Shown one piece after another: positions 1 through 42,707 of a DNA stretch of 42,707 nucleotides. Origin of the DNA: a virus. A program made the translations under genes and the position numbers. How positions within the stretch are numbered: the stretch's first letter is position 1; each line of letters starts with the position of its first letter. The DNA lies in the IMG/VR virus record IMGVR_UViG_3300036832_000904, positions 1 through 42,707 of that record, one strand, 5' to 3'. The notes under the pieces were generated by a model, which saw nothing but the letters and a program-made list of their open reading frames with translations, was not told the origin of the DNA and made no database searches.

Positions 1-141
1 TTTTGGAGTATAAATTTAAGAATATGTCGTTGTCAATGGCTTTGTCGTTTTCGTTGCTTTGTCGTTTCCTACGGGATCTTAGTTCCTACAGGCTTCGGCG
101 TTCTTGTGGCATTTGGTATATTATACAGGTTCTATATGGTA

Positions 142-172
142 GCTATATGCCTGCATATGTATGGCATATAGC
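142..172. repeat. Inverted repeat GCTATATGCC/GGCATATAGC
   Basis: Two perfect 10-bp arms (142-151 and 163-172) flank an 11-nt AT-rich spacer that contains CATATG. The arm core GCATATAG recurs in other dyads at 5306-5330 and 27058-27078. This suggests a shared protein-binding site rather than a terminator, since no T-tract follows. Confidence 0.6.
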
Positions 173-322
173 TTCCGTATAGATTAGATCCTGACAGGAG
201 CGAAGAGGACCGCGAAGAGGCCAGGCCAGGTCGCGATCGCCCAGCTCGGGAGCCTGTGGATCGCGGACTGTTACTAATACTCTCTCTAATTTAATTTGTA
301 TTACTTCTTAAGTACCTAGTCG

Positions 323-423
323 GTCACACAGACACCACCCTGGTGTCACACAGACACCACCCCCCAAGCGATCCTCCCTAAAATCAAATAGATAGCTAAG
401 GTGGTGTCTCATAGACACCACCC
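323..423. repeat. Iteron-like repeats with hairpins
   Basis: The 18-bp word GTCACACAGACACCACCC is present at 323-340 and again at 345-362, a 22-bp period. A variant, GTCTCATAGACACCACCC, lies at 406-423. The second and third copies form hairpins: GGTGTC/GACACC (342-358), and perfect 9-bp arms GGTGGTGTC/GACACCACC around a 5-nt loop (400-422). The sequence after copies 2 and 3 is also related over about 40 bp, so a longer unit of ~61 bp has been duplicated and has diverged. A 22-bp spacing, about two helical turns, is typical of initiator-binding iterons. Confidence 0.65.
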
Positions 424-487
424 CCCAGCGTTTCCTCTTTGAAATCAAGTAGTTAAAGCCTTATTTAGGCATACGGCGCCAAAAGGC

Positions 488-557
488 TGTGGATCCCGAC
501 CAGCACTTTCCCACAGAAAATGGCACTTTTCCACACTAATCCACAGGTTTTTGCACA
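488..557. promoter_or_regulatory. DnaA-box cluster
   Basis: Compared with the consensus TTWTNCACA, exact matches are TTTTCCACA (527-535) and TTTTGCACA (549-557). One-mismatch or weaker relatives are TAATCCACA (537-545), TTTCCCACA (507-515) and, on the minus strand, GGATCCACA (488-496). Another minus-strand relative is at 255-263. Five sites in 70 bp next to iterons support a DnaA-assisted replication origin. Confidence 0.6.
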
Positions 558-696
558 AATGTAAATAAAATGATTTGTCGCATAAACGCTGAAAGTGTGG
601 TAGGACGTTTCCGTCCCAAAAGTTTTCGCCAAACATACGTGAACCTCGCAAGATACTAGGCAAACGGACCATTTCACCCTTACCGTAGACGTTATT

Positions 697-1050
697 GTGT
701 CGTCTGTCCAAAAAGCCGCAGTTCGCGATTTAGAAACTCATTCATTTGTAATGATTTACAGGGCGTTCTATCGCTTGAACCCATCGCAAATTGCGTTTAT
801 GACCTACGCTTCACTGAAGTATTTTGCAAGTCCTAGCGGCAAAATCGAATTCACCAGCGTCCCGACGATGGCTGAGTGGGTGGGCATATCGGTGAGTTCA
901 TTCCAGAGGGGAGTTCGAGAGCTAGTGAAAAAGGGCGCTGTCAAGATCCACCGCCGCAGACGTAAAACACCAGCCGGGCAAAAATTATCTCTGCCAAACT
1001 TGTATGAGCTTGTGAAACTTAGCCCGAATGATCCAGATGAAGATTTTTAG
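697..1050 (+). CDS. Putative replication initiator (winged-helix protein)
   Basis: A 117-aa basic protein. Residues about 45-95 look like a winged helix-turn-helix: helix, TMAEWVGISVSSFQRGVREL, then a basic wing HRRRRKT. This resembles the HTH_36/DnaD-like domain at the N-terminus of many small plasmid and phage initiators. It is encoded directly downstream of the iterons and DnaA boxes, which fits a protein that binds them, but the rest of a typical Rep protein is absent. The GTG start at 697 has no clear Shine-Dalgarno sequence; ATG 751 is an alternative. Its base composition is more AT-rich than the structural genes. It could equally be a transcriptional regulator of the early region. Confidence 0.5.
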   Translation: MSSVQKAAVRDLETHSFVMIYRAFYRLNPSQIAFMTYASLKYFASPSGKIEFTSVPTMAEWVGISVSSFQRGVRELVKKGAVKIHRRRRKTPAGQKLSLPNLYELVKLSPNDPDEDF

Positions 1051-1078
1051 GGGAATCTCAAGCGTTATCGTGGCCCTC

Positions 1079-1117
1079 TTGACAGAGCTTAAAAACTAAG
1101 ATGCTATAGAAACGTCA
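1079..1117 (+). promoter_or_regulatory. Promoter with near-leaderless start
   Basis: TTGACA lies at 1079-1084 and an extended -10 element, TGCTATAGA, at 1102-1110. The 20-bp spacing is long, but the TG-extended -10 can compensate. Transcription would begin at about 1117, which is the A of the ATG of the next gene. The transcript would therefore be leaderless or nearly so, and no Shine-Dalgarno sequence is present. Confidence 0.45.
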
Positions 1118-1329
1118 TGGCCAGAATCCGAAAATCTATGCCGAAAAACAGGAACGCCAGCCCTACCCCCAGGACTGCGCTGCGTTTTTTCAACGAAGAG
1201 GACTTTAACCTTGTGCGAAATGCCGCCGTTTTATCCCGCCTCTCGATCAACCGCTGGATGATGCGTGTTTGTCTGGCTGCAGCTCACCGCGAAGTGAAAA
1301 ACGCCGAAGCTGGGAAACTAAGTTTTTAA
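1117..1329 (+). CDS. Small RHH-like DNA-binding protein
   Basis: A 70-aa, strongly basic protein. The first ~20 residues are a basic, Pro/Asn-rich tail. Residues about 22-60 (ALRFFNEEDF followed by LSRLSINRWMMRVCLAAA) resemble a ribbon-helix-helix fold of the Arc/CopG/DUF1778 kind: a short strand, then two helices with a serine-initiated second helix. Such proteins autoregulate their own promoters, and the promoter lies immediately upstream. It starts at ATG 1117 without a Shine-Dalgarno sequence, consistent with a leaderless message. The exact family is not recognised. Confidence 0.5.
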   Translation: MARIRKSMPKNRNASPTPRTALRFFNEEDFNLVRNAAVLSRLSINRWMMRVCLAAAHREVKNAEAGKLSF

Positions 1330-1345
1330 TCTGGAGCCGTGAAAT

Positions 1346-1822
1346 TTGAGCACGCTAAGTCTACTTCACGGCAACGCCGGCAATGGTTGGCGCGGCGTCT
1401 GCAATCGTAAAAAATCGACCGCCCTTGTGACTCGAAATGGAAAATCGAAAATCAGGCGCATGAAAAATGGGTGCTGGGTTTGGCGTGGATCCCGCGACAA
1501 AGCAGGCTATGGGACTAATGCCGATTCCGCAGATAATCCTGAACACCTTGCTCATCGGGCGGTGTGGTTTCTTTTACGCGGCCAGATCCCTGAAGGCATG
1601 ACCGTTGACCATCTTTGCCGGAATCGAGGCTGCGTAAATCCTGAGCACATGGAACTCGTGACTCTGAAAGAAAACGTGAGACGCGCACCACGAACAAAAC
1701 TCACACTTGAGCAAGTTAAAGAAATTAAATCTTCTCCAGAATCTCTAGGCTCTTTAGCTAGGAGATTTGAAGTCTCAAAGCAGGCCGTCTATCGCGTAAG
1801 GAAGGGGCTTTCATGGCTCTGA
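1346..1822 (+). CDS. HNH endonuclease with C-terminal HTH
   Basis: 158 aa. The HNH core is clear: H70, then VDHLCRNRGCVNPEHMELVT (residues 87-106). It contains the D88-H89 pair, metal-site cysteines C91 and C96, and N98/H101, preceded by the GCWVWRG strand typical of phage HNH homing nucleases. Residues 118-158 form a DNA-binding HTH (LTLEQVKEI, LARRFEVSKQAVYRV) of the kind that gives site specificity. The start is taken as TTG 1346 with GGAG at 1333; an internal ATG at 1459 would keep the whole nuclease core. It overlaps the resolvase gene by 10 nt. The gene is more AT-rich than later genes, consistent with mobility. It may act as a free-standing homing nuclease or aid packaging. Confidence 0.85.
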   Translation: MSTLSLLHGNAGNGWRGVCNRKKSTALVTRNGKSKIRRMKNGCWVWRGSRDKAGYGTNADSADNPEHLAHRAVWFLLRGQIPEGMTVDHLCRNRGCVNPEHMELVTLKENVRRAPRTKLTLEQVKEIKSSPESLGSLARRFEVSKQAVYRVRKGLSWL

Positions 1823-2505
1823 AATTCATAATCCCCATGTTGCCTCCGTCAACCAATCATTATGTGCTACATCCTGCGGCCGGCGTTCACCTGAAAAGCC
1901 CGATCGCCAAAGCCTGGGACGCCGACTTCCTGGCCATGCTGCCGGCCGAGGCCCGCGGCGCCTTCGTCATCGGCTCGCGCTTCGCTGTGACCCTGCGCTT
2001 TACGCCAGGCCCCGGCGACAAGGGCGACGTGGACAACTTCAACAAAATGCCGTTGGACTGCTGCGCGAAAGCCGGCATGTTCCGCCATCCAAACGGCCGC
2101 GAGCTGTCGGACGCCTGGGTGAAGCGGCTCACCGTCGAGCTGTTCGACTCGAAGGAAGAGCGGCGCCGCGGCCCGAAAACTGAGATCACCATCGAGGCGA
2201 TCGGCTTGAGCAGCGGCTTCAACCCTTTCCTCACCCATTTTGAGAAGGCAATTTTGCCTGGGCTGGCGAATGTTCACGTTACCGTGTTGATCCTGACTGA
2301 CAATATCGATTCCAAGCTCTGTCTCGAACTCGGCGCCTCCGTGCTTCTGGACAAGCCCATCCTGGTCCTCACCCGTCACCTAAGCCTGGTTAACTCCCAA
2401 CTGAGTAAAATCGCGACCAAGGTGGTCGAAATGCCGGAAGGCGACTGGAAGGGTCCCGAAGCCATAGCCCTGATTCACGCGGCACTCAATGAGATGCTTC
2501 CATGA
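1813..2505 (+). CDS. RusA-type Holliday junction resolvase fused to a second domain
   Basis: 230 aa in two parts. Residues 1-130 match RusA resolvases: PPSTNHY near the N-terminus, then DVDNFNKMPLD (D72, D74, N75, K78, D82) and D100, the acidic/lysine pattern used for Mg2+-dependent cleavage of four-way junctions. RusA proteins are normally about 120-140 aa. Residues 138-230 add an alpha/beta domain with LELGASVLLDKPILVLT. That pattern resembles the strand-loop-helix of small nucleotide-binding phage proteins of the nucleoside-deoxyribosyltransferase-like kind; this comparison is from memory and weak. The change to lower GC at about position 2220 coincides with the domain boundary, so this may be a gene fusion. 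It probably resolves replication or recombination intermediates. Confidence 0.8.
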   Translation: MALKFIIPMLPPSTNHYVLHPAAGVHLKSPIAKAWDADFLAMLPAEARGAFVIGSRFAVTLRFTPGPGDKGDVDNFNKMPLDCCAKAGMFRHPNGRELSDAWVKRLTVELFDSKEERRRGPKTEITIEAIGLSSGFNPFLTHFEKAILPGLANVHVTVLILTDNIDSKLCLELGASVLLDKPILVLTRHLSLVNSQLSKIATKVVEMPEGDWKGPEAIALIHAALNEMLP

Positions 2506-2543
2506 AGCCTCCGAGGCGCTACAGCAGGCCTACAGGCAAAAAG

Positions 2544-2591
2544 GGATGCCCTGGCCCGTCCCGCGGCGCGCCGGCCGCGCGTAGGGCATCC
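2544..2591. other. Long GC-rich hairpin
   Basis: Perfect 9-bp arms GGATGCCCT (2544-2552) and AGGGCATCC (2583-2591) enclose an inner stem CGCGGC/GCCGCG. No T-tract follows, so it is not by itself a terminator. It lies just before a true terminator and may protect the 3' end of the early transcript or be part of a small RNA. Confidence 0.45.
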
Positions 2592-2618
2592 TGGCGCGAT
2601 CTAGGGGGATTCAAGGCG

Positions 2619-2650
2619 TGGGCCGGTAGTCACGACCGGCCCATTTTGCC
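2619..2650 (+). terminator. Rho-independent terminator of the early operon
   Basis: Perfect 9-bp stem TGGGCCGGT (2619-2627) / ACCGGCCCA (2635-2643) with a 7-nt loop and TTTT directly after. It ends the transcript that carries the initiator, HNH and resolvase genes. It also separates that transcript from the convergent tailspike gene. Confidence 0.75.
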
Positions 2651-2729
2651 TCGACAGGGGGAAGCTGGGCCGGGGGACCCCTGCCTCAATGCGGCTTAGG
2701 GACCGCAAACCCCTGCGGAATTACTATAT

Positions 2730-4082
2730 TCAAATTTCCTCAAATAGCGTCAGTTGGCCAAGCGTCTGGGTATTGCTCGCATTGCCGTTGATGAAGTTGG
2801 TTTTATTCGATCGGAAGGTGGACGCGCTGATGATGGTCCACTGCGGCGCCTTCCCCGGCTGGCCGCAGAGTTCAATCCCCGTTCCGACCTGGCGGAAATA
2901 TCCGCCGATGCGGTTTCCGAAAGCATCGTTCGAATTATCGCTAATGACCAGAACGCCGCGGCCGGAATCGTAGGCCGTAGGCTTGCCGGTGACAGGCGGC
3001 GGCCCCCCGGCGTTCTCGCAGTCCAGATGTTGCACATCATGCTGATGGCCGTTGGCAATCACCACGAAGTAGGCATAGCTGTTCATGGCCACATCGAACT
3101 GGAACGTGTCTGAAAAAGGCCCGAAATAGGCGGCCATCGAATCGGGAATGCCCTCGCCGTTCAGATAGCCGCTTTTCACCTTGATGCGGCTGGTGCCGGT
3201 GTACTTGGGGCTGGTGGAGCCGGCCGAGGCGAACAGAGCACACCCGCAGCGGCCATTGAGCGACCAGTTCTTGCCGTATTGCGTGAAGTCCGTTCCCGGC
3301 TCGCACCACACCCCTACGCCCCCCCAATTGATGGCGTAGCTCTTACCGTTGGCACTCGGCCCCTGGTAGGCGATCGCCAGGGTGAGCATAGCCGGCCCCT
3401 GCACACTCAGAACCTCGTATGGGTAGCCGTCGATCACCAGCCAGGCGCAGGACTCCATCGCCGCCGTCCAGGCGGTTCCCGTGCCCTGCACCGTCTTTGA
3501 GCCCAGAGACACACTCACCGTGCCCTGCACGTAGCGTTGCGGCCGCAGATTGAGCAGCCCGATGTTCAACTCGCTGTTAGCCGTGGCGGTGAGCCGGATC
3601 GCCGCGCCCAGCAAATTGTGGCCGGAAGATGAATCCTGAAACTGGATGTTGTCAATGCGCGGCCCGTTCATGTTGGAATTGGTTTGCGATCCGTTCCACC
3701 ACAGCAGGCTTTTAAGCGGCTGGTCGGTAAAGAAGATCACCGGCGCATCGCCCATGTTCTGCAGCGACCCATCGCCAACCAGCTTGATGCACTTGGCGTT
3801 AGTCTCCACCGTGCTGGAAAAGTAGTATCGCCCTGGCGGGAAGTGCAACTCATTGGCGTAGGCAACGGAAGAATTCAGGTAGCTCCCCAGGCCCGCGGAG
3901 CAATCCTGCTTGCCGGAATTATCCAGGCCCAGGTCCTTGACCGCATCGAGGCCGCGCTGGGTCGCCGCCGAAGATCCGCCGCCTTGATCTGGGATCGTAA
4001 CCGTCCCCGTCACCTGAATCATGATCGGGTCGATGTTTAGAGGCAGCACCTGGCTCTGTTTTTCATGCCCCTTTTTCGTCAT
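2730..4082 (-). CDS. Beta-helix tailspike / pectate-lyase-fold protein on opposite strand
   Basis: 450 aa. Residues about 40-110 carry the start of a pectate-lyase-superfamily beta-helix as in phage tailspikes: LHFPPGRYYFSSTV (79-92) followed by KLVGDGS. Residues about 185-252 are an inserted tail-fibre module (GTVSVSLGSKTVQGTGTAWT... YPYEVLSVQ... Y) of the type that recurs in phage fibres. The C-terminal half continues with the short alternating strands of a beta-helix. Its role would be binding or cleaving host surface polysaccharide. It is the only minus-strand gene in the left 36 kb. No Shine-Dalgarno sequence precedes ATG 4082; ATG 4022 is an alternative. It lacks the signal peptide found on the other spike. 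Confidence 0.75.
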   Translation of the reverse strand: MTKKGHEKQSQVLPLNIDPIMIQVTGTVTIPDQGGGSSAATQRGLDAVKDLGLDNSGKQDCSAGLGSYLNSSVAYANELHFPPGRYYFSSTVETNAKCIKLVGDGSLQNMGDAPVIFFTDQPLKSLLWWNGSQTNSNMNGPRIDNIQFQDSSSGHNLLGAAIRLTATANSELNIGLLNLRPQRYVQGTVSVSLGSKTVQGTGTAWTAAMESCAWLVIDGYPYEVLSVQGPAMLTLAIAYQGPSANGKSYAINWGGVGVWCEPGTDFTQYGKNWSLNGRCGCALFASAGSTSPKYTGTSRIKVKSGYLNGEGIPDSMAAYFGPFSDTFQFDVAMNSYAYFVVIANGHQHDVQHLDCENAGGPPPVTGKPTAYDSGRGVLVISDNSNDAFGNRIGGYFRQVGTGIELCGQPGKAPQWTIISASTFRSNKTNFINGNASNTQTLGQLTLFEEI

Positions 4083-4096
4083 GCCGCAAGTCTACC

Positions 4097-4131
4097 GGCG
4101 CGATCTGGCGCACTTTGGCGCGATTTGGCGC
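4097..4131. repeat. Direct repeat GGCGCGAT(C/T)TGGCGC
   Basis: Two 15-bp copies at 4097-4111 and 4117-4131 differ at one base and are 20 bp apart. They lie in the divergent gap just upstream of the minus-strand tailspike. Two helical turns between copies suggests an operator for that gene, or one scar of its insertion. Confidence 0.5.
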
Positions 4132-4240
4132 TAAAGGGGTACTAGTTTTATTAGTCCCCTGCGAACCTTCCCCACCAACCTGCCCGGCCAGGCTTACACT
4201 CTCCCTCGAAACCCTTTAGTTTCGACAGGAGAATTTCAAA

Positions 4241-4834
4241 ATGAGCGGTTTGTGGCAGCGTCCTAACGGTCCTCAGACAATCGCGGCACAGCCGGCCGCC
4301 CAGGCCCCGCTGAATGTGCAGTTTGCCCTGGCACCGATGGCCCCCGCCGTCCTGGTGCTTTCCGCGGTGACGGAAGCGGTTTTCGCCCACCCCCAGAATC
4401 CCGCGATCCCCTACAGCCTGCCGCTCTCCCCGAACGAGGGGAATGAGCAGACCCCGTTTGATCTAATCGTGTCGGGTTACATCACCACCGGGCAATCAAC
4501 GAACGTGACCCTGAAGGTTTATTCAGGAACGTCCTTCACCGTGGGCAGCGATGTTGTGCTAGCCACCAGCGGCGCCATCGCGGTGAATTCCACATCGGCC
4601 CCGTTCGAGATCCATTTGCACATGATCTACGACTCGGTAAGCGGGAAACTAACCGGCTGGTTCGATGGGACGGTAAATAATAACCTGATCACAAAGGCCG
4701 CCCTGTCCACGGTTGTAACTGGCATCAAGGACAGCAACAATCCGGTGGTGAACTTCCTCATCAGCGGCACATCGAGCGCCGCGACTGCTCCCCTCCCAAC
4801 GACCATCACCGTAAGAAATTTCAGCGCAGGCTGA
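4241..4834 (+). CDS. Beta-rich virion protein (decoration or fibre candidate)
   Basis: 197 aa. After a low-complexity N-terminus rich in Pro/Ala/Gln, residues about 70-195 alternate polar and hydrophobic residues in strands (GYITTGQSTNVTLKVYSG, FEIHLHMIYDSVSGKLTGWF). This is typical of a jelly-roll or beta-sandwich. The general design resembles the protein at 14765-15406, so the two may be distant paralogues; that is inference. It has a good ribosome-binding site (GACAGGAG) and an AACTAAA-type word (CTTTAGTTTC) just upstream. It is the first gene of the rightward structural block. Function is not recognised. Confidence 0.55.
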   Translation: MSGLWQRPNGPQTIAAQPAAQAPLNVQFALAPMAPAVLVLSAVTEAVFAHPQNPAIPYSLPLSPNEGNEQTPFDLIVSGYITTGQSTNVTLKVYSGTSFTVGSDVVLATSGAIAVNSTSAPFEIHLHMIYDSVSGKLTGWFDGTVNNNLITKAALSTVVTGIKDSNNPVVNFLISGTSSAATAPLPTTITVRNFSAG

Positions 4835-4933
4835 AATGCCCCCCATAGATCCAGGCGGGAAACCCTTGCAGCAGCAGGCCGTGGCCTGGGGAACTCTCAC
4901 CCATCCACCAGGCCGCGGCGAAGGGGGAGGAAA

Positions 4934-5260
4934 ATGGCCAAGGAAACACCGAAGCCGAAGCGCGAAGAGGAAGGCAAAAAGCCGGCCGGCAAAAAGCGCC
5001 TGCATCTTCACGAGATCCGCAGCACTCAGGCGCGTGACGGGTCCATCGTCCATCACCACACCTATCAAAATTCTGCCGACGATCACATGACCATGCCCGA
5101 GCGCGGACCGATGGCCACCAGCTCGTCACCGGAGGACGCCGGCCAGCATGTTGCCGAGCAGTTCGGCATGAACCAAATGGGAGGCGGCGGCGGCGCGCCG
5201 GAAGATCCAGCAGCTGCAGCCGGGCCGCCTGAAGGGGGCGGCGAACCGCAAGCAGAGTGA
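4934..5260 (+). CDS. Hypothetical pre-terminase protein
   Basis: 108 aa, hydrophilic. The N-terminal ~25 residues are highly basic (Lys/Glu/Pro). The middle has HEIRSTQARDGSIVHHHTYQ, and the C-terminal third is Gly/Pro/Ala/Glu-rich and probably disordered. The RBS AGGGGGAGG precedes the ATG. It ends in a GTGA overlap with the terminase gene, so translation of the two is probably coupled. The position is where a small terminase subunit often sits, but no DNA-binding fold is visible, so I do not call it TerS. Confidence 0.55.
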   Translation: MAKETPKPKREEEGKKPAGKKRLHLHEIRSTQARDGSIVHHHTYQNSADDHMTMPERGPMATSSSPEDAGQHVAEQFGMNQMGGGGGAPEDPAAAAGPPEGGGEPQAE

Positions 5261-6969
5261 TCACCCTTCGTTCCATCGTGGACATAGACCGGCTCACGGA
5301 TGACAACGCATATAGGGACGATATGCGTTTTAGATTTCTGAGCGACGGGTTTTTCGCCGGTTCCGTGATCGGGTTCAACGACTTCAATGAACGAGCCCAC
5401 GGGCCGGTTTTTAGAAAATTTTACTTTCCGAAAAACCCCAATGTCCCCATGCGGGATCAGCACCGCAAGCACAAGCGGATCCACTTAGACCCGCGGCACA
5501 CGTTCAAGACCACAGCCAAGCGCGTGGATCGTGCGCAATGGGTGTGCGCGTTCTCGAAGGAAATAACCGTCCTGGTCGAGAGCGCGACTCAGCCCCTGGC
5601 CCTGGCTTCGGCCACTTCCACGGCTAAGCTCTTCTACCGGCCCCGCGGTACGCCGGCAAAACTAATCCACTTATTTTTCCCCGAGCTGGTAATCGAAAAG
5701 CTGCCCGAGCTGCCCTGGAACACGCCCAACCGGATCGACTTCGGGCCTGGTGATCTCGATTACACGCTGGCGTTCACTTCCCCGCAGTCTAGTCAGTCAG
5801 GCTGGCATCCCATGCTGATCGAGCCCGACGATGTTGAAGATTCAAACAACAGCGGGATTTCCGCTCATCCCGACACGCGGCAGCGCGTGATCGACACATG
5901 CGATCAGAACGAAAACCTGTTGCGGGATGGCGGCTTCATCAACATCTCAGGCACCCGTTACCACCCCTTCGACTGGTACGGCAAGACTCTTGATCGCGCC
6001 GCTGCCAATCCCGATGCCTGGGAGGTCCTCGTCAGATCCTCGCTTACCCTGAGAAGCGGCGCGCGCCTGGTGCCGGGCGACTTTCCGGCCGAGGAAGACA
6101 TAGAACTGCATTTCGCGGAGTTCGCCAATCTCTCTTACGCTGAGCTGCGCGAGAAATTCTATACAAACTATGAATCGTTCATGTGCCAGCAGCAAAACGA
6201 CCCGCAAGGCGGCGCCGTGGTGCGCTTTGAAGAGCGGTTCTATAACGGCGCGCAGATCGTGCCGCCGCGGATCCCGCGCGATGGGGAAACCTTCATCTGC
6301 TGGCGCCCGCGGTATGGCGCCGATCGCCACATGGCGAAGTATAGCGAAGGCGCCGCGGCGCGCGTGGTAGACGGCCGCATTTATATTCTCGACGCCTGGC
6401 AGGGCCAGTTCACTGCCAGCACGGAAGCGGAAAAAATCGCCCTCCAGGTCAAGATCCACGGCGCCGATGGCCTGATGATCATGGACGTTCCCGGCTGCGA
6501 GTACGTATGGACGAACGTGCGCAACGAATTTCTAAGACGAAACATAAGTTGCAAAATGCAGTGGCTGGAATTCGAAGACGACGAAGCCAAGCGCGCCGCC
6601 GCGATCGAACAGATCGAGCCCATGATGAAGAGCGGCCGGATCCTGTTTTCCACCGCGATGGGCAAGGCCGCGGAGTGCAGAAAGCAATTCCTGTTCCTGG
6701 GCCTGGTCGAAGAGAACGGCATCGCCCACTGCGTTTCTAAATTCGCGCAGCTGGTGCCACTCAGCCTGATGCGCGCCAACATGGCCGAAGAGGAAATGAG
6801 CTATATGCGCAAGCGCCGTGATGACGCGATGCTGAGTCAATTCCTCTCCCAGCAGGGATTTGATCGAGCCGACGAAGACGCACGGCAAAAAATGAGCGTG
6901 AGTCTCGATGCCATGTCTAAAATCTCCCACCGCTTCGGGCCGCCGCTGCCAGGAGGCCTGGACGGATGA
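5257..6969 (+). CDS. Terminase large subunit
   Basis: 570 aa, the usual size for TerL, the ATP-driven motor that packages DNA through the portal and cuts it with its C-terminal nuclease. The ATPase domain shows a deviant Walker A, DPRHTFKTTAKR (residues 78-89), where FKT replaces GKT. Walker B is PMLIEPDDVED (185-194) and the coupling motif is ISGTRYHPFDWYG (230-242). From about residue 340 the sequence (FICWRPRYG, GRIYILDAWQG, MIMDVPGCEYVW) fits an RNase-H-like nuclease domain. The GTG start overlaps the upstream stop as GTGA. An inverted repeat with GCATAT arms lies inside codons 17-25. No TerS is evident in the window. Confidence 0.9.
   Translation: MITLRSIVDIDRLTDDNAYRDDMRFRFLSDGFFAGSVIGFNDFNERAHGPVFRKFYFPKNPNVPMRDQHRKHKRIHLDPRHTFKTTAKRVDRAQWVCAFSKEITVLVESATQPLALASATSTAKLFYRPRGTPAKLIHLFFPELVIEKLPELPWNTPNRIDFGPGDLDYTLAFTSPQSSQSGWHPMLIEPDDVEDSNNSGISAHPDTRQRVIDTCDQNENLLRDGGFINISGTRYHPFDWYGKTLDRAAANPDAWEVLVRSSLTLRSGARLVPGDFPAEEDIELHFAEFANLSYAELREKFYTNYESFMCQQQNDPQGGAVVRFEERFYNGAQIVPPRIPRDGETFICWRPRYGADRHMAKYSEGAAARVVDGRIYILDAWQGQFTASTEAEKIALQVKIHGADGLMIMDVPGCEYVWTNVRNEFLRRNISCKMQWLEFEDDEAKRAAAIEQIEPMMKSGRILFSTAMGKAAECRKQFLFLGLVEENGIAHCVSKFAQLVPLSLMRANMAEEEMSYMRKRRDDAMLSQFLSQQGFDRADEDARQKMSVSLDAMSKISHRFGPPLPGGLDG
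5306..5330. repeat. Inverted repeat AACGCATAT/ATATGCGTT
   Basis: Perfect 9-bp arms (5306-5314 and 5322-5330) with a 7-nt spacer, inside the start of the terminase gene. It contains the same GCATATAG word as the dyads at 142-172 and 27058-27078. The local codons (CGC ATA TAG-like word read out of frame, GAT ATG CGT TTT) are AT-rich for this gene. Confidence 0.55.
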
Positions 6970-7277
6970 ATCTAAAACTTAAATCGTGGCTTAAAACCGC
7001 ACTGATGGCAGCAGGCGGGGGCGGAATAGCGGGGGCCGTTGCGGCTGCTTTCGACCCCAAGAAGTACGATATTCGGCACGATATTGGATCCGGCAAACTG
7101 TGGATCTTCTTTTTCCAGGGCTTCGGACTCACCTTCCTGGCCTTGCTGGTGAAATCGCCTTTCGGCCAGCAGATGATAGGCGCGTACAAGGATTCACAGA
7201 GCCAGCTGGAGCAGAGCAGAAAGGAGATCGAACGATTGAAAGCTCAGGCCGACAAGACGGAGGGGACTGATGGCTGA
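6966..7277 (+). CDS. Two-helix membrane protein (holin-like candidate)
   Basis: 103 aa. It starts with an ATGA overlap after the terminase. Hydrophobic segments at about residues 11-28 (Gly/Ala-rich) and 47-65 (LWIFFFQGFGLTFLALLV) are followed by a charged coiled-coil tail (about 75-98, QSQLEQSRKEIERLKAQ). Two transmembrane helices with a charged cytoplasmic tail fit a small class II holin or a membrane anchor. Between TerL and the portal, it could also be an assembly factor. It overlaps the portal gene by 8 nt. No family is recognised. Confidence 0.55.
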   Translation: MNLKLKSWLKTALMAAGGGGIAGAVAAAFDPKKYDIRHDIGSGKLWIFFFQGFGLTFLALLVKSPFGQQMIGAYKDSQSQLEQSRKEIERLKAQADKTEGTDG

Positions 7278-9483
7278 CACATTAGAGCTGGCTAAGAGGC
7301 CGACAGGCGACGGGATGCCGCTGGGGCAGACCACTTCCCTTTCCATTCGCAAGGACCAGGTGAAGCTGGAAACGAGCCCGGCGAAGGAAGTTGAGTTTGA
7401 CAATGACGCCGCGGCTTCGCTGGCCTGGGACGCCTACCAGAAGGCGACGGCCTGGATCGACACGAACAGCTGGCTGATGGAATGGCAATACATCGACTAC
7501 ATGTATCAGAGCCCCAACTATGACCGCGACTGGCGCACAGCCACGAACCGACCGGCGCGGATCTCGCGGTTCAACGTGGCCAAAAACCGCAACACCATGA
7601 GCAGCCAAACCAGGCGCGCGGTGTTTGGTGACGATCACTGGTTTATGCTCGACCCGCGGGGCAAGATGGCCGGCCGGCCTGATGTTGAAGAGTACATGAA
7701 GGCCTGGACGGAATTGTTTCTGATTCTCTCCGAGCGCGCCGATCTCGAATACAACATGCGGCTGTTCATCGAATCGCAATCGCTGCAGGGGACAGGCATC
7801 GCGGTCCCCGGCTGGGAAGAGAAGAAAGTCATCAAGACCTGGCGGGAGCCCACCGAGCCGCCTACAGAAATCGACATGCCCGCGGGCGGCAAAAAGAAAA
7901 TCCACACTTTCAAATCCGACAACTGGGAAACTAAAAAACGAACAGTCACAGAGAGCTGGCCGTTTTTTGAATACCGGCGCCTGGGGACGACGCTCTATAA
8001 CGAAAAGTGGCGGCATCCTGGCCGGCCCGATCTAAGCGGCTGGCCGCGGGTCGATGTTGATTACGTCGATTTTCACGATCTGCGCCAGCTGCGCGATCTG
8101 GACTGCTACGCCGACGAAAAAGGCGTTCCCATCATCCCCGACGACGAGAAACTAAAAACATACTTTCTCGCCAACCCGCTTACCAATGCCGAGCCAGGCA
8201 CCCAGACCGCGCAGCAGATGAACGCCCATTCAAGCATGGTGATGCATGCCGTGGGCGAGAACGCGCAAACCACATCCAACCCGTTTCAAAGGCCGCTTCT
8301 AAAAGTTGCTTACTGGACAGAACAGCGAGTGGTGGAGCTGCTTTGCTATGACGGCCGCAAGCTGACAATCCGCAACGAGGAACACGGCACGCGCGAGCAC
8401 GCCGCGGGCTATTCCGCGACCTGGTGCAACATCGAGAATTCAGGCTACGGCTTCGGGATCGGCCGGATGAACGTGGGCGATCAGCGCATGAGCCAGGGCG
8501 TTCTAAACGAAGTCCTGAAGATGATCGCGTTCCCCATGAACGCGCCCGTTTTGTACGACAACGCCGCGGGTAACGCGCCGGTGCAGAACATCATCGCCGG
8601 CCTGGGCCTGATGCTGGGAATCAATACCGGCAGATCTGGGGATGTTAAAAAAGCGGTGGGCTTCATGGAGATGCCGCAGATCCCCTCCGAGGCCTGGAAG
8701 GTGTACGAGCTGGCGATGCAGGGCGGCGAACAGCTGGTGGGCGCTGACCGGGCCATGATGCAGGGCCAGCTGCCGGGGCCGGGCTCTTCGATCGGGCGCA
8801 CCGCCACCGGCGCCAGCCGCCTGGCCGACAAGGCCGACGAAAGCATTGCGGATCCCGTGCAGATGATCGAGTTCGTTTTAGAACGCTGGCTGGATTTTCT
8901 CTGGATGGGTGTGCGGGAAGTGATGCCCATCAAGGAAATTCGCGACCTGCTTTCCGACAAGTTAGGCGAAAAAATTCTCGAGACTTTAGACGCCAAAGAG
9001 TTCATGGATGCGCGCTTCGAGATCAAAGTTCTGTGCGGAAAGAAGCTGGCCGCCAAAGCCGCGATCGCGCAGCTGATTCCCTTCTTGTTGCAGATCCTGG
9101 CTCAGCCCAACATTGCGCAGTTTGAGCAGCAGATCGGGATGCGGGTGAACTATGGCGCCATTGCCGATCTGTTCCTGCGCATGTCTGAACTGGCGGTACG
9201 CGAAGATATTTTCATCCCCATGACCGACGAGCAGCGCCAATTCGCGCAGCAGATGAACCCGAATCTGCAGCGAATCGCTGCACAAACCAAGATCGAGCAG
9301 GAGAAGGGCCAGAACAAGCTGCAGCAGATTCAGGAGCAGGGCAAGCAGGACGTAACTAAAACTTTAGTCGAGAAGGCAATGGATCACGTTCAAGGAGCGG
9401 TTCCCCTGGAGCTGGCCGAAGCCAGGCTGGCGCGCAACACTGACATGGCCACACTGCAGCAGGGGGCGGTGCAGCCGCAGTAG
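7270..9483 (+). CDS. Portal protein
   Basis: 737 aa, in the size range of podovirus portals, which form the dodecameric ring at one capsid vertex for packaging and ejection of DNA. Supporting features are position after TerL, an N-terminal region with WIDTNSWLMEWQYIDYMYQSPNYDRDWR, a long central wing, and a stem region with SGYGFGIGRMNVGDQRMSQ and NEVLKMIAFPMNAPVL (residues about 390-430). The C-terminal ~90 residues are Gln-rich helices (IEQEKGQNKLQQIQEQGKQD), as in a portal barrel. It starts inside the upstream gene, so the two are coupled. Confidence 0.85.
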   Translation: MADTLELAKRPTGDGMPLGQTTSLSIRKDQVKLETSPAKEVEFDNDAAASLAWDAYQKATAWIDTNSWLMEWQYIDYMYQSPNYDRDWRTATNRPARISRFNVAKNRNTMSSQTRRAVFGDDHWFMLDPRGKMAGRPDVEEYMKAWTELFLILSERADLEYNMRLFIESQSLQGTGIAVPGWEEKKVIKTWREPTEPPTEIDMPAGGKKKIHTFKSDNWETKKRTVTESWPFFEYRRLGTTLYNEKWRHPGRPDLSGWPRVDVDYVDFHDLRQLRDLDCYADEKGVPIIPDDEKLKTYFLANPLTNAEPGTQTAQQMNAHSSMVMHAVGENAQTTSNPFQRPLLKVAYWTEQRVVELLCYDGRKLTIRNEEHGTREHAAGYSATWCNIENSGYGFGIGRMNVGDQRMSQGVLNEVLKMIAFPMNAPVLYDNAAGNAPVQNIIAGLGLMLGINTGRSGDVKKAVGFMEMPQIPSEAWKVYELAMQGGEQLVGADRAMMQGQLPGPGSSIGRTATGASRLADKADESIADPVQMIEFVLERWLDFLWMGVREVMPIKEIRDLLSDKLGEKILETLDAKEFMDARFEIKVLCGKKLAAKAAIAQLIPFLLQILAQPNIAQFEQQIGMRVNYGAIADLFLRMSELAVREDIFIPMTDEQRQFAQQMNPNLQRIAAQTKIEQEKGQNKLQQIQEQGKQDVTKTLVEKAMDHVQGAVPLELAEARLARNTDMATLQQGAVQPQ

Positions 9484-9494
9484 GAGGGAGAACT

Positions 9495-9668
9495 ATGACT
9501 GTCTGGATCTCGGCCCTGATCGTCACGATCATTGGCCTGCTCGGGTACTGCTTCACTAAAGATGGCAAATCCCAGGCCATCTTCCTGCATTGCTTCTGGG
9601 TCGGCCTGCTGGCCTTCCTGCTCACCTGGGGCGGTTTCATCGTCTCGATCAGACCAGCCCACCAATAA
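9495..9668 (+). CDS. Small two-helix membrane protein
   Basis: 57 aa. It begins at ATG 9495 with a strong RBS (GGAGGG at 9483-9488). Two hydrophobic helices, about residues 2-20 (VWISALIVTIIGLLGYCF) and 29-52 (IFLHCFWVGLLAFLLTWGGF), are joined by a short charged loop (TKDGKSQ). This hairpin topology is common to small holins and to membrane proteins of unknown role in phage structural operons. The gene is well spaced and has phage-like codon use, so it is likely real. A lysis role is a guess. Confidence 0.65.
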   Translation: MTVWISALIVTIIGLLGYCFTKDGKSQAIFLHCFWVGLLAFLLTWGGFIVSIRPAHQ

Positions 9669-9680
9669 ACGAGGTGCTGC

Positions 9681-10424
9681 ATGGCTCTATTACTCGATCG
9701 TTTCCTGTTCAAGAGCGCCGCCGCCTGGAAGGGCAATACCAGCGACAGCATCAATAAGCCGCAGTCCCTGCAGTTCTTTCCCACGCAGCAGGCCTCGGGC
9801 TCGATGCTGGTACACAACCATCTGGGGGAGCCGTGGGCTGGAGGCCTGGTTTCGCTGACCAGGCCGCTGCCTATCCTGAATGGCAAGCTGCTACGTTATC
9901 AGGCCTGGCACTGCAAATTTCGTTTTCCCCCGGAGATTTACGACAATCTGGCGCGTCACGAGATGGATAACAAGACCTGTTTCAAGACCCGGCCGAACGC
10001 CAACACGCAAATTAGGAACGTGGCCAACTGGAGTACGCAGTGGAACCGCGACACGGGCGAGGTTCAGATAGACAAGGATCCCCCCGCGTGGCAGGGAACA
10101 GGGTGGTTTCCAGCGGCGTCCTGCATCACTCCTGACGTGTGGCATACCTTCGACTGGCGCATGCGCTTTGATGAAGTGGCCACCACGTTTTCCATCGACT
10201 CGATGAAGTGGGACGATGATCTATGGATTAACGACAACCCCGAGTTTCAAAACATTCCCGCGCAAAATACCAATTGGGAAGAGTGTGTGAAGTACCAGCT
10301 GCAGACCGAGGGTTGGGACGGCCCCGGCACAGTGCTGGTGGAGTATGACGAGGGTGTGGCCGCTCACTCCAGCGAGCCTATTCCGATGGATCTGTTTCCG
10401 ACCCAAGAGAGCTATGACGAATGA
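9681..10424 (+). CDS. Hypothetical virion protein, aromatic-rich beta protein
   Basis: 247 aa, rich in Trp, Asn and short strands. Segments such as AWHCKFRFPPEIYDNLARHEMD and PDVWHTFDWRMRFDEVATTFSIDSMKWDDD resemble the concanavalin-A-like or laminin-G beta-sandwich of carbohydrate-binding proteins (measured spacing of strands only; no motif proves it). It sits between portal and capsid and ends with an ATGA overlap to the next gene. Possible roles are capsid decoration or glycan binding. Function is not recognised. Confidence 0.5.
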   Translation: MALLLDRFLFKSAAAWKGNTSDSINKPQSLQFFPTQQASGSMLVHNHLGEPWAGGLVSLTRPLPILNGKLLRYQAWHCKFRFPPEIYDNLARHEMDNKTCFKTRPNANTQIRNVANWSTQWNRDTGEVQIDKDPPAWQGTGWFPAASCITPDVWHTFDWRMRFDEVATTFSIDSMKWDDDLWINDNPEFQNIPAQNTNWEECVKYQLQTEGWDGPGTVLVEYDEGVAAHSSEPIPMDLFPTQESYDE

Positions 10425-10621
10425 TCCGTTTTGGCTGTGTGCGCGCGCAAATTGATTGCGAATTCTGCCCTCGGCGCGCCACCATGACGATGAAAGATCC
10501 GAGCGGTAAAAGATGGCGCGTATGCGCACTCTGTTATTGGGTGGGGCAGCACCACGATCACAACCAGGGATGCCCGTGGAACGATAAACGCAGCTGCAGC
10601 GGGGCTCGCCGTGATAACTAA
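10421..10621 (+). CDS. Small Zn-ribbon protein
   Basis: 66 aa with a clear metal-binding pattern: CEFC near residue 13, CALC near residue 36, then HHDH and a further Cys (GCPWN). The two CxxC knuckles about 20 residues apart fit a zinc ribbon. It starts with an ATGA overlap to the upstream gene and is overlapped by the next. Many such mini-proteins occur in this genome. The role is unknown. Confidence 0.6.
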   Translation: MIRFGCVRAQIDCEFCPRRATMTMKDPSGKRWRVCALCYWVGQHHDHNQGCPWNDKRSCSGARRDN

Positions 10622-11027
10622 AACGCCTTTAGAAAAGTACCTGGCCGGCGAGCCTTTGAACGACGAGCTGGCGGCCCTGCGCGCTGGGATCCACGAAGAA
10701 TTCAAGGCGCCCGCGGCGCCGGCCTGGGATCCCCGGCTGCCGGCCGCCGAGGACGACGACAAGCCGCTTTCCAAGGCGGAACGCCAGGCGCTGAGAGAGG
10801 GCCGCCAGGTGGGGGCGTTTACCACTCTTGCTAGGCTGCTAAGAATCCGGCTGCGTCTGCATGTTCGGCAAGCAACAATAGACAGCGAAAAAGACCCTCT
10901 AGCGAGATCTTCGGAAATCGCCCAGGTCTGGGCTTACATCAGCATCTATCGGGCGCTGGCAGCCGAGATTGAGGCCATGATTCAAAAGGAGATCGAAGAG
11001 CTGGAGAAGAGCGAGCGGGGACAGTGA
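10611..11027 (+). CDS. Hypothetical helical protein
   Basis: 138 aa with a GTG start inside the previous gene. It is acidic, Ala- and Glu-rich and probably mostly helical. A Pro/Ala linker lies at about residues 35-50, and the C-terminus AEIEAMIQKEIEELEKSERG looks like a coiled coil. It stops in a GTGA overlap with the next gene. The placement just before the scaffold and capsid genes suggests an assembly role, but no family is recognised. Confidence 0.5.
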   Translation: MITKTPLEKYLAGEPLNDELAALRAGIHEEFKAPAAPAWDPRLPAAEDDDKPLSKAERQALREGRQVGAFTTLARLLRIRLRLHVRQATIDSEKDPLARSSEIAQVWAYISIYRALAAEIEAMIQKEIEELEKSERGQ

Positions 11028-11836
11028 AGGCATACTGGAGCGACACGCGGCCGAACGGTCAAGCTGTAGAGCCGGGAACGGTGTGCTTCATCACGGATCT
11101 TGAGGATGGCTCCCATCCCATCGCCTGCTACGGCAAAACTACCGAAGAGGTTTTACAAAAGCTCGCCCTGCAAAACGCGCACGCTCAGATTGCGATCGCG
11201 CGCCGATCCGCGGCGCCTCCGGTTTCCCCCCCTTCCGTGCCTGCGGCGCCGCGGAAAATCCAGCCCGATCAGATCATGCGCGCCACGGTCGATTTGACCG
11301 ACCCGGCAAAGAGCGGCCAGGCCGTCGCCACCCTGTTTGAAAGCGCGACGGGGATCAGCCCCCAGCGGCTGATCCTCGAAAACTTTGGCGCCGTGGCGGA
11401 GCAATGGGAGCGCGAGAACCCCGAATTTTTCGCCCACAATGGCAACCGGCGTTTGATGGCGGCCGAGGCCGCGCAGCTCGCTGGAGGCCTGGGGCAAGTA
11501 ACACAGGAGCATCTGAGCCAGGCGTTCCTGAATCTGCGCGCCAAGGGTGATCTCTTCGAGGCACCGGCGTATGACCCCAACCACCAAACCCCTCCCACGT
11601 TTCCTGATGAGATTCAGGTTCAGCCGGCCGAGAGGACCAGGCCGCGTTTTGCTACCGCTGCGAGATCTATAAATTTCCGGCAGGCAGCGCCCGCGACACG
11701 AACCCTGAAATATACCGCAGAGGACATTCGCACCATGCCCGTTTCAAAATCCCGCCGCCTGATCGAGAACGGCGATAAGGATTATGCGGAGGCCTGCGAA
11801 GCCTACTTCGGTTCATCAGCCCAGGCGACAGCTTAG
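11024..11836 (+). CDS. Putative scaffolding protein
   Basis: 270 aa, immediately upstream of the major capsid gene, where scaffolds are usually encoded. The N-terminal ~60 residues look folded (PGTVCFITDLEDGSHPIACYGKTTEEVLQKL). Residues 60-90 are a Pro-rich linker. The middle is helical (RLILENFGAVAEQWERENPEFF, MAAEAAQLAGGLG), and the C-terminus contains SKSRRLIENGDKDYAEACEA. The helical, charged, linker-containing design fits a capsid assembly scaffold. That assignment rests on position and composition rather than a recognised motif. It is coupled to the upstream gene by GTGA. Confidence 0.45.
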   Translation: MKAYWSDTRPNGQAVEPGTVCFITDLEDGSHPIACYGKTTEEVLQKLALQNAHAQIAIARRSAAPPVSPPSVPAAPRKIQPDQIMRATVDLTDPAKSGQAVATLFESATGISPQRLILENFGAVAEQWERENPEFFAHNGNRRLMAAEAAQLAGGLGQVTQEHLSQAFLNLRAKGDLFEAPAYDPNHQTPPTFPDEIQVQPAERTRPRFATAARSINFRQAAPATRTLKYTAEDIRTMPVSKSRRLIENGDKDYAEACEAYFGSSAQATA

Positions 11837-11855
11837 GGCAAGGAGACTCGCTCAA

Positions 11856-13040
11856 ATGAAACCGAATACGCAGTTCAAGATTTCTTTGTGGATGGTGCGA
11901 TTCGTCTTTTTGCCCGTGGTGCAGCTGATCGCAGCTATCGGCGGCGCAATCGCCGTGACCGGCACTCTAGCGCTCCACCTGGCGGCCCAGGCGGCCGGCG
12001 CGCCTACCCTCTGCGATGGCCCGAGCCCCGCGGCGCAGACCAGCGCGAACATGCCGCAAGCGCGTTTGACGATCCACTACAACCGCGTTTTCATGCAGTG
12101 GCTGTATATGTTTCTGAATAAACTGCTGCTCGTCACGCACATGGATTTGCCCGAGAAAAGCGGGCAAACGTTCCGCAACTTCATGGCTGTGCCGCTGGGG
12201 CCGGATCTGCAGATGCAGCTGGAAGGCACGATCAATTCGCCCGAGCAGATCGCCGTGAATTTCCGCGATATTATCGTGGGCCAGTGGGCAAACTATAACA
12301 ACATCTCCGATCTCGCCTTCATGACTTCCATCAGCAACGACTTGGAAGAGAACAGGCGGATCATGGCCTATCAGCTGGGCGTGACGGTCGATGACCTGGT
12401 GATGTACATGTTCGACTATCTGCGCACCTATGACGCGCGCACCACGAACCAGGATGCCCTGTCGGCGCCGTTTCCATTCACGAAAAACATCATCGAGCAG
12501 ATGCCGCAATCGCTCTTGGGCGCCACGGTCCTGCCGATGAAGAGCGGCGCATACAACGGTTCGATTCATCCGTTTTTCGTGGGCGATCTGTTGCTGGACA
12601 ACTCGAACAACAGCGTGGTGGACGTGTGGAAACACACCGATGCCGGCCAGCTCAAGTTGGAAGCTCTGACCGACACCGACGAAGGGCAGCAGCCGGTGCG
12701 TGTGATCGAGCTGTTCGGCGCGCGCTGGCGCCAGAGCACCAACCAGACGCAGTATGCCAACTGGCAGAGTAGCGGCTTGACGGGTATTTCCACCTACCTG
12801 GCTGGGAGCGATGCGATCGTGTTCATCAACTTCCCCAACAAGCGCCACACCAAGATCGACCCCAACTGGAAAAACATCAATTTGTGGGCTGGCGAGTACG
12901 TTGCAAAAACGGCCTACGATCCGAACGGGCTGATCATGGCCGGCACCGGGTATAACGCGATCCTGGGCGTGGGACTTCCCCCCGATCCGGCCGCGACCAG
13001 CCGCGCGCGCATCGCGGTAGCCGTTCCGCAGACGACTTAG
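11856..13040 (+). CDS. Major capsid protein (N4-gp56-like)
   Basis: 394 aa from ATG 11856, chosen because AAGGAG at 11840-11845 sits 10 nt upstream; an upstream in-frame extension has no RBS. Residues from about 65 resemble N4-gp56-type HK97-fold capsid proteins: LPEKSGQTFRNFMAVPLG, then ISDLAFMTSISNDLEENRRIMAYQLG, then VDDLVMYMFDYLRTYDART. Coat subunits form the icosahedral head. The N-terminal ~45 residues are strongly hydrophobic (MVRFVFLPVVQLIAAIGGA followed by LALHLAAQAAG), like a signal or membrane segment. That is unusual for a coat protein and may be removed during maturation. A terminator follows the gene. Confidence 0.75.
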   Translation: MKPNTQFKISLWMVRFVFLPVVQLIAAIGGAIAVTGTLALHLAAQAAGAPTLCDGPSPAAQTSANMPQARLTIHYNRVFMQWLYMFLNKLLLVTHMDLPEKSGQTFRNFMAVPLGPDLQMQLEGTINSPEQIAVNFRDIIVGQWANYNNISDLAFMTSISNDLEENRRIMAYQLGVTVDDLVMYMFDYLRTYDARTTNQDALSAPFPFTKNIIEQMPQSLLGATVLPMKSGAYNGSIHPFFVGDLLLDNSNNSVVDVWKHTDAGQLKLEALTDTDEGQQPVRVIELFGARWRQSTNQTQYANWQSSGLTGISTYLAGSDAIVFINFPNKRHTKIDPNWKNINLWAGEYVAKTAYDPNGLIMAGTGYNAILGVGLPPDPAATSRARIAVAVPQTT

Positions 13041-13065
13041 TTTTTTAGTTTCTCCGCAAGACCGA

Positions 13066-13096
13066 GCGGGAGCGGGTTATTCCTCCCGCATTTTCT
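13066..13096 (+). terminator. Terminator after the capsid gene
   Basis: GCGGGAG (13066-13072) and CTCCCGC (13083-13089) form a 7-bp stem with a 10-nt loop, followed by ATTTTCTC. A terminator after the capsid gene often serves to give coat mRNA a higher level than downstream genes. The preceding 13041-13052 contains the TTTAGTT word. Confidence 0.65.
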
Positions 13097-13110
13097 CAGG
13101 AGTCATAAAC

Positions 13111-13761
13111 ATGCCCGACGATCAGGATCCGCCGCAAACTAAAAAGCAGCGCACCGCTGAAGAGGTGGAGGCGAAGCTAAACCAGGTCAAGCTGCGCACG
13201 GCTGAGATCCAGCTACAGAGAGCGGAAATGGAGCTGGAGCAGACCGAGGAAACGATCAAGCAGTTCAAGGCCGACAAAGAGGCGCGATCGCGCCGCAACC
13301 AGCAGCGCCAGGGCCAGCTGAGAATCGACATTAGCGAGAAGGCCGGCACGGCACGGAAATGCACCCACCGCCAGGGCGGATCGCTCAGCAATCCCTATGG
13401 AGGCAAAGGCCCCAGCGCCCTGCAGCTCGTGATCCTGCCGGATGAACGCGAACTGATCATGTGCTCGATCTGCCCGCTGCGCGTGTTCTCTCCCTTCCCT
13501 GGCGATGCCTCGCGGCGCCTGCGCAGAGGCGAGACAAGAGAGCAGGCCGATGCCCGCGTAGAAAAGCATATGCGCCAGGTGGAAGCGTTCGAGACTCTGC
13601 GCGCAGAGTCAAACAACAAGCTCACCGAGGAAGCGGCCGGCGCCATGCACTGCGGTAAAACTTTTAAGTTTTTAGATGGCGACAGCAACCAGGTGCAAGT
13701 TACCGCGCCCTGCGATCACTACGCGCAAGGCCTAGACAACCGTGATGGAGTGCGCTCGTGA
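13111..13761 (+). CDS. Hypothetical coiled-coil and Cys-rich protein
   Basis: 216 aa. Residues about 15-60 are a strongly predicted coiled coil (KLNQVKLRTAEIQLQRAEMELE and onward). Residues 80-185 hold scattered Cys and His (CTHRQGG, MCSICPLRVFSPFP, MHCGKTF, PCDHYAQG) that could bind zinc. The RBS is CAGGAG upstream of ATG 13111. It ends in a GTGA overlap with the next gene. The function is not recognised. Its place between capsid and tail genes suggests a virion or assembly protein. Confidence 0.5.
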   Translation: MPDDQDPPQTKKQRTAEEVEAKLNQVKLRTAEIQLQRAEMELEQTEETIKQFKADKEARSRRNQQRQGQLRIDISEKAGTARKCTHRQGGSLSNPYGGKGPSALQLVILPDERELIMCSICPLRVFSPFPGDASRRLRRGETREQADARVEKHMRQVEAFETLRAESNNKLTEEAAGAMHCGKTFKFLDGDSNQVQVTAPCDHYAQGLDNRDGVRS

Positions 13762-14198
13762 AATACATGAAAGCCAGCATCTGGGTTGCGCTGATGACGG
13801 CCCTGGCCATGTGCCTCTGCGTGAAGTGTTATGGTCAGGCGAATGTGCCATCAGCTCTGACCTACACATGGCCCGCGGCGGCAACCGGGACGGCCGGCCA
13901 ATCGGGAAATTACCTGATTTTCAATGGGACCACTGCGCCCCGGCCGGGGAACTACACCATCGATGTTTCGGTATCCGGCACGGCGCCGGCAACCTGCACT
14001 TTTCGCGTGGAAGGCAGCTCAGACACGGTGAACTGGTACGGGCTTGACGCAACCGCGCCGGCGACGACAAGCTGCACGGCCAATTTCATGGAAAGCATCG
14101 CGGGACGGCCAGTGATCTATCTCCGCATCAATCTCACTTACACGCAGGGCGATGGCACCACTAAGGTTCAATTTCATTACACCGGGGGGAGATCGTGA
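13758..14198 (+). CDS. Secreted-type beta protein (signal peptide)
   Basis: 146 aa. The N-terminus has a classic Sec signal: Lys residues, then IWVALMTALAMCLC, then a Gln-containing cleavage region (YGQANV). The mature part is a small beta-sandwich-like domain (GNYTIDVSVSG, CTFRVEGSSDTVNWYGLD, VIYLRINLTYTQ) with Cys pairs that could form disulphides outside the cytoplasm. It is GTG-started and coupled to both neighbours by GTGA. Virion proteins are not normally exported, so it may instead act at the cell surface, for example in adsorption exclusion. No family is recognised. Confidence 0.55.
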   Translation: MKYMKASIWVALMTALAMCLCVKCYGQANVPSALTYTWPAAATGTAGQSGNYLIFNGTTAPRPGNYTIDVSVSGTAPATCTFRVEGSSDTVNWYGLDATAPATTSCTANFMESIAGRPVIYLRINLTYTQGDGTTKVQFHYTGGRS

Positions 14199-14749
14199 GG
14201 AAGATAGTTCTTCTTCAAATCGGCGTCGTGGCTGTAGCCCTCATGTTGGGCGCGATTGCCCAGACCCGCGTGATCGGCGGGGGCGGAACTACGGTGATCG
14301 GCGGGGGCGGCGACGGTTGGACAGCATTTATCGGAGGCTCTACGTTGACCATCGCGACTCCGGCAAATTCCACGCCTTATTACATCAATTACCAGACTGG
14401 CGCTTTACCATCCCCGCCAGCGGTCGGGAGTGGGCATTGGTCCCCTACCGCCCCTTTTAACTGCACTGCTTTCTATGTGCGGTATTACGCTCTTCGGACA
14501 GGGACAGCCGACACAACTGCAAACAATGTGCAATTAAATCTCTACGATGTGACCACCAGCACACTGTTTGCTGACTCCCAGGCGTTCGTGGCCCTTAACG
14601 GCTCGACACTGCCGTTTATTGCCCCGATTAGCGGGCTTTCCGATGCAATCGCGCAGGGGGATTTGATCGTCGTTCGCGCGCTGATGCCGGCGACCTGGGG
14701 AACCCAACCGACAAACGTAGCTTTCAGCGCGCAGTTTACGTGCAGATAA
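14195..14749 (+). CDS. Secreted-type beta protein (signal peptide) 2
   Basis: 184 aa with GTG start. The N-terminal signal (MRK, then LLQIGVVAVALMLGAIAQ, probable cut after AIA or AIAQ) is followed by a Gly-rich double repeat VIGGGGTTVIGGGG. Residues about 50-184 form a beta-rich domain (NCTAFYVRYYALRTG, NVQLNLYDVTTSTLF, DLIVVRALMP). It overlaps the preceding gene as GTGA. The signal ending AIAQ is nearly the same as in the tailspike at 29976. Role unknown; see the finding on exported phage proteins. Confidence 0.55.
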   Translation: MRKIVLLQIGVVAVALMLGAIAQTRVIGGGGTTVIGGGGDGWTAFIGGSTLTIATPANSTPYYINYQTGALPSPPAVGSGHWSPTAPFNCTAFYVRYYALRTGTADTTANNVQLNLYDVTTSTLFADSQAFVALNGSTLPFIAPISGLSDAIAQGDLIVVRALMPATWGTQPTNVAFSAQFTCR

Positions 14750-14764
14750 GAAGGAGAAGCCAAA

Positions 14765-15406
14765 ATGGGTGTGGACCGAATCACTTCAGGACCGCTGACC
14801 GCAGCCGGCACGAATCCATATGATCAGCAGGCGCTGGTTCTCGATGCGCAAAACAACATCCTTGAAACCAGCGGGAGCAGCCGCGCCCTGGCGGCTGCCA
14901 GATCGGCCCAGGCGGTTATCGGCGCGCAGACCGCTTTAGCGACCGTCACCACGGCGCAAAACCTGATCAGCCGGAACTTGAATGCGGGGGTACTTAACAA
15001 GCTGGGGCGAACTTTCATCATCAAGGGCTGGCTGATCTACACCACGCCGGGAACCACCACGCCGACCTTGACCATCGCGCTGACCCTGGGGGGAGTCACG
15101 CTTATTTCAATCGTCACGGCCGGGCTTTCCGCCACCGCCAGCACCAACATGCCGACCTACTTTGAATTCACCTTCCAGACGGTGAGCACGGGACCAACGG
15201 GAACCATCGAAGCGCACGGCCAGGTGAACGCCAACATCAGCGCCAACACGCCGGCCGCGGCGCTGGCCCAATATGTGGACAATAACATCGCTGTTTCTTC
15301 AGCTGTGAATCTGAATTCAGCCCTTGCCCTTGCCGTCACCGTGGCGGGATCGAGCGCGATTACCAGCATCCAATTGCGCCAGGCGACGATCGAAGTTGTG
15401 AACTAA
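14765..15406 (+). CDS. Beta-sandwich virion protein
   Basis: 213 aa, no signal peptide, strong RBS (AAGGAGAAG at 14750-14758). The N-terminus is helical and Ala-rich. Residues about 70-213 alternate strands (FIIKGWLIYTTPG, TLTIALTLGGVTLISIVTAG, YFEFTFQTVSTGPTGTIEAHG) like a jelly-roll decoration or head-fibre protein. It shares overall design with the gene at 4241. This looks like a minor capsid or tail-associated structural protein; the exact role is unknown. Confidence 0.5.
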   Translation: MGVDRITSGPLTAAGTNPYDQQALVLDAQNNILETSGSSRALAAARSAQAVIGAQTALATVTTAQNLISRNLNAGVLNKLGRTFIIKGWLIYTTPGTTTPTLTIALTLGGVTLISIVTAGLSATASTNMPTYFEFTFQTVSTGPTGTIEAHGQVNANISANTPAAALAQYVDNNIAVSSAVNLNSALALAVTVAGSSAITSIQLRQATIEVVN

Positions 15407-15419
15407 GCAGGAGTAAAAA

Positions 15420-15701
15420 ATGGCTGGCAAACTTACCGCTGGGAACCTAAAGGCCGCGGTGGCCGCCGCTGGGAAAAAAGCAACGCCACACCTTCATAGC
15501 AATCGGGAAGCGGATCACGATGTGAATCTGGCTGAAGCGGATCACGATGTGAATCTGGCTGATCGCGTGGCCGATCTCGAAGAGGTAGTCGGGATCTTGC
15601 GGCAGGAATTCGAGACTTACAGGCAGCAAATACACGATGCAGGTATTCGGCTACCCACGCAATCAGAAGCCGAGACAGGACGCCCATCGCTGAAAGCCTA
15701 A
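15420..15701 (+). CDS. Small protein with duplicated 9-aa repeat
   Basis: 93 aa. RBS GCAGGAG precedes ATG 15420. A basic Ala/Gly/Lys N-terminus is followed by two identical 9-aa units (EADHDVNLA, encoded by a perfect 27-bp tandem repeat at 15507-15560). A coiled-coil segment then follows (RVADLEEVVGILRQEFETYRQQIHDAG). Function is not recognised. The repeat number could vary between isolates by slipped-strand events. Confidence 0.55.
   Translation: MAGKLTAGNLKAAVAAAGKKATPHLHSNREADHDVNLAEADHDVNLADRVADLEEVVGILRQEFETYRQQIHDAGIRLPTQSEAETGRPSLKA
15507..15560 (+). repeat. 27-bp perfect tandem repeat
   Basis: Two identical 27-bp units (15507-15533 and 15534-15560) in frame within the small gene at 15420. 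Each encodes EADHDVNLA. A perfect duplication implies a recent event. Confidence 0.85.
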
Positions 15702-15788
15702 AGGCATCAGTGGCGGCGCGCCAGCCGAGCCCGGCCGGGAATGTCCCCCCCGTGCCGGGCTTAGCTGTTGAAGGGCTGGAGGAAAACG

Positions 15789-16781
15789 ATGGCCGTAAGC
15801 ACCAAATCGCTGCAGAGCGTTTACAACGTGATCGCCGCGCAAGGGATCCCCGACCCGCGCGCGCAGGCGGGCGGCTATGGTGACGATCTGGCGCTCGACC
15901 TGGCCGGCCGCGTGATGGCCGATCTGATCACGGAACGGTTCAACTGGAAATTCAACCGCGCGACGGCGGCGCCGATCTACACCAACAGCTGGCAGCAGGA
16001 CTATCCGCAGCCGGCCCAGGCAGGCGGTCCGATCGCCTGGGGCCAGGACTGCGACATTGTGCAGATCAACAGCACCGCATTGCCGAAGCCGCTCAATTGG
16101 GATGGTGCGGTCCTATGGGTTCGAGAGCTGACGCGAACCAGTATCGCGCGCTGGCGCCCGACGAAAATCTGCTGGATGTATAACTCGCAGCTGAGCTGGG
16201 GGACCTGGCCAGGCGCGATCGCGATTTTATATCCCCTGGTCGGGGTGAACGCGCCGGCCGGCTCTAATCCAATTCTTAATTTTATAGATTCACACGGGAA
16301 CTACCTCATCCTGACCACGTTTGGAACTACCGGCACAACCGCGCCGGCCGCGGCGGCGAACGCGCCCGAGGGGACCACGGTCACGGATGGATCGTGTGTG
16401 TGGACAGTGGTAAGCGCGACCAGCCAGGGATTCAGGCTCGATTCTCTCCCTAACGCGGTGGGGCCGACTTTCCAGCTCGCGCCGAGTTATCAGCTCGACG
16501 CGCCGAACTTCGCGAATTTTCAGCAGCTTTTGACGCCCATCCCCGATAGTTTCTCGCGCCACTTTCAGACCGGGCTGGAGTGGGCCTGCAAAATGGCTTG
16601 CCCGAATCCAGCCATCAAGGAGGACGGAATAAAAGGCTATCCGCTATGGCTGAAGTCGATGGAAACCATGATCAAGCAGGGCGACAAAGAGCCCAACGTT
16701 TACCGGATCGTGCCTGAAACCAGCGTGGTGGAAAGCCGCTGGGGATGGAAAGGGCCATTCACGGCCGATCAGCCGGTTTAG
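15789..16781 (+). CDS. Tail tubular/adaptor protein with inserted repeat domain
   Basis: 330 aa from ATG 15789 (RBS CTGGAGGAA); an in-frame upstream start lacks an RBS. The N-terminal region LAGRVMADLITERFNWKFNRA (residues about 35-58) resembles the helix plus W-x-FN pattern of podovirus gp11-like tail tubular A proteins. These join the portal to the tail nozzle. Residues about 150-215 hold an inserted beta module with GTTVTDGSCVWTVV, the same kind of repeat seen several times in the large tail protein at 17718. The C-terminus YPLWLKSMETMIKQGDKEP is helical. The adaptor assignment is moderately supported by order and pattern. Confidence 0.55.
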   Translation: MAVSTKSLQSVYNVIAAQGIPDPRAQAGGYGDDLALDLAGRVMADLITERFNWKFNRATAAPIYTNSWQQDYPQPAQAGGPIAWGQDCDIVQINSTALPKPLNWDGAVLWVRELTRTSIARWRPTKICWMYNSQLSWGTWPGAIAILYPLVGVNAPAGSNPILNFIDSHGNYLILTTFGTTGTTAPAAAANAPEGTTVTDGSCVWTVVSATSQGFRLDSLPNAVGPTFQLAPSYQLDAPNFANFQQLLTPIPDSFSRHFQTGLEWACKMACPNPAIKEDGIKGYPLWLKSMETMIKQGDKEPNVYRIVPETSVVESRWGWKGPFTADQPV

Positions 16782-16785
16782 GCTG

Positions 16786-16804
16786 GCATATGCAATGCAT
16801 ATGC
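16786..16804. repeat. Paired palindromes GCATATGC
   Basis: Two copies of the 8-bp palindrome GCATATGC (16786-16793 and 16797-16804) are separated by 3 nt, directly before the RBS of the next gene. They are close in sequence to the GCATATAG dyads elsewhere in the window and could bind the same protein, or fold over the ribosome-binding site. Confidence 0.5.
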
Positions 16805-16811
16805 GGAGGAT

Positions 16812-17525
16812 ATGAAGGTGGCCACAACGTTCACACTGCAGGACGCGATCACGTTTGTTCGAGCGTACATAAAGCAGCAAAGCCTGTATGTGAACAACCA
16901 GCAGCCGGCGCTGGGAGCGGCGCAGATCATTATGAACGTGATCCTGGGGCCGCCCTTCGTGTGGCGCACCAACCGTTTAAACCTGCAGATTTCACTTACC
17001 ACCGGAGGCGGGACGGATTATCCTGTTCTGGTTCCCAAGTTCGGCCGCCTGGAAACGCAGTGGCTTTTAGATCAGAATGGAAAGATCCACCAGCTCGGCG
17101 GTGATATATCACTCCCCAAGATCGGCACCACGAAGCTGCCGACTAGAGTAGCCCCGCAATATGACGACAACGCGGGAAACATCACGTTTCGATTCGATTC
17201 AATCCCCGATGCGGCTTACGTCGCGAATCTTGACTACCAGCAGAAAGCGCCTTTAGTTACAGGCGCGGGCTCGCCGCTGGGAACCCTGGCTGACGAGAAC
17301 GCGGATCTGTTCTTTGAAGGCCTCTTGACCTGGGCCAGCCTGCTGGTGAATGACGCGCGCTTTCCCATCTTCGAAAGGCAGTTCATTTCCCATCTGCTTT
17401 CGCGCCAGGACGGCCTGAGTGAACAGGCAAAGATCATTTTCATGGGTCAGTGGATGGAGTATGTGAGGACCGCGCAGCGCAGCCAGGGCATGAGCCAGGG
17501 CGCGGCGGCGGGAAGGCAAATCTAA
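16812..17525 (+). CDS. Tail protein (tubular A-like candidate 2)
   Basis: 237 aa, ATG 16812 with RBS GGAGG at 16805-16809. The N-terminus is helical (LQDAITFVRAYIKQQSLYVNN) and is followed by strands PPFVWRTNRLNLQISLTTGGGTDYPVLVP. The middle shows KFGRLETQWLLDQNGKIHQL. The order matches other podoviruses, where a small adaptor precedes the large nozzle protein. Family membership is inferred from order. A 12-bp palindrome, GTGATATATCAC, lies at 17101-17112 and uses the rare ATA codon. Confidence 0.5.
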   Translation: MKVATTFTLQDAITFVRAYIKQQSLYVNNQQPALGAAQIIMNVILGPPFVWRTNRLNLQISLTTGGGTDYPVLVPKFGRLETQWLLDQNGKIHQLGGDISLPKIGTTKLPTRVAPQYDDNAGNITFRFDSIPDAAYVANLDYQQKAPLVTGAGSPLGTLADENADLFFEGLLTWASLLVNDARFPIFERQFISHLLSRQDGLSEQAKIIFMGQWMEYVRTAQRSQGMSQGAAAGRQI

Positions 17526-17526
17526 A

Positions 17527-17718
17527 ATGCCAGATGAAAAGGTGTACTGCTATAAGGTCACGCGCGCCGATTATCCCGGCAATAGCTGCACCTTTCGCGA
17601 TTGGGACGCCATCAACGCCGAGTTTGACGGTGCAGAAGTGGGCGATAAGATCACCATCGAACTGCTGCAAATGACGGAAACGGAACTAGAAAACCTTCCC
17701 GACTTTGAGGGCTGGTAA
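17527..17718 (+). CDS. Small acidic hypothetical protein
   Basis: 63 aa, acidic, with segments VYCYKVTRADYPGNSCTFRDWDAINAEF (split over two strands and a helix) and KITIELLQMTETELENLPDFEGW. A compact alpha/beta fold is likely. It ends in a TAATG overlap with the large tail gene, so the two are coupled. Function is not recognised, though a small protein before the nozzle gene is common in podovirus gene orders. Confidence 0.55.
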   Translation: MPDEKVYCYKVTRADYPGNSCTFRDWDAINAEFDGAEVGDKITIELLQMTETELENLPDFEGW

Positions 17719-20700
17719 TGCCCAACGCACTCAGCCAAGCCGGCGCAACTGCAGAGCCCAGCGAATATGCAACGCTGGCGATGGATGAGCATTTTACCGG
17801 CATGTGGACCCAGCGCAACCCGCTGCGCGATGCCGATGTTCCCTATCTTTACCGGAAATACTATTCCGCTTCCCGTTTGGATTCGATCATCGACGGGATT
17901 AACCGGGAGATCACCGCCAAGCTCACAGACGCGCGCCGGCCGGGATCCTCAATGTTCAACGATCAGCCGTTTCCTCCCGGTTACTCGTTCTATTCGTTCA
18001 AGTACATCCAGAACCAGCAGGAAATCGTGCGCGTGATCTATGACGGCAAGGACCGGAACGTCTACGATGCGACTCCCGGCCAGATCACGTCGCTGTTCCT
18101 GAAATCGTCTGCGACGGCACAAGCCCGGTTCCTGACCGTGGGGACGACACTTTATATCAGCGATGGCGGGCAAACTAAAAAGCTAGTTCAAAGCCCCCTG
18201 GCCTGGCAGGCGGCGACTGCCTACACTACGAACCAATACATCGTGGACACGAACTTAAATCTGCAGCTGGCCATCGGCGCGCAGACCGGAACGATTACGT
18301 CCATCACGGTCAAGAGCAATGTTTGCACGGTGTTTTTTCAATCCGGCTCGGGGCTTCAGATCCCGCCTGGCGCGCGGCTGACCTTCGCCGGGCTGACAGC
18401 CATCACCGCGCTCAACAGCACGACGCAGACCACCAGCGCCATCGGCAGCAGCCTGCAAGTGAGTTTTCCTTTCACCCATGCAGACCTGGCGCTGACGGCC
18501 GAGACGGGGACCGCCACCACCGGCACGGGGATAACGGGCGGGAGCCAGCCGTCCTGGCAGACAGCCACCGGCGCGATCACCATTGACGGCAGCGAGCAGT
18601 GGGAATGCCGCGGATCGGCTATTCAAAATTGGGGCGGCGCCGGGCCGGCCAATGCGCCCACTGTGACGCAAGTGCCGGCGCCCACGCTCTACCCATCATG
18701 GGCGGCTAATACCTGGTATGCGGCTTCGTTCGTGATCGTGGATTCAAACACTAATTTGCAGCAGCTGACCACCGCGGGGACCACCGGAGGGAGCGCGCCG
18801 GCCTGGGCCATCGTGGCGGGAACTACCACCACGGACGGATCCGCGGTGTGGACATGCAAGGGATCGGGGACCTGGGCGGCCGGCGCGACTCATGCCGCGG
18901 GCGATTGGGTGGTGGCGACGTACACCTACTACATCACCACCCAGGTCTATGAACCCAGTGTCAGGCGCTGGATCACGATAAGCACACCGGTCACGGTCAC
19001 ATCCCTTTTCAAGTGCATCGTGGCAGGCATCAGCGGCAGTTTCACGCCCAACTGGACCAACGGCCTGGGAACAGTCGTGATCGACGGATCTGTAACCTGG
19101 AGCAACCAGGGAACCCCGCCCGCCTGGCCGGGGGCAACGCAGATCCTTTCGCTCGCGACTTCGATTGTTGACAGCCTGGGCAATGTCCAACTGGTGCAAA
19201 ACCTGGGCGAATCGGGCGCGACTTCGCCCACCTGGCAGAGCACCAAAGGCGCGCTCACAACCGACCACACGATTCAATGGCTCAATAACGGATCATATTC
19301 GGCCGCTAACACAGGGACCTGGGTGTGGGCTTACAGCGGCCTGAATTCGATCACCGGGGAGATCACCAATCCGAGCCCCATCAGCCAGCCGCTACTACTC
19401 TCGGCCGGCAATCAGCCTGTGATCCAGGGCGCCGGCCTGGCTGATACGCAATTCGATGAAATCATCCTCTGGCGCACGGCACAAAACGGAGTCTCGCTGC
19501 TCTATGACGATCAATTCCCCAACCCCGGCGCCGCGGCGACGTGGATCTTTACCGATACCACACCGGATAACCTGCTCAACGCCCAATTTGCGGCGCCGGG
19601 CTCGATCCTGGCCAGCTCGCTTGCGACCCCGCCGCCCTCGACGGCCACCGCACCTGAATATCACTGCGGCCGGATCGTCATGATTGATGGCAGTTATGTT
19701 CGCTGGAGCGGCGGGCCGGATACGACAGTGGGCAGCGGCAACAGCTCTTTTCCGCCAGGGAATTACTTTCAGTTTCCAGAGCAGCCGATAAAACTGAAAT
19801 CCGTGACGATGGGCGGCGGCGGCCTGATCGTCGCATGCGTGGCGAATACTTACGTCATTCTGGGCCAGGGGATCACCGGCGATCCATTCCTGCCGCCGAA
19901 GATGTTCATGGAAGGGGTGGGAATTGCTTCGTATAACTGCCTCACCATGCGCGGGTCTACGATCTATGGTTTCTCGAACAAATCTAAATGTTTTAGTTTC
20001 GATCCAGGGAACGGTGAAATCGAAATCGGCTTCCCCATTGGCGACCAGTTCAAGCGGGTTACGACCGGGGGAGTCTCAGACACGCTATACAACCCCGCTA
20101 CGGCATACGTCACCTGGCACGAGAAGGATTCAACCGACACCGGCCTTTATGTGGCCGATGGATCCATCACCTGGTTTCGCTGGAGCCCGATTGCGCCGCC
20201 AGAGAGCGGAAGCCTGTGGAGCCCGCGGGCGGCGATCGGGGGCGGGGGAACAAGTTGCGTTCAATCGGTGGAGGTTTCGCCCGGCACGTTCGAGCTGCTG
20301 ATCGGTCCTTCTAACTTCCCCTTTGCGCATGGCCCCATCACCAAGCGCGATTCCACTGTGTTTGGAGATTGGGGCTGGAACGGGACGGCATATGATTACG
20401 TTCCCTTTCCCAGCTGGGACGTGAAAGGATCCATCAGCCTCTGCGACACGGGCGAGATCGCGGAGATTGCGCACATCGCGCTGAAGAGCGCGGCCGTGGG
20501 CGCCAGGCCGATTGTGAGCCTGTTGCTGGACGAGCTCGCGCCGGGGGTAACGGTGGAGGGGCGCACCAGCGCCTGGGATGTGCTTTCGCTCGATGAAGGC
20601 CGGCACGAGGATCCGCCGAACTTCGAGCCCAGTATCACCATGTTCAGCGATCGCTACAAGGCCAGCACAACCGCGATAACTCCCAAGTGTGAAAACTTCC

Positions 20701-20795
20701 AGCTGAAAGTGGATTACGGCAGCCAGTTAGTGGCCGACGAGCTATTGAAGTTCGCCGTTTATGGCGCTACCTTCAAAGAACGACGCCAGCAGTGA
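17718..20795 (+). CDS. Large tail protein (nozzle-like) with repeated W/DG modules
   Basis: 1025 aa. Residues 1-150 and about 560-1025 look like one protein of the tail-nozzle/tubular-B type, with many short strands and an inside-out beta-propeller feel (HCGRIVMIDGSYVRWSGG, GLIVACVANTYVILGQG, SYNCLTMRGSTIYGFSN). Residues about 155-560 are interrupted by at least four related modules with the pattern SxPxW, then GxxTxDGSxxWxxxG (for example APAWAIVAGTTTTDGSAVW and FTPNWTNGLGTVVIDGSVTW). These modules may bind host glycans. The gene starts by TAATG coupling. The nozzle role is inferred from size, order and strand pattern. Confidence 0.6.
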   Translation: MPNALSQAGATAEPSEYATLAMDEHFTGMWTQRNPLRDADVPYLYRKYYSASRLDSIIDGINREITAKLTDARRPGSSMFNDQPFPPGYSFYSFKYIQNQQEIVRVIYDGKDRNVYDATPGQITSLFLKSSATAQARFLTVGTTLYISDGGQTKKLVQSPLAWQAATAYTTNQYIVDTNLNLQLAIGAQTGTITSITVKSNVCTVFFQSGSGLQIPPGARLTFAGLTAITALNSTTQTTSAIGSSLQVSFPFTHADLALTAETGTATTGTGITGGSQPSWQTATGAITIDGSEQWECRGSAIQNWGGAGPANAPTVTQVPAPTLYPSWAANTWYAASFVIVDSNTNLQQLTTAGTTGGSAPAWAIVAGTTTTDGSAVWTCKGSGTWAAGATHAAGDWVVATYTYYITTQVYEPSVRRWITISTPVTVTSLFKCIVAGISGSFTPNWTNGLGTVVIDGSVTWSNQGTPPAWPGATQILSLATSIVDSLGNVQLVQNLGESGATSPTWQSTKGALTTDHTIQWLNNGSYSAANTGTWVWAYSGLNSITGEITNPSPISQPLLLSAGNQPVIQGAGLADTQFDEIILWRTAQNGVSLLYDDQFPNPGAAATWIFTDTTPDNLLNAQFAAPGSILASSLATPPPSTATAPEYHCGRIVMIDGSYVRWSGGPDTTVGSGNSSFPPGNYFQFPEQPIKLKSVTMGGGGLIVACVANTYVILGQGITGDPFLPPKMFMEGVGIASYNCLTMRGSTIYGFSNKSKCFSFDPGNGEIEIGFPIGDQFKRVTTGGVSDTLYNPATAYVTWHEKDSTDTGLYVADGSITWFRWSPIAPPESGSLWSPRAAIGGGGTSCVQSVEVSPGTFELLIGPSNFPFAHGPITKRDSTVFGDWGWNGTAYDYVPFPSWDVKGSISLCDTGEIAEIAHIALKSAAVGARPIVSLLLDELAPGVTVEGRTSAWDVLSLDEGRHEDPPNFEPSITMFSDRYKASTTAITPKCENFQLKVDYGSQLVADELLKFAVYGATFKERRQQ

Positions 20796-20807
20796 AGAGG
20801 GGACACC

Positions 20808-21101
20808 ATGAACGAAATCAGAATTGTGATTCGATGCCAGAAAGACGATGACCACGCGAAGGTTTTGCGCTTCGATCCGCACCTGGGATTTGAATGGGTG
20901 TGGACCCTGGCCGGCCTGCTGGACGGCACCAGCCCGTTTTACATTTACCCGCCCGGCGAGGGATCGCCCATCGGCAAATGTGCGATCTGCGGCGCGCCCT
21001 ACACATGCACGGTTTTAGAAATCAACGATGGGCAGGCACCCGACATTAAAAAAAACCTGCAGGAGAGCTTACATGCCCAGTCTGAACAGCCGAACGGTTG
21101 A
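20808..21101 (+). CDS. Small Cys-containing hypothetical protein
   Basis: 97 aa, RBS GAGGGGACACC before ATG 20808. The N-terminal half is alpha/beta (IRIVIRCQKDDDHAKVLRFD). The C-terminal half has GKCAICGAPYTC, a CxxC plus third Cys that suggests a zinc site. It overlaps the next gene by 29 nt. It is found between tail and internal virion genes. Function is not recognised. Confidence 0.55.
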   Translation: MNEIRIVIRCQKDDDHAKVLRFDPHLGFEWVWTLAGLLDGTSPFYIYPPGEGSPIGKCAICGAPYTCTVLEINDGQAPDIKKNLQESLHAQSEQPNG

Positions 21102-21294
21102 CATTGCGACTTCGCACGTCAGGGCCTTGCCCATCGAGAGCCCCGCCCCGATTCTGCCGACTCCACACCCGCCCTACCTGGGACGGCACCCGCGCATGAT
21201 CAGTTCGCTGCCTACGATCTTCGCAACCCAGGATGCGGCGCTTCGCCAGTTCTACGGAAACAACCTGCCCGGCAGGAGGGTTAGTCAAACATGA
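21073..21294 (+). CDS. Small Pro-rich hypothetical protein
   Basis: 73 aa from ATG 21073, chosen because AGGAG (21061-21065) is well spaced; an earlier in-frame start at 21028 lacks an RBS. The sequence is rich in Pro (ESPAPILPTPHPPYLG) with a helical C-terminus (ATQDAALRQFYGNNLPG). It ends with an ATGA overlap to the next gene. Function is not recognised. Confidence 0.5.
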   Translation: MPSLNSRTVDIATSHVRALPIESPAPILPTPHPPYLGRHPRMISSLPTIFATQDAALRQFYGNNLPGRRVSQT

Positions 21295-21815
21295 CTGCCA
21301 GCAGCACATTCACGTTTTCGCCTAACTTCACGCTCAGGCCGGCGGGGGACGATGATCGCCAGCTGGCCGAGCAGTGGACGCAGGCGGATCCCGAACATGC
21401 CGGCGTGGTGGATCCGGGTTTCTGGCTGCAGCAGGATGTTGGCCAGGACTCATACATTCTGCTCGACAAGGAAGGCGCCATTTTCTTTTGGAAGGGAATT
21501 CTGAAATGCCTAGATCCGGCCGGCAAACTCGGAGTGGAGATGCACATGCAATTTCCGCCCGAGGGCGGGACTTATCACAGCATTGGGGCCGCAAACCTGC
21601 GCGCCAGGATCAGGATCGGAATGGTCCTGGGGCTGCATTGGCTGGAACAAATGCTCAAGCGGGCCAATGTGGCGGAAGTATATTTCGAGTCTAAAAATCT
21701 AAATCTGATTTTCTTTTGCAAAAAGCACCTGGGTTTCATTCGAGATGGCGACGGCCGGCTGATCAAGCACCTGTTACCGGCTGGAACTGAGAGGGAAAAT
21801 GTGCGGGTCAACTAA
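21291..21815 (+). CDS. GNAT-like acetyltransferase domain protein
   Basis: 174 aa. The pattern (TLRPAGDDDRQLAEQW at the start, a central acceptor strand, a helix RARIRIGMVLGLHWLEQMLKR, then EVYFESKNLNLIFFCKKHLGFIRDGDGRLIKHL) follows the beta-alpha layout of GNAT N-acetyltransferases ending in the KxGF motif. A glycine-rich pyrophosphate loop (R/QxxGxG/A) is not obvious, so activity is uncertain. Similar proteins occur in podovirus structural operons and may be virion components. It overlaps the next gene by 17 nt. Confidence 0.5.
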   Translation: MTASSTFTFSPNFTLRPAGDDDRQLAEQWTQADPEHAGVVDPGFWLQQDVGQDSYILLDKEGAIFFWKGILKCLDPAGKLGVEMHMQFPPEGGTYHSIGAANLRARIRIGMVLGLHWLEQMLKRANVAEVYFESKNLNLIFFCKKHLGFIRDGDGRLIKHLLPAGTERENVRVN

Positions 21816-22404
21816 CGCGCAAAACCAGATTCAGCAGCAACAGATGGACGCCTATAAGCAGGCCCAGGACATGCTGAAGGAGGAATACGGCCATCAGCAG
21901 GCGATCTTTGGCCCAATGGCAGCCAAGTTTCAATCCATCTTCGATCTCGGCCCCAGCCAGGAAGGATTCAGCGAAGGCGAGAAACAGAATCTCGAAACCG
22001 GGGTGATCGAAGGGACCGCGCAGAACTACGCCAACGCAGCCAGGGCGGTGAACCAATCCATCACGGCCGGGGGCGGATCGGGCATGCCGAGCGGCGCCGC
22101 CGACGAACTAAAACTGCAGACGGGCCTTAGTTCCGCGCAGGAGAAAACGCGCGAGGAAAGCGAGATACGCGCAGCCGATTACCAAACCGGCCGGGAGAAC
22201 TGGCAGCAGGCCGGCTCAGGCTTGCTCAGCATCGCAGCCGGCGAGAACCCGCTGGGTTATGAAGCGGGGGCCACCAGTTCAGGCACCGCGGCGGCCGATA
22301 CGGCGAACCAAATCGCGCAGCAACAGAACAGCTGGATCAATGCCGGTCTGGGGGCTCTGGGAACTGCGGCTGGAGGATGGGCCACAGGCGGATTCAAGGT
22401 TTAG
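21799..22404 (+). CDS. Internal virion protein candidate (gp14-like)
   Basis: 201 aa starting MCGSTN, a start also seen in small internal virion proteins of podoviruses. It is Gln/Ala-rich and helical (QQQMDAYKQAQDMLKEEYGHQQ, EKTREESEIRAADYQTGRENWQQ). The Gly/Ala-rich C-terminus INAGLGALGTAAGGWATGGF could insert in a membrane. Such proteins are ejected first and help form the channel for DNA across the cell envelope. The assignment rests on composition and order, followed by two larger internal-type proteins. Confidence 0.5.
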   Translation: MCGSTNAQNQIQQQQMDAYKQAQDMLKEEYGHQQAIFGPMAAKFQSIFDLGPSQEGFSEGEKQNLETGVIEGTAQNYANAARAVNQSITAGGGSGMPSGAADELKLQTGLSSAQEKTREESEIRAADYQTGRENWQQAGSGLLSIAAGENPLGYEAGATSSGTAAADTANQIAQQQNSWINAGLGALGTAAGGWATGGFKV

Positions 22405-22477
22405 CGCCACAGTGCGCGGCTAATAGGAGATAGGCGGCTAATAGCGAACAGAGCCGCAAAGTGAAAAGAGGAAGGGA

Positions 22478-24334
22478 ATGGATCCAGCAACCGATCAGAC
22501 GACGCAGGGCGGGCCAGCCAGCCAGGCGGGCGCATGGATTAACGCAGGCGCCGCGGCGGCCAGTGGAGAGCAGGGAGCCCAGGCCGACCAGGCCCAGGCT
22601 TTGAAGGCTGCGCAGCATCCCGACCCTTCGAACCAGCCGCAGACGACGACGCCGACCTCGAACGCACAGTTCAGCCCGGTCCCCGTGGGCGGCCCGCCTT
22701 TGGTGATGCGTCCCAAGCGCGGCGGCTTCCTGGGCGTGATTGACAAGATGGCCGATGCCATGACCGGCACCACGCGGCCGGAAATCTACGCCGACCAGGA
22801 CGGCAACGAATATGTGTATCACCCCAACCTTAGCCGCGGGCAGCAGTGGGCGCGGATCGGCGGCGACCTGGCGCGCGGCGCCGCGGCCGGCTATGCCGCA
22901 GGGCGCGGCGCCGGGGGCGAAGGCCGGGCAGCTCTGGCGGGCTTTCAAGTGGCCGACCAGAGGCACCAGGCCGACCAGCAACAAGAGACGCAGATGGACG
23001 AAAAGGCCCAGCGCGAGATGATGCAGCGCGCTAACCGGACGATGGTGCAAATGCAGATCGCGGAGCAGGGCTGGCGCTTCGGACGGATGCAAACGGTAGC
23101 CAACCAGGAAGATGAAGCCTTTGGCGAAAAGACGGTGGATTTCTATACGAAAACTATGGGGGGAACACTCTTAGGCGTGGCCGCGCACCCTGGCGACATT
23201 GGCGACATTTTGAAAGTCAATCCCAGCACGATGGAGGACTTAGTAAAGCGCCATGTGATCGAGTTAGTTTCACTGCCAGGCAAGGGCGTGGCTGCGGTGA
23301 AGATGCCGGAAAACTCGCAAAATAAAATGCTCCCGCCAGGTACGGAATTTCCGACCTGGGATCCTCTCAATCATAAAGTGGTCACAAACACGTCAACGGA
23401 TGGGATGAGGCTGGGAGAGTGGAGTAACTACGTGGGCCTGGCCGCCGCGGCGCGCGACAAATATAACGCCGACCAGGCCGAGCTGGAGAAAAAGCAACAG
23501 GAAACTAAAAACATAAAAGGCGAGATCAGCGCGAGGGAGCAGAAAACGCCGGTTGAGATTGAAAAAGATCGCGCCGCGGCGGCGGAATCAAGAGCAGCCG
23601 CCAGCAAGGCTCCAAGCGAGATCGCCAAGAACGAAGCGGAAGCTGCTAAAGCGACCGCAGAGAGCGCCAGCGATCCCGCCACTGTCGATGCAATCGGCCA
23701 GGGAAGGATGAATGTAGGCCGGATGGCTTATCTGCTGGCGAGAAACCCTGCGCTCGCAAATGCGGTGACTGCCAAATATCCCGACTTCGACACAACGAAG
23801 CCAGAGGCCTATCTAAAAATCCGCGAAGATTTTACTTCCGGCAAAACCTCCACCCAGATCAATGGCGGCGCAACCGCCATGAAGCATCTGCAAGAACTGT
23901 TACACCTGAACACGGTGAAAAGCCGGATCCCAGGGACCGCCGACTATAACGCCTACGAGAACAAAGCCGACACGGTATCCACGGAGCTGGCGCGTTTCTA
24001 TGGAACCGAAACCATTCCCGGCATTGCAGAGATTAAAAAGACCCTCGCCGCCACGTTCAACCGCGAGAGCGCGATCCGCACTCAGGCCACGTCGATGGTG
24101 GATAAACTCGGCAGCTTTGAACAGCAATGGCGCAATGCTGCTCCCAGCCCGGCCTATCACACGCCCATGCCGGGAATCGACCTGCAAGCGAAAGAAGCCC
24201 TGGCCGAGCTTAGTCCCGATTATGCAAAAAAGTTGACGGTCAAGATGAAGGCCCCGAATGGAGACGTTACCGATGTGCCATTTCTTGACATGAGTCACTA
24301 CATGCAGAAGGGCGCCACGGTGGTAGATCAATGA
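22478..24334 (+). CDS. Internal virion / ejection protein candidate
   Basis: 618 aa, RBS GAGGAAGGGA before ATG 22478. It is hydrophilic and mainly helical. An N-terminal Gln/Ala-rich disordered part (residues 1-60) is followed by a basic region (RPKRGGFLGVIDKMADAM). Long coiled coils lie at about 330-400 (EKKQQETKNIKGEISAREQK and an Ala/Glu-rich repeat) and a folded region at about 430-600. It resembles the large helical ejection proteins of podoviruses. It ends in an ATGA overlap with the next gene. The 73 nt upstream contain an 11-bp direct repeat GCGGCTAATAG (22416-22426, 22434-22444). Confidence 0.5.
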   Translation: MDPATDQTTQGGPASQAGAWINAGAAAASGEQGAQADQAQALKAAQHPDPSNQPQTTTPTSNAQFSPVPVGGPPLVMRPKRGGFLGVIDKMADAMTGTTRPEIYADQDGNEYVYHPNLSRGQQWARIGGDLARGAAAGYAAGRGAGGEGRAALAGFQVADQRHQADQQQETQMDEKAQREMMQRANRTMVQMQIAEQGWRFGRMQTVANQEDEAFGEKTVDFYTKTMGGTLLGVAAHPGDIGDILKVNPSTMEDLVKRHVIELVSLPGKGVAAVKMPENSQNKMLPPGTEFPTWDPLNHKVVTNTSTDGMRLGEWSNYVGLAAAARDKYNADQAELEKKQQETKNIKGEISAREQKTPVEIEKDRAAAAESRAAASKAPSEIAKNEAEAAKATAESASDPATVDAIGQGRMNVGRMAYLLARNPALANAVTAKYPDFDTTKPEAYLKIREDFTSGKTSTQINGGATAMKHLQELLHLNTVKSRIPGTADYNAYENKADTVSTELARFYGTETIPGIAEIKKTLAATFNRESAIRTQATSMVDKLGSFEQQWRNAAPSPAYHTPMPGIDLQAKEALAELSPDYAKKLTVKMKAPNGDVTDVPFLDMSHYMQKGATVVDQ

Positions 24335-26796
24335 GCGACTGGTTCACACAGAACGCGCCTTCTCCAGCAGCCGGGCCACCCCCGCCCGGCCCACCCGTGC
24401 AGGGAACTAAAAACTGGTTTTCAGACAACGGGCCAGGTTCCGCGCCAGCCTCCGCGCCGGGCAGCTCTACGACGCCGGCCGCTACGGCGCTCGCCGGCGC
24501 CGGCTCTTATGCCGGTTATGGAAGCAATGCCGCGCTGGGCTCCACGCTGGGCTCCACGCTCACCGACAACCCCAACGGTGAGGGGATCTACCGGATGAAG
24601 GGGCCGGATGGAAAAGAGATCGGAATCCCCTACTCGAAGGCGAAGGCCCTCGGCAAGCCGCAAGGCTACACGTTTGCCGATGATGCTGAAATGCACCGCT
24701 TCATGAAAGATTATGTTGCTGATCCGCAACTGCAGCAATCCTTGACCGCGATCGCAGCCGACAACCCGGCTCTGGGTACATACCTAGGCTTTGCGAAACA
24801 TGCGCTGCGAAGCGTGTTCGGTCTGGGTGATATTGCGGCCGGCCCAGAACCGCTGCCCAACCTTGCCCCCGGCCTGATTCCCGATCTTCCACGCGGAACC
24901 GGTAAGACGGCAACACGGCAATTTGCGGAAGAGCCCGCCCAGAACGTACACGAAAAGATCGGAGGAATGGGCGAGGATTATCTGGAATTTGCAAGAATGC
25001 TGCCGGAACTTAAAGGCTCGGCAAAATTGCAGACGGCCACCAAGCTGGCGCAGATAGCCGAGAAACACCCGATCGTGGCGCAAGCTCTCAAGAACGCCGG
25101 CGTGGCAGGCGCCCAGGAGTACACGAAAACCAGCGGTGATGTAGGCAGCGCGGCCACGGCCGCGGCGCTCACAGGCGGCACAACGGCCGCATTTGGCGGC
25201 CTGGCAGATCTTGCGGGAGGAAAGCTGCGCAGCATGACTCCCGGCCGGGATGTAGTGGCCGGCCAGGAATTTGACACGCCGGCGCCGCGGGATGTGCCGA
25301 AGCCGACGAAGAACCAGGCGGCCGGCCAGGCGGTGATCAAGACGGCCGCGCAGGACACAGCCCGCGGCCATCTGCAGGAACTAAACGAAAGTAGAACCGA
25401 ACCGCCCAGCCGCACAGCTCTGCCGGCGCGCACGGGACCGTTTGAATTCAACCTGCGAGGCGTGACGCCGACACCGGCAACGGAGGGACAAATTGCACAG
25501 TCGGCTGCCAGGGTTCCCGGCCGCGCGGCATTTAAGGAACCGCAATACACAACCGCCAGCGCCCCCACCAGGCAACCGCTTGCCCCGACACAGGGACCCA
25601 CGGCGCTAACTGAAGCGCAATACAGAGGCGGAAAGCCCACGGCCGAAGGCCAGATGGGCGCGAATATATCGACCCTGGAGACTCCAGAAGCGCAACGCGA
25701 TATTGCCAAGGGCGGCGGCACTCTCACCACCCAGGATCCGAACATCGCGCGGGCGCACGTCGAAAACCTGAATCGCATCGTAGAAGGCCCCGGCTTCGAT
25801 AGCTTCCCCCCGGAGCAGCAGCGGGATATTTTAAGCGCCCGTGAGGATGCGCAGCGCCAGCTGAGCCAGTATCACGAGGAAGTGAGAACCCAGCTGCCAG
25901 GCTACGGCAAGCCGCAAATGGCCCCGGTAGACATTCCTTCAGCCATCGGCAAAATCGGCAGCTATTCAGACGCCGCGGCGGCCGTGAAGCAGCAGGCGAT
26001 GGACGGCTATAAGCAGATCACCGACGCCCTGGCGTTTACCGGCGAATCACCGCAAAAACTAAGCGTGGTGCGGCTGGCCTACCAATCGGCCGAAAACAAA
26101 TACATGGCCGCCGAGACTCCCGAAGCTCTGCGCGCGGCCGAGGGCGACATTGAAGCGGCGCACGAACAGCTGCGCGACATGATGCAGAACCGGATCCCCA
26201 ACGCGGCCAACATGAAGGAATTCAGCGGCCTGAATGACGCCTACCGCAACGCTCTCGGCCTGGAGAAATTTTCGCGCGCCGTGGATGGATCATTCACGGG
26301 AAGCCCCACGAGCGGGGCTCAGCGCGCCGGCGAGTATTACGGTTTCGACGGCAAGAAGATGGGCAAGGACGTTCGCAACATGATCAACAGCCTGGGCCGC
26401 GGCGCCGTCGATCGCCTGGTGGGACGCGAGAACGTAGAGGCCGTGCTGCGCGTGGCGGATCTGAACACCACCACGGCCGGGCGGGCGAAGTTCGGCGCCG
26501 CAATCCGCCAAATCGGGCAGGCCTTGATTAGCAAGCACGTTGGCCCGATCGCCGCAGGCGGCTACCTGGGTAAGCTGACCGGGATCGGCTGGGAGGCCGG
26601 CGCGGGGCTGGGCTGGGGGACCGCCGAAGGAATGGAGCGGCTGAGCCGGCTGATCGTGAGCAAACCCCAGCTGGCAAAAAATCTGCTTTTCGCACTCGAC
26701 GCCGGGGCCAAGCCTGAAAACTATGGCCCTTTTATCGCAACCATGATCCGCAACATGATTGAAGGGAGCAACTCTGATGCCAACCAAACCCGGTGA
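24331..26796 (+). CDS. Large internal virion / ejection protein candidate
   Basis: 821 aa. The N-terminus (FTQNAPSPAAGPPPPGPP...) is Pro-rich and disordered. Residues about 90-130 (GIPYSKAKALGKPQGYTFAD) look folded. Small Gly/Ala-rich hydrophobic helices occur at about 270-300 and 735-775 (GPIAAGGYLGKLTGIGWEAGAG). A long helical region lies at about 500-650. Alternating amphipathic and hydrophobic helices suit a protein that leaves the virion and crosses the envelope. The gene carries a short tandem duplication GGCTCCACGCT twice (encoding GSTLGSTL). Function is inferred from context. Confidence 0.5.
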   Translation: MSDWFTQNAPSPAAGPPPPGPPVQGTKNWFSDNGPGSAPASAPGSSTTPAATALAGAGSYAGYGSNAALGSTLGSTLTDNPNGEGIYRMKGPDGKEIGIPYSKAKALGKPQGYTFADDAEMHRFMKDYVADPQLQQSLTAIAADNPALGTYLGFAKHALRSVFGLGDIAAGPEPLPNLAPGLIPDLPRGTGKTATRQFAEEPAQNVHEKIGGMGEDYLEFARMLPELKGSAKLQTATKLAQIAEKHPIVAQALKNAGVAGAQEYTKTSGDVGSAATAAALTGGTTAAFGGLADLAGGKLRSMTPGRDVVAGQEFDTPAPRDVPKPTKNQAAGQAVIKTAAQDTARGHLQELNESRTEPPSRTALPARTGPFEFNLRGVTPTPATEGQIAQSAARVPGRAAFKEPQYTTASAPTRQPLAPTQGPTALTEAQYRGGKPTAEGQMGANISTLETPEAQRDIAKGGGTLTTQDPNIARAHVENLNRIVEGPGFDSFPPEQQRDILSAREDAQRQLSQYHEEVRTQLPGYGKPQMAPVDIPSAIGKIGSYSDAAAAVKQQAMDGYKQITDALAFTGESPQKLSVVRLAYQSAENKYMAAETPEALRAAEGDIEAAHEQLRDMMQNRIPNAANMKEFSGLNDAYRNALGLEKFSRAVDGSFTGSPTSGAQRAGEYYGFDGKKMGKDVRNMINSLGRGAVDRLVGRENVEAVLRVADLNTTTAGRAKFGAAIRQIGQALISKHVGPIAAGGYLGKLTGIGWEAGAGLGWGTAEGMERLSRLIVSKPQLAKNLLFALDAGAKPENYGPFIATMIRNMIEGSNSDANQTR

Positions 26797-27055
26797 ATAC
26801 TGCCTCCGCTGCGGGACTAAATGCATCACGCGCATTGAGGGAGATCAACTGATTTACGAATGCCCGAAGCAGCATGGAATCCAGCTGATCGAAAAAGCGC
26901 CGGAACAGGCCGCCGTGGACGATGGCCCCTCCCAGGAAACCCACAGCGTGGACGATGTACCTCCCCAGGATGAAACCCAGCAGGAGCAGGATGAAACCCA
27001 GGACGATTCGCGCGTGGACGATGTACGCCAGGCCGCCAGGGGCAAGAAAAAATAG
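26777..27055 (+). CDS. Small Zn-ribbon protein with acidic repeats
   Basis: 92 aa from ATG 26777 (RBS GAAGGGAG at 26761). The N-terminus has CLRCGTKC and a later Cys (YECPKQHG), a zinc-ribbon pattern. The rest is acidic with an imperfect repeat SVDDVPPQDETQ / DETQDDSRVDDV and a basic tail GKKK. It starts inside the end of the ejection-protein gene. Function is not recognised. Confidence 0.55.
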   Translation: MPTKPGEYCLRCGTKCITRIEGDQLIYECPKQHGIQLIEKAPEQAAVDDGPSQETHSVDDVPPQDETQQEQDETQDDSRVDDVRQAARGKKK

Positions 27056-27057
27056 AA

Positions 27058-27078
27058 CGCATATAGTTTCTATATGCG
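27058..27078. repeat. Inverted repeat CGCATATAG/CTATATGCG
   Basis: Perfect 9-bp arms (27058-27066, 27070-27078) around TTT, between two small genes and ending at the RBS (GAGGGG, 27079-27084) of the second. It has no T-tract, so it is not a terminator. It shares GCATATAG with other dyads. It may hide the RBS or bind a regulator. Confidence 0.65.
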
Positions 27079-27091
27079 CGAGGGGACGCTG

Positions 27092-27280
27092 ATGCCACAC
27101 CATTTCACGAAATCCACGATCCAGGCTGATGTGTGGTGTACGAAATGCCACAAGATTACTCCCCACCGGGTATTCGACGGCCGCCGCGGCCCGTGTCTTG
27201 ACTGCCTGGCCAGGCTGGAATCTGAAATTAAAAACCGGCCGGTTATAGTTGCGCCGGCACAGCAGGGGAGGCTTTTTTGA
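27092..27280 (+). CDS. Small Zn-ribbon protein
   Basis: 62 aa from ATG 27092 with RBS GAGGGGAC. It contains WCTKCHKITPHRVFDGRRGPC (slightly split by a turn) and CLDCLARL: two CxxC knuckles about 18 residues apart that match a zinc ribbon. It ends in a TTGA overlap with the next gene. An earlier in-frame ATG at 27074 lies in the hairpin and lacks an RBS. Role unknown. Confidence 0.6.
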   Translation: MPHHFTKSTIQADVWCTKCHKITPHRVFDGRRGPCLDCLARLESEIKNRPVIVAPAQQGRLF

Positions 27281-28332
27281 ACAAGCCAGTCGAAATGCCG
27301 GGAGTGGTGATTCCGCCGCATCAGCGGTCCTCACCCAAAGAACATTGGGCCGATAAGGAAATCAAGAAAGCGGCCAAAGAGATTGACGAGGGCAAGTGGA
27401 TCCCCGAAGGCGACCCGGAAATGGATGATGCGATGGCTTCCATGCGCCTGGCGCTGGGCGCCGGGACAGAGGGCGTGGCGATCGGGAAGCCGGCGACGGA
27501 AGAGGAATTCCAGAACACGGAAATGCTGAATCTGATCGGCCGCCACCCGCGCGTGGTGGAAGCTCTCGAAAAGATGAAGCACGAGCAGTATGAGCCCGCG
27601 GATCCGCATGCAGCCATCGAACACACCCTGGCGATGCGGGAGCTGGCCGTAGCCAGCACAATGGCCCAAAAGTGGGATGGCCAGGGGCGCTGGGAAGGGT
27701 ACGAAAACGAGCAGATGCGCTATGGGCAGATCCTTACCCCCAGCCAGTTCTACGATCGCCTGGGCAAAATCGTAGGGAAAGGCAGAATCAAGCTGGGCGA
27801 ATATGTGGTGCGGACCAGCAGCGAATCTAAAAGCGGGCGGATCGGCCTGTACATGCGCAATCCCGAATGGAAGGGAGAGAAAACGCCTTTCGATGATCGG
27901 CCTTACACGATCGCCAAGCTGCGCAGAGACGGAGAAGCGCATTTGAGAGCGGGGAAGGCCCTGCGGCGCCTGGGCCAGAACGACGAGGCCGACAAGAAAA
28001 TCAACCTGGCCGGCGAGATGGCCGAGGAAGCCATGCGGCTGCAAATGGATCTCTACACGGACGAGCAGACCAGGCCGGCTGAATTCCTGCGCGTGGGAAC
28101 CCTGCAGTGGCCGGCCGGAACTGAGTGGATGATTATGGGATTCACGCAATACGGGGCCGTCTACGCGCCCAAATTCCTGGGCTGGCGCACGGCTCTGCTG
28201 ACCATGATTCGCGCCAAGGCGATTACCGAGAAGGAAGCGCACAAGGCTTTCCCGGTCCCCAGCGGCCCCGCGGCGCAGTGGTATCTGGAACAGCTGGGGA
28301 TGATGAGAAACGCGGAGGGGACGGTCCAGTGA
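27277..28332 (+). CDS. Hypothetical structural-region protein
   Basis: 351 aa with a TTG start at 27277 that overlaps the preceding stop and has a strong RBS (GGGGAGG, 27264-27270). ATG 27295 is an alternative. It is hydrophilic with mixed helices. Notable segments are YGQILTPSQFYDRLGKIVGKG, EYVVRTSSESKSGRIGLYMRNP and TEWMIMGFTQYGAVYAPKFLGW. The last resembles a compact alpha/beta core. It ends with a GTGA overlap to a very small gene. No family is recognised. Confidence 0.55.
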   Translation: MNKPVEMPGVVIPPHQRSSPKEHWADKEIKKAAKEIDEGKWIPEGDPEMDDAMASMRLALGAGTEGVAIGKPATEEEFQNTEMLNLIGRHPRVVEALEKMKHEQYEPADPHAAIEHTLAMRELAVASTMAQKWDGQGRWEGYENEQMRYGQILTPSQFYDRLGKIVGKGRIKLGEYVVRTSSESKSGRIGLYMRNPEWKGEKTPFDDRPYTIAKLRRDGEAHLRAGKALRRLGQNDEADKKINLAGEMAEEAMRLQMDLYTDEQTRPAEFLRVGTLQWPAGTEWMIMGFTQYGAVYAPKFLGWRTALLTMIRAKAITEKEAHKAFPVPSGPAAQWYLEQLGMMRNAEGTVQ

Positions 28333-28565
28333 AAATCACAATCGAAAGCACGACAGAAGTTATCGAACTCGAATACGACAATGGCGCGAGGATCCCGGCG
28401 CGCGTGTGGGAAGGCGAAACCGAGAGCGGCATCAAGGTGCAATGTTTAATTACGCGGATCGCCGCTAGCAGCCATGCGGATCTCGCGCAATTCGAAAGCG
28501 AACTAAAAGAACAGCGCGCGCCGCAGATGGAGCCGCGGGCGTTTCCACTTCGGATGATCCTATGA
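28329..28565 (+). CDS. Small hypothetical beta protein
   Basis: 78 aa from GTG 28329, chosen because GTGA overlaps the upstream stop and GGAGGGGAC lies 8-15 nt upstream. The fold is likely a small beta barrel (KITIESTTEVIELEYDNGAR, RVWEGETESGIKVQCLITRI) with a helix. It ends with an ATGA overlap. Function is not recognised; small proteins of this type are common in phage genomes. Confidence 0.55.
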   Translation: MKITIESTTEVIELEYDNGARIPARVWEGETESGIKVQCLITRIAASSHADLAQFESELKEQRAPQMEPRAFPLRMIL

Positions 28566-28813
28566 CCGACGAACTAAAAAAAATCGACGTGAAGGAAATC
28601 GTGATCGGGCAGTGGGCGACCTATATGGACACGGGCATCTGGACGCTCATAAACGGCGAAATGATCGCGCCTGAAGATATAACCGTGGAGCAGATCAAAG
28701 ATATGCTGCTGGTTTCAGGCGGTGCGGTCTACCTCAACAAAGATCGAAAACTCGCATGGACCCCGCCAGCGATACCGAAAGGCGAATGGATACCGGGAGC
28801 AGCCTGTTCATGA
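28562..28813 (+). CDS. Small hypothetical protein
   Basis: 83 aa, ATGA-coupled to the gene before it. Acidic alpha/beta composition (KKIDVKEIVIGQWATYMD, MIAPEDITVEQIKDMLLVSGG). It overlaps the following hydrolase gene by ATGA. No family is recognised. By position it may be an accessory of lysis or tail assembly. Confidence 0.5.
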   Translation: MTDELKKIDVKEIVIGQWATYMDTGIWTLINGEMIAPEDITVEQIKDMLLVSGGAVYLNKDRKLAWTPPAIPKGEWIPGAACS

Positions 28814-29262
28814 CCATGAACGACATTCAGCGCGCGTACCTGGCGATCTTCGCCGCCCGTGAAGCTGGGGCGCGCGCGTCGAGCGATCAGATGATGGCGA
28901 TCGCGATGTGCGTCAGGAACCGGGTACGCCAGGGCTGGCACGATGGCGACTGGATGAAAGTGATTGAACACGCCGGCCTGACGCGCGCCCACCCGCCCGG
29001 CCCGGCCGTGGAGCTGGACGCGAACGATCGCAATTTCCAAAACCTGGCCCGAGATATTGAGGAAGTTTATTTCTCGCGCCGCGACTGGACAAAACAACCC
29101 AGCGGCGAACAGATGCCGAGCCTGGATGAAGCGATAGGGAACGCCTGTTTTTGGGCCTTCATCAATCGCCCCTATACCGGATGGTTTACAGATCACATCT
29201 TGCACGACGCGACAAACCACCCCCAGAAAGCAAGCATGGGGCTGATGATGTTTTACGAATGA
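28810..29262 (+). CDS. SleB-like cell-wall hydrolase (endolysin candidate)
   Basis: 150 aa from ATG 28810. The pattern IFAAREAG (E18) followed by DQMMAIAMCVRNRVRQGW and WMKVIEHAG matches the core of SleB/Hydrolase_2 lytic enzymes. Those have a catalytic Glu in the first helix, then A-V-A-x-V-V-x-NRV and a V-I motif. Near the C-terminus HDATNHPQKASMGLMMFY corresponds to the conserved D-P-T-x-GA-x-x-FY segment, though DxT and the glycine are altered. This would cut peptidoglycan, either at cell lysis or as a virion-associated enzyme. No signal peptide is present, so a holin would be needed. Similarity is by eye. Confidence 0.5.
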   Translation: MTMNDIQRAYLAIFAAREAGARASSDQMMAIAMCVRNRVRQGWHDGDWMKVIEHAGLTRAHPPGPAVELDANDRNFQNLARDIEEVYFSRRDWTKQPSGEQMPSLDEAIGNACFWAFINRPYTGWFTDHILHDATNHPQKASMGLMMFYE

Positions 29263-29299
29263 ACACAAACCAGGGGACAAGACTGGTTAGTGTGCTAAG

Positions 29300-29971
29300 T
29301 TGCCCGCGACCCCGAATATCACACTGACGGCGACACTGCAGGATATTACCGGGGCGGCCGTGGGATCGGCCGCCAATCCGGTGAAGCTGTGCATTGCCCT
29401 CTGCGGCTTTGGCGCGCAGCTCCCGCGCATCGGCGGGACTTCAATGCTGGCGCGCGTGGGGCCGATGTATCTCGAAAGCGCCACCGGCGTTTTTACTGCA
29501 GTGAAGCTGTGGGGGAACGACGCGATCACCCCGGCAGGGACGTATTACACCATTAGCCTGATCGACGGCCAGGGCGACGTGGTGCAATGCGCGGCCTACC
29601 AGCTCGCCGGATCCGGCAGTTTCGATCTAAGTAATTTAGTTTCCATCTTCCCTGCGGTTCCGATCCCCAGCACTGGCTACATTTTTGTTCCGTCTTCGAC
29701 TCCGGTTTTCAATGCCGGGGGATGGGGCGGATCTGTGACGTTCGACATGACGCTGAATGCAAATGTGACCAGCAGCAGCTTGGTGAACATCATCAACGGG
29801 CAGCTCGTCCAGTTCATCATCCAGCAGGACGGCACAGGCAGCCGCACCTTTGCCTGGCCGGCCAACGTGAAAAACCCCCCTTTGATCAACCCCGCGGCGA
29901 ATTCAGTTAGCACGCAGCTTTTTATCATGCGCGCAGACGGCAACCTGTATCCGATTCTGGGATGGAGCTAG
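29300..29971 (+). CDS. Tail fibre / spike adaptor candidate
   Basis: 223 aa. The N-terminal ~100 residues (ITLTATLQDITGAAVGSAANP ... GVFTAVKLWGNDAITPAGTYYTISLID) resemble the Ig-like domain seen at the start of phage fibre proteins. The C-terminal half is a beta domain (FDMTLNANVTSSSLVNI, RTFAWPANVKNPPLINP) close to the peptide-like module found in spikes. TTG 29300 is the only start after the last in-frame stop (29288-29290) before ATG 29444. It lacks a good RBS, though AGGGGACA lies 20 nt upstream. It precedes the tailspike gene by 4 nt. Confidence 0.55.
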   Translation: MPATPNITLTATLQDITGAAVGSAANPVKLCIALCGFGAQLPRIGGTSMLARVGPMYLESATGVFTAVKLWGNDAITPAGTYYTISLIDGQGDVVQCAAYQLAGSGSFDLSNLVSIFPAVPIPSTGYIFVPSSTPVFNAGGWGGSVTFDMTLNANVTSSSLVNIINGQLVQFIIQQDGTGSRTFAWPANVKNPPLINPAANSVSTQLFIMRADGNLYPILGWS

Positions 29972-29975
29972 AGAA

Positions 29976-32438
29976 ATGAAAAAAGCCATTCTGGTGTTAT
30001 GTTTTATAGTTTTCGCCGCGGCGATCGCGCAGCAGACGGTTCCGCCGACTAAGACGCCTTACACGAACTACACACAAGGGCTCCAGTTCAATGGCAGCTG
30101 GGGAACCGCGGGGAGCTGCATTGTTTCGACCGGCACGGGCAGCATATGGGGCGCGTGCCCAGGGGGACTCCCAGGAGTTACCAGCGACGGGAACATGGGC
30201 GTCATCGTGCAGGGAGCCTCGCAGGGCGCGATTTGCGACACGGGCGGCCAGGTGTACAACGTCAAGTGCTATGGCGCGAAAGGCGATGGCACAACCAACG
30301 ACACGACTGCCATACAGACCACCATCAACGCCGCGGCGGGCCGGCAGGTTTACCTTCCTTCCGGCACTTACATTGTCAAAGGCACCCTGTCTTACGTGAC
30401 CAACGTGCAGGGTGTGCCGGGATTGAAGATGTACGGCGACGGCATCGCCAGGTCAATCATTCAATGCACCGCGCCGTTCACCATGCTGTCGAGTGGCTGC
30501 ATCGAGATGACAGGTGTGGATGCTACTCATTTGAATGCCTATGCCGATGGAGGCTGGTTGCGCGATCTCATGGTGACTGCCTCGGGATCTTTGCCGGCGA
30601 ACATGGCGGGTGTGTCCGTGCTGGGCCAGTGGCGTTTGAAAATCGAGCGTGTCCGCATCATCAACATGCCTGGCGATGGAGTTTACTGGCCACTGCGAAC
30701 CGATATTAGTTCAAATCCTGATCAGTACGCATCGGTGAACGACTTTCTTCTGCAAGATTCCATCGACAGCAACAACGGCAACGGGATCAACGAAGAGTGC
30801 GGTTTGTGCGCGGCCATCGTGACGATCATGAACAATCGCATTGGAGGAAACGCCAAAGATGGCATCGTGGTGGCAGGTCACATTACCAACATCATAGGCA
30901 ACACCATTTTCGGCAACGGCTCCGGTGCGCCTTCACCTTCAACCGCAAAACAGATTCCATCCGATGCGGGCGGGACGATCGAGCAGCTCACCACTGATGT
31001 GGCCAACTGCGTGGGTGGTGGCGTCCGCGTCGTAAGGGTCCAGACCGGCCCGATTGGTGGCGTGATCAAAGGCAACGGAGACTTTGACTCGAACTGTCTC
31101 TATCAGGTGTGGCTGCAATCCTCGGCAATCTGGAACATCGAAAACAACCGTTTCATCTCGCATGGGAACGGCGCGGTTTATACGCAAACTAAACTGAACA
31201 TTCCCACCGTCGCGGTGAAGCTGGGATATGGCGGAACGGGTGTAAGTAGCACGGCTATGCGCAGCAACTTTATAAGGTCCGACCCTGTTGTTTCCGGCAC
31301 ACCGGATTCGAGCAAGGATTCGTCAGTGACTTACTTTCAGATCGAGTATCCCAACGTGTCAGACATGAATGTGAGTGTAAATAATTACGGGATCGCTGGA
31401 AACACAGGGAACATCACCCCTTACTCGCCAGATGGCGGCGCGATGATAACGTGCACTGGAACCGGCACCCCAACGTGCACGATCAAACAAGGCGGATACT
31501 ACGGCAGCACACCGACACTGAGCGTTCCTGCGGGTTTCGGCTGCAGTGGAACACCCACGGCGACACTTACCGGAACAGTTTTGACTGCGGTGAACATGGC
31601 GCCCGTGACCGGCTGCACCAGCGCACCACCCTACCTGATCCTGTCTGCGAACCCCTACCCATCCTCAAACACTTTTGGCATACAGATTTCAGATGTGAAT
31701 GGTACGCAGTCATCACCCTCCGAAGTTGGATTCAATGGTTTCGCTCTCCCCGCCGTTAACCCAACGACTGGCCTATACACTGGCGGTTCTGGACTCATAT
31801 TCATACGCGACAGAACGGGAGCAATCGCGCAGCGATTCTGCGTTAGCCACTCGTGGACAGACAACGGAAACTATTCAATGCTCTGTCTGAATGCTCTTAG
31901 CAGCAGTGCTTATTCTTCCGGCGTGGAACATGCGGGAACCGGCGCCGCTAACCTGTCTTACACACTCAAAGCTGACACCGGGATCCTCTTCGCGCCAGAT
32001 CAGACGACACGTTTCAGCATGATCGGGACAAATTTTAACTGCAGCTCGGCGGGAACATGCAACATTGGAACAGCCAACAATCCCAATGCGACCTTCTACT
32101 ACGGCACAGTGGGTGCAAACATGCACTTTGCGGGCTCGTTCACTAACGTCAGAACAGCGACCTTTCAGGATGCGAACGGCACCGTGGCATACACCAGCCA
32201 GCTATCGCCAGTGCGCGCCGGCGCCTGGTCGATCTCCGCCGCTACGTCAGCTGCGGTGACGTTCGCCACGGCAATGGGTTCCACGCCCAGCAGCTGCGCC
32301 GTGACTCCGGGGGCCAGCGCCGCAACCACCGGGACGCCCTTTGTGACCAGCCTCGCGACAACCGGCTTTACCGTGAACGTGCCGACTAGCGGGAGTCTGT
32401 CAGGCACTTACCAGTGCGTGATCAATAACGCTAACTAA
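29976..32438 (+). CDS. Tailspike, pectate-lyase-fold, with signal peptide
   Basis: 820 aa. Residues 97-136 (VKCYGAKGDGTTNDTTAIQT, then VYLPSGTYIVKG) are the signature of the Pectate_lyase_3 beta-helix used by phage tailspike depolymerases. The helix continues with right-handed repeats (GVYWPL, NGNGINEECGLCAAIVTIMNN, GIVVAGHITNIIGNTIFGN) to about residue 480, followed by fibre-like domains. The C-terminal ~75 residues are a beta domain with a Cys pair. The first 19 residues (KK, then AILVLCFIVFAAAIAQ) are a Sec signal peptide, which is unusual for a tailspike that assembles in the cytoplasm. The product probably degrades host surface polysaccharide. Confidence 0.8.
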   Translation: MKKAILVLCFIVFAAAIAQQTVPPTKTPYTNYTQGLQFNGSWGTAGSCIVSTGTGSIWGACPGGLPGVTSDGNMGVIVQGASQGAICDTGGQVYNVKCYGAKGDGTTNDTTAIQTTINAAAGRQVYLPSGTYIVKGTLSYVTNVQGVPGLKMYGDGIARSIIQCTAPFTMLSSGCIEMTGVDATHLNAYADGGWLRDLMVTASGSLPANMAGVSVLGQWRLKIERVRIINMPGDGVYWPLRTDISSNPDQYASVNDFLLQDSIDSNNGNGINEECGLCAAIVTIMNNRIGGNAKDGIVVAGHITNIIGNTIFGNGSGAPSPSTAKQIPSDAGGTIEQLTTDVANCVGGGVRVVRVQTGPIGGVIKGNGDFDSNCLYQVWLQSSAIWNIENNRFISHGNGAVYTQTKLNIPTVAVKLGYGGTGVSSTAMRSNFIRSDPVVSGTPDSSKDSSVTYFQIEYPNVSDMNVSVNNYGIAGNTGNITPYSPDGGAMITCTGTGTPTCTIKQGGYYGSTPTLSVPAGFGCSGTPTATLTGTVLTAVNMAPVTGCTSAPPYLILSANPYPSSNTFGIQISDVNGTQSSPSEVGFNGFALPAVNPTTGLYTGGSGLIFIRDRTGAIAQRFCVSHSWTDNGNYSMLCLNALSSSAYSSGVEHAGTGAANLSYTLKADTGILFAPDQTTRFSMIGTNFNCSSAGTCNIGTANNPNATFYYGTVGANMHFAGSFTNVRTATFQDANGTVAYTSQLSPVRAGAWSISAATSAAVTFATAMGSTPSSCAVTPGASAATTGTPFVTSLATTGFTVNVPTSGSLSGTYQCVINNAN

Positions 32439-32463
32439 GCACTAAGCAACTAGGAGGGCAGAA

Positions 32464-32742
32464 ATGAAACTGGTTCCAGCATCGAAGGGCCACACCCCGA
32501 AGGGCGCGCATGGACGGGCGGCCGTTGAGGCGATCGGCAGAACAAAAACCACCGGCAACTTTAAGCGGATCGAAGCCGTCCACGGAAAAGGCGCCGCGAT
32601 CGCCGCGTATCAAAACAAGCTCGCCGCCCACAAGGGCGAGCACAACGGGCCGACAGCGCATGTGGGCAAATCCGGTATGCACTACGGCGCGCACGACTCC
32701 CACACCGCGATCTGCTCCCAGGCCGGCTGCGAGGGCTGCTGA
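32464..32742 (+). CDS. Small basic Gly/His-rich protein
   Basis: 92 aa, RBS TAGGAGGG before ATG 32464. It is basic and rich in Gly, His, Ala and Lys. The repeated theme KGHTPKGAHGRAAVEAIGR / GEHNGPTAHVGKSGMHYGAH probably is unfolded or binds nucleic acid or metal. It ends with SQAGCEGC. Function is not recognised. It may be a small virion or chaperone-like protein for the spikes. Confidence 0.5.
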   Translation: MKLVPASKGHTPKGAHGRAAVEAIGRTKTTGNFKRIEAVHGKGAAIAAYQNKLAAHKGEHNGPTAHVGKSGMHYGAHDSHTAICSQAGCEGC

Positions 32743-32760
32743 GAAGGGAACTAAAAAACT

Positions 32761-32979
32761 ATGGGGATCAGCGAAGCACTGTCGATTGCTTTTACCAAAG
32801 GCGCGCGCACCATCCCATGCCCGTTCAGCCAGGCCACAAACCACCCCGGCGACTGCGCTTGCATGGGAACGGGAAAAGTGCAGGTCTGCGAGAACTGCCA
32901 GGGATCCGGCTGGGATGGAAACAAGAACCAGGCCTGTAAGAACTGCCGCGGCCGCGGGGCGCTCCCAAAAGTTGGGTGA
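32761..32979 (+). CDS. Small DnaJ-type zinc-finger protein
   Basis: 72 aa. It has C-x-C and CxxCxGxG motifs (CACMGTGKVQVCENCQGSG, then CKNCRGRG), the classic repeats of the DnaJ central zinc domain, in a free-standing form. Such mini-proteins can act as redox or folding helpers. It starts at ATG 32761 after an AACTAAAAAAC word. No J domain is present. It ends just before an antisense terminator (32989-33033). Confidence 0.65.
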   Translation: MGISEALSIAFTKGARTIPCPFSQATNHPGDCACMGTGKVQVCENCQGSGWDGNKNQACKNCRGRGALPKVG

Positions 32980-32988
32980 TTCCCAAAC

Positions 32989-33033
32989 AAAAAAAAGAAG
33001 CCTCTAACCTCCAGGCACGGAGATTAAAGGCTT
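32989..33033 (-). terminator. Minus-strand terminator (antisense RNA end)
   Basis: A 15-bp stem, AAGCCTCTAACCTCC (32998-33012) with GGAGATTAAAGGCTT (33019-33033), loop of 6. In plus-strand RNA two positions are C-A mismatches. In minus-strand RNA the same positions are G-U wobbles, so all 15 pairs form, and eight U residues (32989-32996) follow. The structure is therefore built to end a minus-strand transcript, although no minus-strand gene is evident upstream of it. It lies 34 nt before the XRE gene start on the other strand. Confidence 0.7.
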
Positions 33034-33066
33034 AAACCCGGCTTTAGAAAACGGAGGCACTCTCAC

Positions 33067-33687
33067 ATGGGGACTACAAGTGTGGTGCAACACGCATCCT
33101 CGGCCAGTAGTGCAGCAATCCTGATTTTGAATGGCATGGCGAGCAAGTACGAAGGGCGAGCCACAGTAACGTGCGGAGTCTGCAGGCGAGCGCAGTTTAA
33201 CAAAGGCCAGGACCACTGCATCGCCTGCCATGCAAAATTTTTGATTGCCTTAGAACCCCTCAGCGACTGGGATGCAAAAAAACGCGACCAGGCACAGATC
33301 GAGATGAACACGGGCGAGAGAATATGCGTCAGGCTTCGAGATCTGCGGCGCCTGCTGGGGATCAGCCAGCCGGAACTGGCCGAGGCCTCCGACTGTGTGC
33401 GAACCCACATTTCGAAGTACGAAAATGGGCGGATCATTCCCACGATTGCTTCTCTTTCCCGACTGGCCGGCGCGATGAATATCACAATGGCCGAACTGCT
33501 GGATGAATCTCTCTTTGCGGAACAGCTGGCCCTTATTTCGCTGCTTAGATCTCCGGGGGATGGAGAACTAATGCGTGCTCTTCTGCTGTCCCTGCCGAGA
33601 TTAGGGAAGCATAGCAGAGCGTTTCTGCTGAATGCAGCAGGTTTTATCAAATCGTCGCCATCGCCCTTAGTTCCTCCCCCGGTCTAA
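33067..33687 (+). CDS. XRE-family regulator with N-terminal Zn ribbon
   Basis: 206 aa. Residues 36-54 (CGVC ... CIAC) give two CxxC-type knuckles of a zinc ribbon. Residues about 84-146 are an XRE helix-turn-helix (RLRDLRRLLGISQPELAEAS, VRTHISKYENGRIIPTIASL). The C-terminal ~55 residues are helical (FAEQLALISLL, RALLLSLPRLGKHSR). XRE proteins with this Cys-ribbon plus HTH layout are, as I recall, common in Acidobacteria. It probably controls phage gene expression, perhaps the maintenance versus growth decision. Regulation: an antisense terminator lies just upstream and hairpins lie at its 3' end. Confidence 0.8.
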   Translation: MGTTSVVQHASSASSAAILILNGMASKYEGRATVTCGVCRRAQFNKGQDHCIACHAKFLIALEPLSDWDAKKRDQAQIEMNTGERICVRLRDLRRLLGISQPELAEASDCVRTHISKYENGRIIPTIASLSRLAGAMNITMAELLDESLFAEQLALISLLRSPGDGELMRALLLSLPRLGKHSRAFLLNAAGFIKSSPSPLVPPPV

Positions 33688-33727
33688 GGGGCGATGCGGG
33701 CATCCGACATTTAGAAACGGATCCCGC
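33664..33727. other. Paired hairpins at 3' end of XRE gene
   Basis: CCCTTAG (33664-33670) pairs with CTAAGGG (33684-33690), spanning the stop codon. GCGGG and ATCCG (33696-33706) pair with CGGAT and CCCGC (33718-33727). There is no clear T-tract, so these look like attenuator or stability elements rather than strong terminators. The rest of the 149-nt gap up to the next gene contains the promoter described separately. Confidence 0.4.
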
Positions 33728-33794
33728 GCTGGGAATTTCAGGCCAGCTGACAGGCGGCGCGCCGGCCACTTTTCCCCCAAAAATAAAGATGACG

Positions 33795-33824
33795 TTGACA
33801 GTGATGCCATTTTGACGCTATGTT
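33795..33824 (+). promoter_or_regulatory. Promoter with triple TTGAC
   Basis: TTGACA (33795-33800) and TATGTT (33819-33824) are spaced 18 bp, a fair sigma-70-type promoter for the ATPase gene cluster. TTGAC occurs three times within 33795-33828 (TTGACAGTG, TTGACGCTA, TTGACACCG), which may be repeated binding sites or overlapping promoters. The message would start within about 6 nt of ATG 33837. Confidence 0.45.
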
Positions 33825-33836
33825 GACACCGGAAGG

Positions 33837-34049
33837 ATGGGTGTCATCTTGAGCCAGGCACGGCTGTCAACCACAACCAAGCAGTACGTTTTCGCAACTA
33901 TCTTGAACCCACGGCATAACATTTCGATCAGGCGAACGGCGCGCGAGATCCGCAGGGAAATTATCGCGTGGATTGTGGCGGCCGGCTGCCTGGTGCTGAT
34001 GGCTTACGTTATCGCGTACACCGCGATCGCGGCCATGAAACGGAACTAA
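33837..34049 (+). CDS. Small single-pass membrane protein
   Basis: 70 aa. A basic N-terminus (RHNISIRRTAREIRREI) is followed by one hydrophobic helix (AWIVAAGCLVLMAYVIAYTA, residues about 44-63) and a short basic tail. The ATG has GGAAGG abutting it, too close for a normal RBS, so initiation may be leaderless or start at TTG 33849. Role unknown. It could anchor a complex at the membrane with the next gene product. Confidence 0.5.
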   Translation: MGVILSQARLSTTTKQYVFATILNPRHNISIRRTAREIRREIIAWIVAAGCLVLMAYVIAYTAIAAMKRN

Positions 34050-34073
34050 AGGGAAAGGAAAGAGGGGACAAAC

Positions 34074-35675
34074 ATGTGGGATCTATTCGAATTTAGCGCC
34101 GAGAACTTCATGCATCTGCGCTACGTGGAACTAAAAAACATAGGCCGGATGAACATTTTCACCGGCAAGAACGGCCAGGGGAAAACATCAGCCGTAAACG
34201 CCCTGGCGTATGCTCTGGGCGGCAAACCCTGGAGCCCCGAAGAGCCGACCCGCAAGGGGGCGAAGGGCCACAAAGTTCACCTGGGGCTGCGCAACGGTGA
34301 GCGCGGCACATACTACCTGGAGCGCACCCAGAACGGCCTGAAGATCGAGCCGGCGCCGGGCTGCAAGGCCTGGAACACTCCCCAGGCCATGCTGAATGAC
34401 ATTTTCGATGAATTCGCGCTGGATCCGATTGAATTCATCCGGCTGGGCAAGAACGCGGAGGGCAGACGAGAGCAGGTTAAAATCCTGCGCAACGCCATCA
34501 CGCTGAGTGTCGATCTCGAAAAACTGGACGCGGAAACTGACGTTGACTTTAAGAAGCGCCGCGAGATTAACCGCGAGGTCGAGCGGCTGAAAGCGGAGAT
34601 CGCGTCAGTCACCGTGCAGCCGGGCCTGCCAAATGACCCGATAGATATAGGGGCGATTCAGGCGAGGATCCAAGAAGCCAACCAGCACAACCAGGGGGTT
34701 ATCCGGCTGATCGAGGAACGCCAGCGGCTGAGCGAAGTCCTGGCCGCGGCCGAGGCGGCCCAGGCGCGGAATGGGTTGCTGATCGAGCACCAGCACACCA
34801 CCATCGAGAGGCTAACGGCCGATCTCGAACAACTGAAGCCCGGCCTGAGCCTGGCCGCGGCGATCCGCGACGAGCTGGAGGATCTGAAAGACCAGGCCGG
34901 GCGCCTTCCAGAACTAAAAGGCTTAGCTTCCCGGCTGCGCGACGTGATAGCCGAGGCGCGGGCGCGCGCTCTGGCCTACATTCCCGAAGCCGGCCAGGCG
35001 CAGAACGCAGCCGCGCTGGATCTCGACCAGGCGCGCAAGACGCTGCAGGCGGCCGAGAACCAAACCGCGGCGCTGGCGCAGGCGGTTGCCGATGCGCGGC
35101 TGGCCCTGGAGGCGGCGGCTAAACCGGCGATGGTGGATGTGTCGGCACTGACCGAGGAACTGAACCAGGCCCAGCTGGTGAACCGGCAGATCGAGCGCCG
35201 CATCCGGGTGGAGGGGCTGGTAAAAGAGAGGGAAGCGCAGGAATCCGCGGCGGCCGCGCTGACCCGTGCGATGGACAGGCGCGCGGAGCAGAAGCGGACG
35301 GCGATCGCTGATGCGAAAATGCCCGTCGAGGGGCTGACGTTCAACGCCGAGGCCGGCAAAGAGGAAATCCTTTTTGAAGGTGTGCCGATCTCGCAGCTAG
35401 GCGAAGCGCAGCAACTAAAAATTACTATTTCCATAGCTCTGGCGCGCAAGCCGGGGCTGCGACTGATCAGGATCCCGCACGGCGAAGCACTGGACGAGGA
35501 CAGCCTGGCCGAGCTGGCTCAGATGGCCAAGGACATGAACTTTATTGTCTGGATGGCTCGCGTAGACTCCAGCGGGAAGCTGGGAATCTACCTGGAAGAT
35601 GGCGAAGTTAAGGCCATCAACGAGGAACCTAAAACGAAAGGAGACCTGCCTAGCGAAAAAACACTGAAAAACTGA
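34074..35675 (+). CDS. SbcC/RecF-like ATPase
   Basis: 533 aa, RBS GAGGGGAC before ATG 34074. Walker A FTGKNGQGKTSAVNAL is at residues 29-44. Residues about 150-400 are long coiled coils (KRREINREVERLKAEI, QARIQEANQHNQGVIRLIEE, and a long Ala/Leu-rich stretch). The C-terminal ATPase half has GVPISQLGEAQQLKITISIALARK (signature-like), LRLIRIPHGEALDEDS (degenerate Walker B), and LGIYLEDGEV. This is the family of phage Rad50/SbcC-type ATPases that work in DNA end processing or recombination, usually with a nuclease. No partner nuclease is evident next to it, so it may use a host nuclease. A terminator follows at 35691. Confidence 0.75.
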   Translation: MWDLFEFSAENFMHLRYVELKNIGRMNIFTGKNGQGKTSAVNALAYALGGKPWSPEEPTRKGAKGHKVHLGLRNGERGTYYLERTQNGLKIEPAPGCKAWNTPQAMLNDIFDEFALDPIEFIRLGKNAEGRREQVKILRNAITLSVDLEKLDAETDVDFKKRREINREVERLKAEIASVTVQPGLPNDPIDIGAIQARIQEANQHNQGVIRLIEERQRLSEVLAAAEAAQARNGLLIEHQHTTIERLTADLEQLKPGLSLAAAIRDELEDLKDQAGRLPELKGLASRLRDVIAEARARALAYIPEAGQAQNAAALDLDQARKTLQAAENQTAALAQAVADARLALEAAAKPAMVDVSALTEELNQAQLVNRQIERRIRVEGLVKEREAQESAAAALTRAMDRRAEQKRTAIADAKMPVEGLTFNAEAGKEEILFEGVPISQLGEAQQLKITISIALARKPGLRLIRIPHGEALDEDSLAELAQMAKDMNFIVWMARVDSSGKLGIYLEDGEVKAINEEPKTKGDLPSEKTLKN

Positions 35676-35690
35676 TGTTGAGCAATCACT

Positions 35691-35726
35691 GGCCGCCCTC
35701 ACCAACAAGGGGCGGCCTTTGATTTT
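35691..35726 (+). terminator. Rho-independent terminator
   Basis: GGCCGCCC (35691-35698) pairs perfectly with GGGCGGCC (35710-35717), loop of 11, followed by TTTGATTTTC. It lies just after the SbcC-like gene. Confidence 0.75.
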
Positions 35727-35761
35727 CGATTTCTAAAACGGAACTAAAAAAGGGGAGCAAG

Positions 35762-36025
35762 GTGGCAGAAACGTGGCCGGATCCAATCGTGAAAAGCGAA
35801 CACGTCGCCCAGGCAATAGATTGGGTGAGACACCGAACCAGGGACCGAATCAGGCTGCTGGTGGCGGTGGGGGCGAACAGCATAGCGGTGGCCAAACCGC
35901 GGGACGTGGATGCGGAGGATGCGATCAGCTTCCTGGCCGATCTGCAGGAGGACATAGCGCGGGCAATCAGAGAAATGCAGCAAAAAAGGCTAACTCATAT
36001 CTCGATCCGATTACCGGACAGGTGA
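35762..36025 (+). CDS. Small hypothetical protein
   Basis: 87 aa from GTG 35762 with RBS AGGGGAGCAAGG. Mixed alpha/beta with WVRHRTRDRIRLLVAVG and DAISFLADLQEDIARAIREMQ. No family is recognised. It stops in a GTGA overlap with the next gene. A run of six A (35982-35987) near its end could allow a -1 frameshift into that gene. Confidence 0.45.
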   Translation: MAETWPDPIVKSEHVAQAIDWVRHRTRDRIRLLVAVGANSIAVAKPRDVDAEDAISFLADLQEDIARAIREMQQKRLTHISIRLPDR

Positions 36026-36246
36026 AGCACGTCAAGCCCGGCGCCGTGGCCCAGGCTCAGTTCCGCGCCGGCCGGATCGCCAAGGATCGGAAGCTGGACC
36101 GGCTGACGGCCGCGCGGCGGTTCGGGAAGTCAAGCGAGAAAATCATCTACTGCCCCAGCTGCAGCGCGCCGGTGGTGGACAGTGGGCCTGGCCGCCTGGC
36201 CCACGCGACCAGGCAGGCGCGCTGCAGGGAGGCGATGGGACTATGA
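36022..36246 (+). CDS. Small Zn-finger protein
   Basis: 74 aa from GTG 36022, taken because GTGA overlap is the habit in this genome. The N-terminal half is basic (KPGAVAQAQFRAGRIAKDRK). The C-terminal half has YCPSCSAPVVDS and, further on, H and C (RLAHATRQARCREAMG), a possible C2HC zinc site. No good RBS is seen, and translation may depend on the upstream gene or a frameshift. It ends with ATGA to a weak ORF. Role unknown. Confidence 0.45.
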   Translation: MKHVKPGAVAQAQFRAGRIAKDRKLDRLTAARRFGKSSEKIIYCPSCSAPVVDSGPGRLAHATRQARCREAMGL

Positions 36247-36473
36247 CCGCGAAAGGCGATTCTAAGGCCTCGCCAGCCCCCCCAGGAGCCCGCAGGACGC
36301 GCCGGGAGGCTTGGGAGCTGGTGAGGGACGCAAGAAAGCCCGCCAGGCCGCCTGGCGGGCTTTTCTATGCCGTTTTTGGGTTCAGTTGGGCGCGCGCCAA
36401 GCCAACACGCCTGCGGGTGGCGCACTCGCAGGTGCAGGGTATACCAGGCTGGCCATGCTTGCGGGCGTGGTGA
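36243..36473 (+). CDS. Doubtful ORF over the convergent terminator
   Basis: 76 aa, ATGA-coupled to the gene before, but it reads through the terminator stem at 36337-36361 and the opposite strand carries a better gene. Only the N-terminal ~30 residues (basic, Pro/Arg-rich) lie before the stem. It may be a very short basic peptide or nothing. Confidence 0.2.
   Translation: MTAKGDSKASPAPPGARRTRREAWELVRDARKPARPPGGLFYAVFGFSWARAKPTRLRVAHSQVQGIPGWPCLRAW
36337..36366. terminator. Shared convergent terminator
   Basis: AGCCCGCCAGG (36337-36347) and CCTGGCGGGCT (36351-36361) form a perfect 11-bp stem with a 3-nt loop. AA before and TT after extend it, and T-tracts occur on both strands (TTTCT one way, TTTCTT the other). 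It ends the long rightward unit and the leftward parA unit, whose last gene stops at 36365. Confidence 0.85.
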
Positions 36474-36697
36474 TCGCAACATTCAGTGTGAGCATTTTTC
36501 TTGCAGCGGGAACAGGGATTTACTCCCAGCTGGAAACGGGTTACGGGCGGCCTGAAGTTGTCCAGCCGTAGCGGCTGGCGGGCGTAGTGCCACGTATTGA
36601 GATACCCTCGTGGCGGGTCTTTGCGGCACATCTCGCCCGGTCCCGCGCCGCAGGTGGGGCAGTCTTGAGCCAGCACTGCTCTGAGAAGGGCATTCAT
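36365..36697 (-). CDS. Cys-rich zinc-binding protein
   Basis: 110 aa. Two knuckle groups are visible: CPTCGAGPGEMCR near residue 13, and CSRCKKNAHTECCDHHARKH with CTCEC further on. The first matches the CxxCxxxxGxxC finger found in many phage and plasmid proteins. It starts with an ATGA overlap to the RHH gene and ends at the convergent terminator, so it is the last gene of the par unit. It may bind DNA or modify the partition complex; this is inference. Confidence 0.55.
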   Translation of the reverse strand: MNALLRAVLAQDCPTCGAGPGEMCRKDPPRGYLNTWHYARQPLRLDNFRPPVTRFQLGVNPCSRCKKNAHTECCDHHARKHGQPGIPCTCECATRRRVGLARAQLNPKTA

Positions 36698-36918
36698 CTG
36701 GCACCCAGCGCCATCAGGCGCTCAGCTACAGAGTTAACCACGAAGGCGGTTCGGCTCAGGCCCATTTCAGCGGCCTTGAGATCGAGGCGCATCAGCAAAT
36801 CCTGGTCGAAGCTGATCAGGACCGGGCGAAGGGTTCGGGCTTTCCCGGCGCTGCCGTTGCGAACGAATTTAGTTTCGGCGGCGCCGGGGGCGGGCTTCTT
36901 AGGCTTTTTCGAGATCAT
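36694..36918 (-). CDS. RHH protein, probable ParB/ParG-like partner of ParA
   Basis: 74 aa. A basic disordered N-terminus (KKPKKPAPGAAETK) precedes a ribbon-helix-helix domain: strand RPVLISFDQDLLMRLDLKAAEMGLS (split in strand and helix), then RTAFVVNSVAERLMALG. This layout, flexible basic tail plus RHH dimer, is that of ParG/omega-type centromere-binding proteins. It overlaps the end of the ParA gene (36899-36918), the usual order of type Ib partition cassettes. It should bind an operator/centromere near the parA promoter (37586-37630). Confidence 0.7.
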   Translation of the reverse strand: MISKKPKKPAPGAAETKFVRNGSAGKARTLRPVLISFDQDLLMRLDLKAAEMGLSRTAFVVNSVAERLMALGAR

Positions 36919-37585
36919 GCTTTTTGTCCTTTTTGAAAAGTGAGTTGAACAGTTGAGAGAATTCCGAACGGGCAGCCTCGCCCGCGGCGTCTGCGGTTTC
37001 GAGGATGCCCAGGCCCTTGGCAGCGGCGTTCGAATAGCTCTTCCAGCGGCGCAAACTAAACGGGCTTACTTCGATGCCCTCCACGCTGGCCAGGTATTCC
37101 CCGGCCTGGATGTTGTCCTGGCCGCGGTGATCGGCGGCATTGATAACCGCGACGGCGCGCAGGCCGGTGTTTAGTTCGCGCGCTTCGCGCACCAGGTCTG
37201 CGGTTTGTTCGACACCCCACAAATCGAAGCTTCGCGGCGGCGACGGAATTAAAACTAAGTCCGACACCGTGAGAGCGGCGCGGAGCGAACCGGAATCCCG
37301 CCCGCCCACGTCGATAACGATGTGGCTATACTTGGCCGCCAGCTGCGATCTAACCTGGGTTCGGATCGAGGCGCCGTACAAGGCGATGGCGGCGAAGTCG
37401 ATCTCACCGCCGCGGCGCTCGGCGCGGAGCTGGATGAACGATAGCGCCGTGGCCTGCTGGTCGCCGTCGATCAGAAGCACCTGGCGATCGCGTTCCCGGC
37501 GACTCATGCTGAGAGCGATACAGAGATTAAGGGACAGGGTAGTTTTACCCACCCCGCCCTTCACGTTTGCACAACTGACGATCAT
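36899..37585 (-). CDS. parA: ParA-family partition ATPase
   Basis: 228 aa, small type Ib-like ParA. Deviant Walker A KGGVGKTTLSLN (residues 9-20, signature Lys9 and Lys14), A' motif VLLIDGDQQAT (about 37-47) and B-type motif YSHIVIDVGGRD (about 85-96). It lacks the N-terminal HTH of long ParA proteins. Such ATPases drive movement of plasmid copies over the nucleoid. It starts at ATG 37585 with GGGGGACAAC upstream. The next gene is an RHH partner. Its presence in a phage genome without integrase indicates maintenance as a low-copy plasmid in the lysogenic state. Confidence 0.88.
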   Translation of the reverse strand: MIVSCANVKGGVGKTTLSLNLCIALSMSRRERDRQVLLIDGDQQATALSFIQLRAERRGGEIDFAAIALYGASIRTQVRSQLAAKYSHIVIDVGGRDSGSLRAALTVSDLVLIPSPPRSFDLWGVEQTADLVREARELNTGLRAVAVINAADHRGQDNIQAGEYLASVEGIEVSPFSLRRWKSYSNAAAKGLGILETADAAGEAARSEFSQLFNSLFKKDKKHDLEKA

Positions 37586-37625
37586 TGTTGTCCCCCGATA
37601 TAGATTGTATATGGATTAGATATAA
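37586..37625 (-). promoter_or_regulatory. parA promoter / candidate centromere
   Basis: The 40 bp upstream of parA are AT-rich with overlapping words TATAGATT, TATATGGATT and AGATATA. These give an imperfect dyad (TATAGATT... and AGATATA) and TATATC- or TATAAT-like -10 boxes on the minus strand. Part of it (TATAGATTAGAT) is echoed at 178-189 in the origin region. RHH partition proteins bind such arrays. The exact promoter is not resolved. Confidence 0.4.
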
Positions 37626-37631
37626 GGATGC

Positions 37632-37665
37632 AAAAAAAGCCGCGCGAGATCCCGCACGGCTTTTT
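37632..37665 (-). terminator. Minus-strand terminator between small genes and parA
   Basis: AAAAAGCCG (37634-37642) with CGGCTTTTT (37657-37665); the stem extends inward to 13 bp. One inner pair is C-A on plus RNA and G-U on minus RNA, and seven U residues follow on the minus strand. It ends the leftward transcript of the small genes before parA, so parA has its own promoter. Confidence 0.8.
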
Positions 37666-37679
37666 CAGCAAAGGTTTTT

Positions 37680-37868
37680 TTAGCTTCGAACGCCGATGAT
37701 GTTCCCCGCGGCATCGCGAACGATCACAGGTTTAGTCTTCTCTCGTTCGGGCTTGGGTTTGGGCTGAAACCGGCTCGATTCAGGTTCGAGCCGGCACTGA
37801 ATTTCGGGATCGTGGTCATAGTCGCACCAGATACAACCCGGCAGGATGCGCGCTTCGGTTGTTCGCAT
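37680..37868 (-). CDS. Small hypothetical protein with C-x-x-C site
   Basis: 62 aa from ATG 37868, which forms a TAATG overlap with the membrane mini-protein upstream. It has PGCIWCDYDHDPEIQC near the N-terminus (possible metal site), then a Lys/Pro-rich charged linker. The C-terminal VIVRDAAGNIIGVRS is the same kind of 'DxxGNxxGxR' tail seen in the gene at 38376. Last gene before a terminator. Function not recognised. Confidence 0.5.
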   Translation of the reverse strand: MRTTEARILPGCIWCDYDHDPEIQCRLEPESSRFQPKPKPEREKTKPVIVRDAAGNIIGVRS

Positions 37869-37969
37869 TAGCGCCCCCATCCCAGCAGCACCAGGACGAC
37901 GACGACGACGACGCACACCCAGTCAAACAGGCTGACTTCGATGCCGATGCGATACTCTTTATTTGCCAT
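37868..37969 (-). CDS. 33-aa single-pass membrane protein
   Basis: Starts at 37969 with RBS GGAGG 10 nt upstream. MANKEYRIGIEVSLFD is followed by a Val/Leu-rich helix (WVCVVVVVVLVLLGWG). Size and topology fit a tiny membrane regulator. The ATG lies inside the end of the upstream gene, and its stop overlaps the next ATG. Role unknown. Confidence 0.5.
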   Translation of the reverse strand: MANKEYRIGIEVSLFDWVCVVVVVVLVLLGWGR

Positions 37970-38129
37970 CGGCGGCCTCCTTCGTGGGCCGCGCGCAGAC
38001 GCACTCAGGATCGCCGCACACCCCGTTAATTGCCGGCGCGCCCGCGAGGCACACGTCAACGATTGCGGGCCGCTGAACTATGCCGTTTAAGATTTGGCGG
38101 AAAATCGGGTGGGTCTTATCGTTTGCCAT
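37959..38129 (-). CDS. Small Cys-containing hypothetical protein
   Basis: 56 aa from ATG 38129, RBS GGAGG. The first part HPIFRQILNGIVQRP is a helix. The rest has VCLAGAP, VCGDPECVC (three Cys) and ends EAADGK. It overlaps both neighbours. The 19-bp segment carrying its RBS and start is identical to the one at the next gene down (37962-37980). Similar small proteins occur on plasmids and phages. Function unknown. Confidence 0.5.
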   Translation of the reverse strand: MANDKTHPIFRQILNGIVQRPAIVDVCLAGAPAINGVCGDPECVCARPTKEAADGK

Positions 38130-38140
38130 CGGCGGCCTCC
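37962..38140. repeat. Duplicated 19-bp gene-end/gene-start segment
   Basis: TTTGCCATCGGCGGCCTCC is present at 37962-37980 and identically at 38122-38140. Each copy encodes the C-terminal EAADGK of one gene and the RBS and start codon of the next. This looks like a junction copied by recombination. Confidence 0.75.
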
Positions 38141-38379
38141 AGTTTTTCGACAGACGGGAGCCCGCGCTTGACCAGGAGGTCGCTTAGAGCTTCGCTCAAG
38201 AGACGGCTCAGAGTCTTTCCCTCTCGAATGGCTAGAATTTTTAGTTCTCTTTGCACTGAGGGCGTGAAATGCCCGGCGATCATGACGTGGCCAGCGCGGC
38301 CTGGCTGAATCGCTTTCCCGGTTGCGGTCACAGCCGCGGGCTTGCGCGCCGCGGCCGGATTAGTCTTCTTAGTTGTCAT
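38116..38379 (-). CDS. RHH-domain protein (antitoxin- or ParG-like)
   Basis: 87 aa from ATG 38379, in ATGA overlap with the gene upstream. A basic Ala/Lys/Thr-rich tail (residues 1-30) precedes GHVMIAGHFTPSVQRELKIL and REGKTLSRLLSEALSDLLVKRG, a ribbon-helix-helix with strand, turn and two helices. Proteins of this layout are plasmid antitoxins or segregation factors. No toxin partner is obvious next to it. It is the second RHH protein in this part of the genome. Confidence 0.65.
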   Translation of the reverse strand: MTTKKTNPAAARKPAAVTATGKAIQPGRAGHVMIAGHFTPSVQRELKILAIREGKTLSRLLSEALSDLLVKRGLPSVEKLEAADGKR

Positions 38380-38555
38380 TCGATCACCCACGATCCCACC
38401 CGATTTCCGTTAGCGTCGTAAATGCGTCCCGCGTCGTCCACCGCATCTTCGGGGCGGTTCGCAAAGTCTGCGAAAATTCTGCGGACGGCTGAAGATATGT
38501 CCGCATAAGTTAACATCGCTTCGTTTTCCAGTTCAATTTCCAACAGGAATTTCAT
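38376..38555 (-). CDS. Small plasmid/phage-type hypothetical protein
   Basis: 59 aa, RBS AAGGGGACAAC 5 nt before ATG 38555. Sequence begins MKFLLEIELENEAMLTYADI and ends DDAGRIYDANGNRVGSWVIE. Short proteins with this MKFxLxIxLxNxAMxT start and GNRVG end are found on actinobacterial and proteobacterial plasmids and phages (from memory). Role unknown. An operator-like AAGTATACTT lies 46 nt upstream. Confidence 0.6.
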   Translation of the reverse strand: MKFLLEIELENEAMLTYADISSAVRRIFADFANRPEDAVDDAGRIYDANGNRVGSWVIE

Positions 38556-38612
38556 GTTGTCCCCTTTTTTCCGTGTTCGTGTTTGAGTATACCACCATAA
38601 AAGTATACTTGT
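38556..38612 (-). promoter_or_regulatory. Internal promoter with AAGTATACTT palindrome
   Basis: The 57-nt gap holds the 10-bp palindrome AAGTATACTT (38601-38610) and a half-copy AGTATAC (38586-38592), so an inverted pair AGTATAC ... GTATACT. On the minus strand TATACT could also serve as a -10 box. The 12-mer AAGTATACTTGT is identical to that at 42381-42392 upstream of the AAA+ gene, suggesting one regulator controls both. Confidence 0.5.
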
Positions 38613-38987
38613 TTAGTATTCGTCAGGGAGCAGGATAGTGGTTCGGGACCTATCCCATTCGGTGATGATCCAAATTTTCGTGCGATCTGCCAGGTGATAC
38701 GCGCTTAAAATGCGGCTGCACTCTTCGGGATCCGGTTGAATCGCATCTTCGTTGGCCTGCCTGTCGTTGTCTGACAGGTCGCCCCAATCGCCAGATTCGT
38801 GGCGCTTGAGGTAGACGATCGGCGCGATTCCGTTAGCTTCGAGGGCTTCGAGGGCGCCGGGAGTGGCGCTGCACTGTCCGAGAATGAATCGTGGCAATTT
38901 TGGCATTTCGGTTTCCTCATTGATTACGTGAACGTTGTGGACGCCAAACACGACGCCGAGGGCTTCGATAAAGTCAAACTCTTCCAT
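38613..38987 (-). CDS. Widespread plasmid-borne conserved protein
   Basis: 124 aa, RBS AAAGGAAC. The core LPRFILGQCSATPGALEALE, then HESGDWGDLSDNDRQANEDA, and C-terminal RILSAYHLADRTKIWIITEWDRSRTTILLP match a small family found widely on conjugative plasmids and integrative elements. It is often mislabelled a type I restriction subunit. Its biochemical function is not established. Its N-terminal ~25 residues (EEFDFIEALGVVFGVHNVHV) are an extra piece; the family usually starts near residue 27. Its presence supports plasmid-like ancestry. Confidence 0.75.
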   Translation of the reverse strand: MEEFDFIEALGVVFGVHNVHVINEETEMPKLPRFILGQCSATPGALEALEANGIAPIVYLKRHESGDWGDLSDNDRQANEDAIQPDPEECSRILSAYHLADRTKIWIITEWDRSRTTILLPDEY

Positions 38988-39195
38988 TTCGGGGTTCCTT
39001 TCTTAAACGGTTTTTAGTTTCGGCAACCGCGGCGGCGGCGCGCAGCCAGGCCGCGGCTTGAGTTGTCCCGGTTCCGATATAGCTGGAGTGGGCCTCGCCG
39101 TTCCGATAGATTCGGAACTTGCCAGAGATGGCCCCCCGCACGCACACGGCTTGCGGGTAGGCTTGGCGCACATAGTTTTCGATGGCCGTGGTCAT
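38974..39195 (-). CDS. Small hypothetical protein
   Basis: 73 aa from 39195, coupled to the gene before by ATGA and overlapping the next by 14 nt. TAIENYVRQAYPQAVCVRG and KFRIYRNGEAHSSYIGTGTTQAAAWLRAAAA form a small alpha/beta fold. No family is recognised. Similar proteins are common in phage early regions. Confidence 0.5.
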   Translation of the reverse strand: MTTAIENYVRQAYPQAVCVRGAISGKFRIYRNGEAHSSYIGTGTTQAAAWLRAAAAVAETKNRLRKEPRNGRV

Positions 39196-39620
39196 GCTTC
39201 GAACTGCTTTCCTTGATTGCCCGTCTCTTCCTCGTAATGCGTCCGTGCGCGTTCCCAGATGGCGGTGAGATTTAAGCCCTCTTCGCGATCGCAGTAGTGG
39301 GCCAGGTCGGCCAACAGGTCGGTAAGGTTCTGCTCGTCAAGGCCGTTGTCGTCGCCCAGCTCCCCGGCTTTCATGGCGAAGAATGCCAGCGTCTCACCGG
39401 CTGCGCTGGCGCGCTGTTCGTTCATGCCTTCGGGATCGGGCGGAAGGTCGCCGTCCGGTTTCTGACAGTCGCACATCTGGCCGGGCTCGCTGATCTCGTC
39501 TCCACAGTTATTGCAGAGCAGTGCTAGAACAGTCCCGCGCCCGTCTCGGTCGGTTACATACTTCCAGGTGGCGGCTTCGTTGGGGCCGTTTTCTTCGGTA
39601 TCGCCTTCTTTGTGGCTCAT
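39192..39620 (-). CDS. Hypothetical protein with Cys-pair region
   Basis: 142 aa, RBS GGGAGAAAC upstream of ATG 39620. The middle has ALLCNNCGDEISEPGQMCDCQ (C-x-x-C then C-x-C; here broken as CNNC and MCDC), a possible zinc site. The rest is acidic helix: EDNGLDEQNLTDLLADLAHY, GLNLTAIWERARTHYEEE. Function not recognised. Located between the clamp-loader-like gene and small plasmid-type genes. Confidence 0.5.
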   Translation of the reverse strand: MSHKEGDTEENGPNEAATWKYVTDRDGRGTVLALLCNNCGDEISEPGQMCDCQKPDGDLPPDPEGMNEQRASAAGETLAFFAMKAGELGDDNGLDEQNLTDLLADLAHYCDREEGLNLTAIWERARTHYEEETGNQGKQFEA

Positions 39621-39709
39621 AGTTTCTCCCTTTCAATGCGCCGACTTTGAACGGCTGCCAGTGCATTACAAGCGGGAGAGCCCGCCTGTCATCTGCAGGA
39701 TTAAAGTTT

Positions 39710-40390
39710 TTAGTTCGCCAGCATCAGCTCGGTTTCCAGGCGCATCAGGGCCTCGCGAACGTTGTTATTTGAATCCTTGACTAGGCGGGCGAAGTTGGGG
39801 CGCGGCGCGCTGTCGGGTGCGTTCTCATTCCAGATTTTTTCGAGCAGCGCCGCGGCTTCGGCTGCGATGCCATAAGACGAAAATTCGACCGATTTAACGC
39901 GGGAAATAAACCTGTCCTGCAGGCGATCGACAGCGTTACAGGTGAAAATCCAAATCGTGTTTGGAAGCGCCGCGGTCCCGTCCAGTTTAGAAAGCAGAAA
40001 GAGCTGGGCTCGCTCCGTCATCTGGTCGGCTTCGTCAACTAAAATCAGGTGCATTTTTTTCCCTGCCATCGGGACGTATTGACAGGTGGAACACACGCGC
40101 TCCAACGTGGCCACGTCACAGCTTTGCGAGGGAATGTGATGCACTTCCGCGGGAATCAGCTCTGCCAGCGCCGCGGCCATAGTTGTTTTGCCCGTACCAG
40201 ACGGACCCAGGAATAGCCACGCGCTAGGGAATGGCCGCGCGGCCAGTTTGGCGCACAAGGTTTTAGCTTTCGCGAGTCCTACAAATTCGCTCATTTGCCG
40301 TGGCCGGTAACGCTCTGTCAGCGATACCGGGAAGAGGAAAGCCGCTTGTGCGGCCTGCGATTGGTCGGGCGTTCCGAACAGGTCAAACAT
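39710..40390 (-). CDS. Clamp-loader-like AAA+ ATPase
   Basis: 226 aa. Box-I TERYRPRQMSEFVG (residues 25-38), Walker A FLGPSGTGKTTMAA (60-73), Walker B LILVDEADQM (115-124), sensor 1 IWIFTCN (146-152) and arginine-finger-like RFISRVKSVEF (160-170) are those of RFC/DnaX small-subunit ATPases. The length is short: no C-terminal collar domain beyond about 225. No DNA polymerase or clamp is evident in the window, so it may load host clamps, help replication start or act in another remodelling job. It is coupled in the leftward unit with the two genes upstream. Confidence 0.8.
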   Translation of the reverse strand: MFDLFGTPDQSQAAQAAFLFPVSLTERYRPRQMSEFVGLAKAKTLCAKLAARPFPSAWLFLGPSGTGKTTMAAALAELIPAEVHHIPSQSCDVATLERVCSTCQYVPMAGKKMHLILVDEADQMTERAQLFLLSKLDGTAALPNTIWIFTCNAVDRLQDRFISRVKSVEFSSYGIAAEAAALLEKIWNENAPDSAPRPNFARLVKDSNNNVREALMRLETELMLAN

Positions 40391-40413
40391 TTTTAGTCCC
40401 CCTTAGTTTTTGG

Positions 40414-41238
40414 CTAGTTTTGGTTTTCAGAAAACTGCAGGGCGAAGCTCTTCGCCCATGCCAGTGATTCCGAGAGCGTATCGAAGCGCCCGTTCTCATG
40501 CGCTATGTGAATGAATCCTTCGGGCCGGTAGTTTCGGGTCGAAGTTGAGCAAGTCGCGAAGCTCTCGCCGTGGGCTATCTCTGCAATTCCGAAAAGACAG
40601 CGGCGGAAGAAAGCAGGGTTTCCAAGCATGAATTGAAGGCGCTTTACATCCAAGGCGAGACCGGCAGCCTTGATTGGAATTAAAAAGCTATAGTTTTCGC
40701 GGCACTGATTTTTCCACGCGCGAACTACGGTGATCTCTACCGAATGGCCCTGCATTTCCAGCGAATTGACCATTGCGATGATTGCCTCACCGCGATTTTT
40801 CAGACTCTCGCCTGATATATCCCCGAGCCCACCAATCTCTACAGCAAAGCGCAAAACGCGCCCGCATGGCTTCATTACAGGTTCCTCGACTTGCCAGTAT
40901 TCGGGCTCACCGCTCACGAACGCGGCTACGTCAAAATGGTGGCCTGTCACATCGTAGGAATAAGTAACTTCGTCCGACAGGCCTGCCAGTTCAGGCAAAC
41001 TAAGAGACTTAATTTTCGGGGCATTCCACTGGCCAAATTCAGCTGCGTCTAGTGCAGCCTGATAGCTCATGTTTCCGTTCCACTCTTGCGCTTCGATCGT
41101 CACGGATTGATTCTTCGAAGTCGATTCGACCGCGCGGAGTCTCGCGAACAGTTCTGGCAATTCCATCGTATGGATACCGGGCTGAATCAACCGTTTTTTC
41201 GAGCCCGGTATTCCGATAATGCGCTTGCGTCTCGCCAT
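40414..41238 (-). CDS. Partner protein of the AAA+ ATPase (DUF7192-like)
   Basis: 274 aa from ATG 41238 (GAGGG 9-13 nt upstream); a TTG 15 nt earlier is less likely. It begins basic (ARRKRIIGIPGSKKR). The core QEWNGNMSYQAALDAAEFG and SYDVTGHHFDVAAFVSGEPEYW, then RVLRFAVEIGGLGDISGESLKNRGEAI, resembles a phage family I recall as DUF7192, a von-Willebrand-A-like partner encoded next to MoxR/CobS-type AAA+ proteins. That identification is from memory. The gene is lower in GC than the structural region. With the neighbour it may form a protein-remodelling pair; the role is unknown. Confidence 0.55.
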   Translation of the reverse strand: MARRKRIIGIPGSKKRLIQPGIHTMELPELFARLRAVESTSKNQSVTIEAQEWNGNMSYQAALDAAEFGQWNAPKIKSLSLPELAGLSDEVTYSYDVTGHHFDVAAFVSGEPEYWQVEEPVMKPCGRVLRFAVEIGGLGDISGESLKNRGEAIIAMVNSLEMQGHSVEITVVRAWKNQCRENYSFLIPIKAAGLALDVKRLQFMLGNPAFFRRCLFGIAEIAHGESFATCSTSTRNYRPEGFIHIAHENGRFDTLSESLAWAKSFALQFSENQN

Positions 41239-41265
41239 TTTGTGAGCCCTCAACTTTCAGAATTT

Positions 41266-42330
41266 TTAGAAAATGGGAAGCGGGTGGAGGGCGAGAATCG
41301 AGTCAATCGAATTCGAGTCATAGCCCCGAAAAACTAACATGTCTGCGACCGCGCGAACCTGCAGGCCTATGGCGAGCAACTGTGAGCCTTCGATAGACGC
41401 GCGTTGCGTGCAGGTTAGTTTGGGATGATCACGTTTCGCAGACTGGCGAACCTTGCGCACCCAAGTTACCCACGAATCGGAACGGTCAAAATGGCGCGCT
41501 GAAAGTTGTCTTTCGAGCGTTTCATCAGTGTCCCATTGGATAAAGTGGAAACGATCACGTACCGCACCATCTAACGCGCGACGGTCGCTGAATTGGATGG
41601 TTGCGCCAAGTGCAGGTGTGTTCCCTGTCGCGATGCAAACGAAGTCTGCATGGCGCGCGGTGAGTCCGCAAGGGAATGAGGCATGGCCATTCGCCAGCGC
41701 GCCATTGAGTGAGCCCAACAAATTCCCACTGGCCAGTTCTAGTTCATCTAAAAGAAAAATTCCGCCTTGCGAATACGCGCGGTAAAAGTCGCTTGCGACG
41801 TAGTTTCCACTCGCATCCAAGTACCCCATAAGGCGAGATTCGGTCATCTGAGCCTGCAGGCCTAAGTAATAGAATGGCAGGCCTAACAGTTCTGCGATGA
41901 TACGCGCAGCGGACGACTTGCCAGAGCCCGCCTCACCCCATAGATAGACGTTCTTTCGAATCCCCACCAATTGAGTGAGCAAATCAAAATGCTCATGTTT
42001 GTGGCCATCTATCTCACCAATGGTTTGGCCCGATTGGATGTAAACGGTTTTAATTTCCTTGGGCAAATTTTCCAGCATGGCCGCGACTTTTTCAGTGATT
42101 CGCGCGTCTAGCTCTTCCGTTATCTCTTCCCGTTGTAGAGTCAAATAAGGCTGCAGGCTAGATGCAAGAATGGCTGCTAGATTGTCATTTCCTGCAGCAA
42201 CTGCAGGCCTGTTAGCTTTGCAAGACGAGTGATATTTGCTCGTATCTCCGCGTCTATTCCAGCTAATCTCTTGCCCTAGTTCAATCGGGCCATTACAGAT
42301 ACTGCAGGTTCCTGATTCGTTGGCTATCAT
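41266..42330 (-). CDS. MoxR/CobS-like AAA+ ATPase with N-terminal Zn finger
   Basis: 354 aa. N-terminal zinc finger: C9, C12, H34, C37. A coiled-coil-like helix spans about 60-95. AAA+ core: Walker A LWGEAGSGKSSAARI (130-144), Walker B GGIFLLDELELA (189-200), sensor 1 VCIATGN (231-237), and arginine-finger segment GAVRDRFHFI (255-264). The segment LGLQAQMTESRLMGYLDASG is typical of MoxR/CobS chaperone ATPases, which remodel proteins with a vWA partner. Its neighbour may be that partner. This is the first gene of the leftward unit, beginning beside the origin, and is relatively AT-rich. Confidence 0.75.
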   Translation of the reverse strand: MIANESGTCSICNGPIELGQEISWNRRGDTSKYHSSCKANRPAVAAGNDNLAAILASSLQPYLTLQREEITEELDARITEKVAAMLENLPKEIKTVYIQSGQTIGEIDGHKHEHFDLLTQLVGIRKNVYLWGEAGSGKSSAARIIAELLGLPFYYLGLQAQMTESRLMGYLDASGNYVASDFYRAYSQGGIFLLDELELASGNLLGSLNGALANGHASFPCGLTARHADFVCIATGNTPALGATIQFSDRRALDGAVRDRFHFIQWDTDETLERQLSARHFDRSDSWVTWVRKVRQSAKRDHPKLTCTQRASIEGSQLLAIGLQVRAVADMLVFRGYDSNSIDSILALHPLPIF

Positions 42331-42380
42331 GTTTTCCCCTTCCCCGTTCGCAATGTTGAAACTAGACGGTAGCAGTTGGA

Positions 42381-42395
42381 AAGTATACTTGTCAA
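42381..42395 (-). promoter_or_regulatory. Leftward promoter -35 with operator palindrome
   Basis: On the minus strand TTGACA (42395-42390) is followed at once by AGTATACTT (part of the palindrome AAGTATACTT, 42381-42390). The -10 would fall near 42366-42371 (TACCGT, weak). A regulator bound to the palindrome would overlap the promoter spacer and control the AAA+ operon. Confidence 0.45.
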
Positions 42396-42473
42396 CAAAA
42401 AGCTAAAAATATAATTGGAATATAGAAAACATGCGGGAAGCATATGGAAACTATAGGTTTTAGTTTCAGGCTC

Positions 42474-42511
42474 GATTCGGAACGGATTCTCAAGGGATTC
42501 GGAACGGATTC
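42474..42511. repeat. 16-bp repeats at 22-bp period
   Basis: GATTCGGAACGGATTC occurs at 42474-42489 and 42496-42511, with TCAAGG between. The 22-bp period equals that of the iterons at 323-362, on the other side of a presumed circular junction. Each unit is itself a partial dyad (GATTC...GGATTC). Confidence 0.65.
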
Positions 42512-42518
42512 GCGCGCG

Positions 42519-42579
42519 CTGCAGATGGCCTGCAGATGGCCTGCAGATGGCCTGCAGATGGCCTGCAGATGGCCTGCAG
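42519..42579. repeat. 11-bp tandem repeat (five copies)
   Basis: The unit CTGCAGATGGC is present five times without change from 42519 to 42573, plus a partial copy to 42579. Each unit has a PstI-type palindrome CTGCAG. The 11-bp period is one helical turn, so all copies face the same side of the DNA. Perfect copies imply recent expansion or strong selection. Confidence 0.85.
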
Positions 42580-42674
42580 GTGAGCCCGCTAGAACTATAA
42601 AAAGCTAGTTTCCTATGAAAACCGAGAACGCCCCGAAAAAGGCGAAAGGGGCGGGGGCGGGGGGAGCGCCGCGA

Positions 42675-42703
42675 TTGACACATCCATGCGAATATGCTAA
42701 ATT
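42675..42703 (+). promoter_or_regulatory. Rightward promoter at window end
   Basis: TTGACA (42675-42680), a 17-bp spacer, then TAAATT (42698-42703, 4 of 6 matches to TATAAT). It points out of the window; in a circular molecule it would read through the origin toward the initiator gene at 697. Confidence 0.5.
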
Positions 42704-42707
42704 AAAT

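Follow-up and report, generated by a model that had tools for sequence, protein, structure and literature searches.

A dispersed AACTAAA word, the strong half of an imperfect dyad, as a possible operator network in a ParA-bearing phage

The heptamer AACTAAA is over-represented in the genome of a soil phage, where it is under selection as DNA, is shared in a lineage-specific way, makes up one half of a dyad, and recurs near the same gene starts in two phages. There is about an even chance that it represents a dispersed operator or stoperator-like network through which a dimeric DNA-binding protein acts in a phage that is plasmid-like and bears ParA. The window (the whole stretch analysed) is 42,707 nucleotides long and covers positions 1 to 42,707 of IMG/VR record IMGVR_UViG_3300036832_000904. 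Two further carriers are the related genomes G025 (25 copies per 34.5-kb unit) and G027 (17 copies in 37.8 kb).

Number and location of the sites

The window contains 32 copies of AACTAAA/TTTAGTT, against 2.1, 1.9 and 2.4 expected from order 0, order 1 and order 2 Markov models. With an observed/expected ratio of 13, AACTAAA ranks first among the 7-mers by enrichment. The other leading words mostly overlap it or are GC-palindromic, and unrelated AT-rich 7-mers are not enriched to the same degree. The over-representation is real, and across the three carrier genomes the excess is 7- to 20-fold. The original prediction, made by eye, of about 30 copies was thus close to the exact count, and all 23 coordinates that it listed are right within 3 bases; its GC content of roughly 60% was slightly high (58.2% measured). 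Of the 32 copies, 23 are extended as AACTAAAA and 15 as AACTAAAAA. The weaker kin words TCTAAAA, AACTAAG and AACTATA are likewise over-represented in the window, as for a degenerate binding site. By strand, 21–22 copies are on plus and 10–11 on minus. The sites are as follows (AACTAAA unless stated otherwise; sequences at +10 are second halves).

4215-4221, minus: intergenic, before gene 4241-4834
7929-7935, plus: inside gene 7270-9483
8150-8156, plus: inside gene 7270-9483
9354-9360, plus: with inverted half, AACTAAAACTTTAGTC
10616-10622, plus: start of gene 10611-11027; G025 has a 4-copy array just before the orthologue
13044-13050, minus: gap after the capsid gene; the same gap in G025 holds palindromic CAAACTAAAAAAACTTAGTTTG
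13137-13143, plus: close to the start of gene 13111-13761
17252-17258, minus: antisense within gene 16812-17525
18173-18179, plus: with AGCTAGTT half
19992-19998, minus: TTTAGAT at +10; position retained in G025 (8405)
22106-22112, plus: inside gene 21799-22404
23503-23509, plus: inside gene 22478-24334
24405-24411, plus: inside gene 24331-26796
25379-25385, plus: inside gene 24331-26796
28501-28507, plus: inside gene 28329-28565
28572-28578, plus: start of gene 28562-28813
29635-29641, minus: CTTAGAT at +10
31187-31193, plus: inside gene 29976-32438
32749-32755, plus: gap between genes 32464-32742 and 32761-32979
34044-34050, plus: over the stop of 33837-34049, before gene 34074; G025 has AACTAAG copies before the orthologue
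34129-34135, plus: inside gene 34074-35675
34912-34918, plus: CTTAGCT at +10
35413-35419, plus: inside gene 34074-35675
35742-35748, plus: before gene 35762-36025; the equivalent G025 gap has the word too
36868-36874, minus: inside gene 36694-36918 (small RHH adjoining ParA)
37054-37060, plus: antisense within the parA-like gene
37170-37176, minus: inside the parA-like gene
38240-38246, minus: AACTAAAAATTCTAG, inside RHH gene 38116-38379; G025 (29718) keeps both halves via rare Leu codons
39013-39019, minus: before gene 38613-38987
39709-39715, minus: TTTAATC at +10; over the clamp-loader gene stop
40037-40043, plus: antisense within the clamp-loader gene
42459-42465, minus: TATAGTT at +10

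Selection on DNA

When synonymous codons are shuffled with proteins and codon usage held constant, the 25 copies within genes fall to about 1.3 (sense copies from 20 to 1.1, antisense copies from 5 to 0.17), and AACTAAA again comes first among the 7-mers. Enrichment over the shuffle in both orientations means that the DNA itself is under selection, rather than codons or mRNA. The rare leucine codons that were seen to accompany the word are indeed rare (CTA 5.8 and TTA 4.1 per 1000, against 40.8 for CTG), but they are a by-product, as genes contain the word in two reading frames and on either strand: among the sense copies listed, 9 use CTA-AAA, 10 use ACT-AAA and 2 make a TAA stop, while 3 of the 5 antisense copies use TTA. 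A strand bias, which the original prediction had proposed to check, exists in the raw figures (25 of 32 copies are co-directional with genes), but this excess is what coding constraint predicts. With a shuffle expectation of 1.14:0.17 for sense and antisense, and 20:5 observed in genes, the sites are not transcription-oriented once that constraint is counted.

A second half-site

AACTAAA(A) and a weak inverted half at +10, one helical turn away, together form an imperfect 17-bp dyad, AACTAAAnnnTTTAGTT, in all three carriers, with the word as its strong half. An inverted half with at least 4 of 7 matches is found at exactly this offset in 17 of 74 sites, compared with a mean of 2.9 and a maximum of 7 at control offsets, and the peak is present in each genome taken singly. 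The second half is mostly poor, and only 8 of the 32 window sites reach 4 of 7 matches there. A soft EM motif search drifted toward general AT-richness, and fixed-number site selection and offset tests were used instead.

Relatives, gene starts and turnover

The search for the word in related phages gave a divided answer, as two share it and most are without it: other near-complete family members examined have 0–4 copies each, and a fourth carrier may be represented by a partial contig. The carriers are scattered patchily on the capsid-protein tree. Intergenic copies (5–6 of 32 in the window, 12 of 25 in G025, 2 of 17 in G027) are in the minority, and the sites are mostly not in promoters or short gaps. 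Gene starts are nevertheless favoured in two phages. At 25 orthologous starts in the window and G025, for some of which the coordinates were chosen by hand, the word is near 10 and 8 respectively and near 7 in both, where 3.2 would be expected (hypergeometric p = 0.0017); permuted words reach a both-genome mean of 0.7 and a maximum of 5. The sequence around these co-located sites differs between the two genomes, so the word has been kept or remade. The gene-start enrichment is modest beyond AT-richness, and in G027 it was looked for and is absent. The array in G025 stands directly before an operon gene.

Residues encoded by the word are kept in 2 of 272 aligned relatives, compared with 10.3% for random triplets, which places the sites at variable protein positions. 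Individual sites are mostly subject to turnover and originated by substitution at such positions. Insertion of a small element was rejected as their origin, because the words align gap-free in nearly all relatives.

Candidate binding proteins

The genes of interest in the window are:

33067-33687, plus: XRE/CI-type HTH protein, 206 aa, with a Cys-rich N-terminal part and HTH_3 at 90-144; candidate site binder
38116-38379, minus: Antitox_RHH (PF20605) ribbon-helix-helix protein (RHH2), 87 aa; candidate site binder
36899-37585, minus: ParA-like ATPase, 53–58% to alphaproteobacterial plasmid ParA
36694-36918, minus: small RHH-like ParA partner (RHH1), 74 aa; weak RHH_1 match

The XRE proteins of the window and G025 are 62% alike in the HTH, and that of G027 has its best likeness (54–56% in the HTH) to those of the word-less G028, G030 and G031. 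Neither an XRE of the window/G025 type nor a PF20605 protein is found in the G027 contig, which is possibly incomplete, and among the phage genes none was seen to follow the word through all three carriers. No AACTAA occurs near the XRE start in the window or G025, meaning that there is no operator at its own promoter. Searches of viral contigs by XRE or ParA alone gave zero relatives, profile searches for RHH and XRE found no further carrier, and among solved structures no useful RHH relative came up. Besides ParA, the window encodes a DnaD/initiator-like HTH protein (697-1050); a phage-plasmid would have a partition gene and a plasmid replication gene. An AAA_5/DUF7192 module was considered as determinant of the word: the window and G025 have it, and G039 and other genomes have AAA_5, but it also occurs in Mycobacterium, Staphylococcus and Listeria phages.

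Proposed explanation and alternatives

Under the operator-network reading, the dyads spread over the genome would be binding sites of a dimeric, sequence-specific protein of the phage repressor type, with the XRE or the PF20605 protein as candidates. Near gene starts this protein would act as a classical repressor; inside genes, where most sites lie, it may block elongation or help to silence the whole genome in stoperator fashion. The effect would be repression, probably in a plasmid-like lysogen, a lifestyle that the ParA-like gene suggests for this soil phage. The ParA-like gene suits such a lysogen, and the XRE regulator suits a repressor. Of the three roles in the original prediction, protein binding fits best, given the +10 half-site in three genomes, the degenerate variants and the gene-start co-location in two phages.

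It is rather unlikely, but still to be taken seriously, that the word is read by a host protein, as a Chi-like recombination/exonuclease signal or by a nucleoid or chromosome-organising protein, and that phages of that host accumulate it. Density-type selection with fast turnover of single sites, both orientations, the patchy carriers and the lack of a phage gene common to all of them fit this idea. Accumulation of Chi is reported for phages that lack RecBCD inhibitors (PMC3784561), and the unrelated phage G039 has a strong, non-palindromic word of its own, SAACAGAY, in more than 100 copies. However, the observed/expected ratio of 13 greatly exceeds the median of 2–3 reported for phage Chi (PMC3784561), and neither the +10 half-site nor the gene-start recurrence is expected of a Chi read on ssDNA. 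Host searches (capsid profile; capsid protein in plasmids; Tunturi_3 protein) gave no match.

A further proposal, which seems unlikely, is that the word belongs to a genome-wide self-marking or silencing system and not to gene operators. A protein would then coat or sense the genome by way of dozens of short sites, and what counts would be how many there are and not where they lie. Lineages would then differ in their word, AACTAAA here and SAACAGAY in G039.

Less probable again is that the sites are a dispersed centromere (parS) of the phage ParA system, with a ribbon-helix-helix protein binding them as ParB. The window has ParA with an adjoining RHH, PF20605 proteins are encoded directly beside ParA on alphaproteobacterial plasmids, the window has such a gene at 38116-38379, and variants of the site lie at its start codon in both the window and G025. 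But G028, G030 and G031 have ParA (up to 56%) without the word, and RHH1 relatives (up to 47%) also occur in word-less genomes, which speaks against the word being a plain centromere and rules out ParA/RHH1 as its determinant by gene content. The G027 contig carries the word and lacks ParA, the par promoters of those plasmids carry GTATAC/TATAG repeats and that of the window is likewise TATA-rich without AACTAAA, and dispersed single sites in genes would be unusual.

A DNA-modification or packaging/replication signal is very improbable. A non-palindromic core found across the genome in both orientations would suit it, but the packaging role fares badly, as relatives sharing the packaging module (TerL 38–63% identical) are without the word; for modification, no methyltransferase was noticed among the annotated genes of the window, and enrichment would not be expected of such a motif.

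That the word merely results from composition, codon usage or selection at the mRNA level is scarcely credible. The raw co-directional excess and the gathering of AT-rich words near gene starts speak for it, but against the codon shuffle the excess is still 17- to 29-fold on each strand, which rules out the codon or mRNA explanation. The shuffle also gives a sense bias stronger still than the one observed, and relatives of similar GC lack the word.

If the operator-network reading is true, such a network exists in a soil phage family unrelated to the Cluster A mycobacteriophages, within genes and in both orientations, and genome-wide repressor coverage would have had more than one evolutionary origin. 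Carriers and close word-less relatives together form a ready comparative set for finding the reader protein, and for asking in what way some 30 sites come to be rewritten in a phage as a specificity appears or is lost. If the word is host-read, it would instead help to trace the host of these uncultured phages.

Comparison with known systems

Two possible parallels were set aside: CAGCTC in KS14/FLC5 is GC-rich and has a weaker excess in the control phage KS5 as well, and ACCCCAA of sphingomonad plasmids forms an iteron-like cluster. Chi in lambdoid phages has an observed/expected ratio of about 2–3 (PMC3784561). The present word resembles Chi as a short word over-represented in phage genomes and within genes, but differs in its far higher ratio and its second half-site. 

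In lambda, the XRE/CI operators are 17-bp imperfect dyads with halves 10 bp apart, one of them stronger, and there are few sites, at two promoters. The 17-bp imperfect dyad seen here, a putative operator with inverted halves one helical turn apart in a phage encoding an XRE protein, is similar, but about 30 sites are present genome-wide. P1 is a phage-plasmid in which many dispersed asymmetric operators are read by one repressor, C1, and by description the dispersed asymmetric sites of this plasmid-like phage are alike.

Dispersed operator networks of tailed phages are well described mainly from Cluster A mycobacteriophages. In L5 and its relatives, 20–30 short asymmetric stoperators lie over the genome, some at promoters and most not, with a consensus that differs between related lineages; they are transcription-oriented 13-mers described from promoters and short intergenic spaces, and several of these phages have parABS (PMC6550527, PMC9283540). 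The present phages are similar in genome size and have one short word dispersed in 32, 25 and 17 copies in three genomes. They differ in that the sites are mostly intragenic without orientation bias beyond coding constraint, the core measures 7–8 bp and its second half is weak, and they come from another phage family with a different probable host.

Over-representation of the word

The heptamer AACTAAA/TTTAGTT ("the word") is a real, strong, lineage-specific and dispersed DNA-level feature with a dyad structure. In the window, an IMG/VR virus record (42,707 bp, GC 58.2%), it occurs 32 times against 2.4 expected under an order-2 Markov model, ranking first among 7-mers. This bears out the over-representation claimed in the original prediction, whose 23 listed copies are all correctly placed, with errors of at most 3 bases. 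The variants AACTAAG (13 against 1.8 expected), AACTATA (7 against 1.0) and TCTAAAA (16 against 3.1) are also enriched, and those altered at the C or T mostly show no enrichment, with AATTAAA a mild exception. This profile is as expected for a degenerate binding site that has CTA as its core. The sites are spread roughly uniformly over the genome (KS p = 0.06).

Inside genes the word is read in two frames, xACT-AAA and xxCTA-AAA, with near-equal use, and antisense copies are also present. When synonymous codons were shuffled across all window genes, with proteins and codon usage held constant, 1.14 sense and 0.17 antisense copies were obtained; the observed counts are 20 and 5. Because both far exceed the shuffle, the excess lies at the DNA level and on both strands. 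The raw codirectional bias (25/32) is not above what coding constraint predicts.

Distribution and origin of the sites

Searches with TerL and capsid collected a family of contigs of roughly 40 kb, the majority of which hold 0–4 copies each. Two share the word with the window. G025 (IMGVR_UViG_3300010376_000035; capsid 84%) is an inverted dimer in which each 34,488-bp unit has 25 copies; G027 (IMGVR_UViG_3300047160_007339) has 17 copies in 37.8 kb. A 17-kb contig, L154 (4 copies against 0.6 expected), may be a fourth carrier. In gene-level shuffles AACTAAA-type words are among the top words only in carriers; in G027 these are AAACTAA and TCTAAAA, alongside GC palindromes. The capsid tree places the carriers in one clade, intermingled with word-less members, and the word has therefore been gained or lost more than once. 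As about 30 scattered sites are unable to move as one block, this implies a trans-acting reader.

Of 272 sequences of word-less relatives aligned at the coding sites, just 2 keep the residues found there in the carriers and just 9 have a gap; for random triplets of these genes the residues are kept in 10.3%. Since residues are rarely kept and gaps are few, the words came about by substitution where the protein tolerates change. In the window and G025 the sites mostly occupy non-homologous positions, the clear exceptions being 19992/8405 and 38240/29718 (window/G025).

Dyad structure and gene starts

Across 74 sites in the three genomes, an inverted half (TTTAGTT, at least 4/7 matching) lies at +10 in 17, against a mean of 2.9 and a maximum of 7 at control offsets; the peak holds in each genome separately (8/32, 5/25 and 4/17). 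The predicted full site is AACTAAAnnnTTTAGTT, its second half poor as a rule. A near-complete form, CAAACTAAAAAAACTTAGTTTG, is found at 3018 of G025, in the gap following the capsid gene; site 13044 lies in this gap of the window. At 38240/29718 both half-sites are kept, the second using different rare leucine codons, CTA in one genome and TTA in the other.

When 25 orthologous starts were examined from -70 to +30, 10 had the word in the window, 8 in G025 and 7 in both (p = 0.0017), while permuted words near the same starts have a mean of 0.66 in common (maximum 5). The shared places include genes 10611, 13111, 32464, 34074 and 35762, the RHH gene 38116–38379 and the clamp loader. This recurrence is absent in G027 in the same test, and start-proximal enrichment overall is modest compared with other AT-rich words.

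Candidate reader proteins and host

The regulatory and partition genes of the window are:

697–1050, DnaD/initiator-like protein
33067–33687 (+), XRE protein, a candidate site-binding protein
36694–36918 (-), RHH-like partner, its gene overlapping the ParA-like gene
36899–37585, ParA-like protein
38116–38379 (-), PF20605 RHH protein, likewise a candidate site-binding protein

The nearest relatives of the ParA-like protein are ParAs from plasmids of Sphingobium, Sphingomonas and Roseomonas (53–58%) and from Burkholderia phages KS14 and FLC5 (44–45%), and the PF20605 kind of RHH is encoded beside ParA on such plasmids. ParA and its overlapping partner are ruled out as determinants of the word, since word-less genomes (e.g., G030 and G031) also have their relatives. 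The XRE and the 38116 RHH are common to the window and G025 only; G025 has a second PF20605 domain, and G026, which is word-less, has one. Neither protein was found in the G027 contig, where everything from ParA to AAA is missing, perhaps through truncation; G027 has an XRE of its own, similar to those of word-less relatives. The one-turn spacing of the half-sites would favour an HTH dimer as the putative reader, and the variants of the word at the start codon of the RHH gene would favour autoregulation by that RHH.

In INPHARED, relatives of the capsid and large tail protein could be detected in a single phage, from Tunturiibacter (Acidobacteriota; 33–34%), and the best AAA_5 match is in another Tunturiibacter phage (44%); an acidobacterial host is therefore likely.

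Other words, repeats and contig ends

An unrelated phage group (G039, IMGVR_UViG_3300035703_000122, L128–L130; also L112 and L114) has a non-palindromic word, (C/G)AACAGA(C/T). There are 141 copies of AACAGA in 55 kb, and both strands exceed the synonymous-codon shuffle (sense 59/14, antisense 75/10); no second half-site was found for it. In the Burkholderia phages KS14 and FLC5 (L071, L074), CAGCTC and CCAGCTCG show strong enrichment (109/17 and 25/1.5 in KS14) relative to the related KS5 (CAGCTC 60/28.5), though these counts may include codon effects. In G028, G030, G031, the window and G027, the GC palindromes GGCGCC, GCCGGC and CCGCGG, like the 7-mers that contain them, are more frequent than codon usage and protein sequence account for (z up to 13), the opposite of what restriction avoidance predicts. 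Several genes in the window and G025 are preceded by GGGGACAA(C/A)..ATG, for example before 34074 (+) and 37585 (-) in the window and 29854 (-) in G025, and GGGGAC is one of the top 6-mers near gene starts.

Contig ends carry an outward-facing promoter-like TTGACA-N17/18-TAAATT running into an AT-palindromic tip (window 42660–42707 and 1–60, the centre of the 68,976-bp G025 contig, and both ends of the contig G008). G025 is a perfect inverted dimer around this tip (CTAAATTAAA/TTTAATTTAG). These could be hairpin-type ends or an assembly effect; a search for protelomerase PF16684 gave no match. The 11-mer CTGCAGATGGC is in tandem at 42519–42579 (5.5 copies), and the related CATCTGCAG has 8 copies across the genome. 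The left end (1–430) has TATA-rich repeats, a 17-bp tandem repeat (25–66) and repeats of the CAGACACCACC type; these may be iterons of an origin or a partition site.

Comparison with known systems

Chi sites in phages have a median observed/expected ratio of 2–3 (PMC3784561), far lower than the 13 of the window word. The closest working analogy is the stoperators of Cluster A mycobacteriophages, dispersed repressor sites that number 20–30, are oriented with transcription and mostly not promoter-associated, and have a consensus that differs by lineage; some of these phages have parABS (PMC6550527; PMC9283540). The window word, unlike them, shows neither their orientation nor their intergenic placement, and we therefore do not class the system as a Cluster A-type member. 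The sites are most likely an operator- or stoperator-like network of a probably plasmid-like phage.
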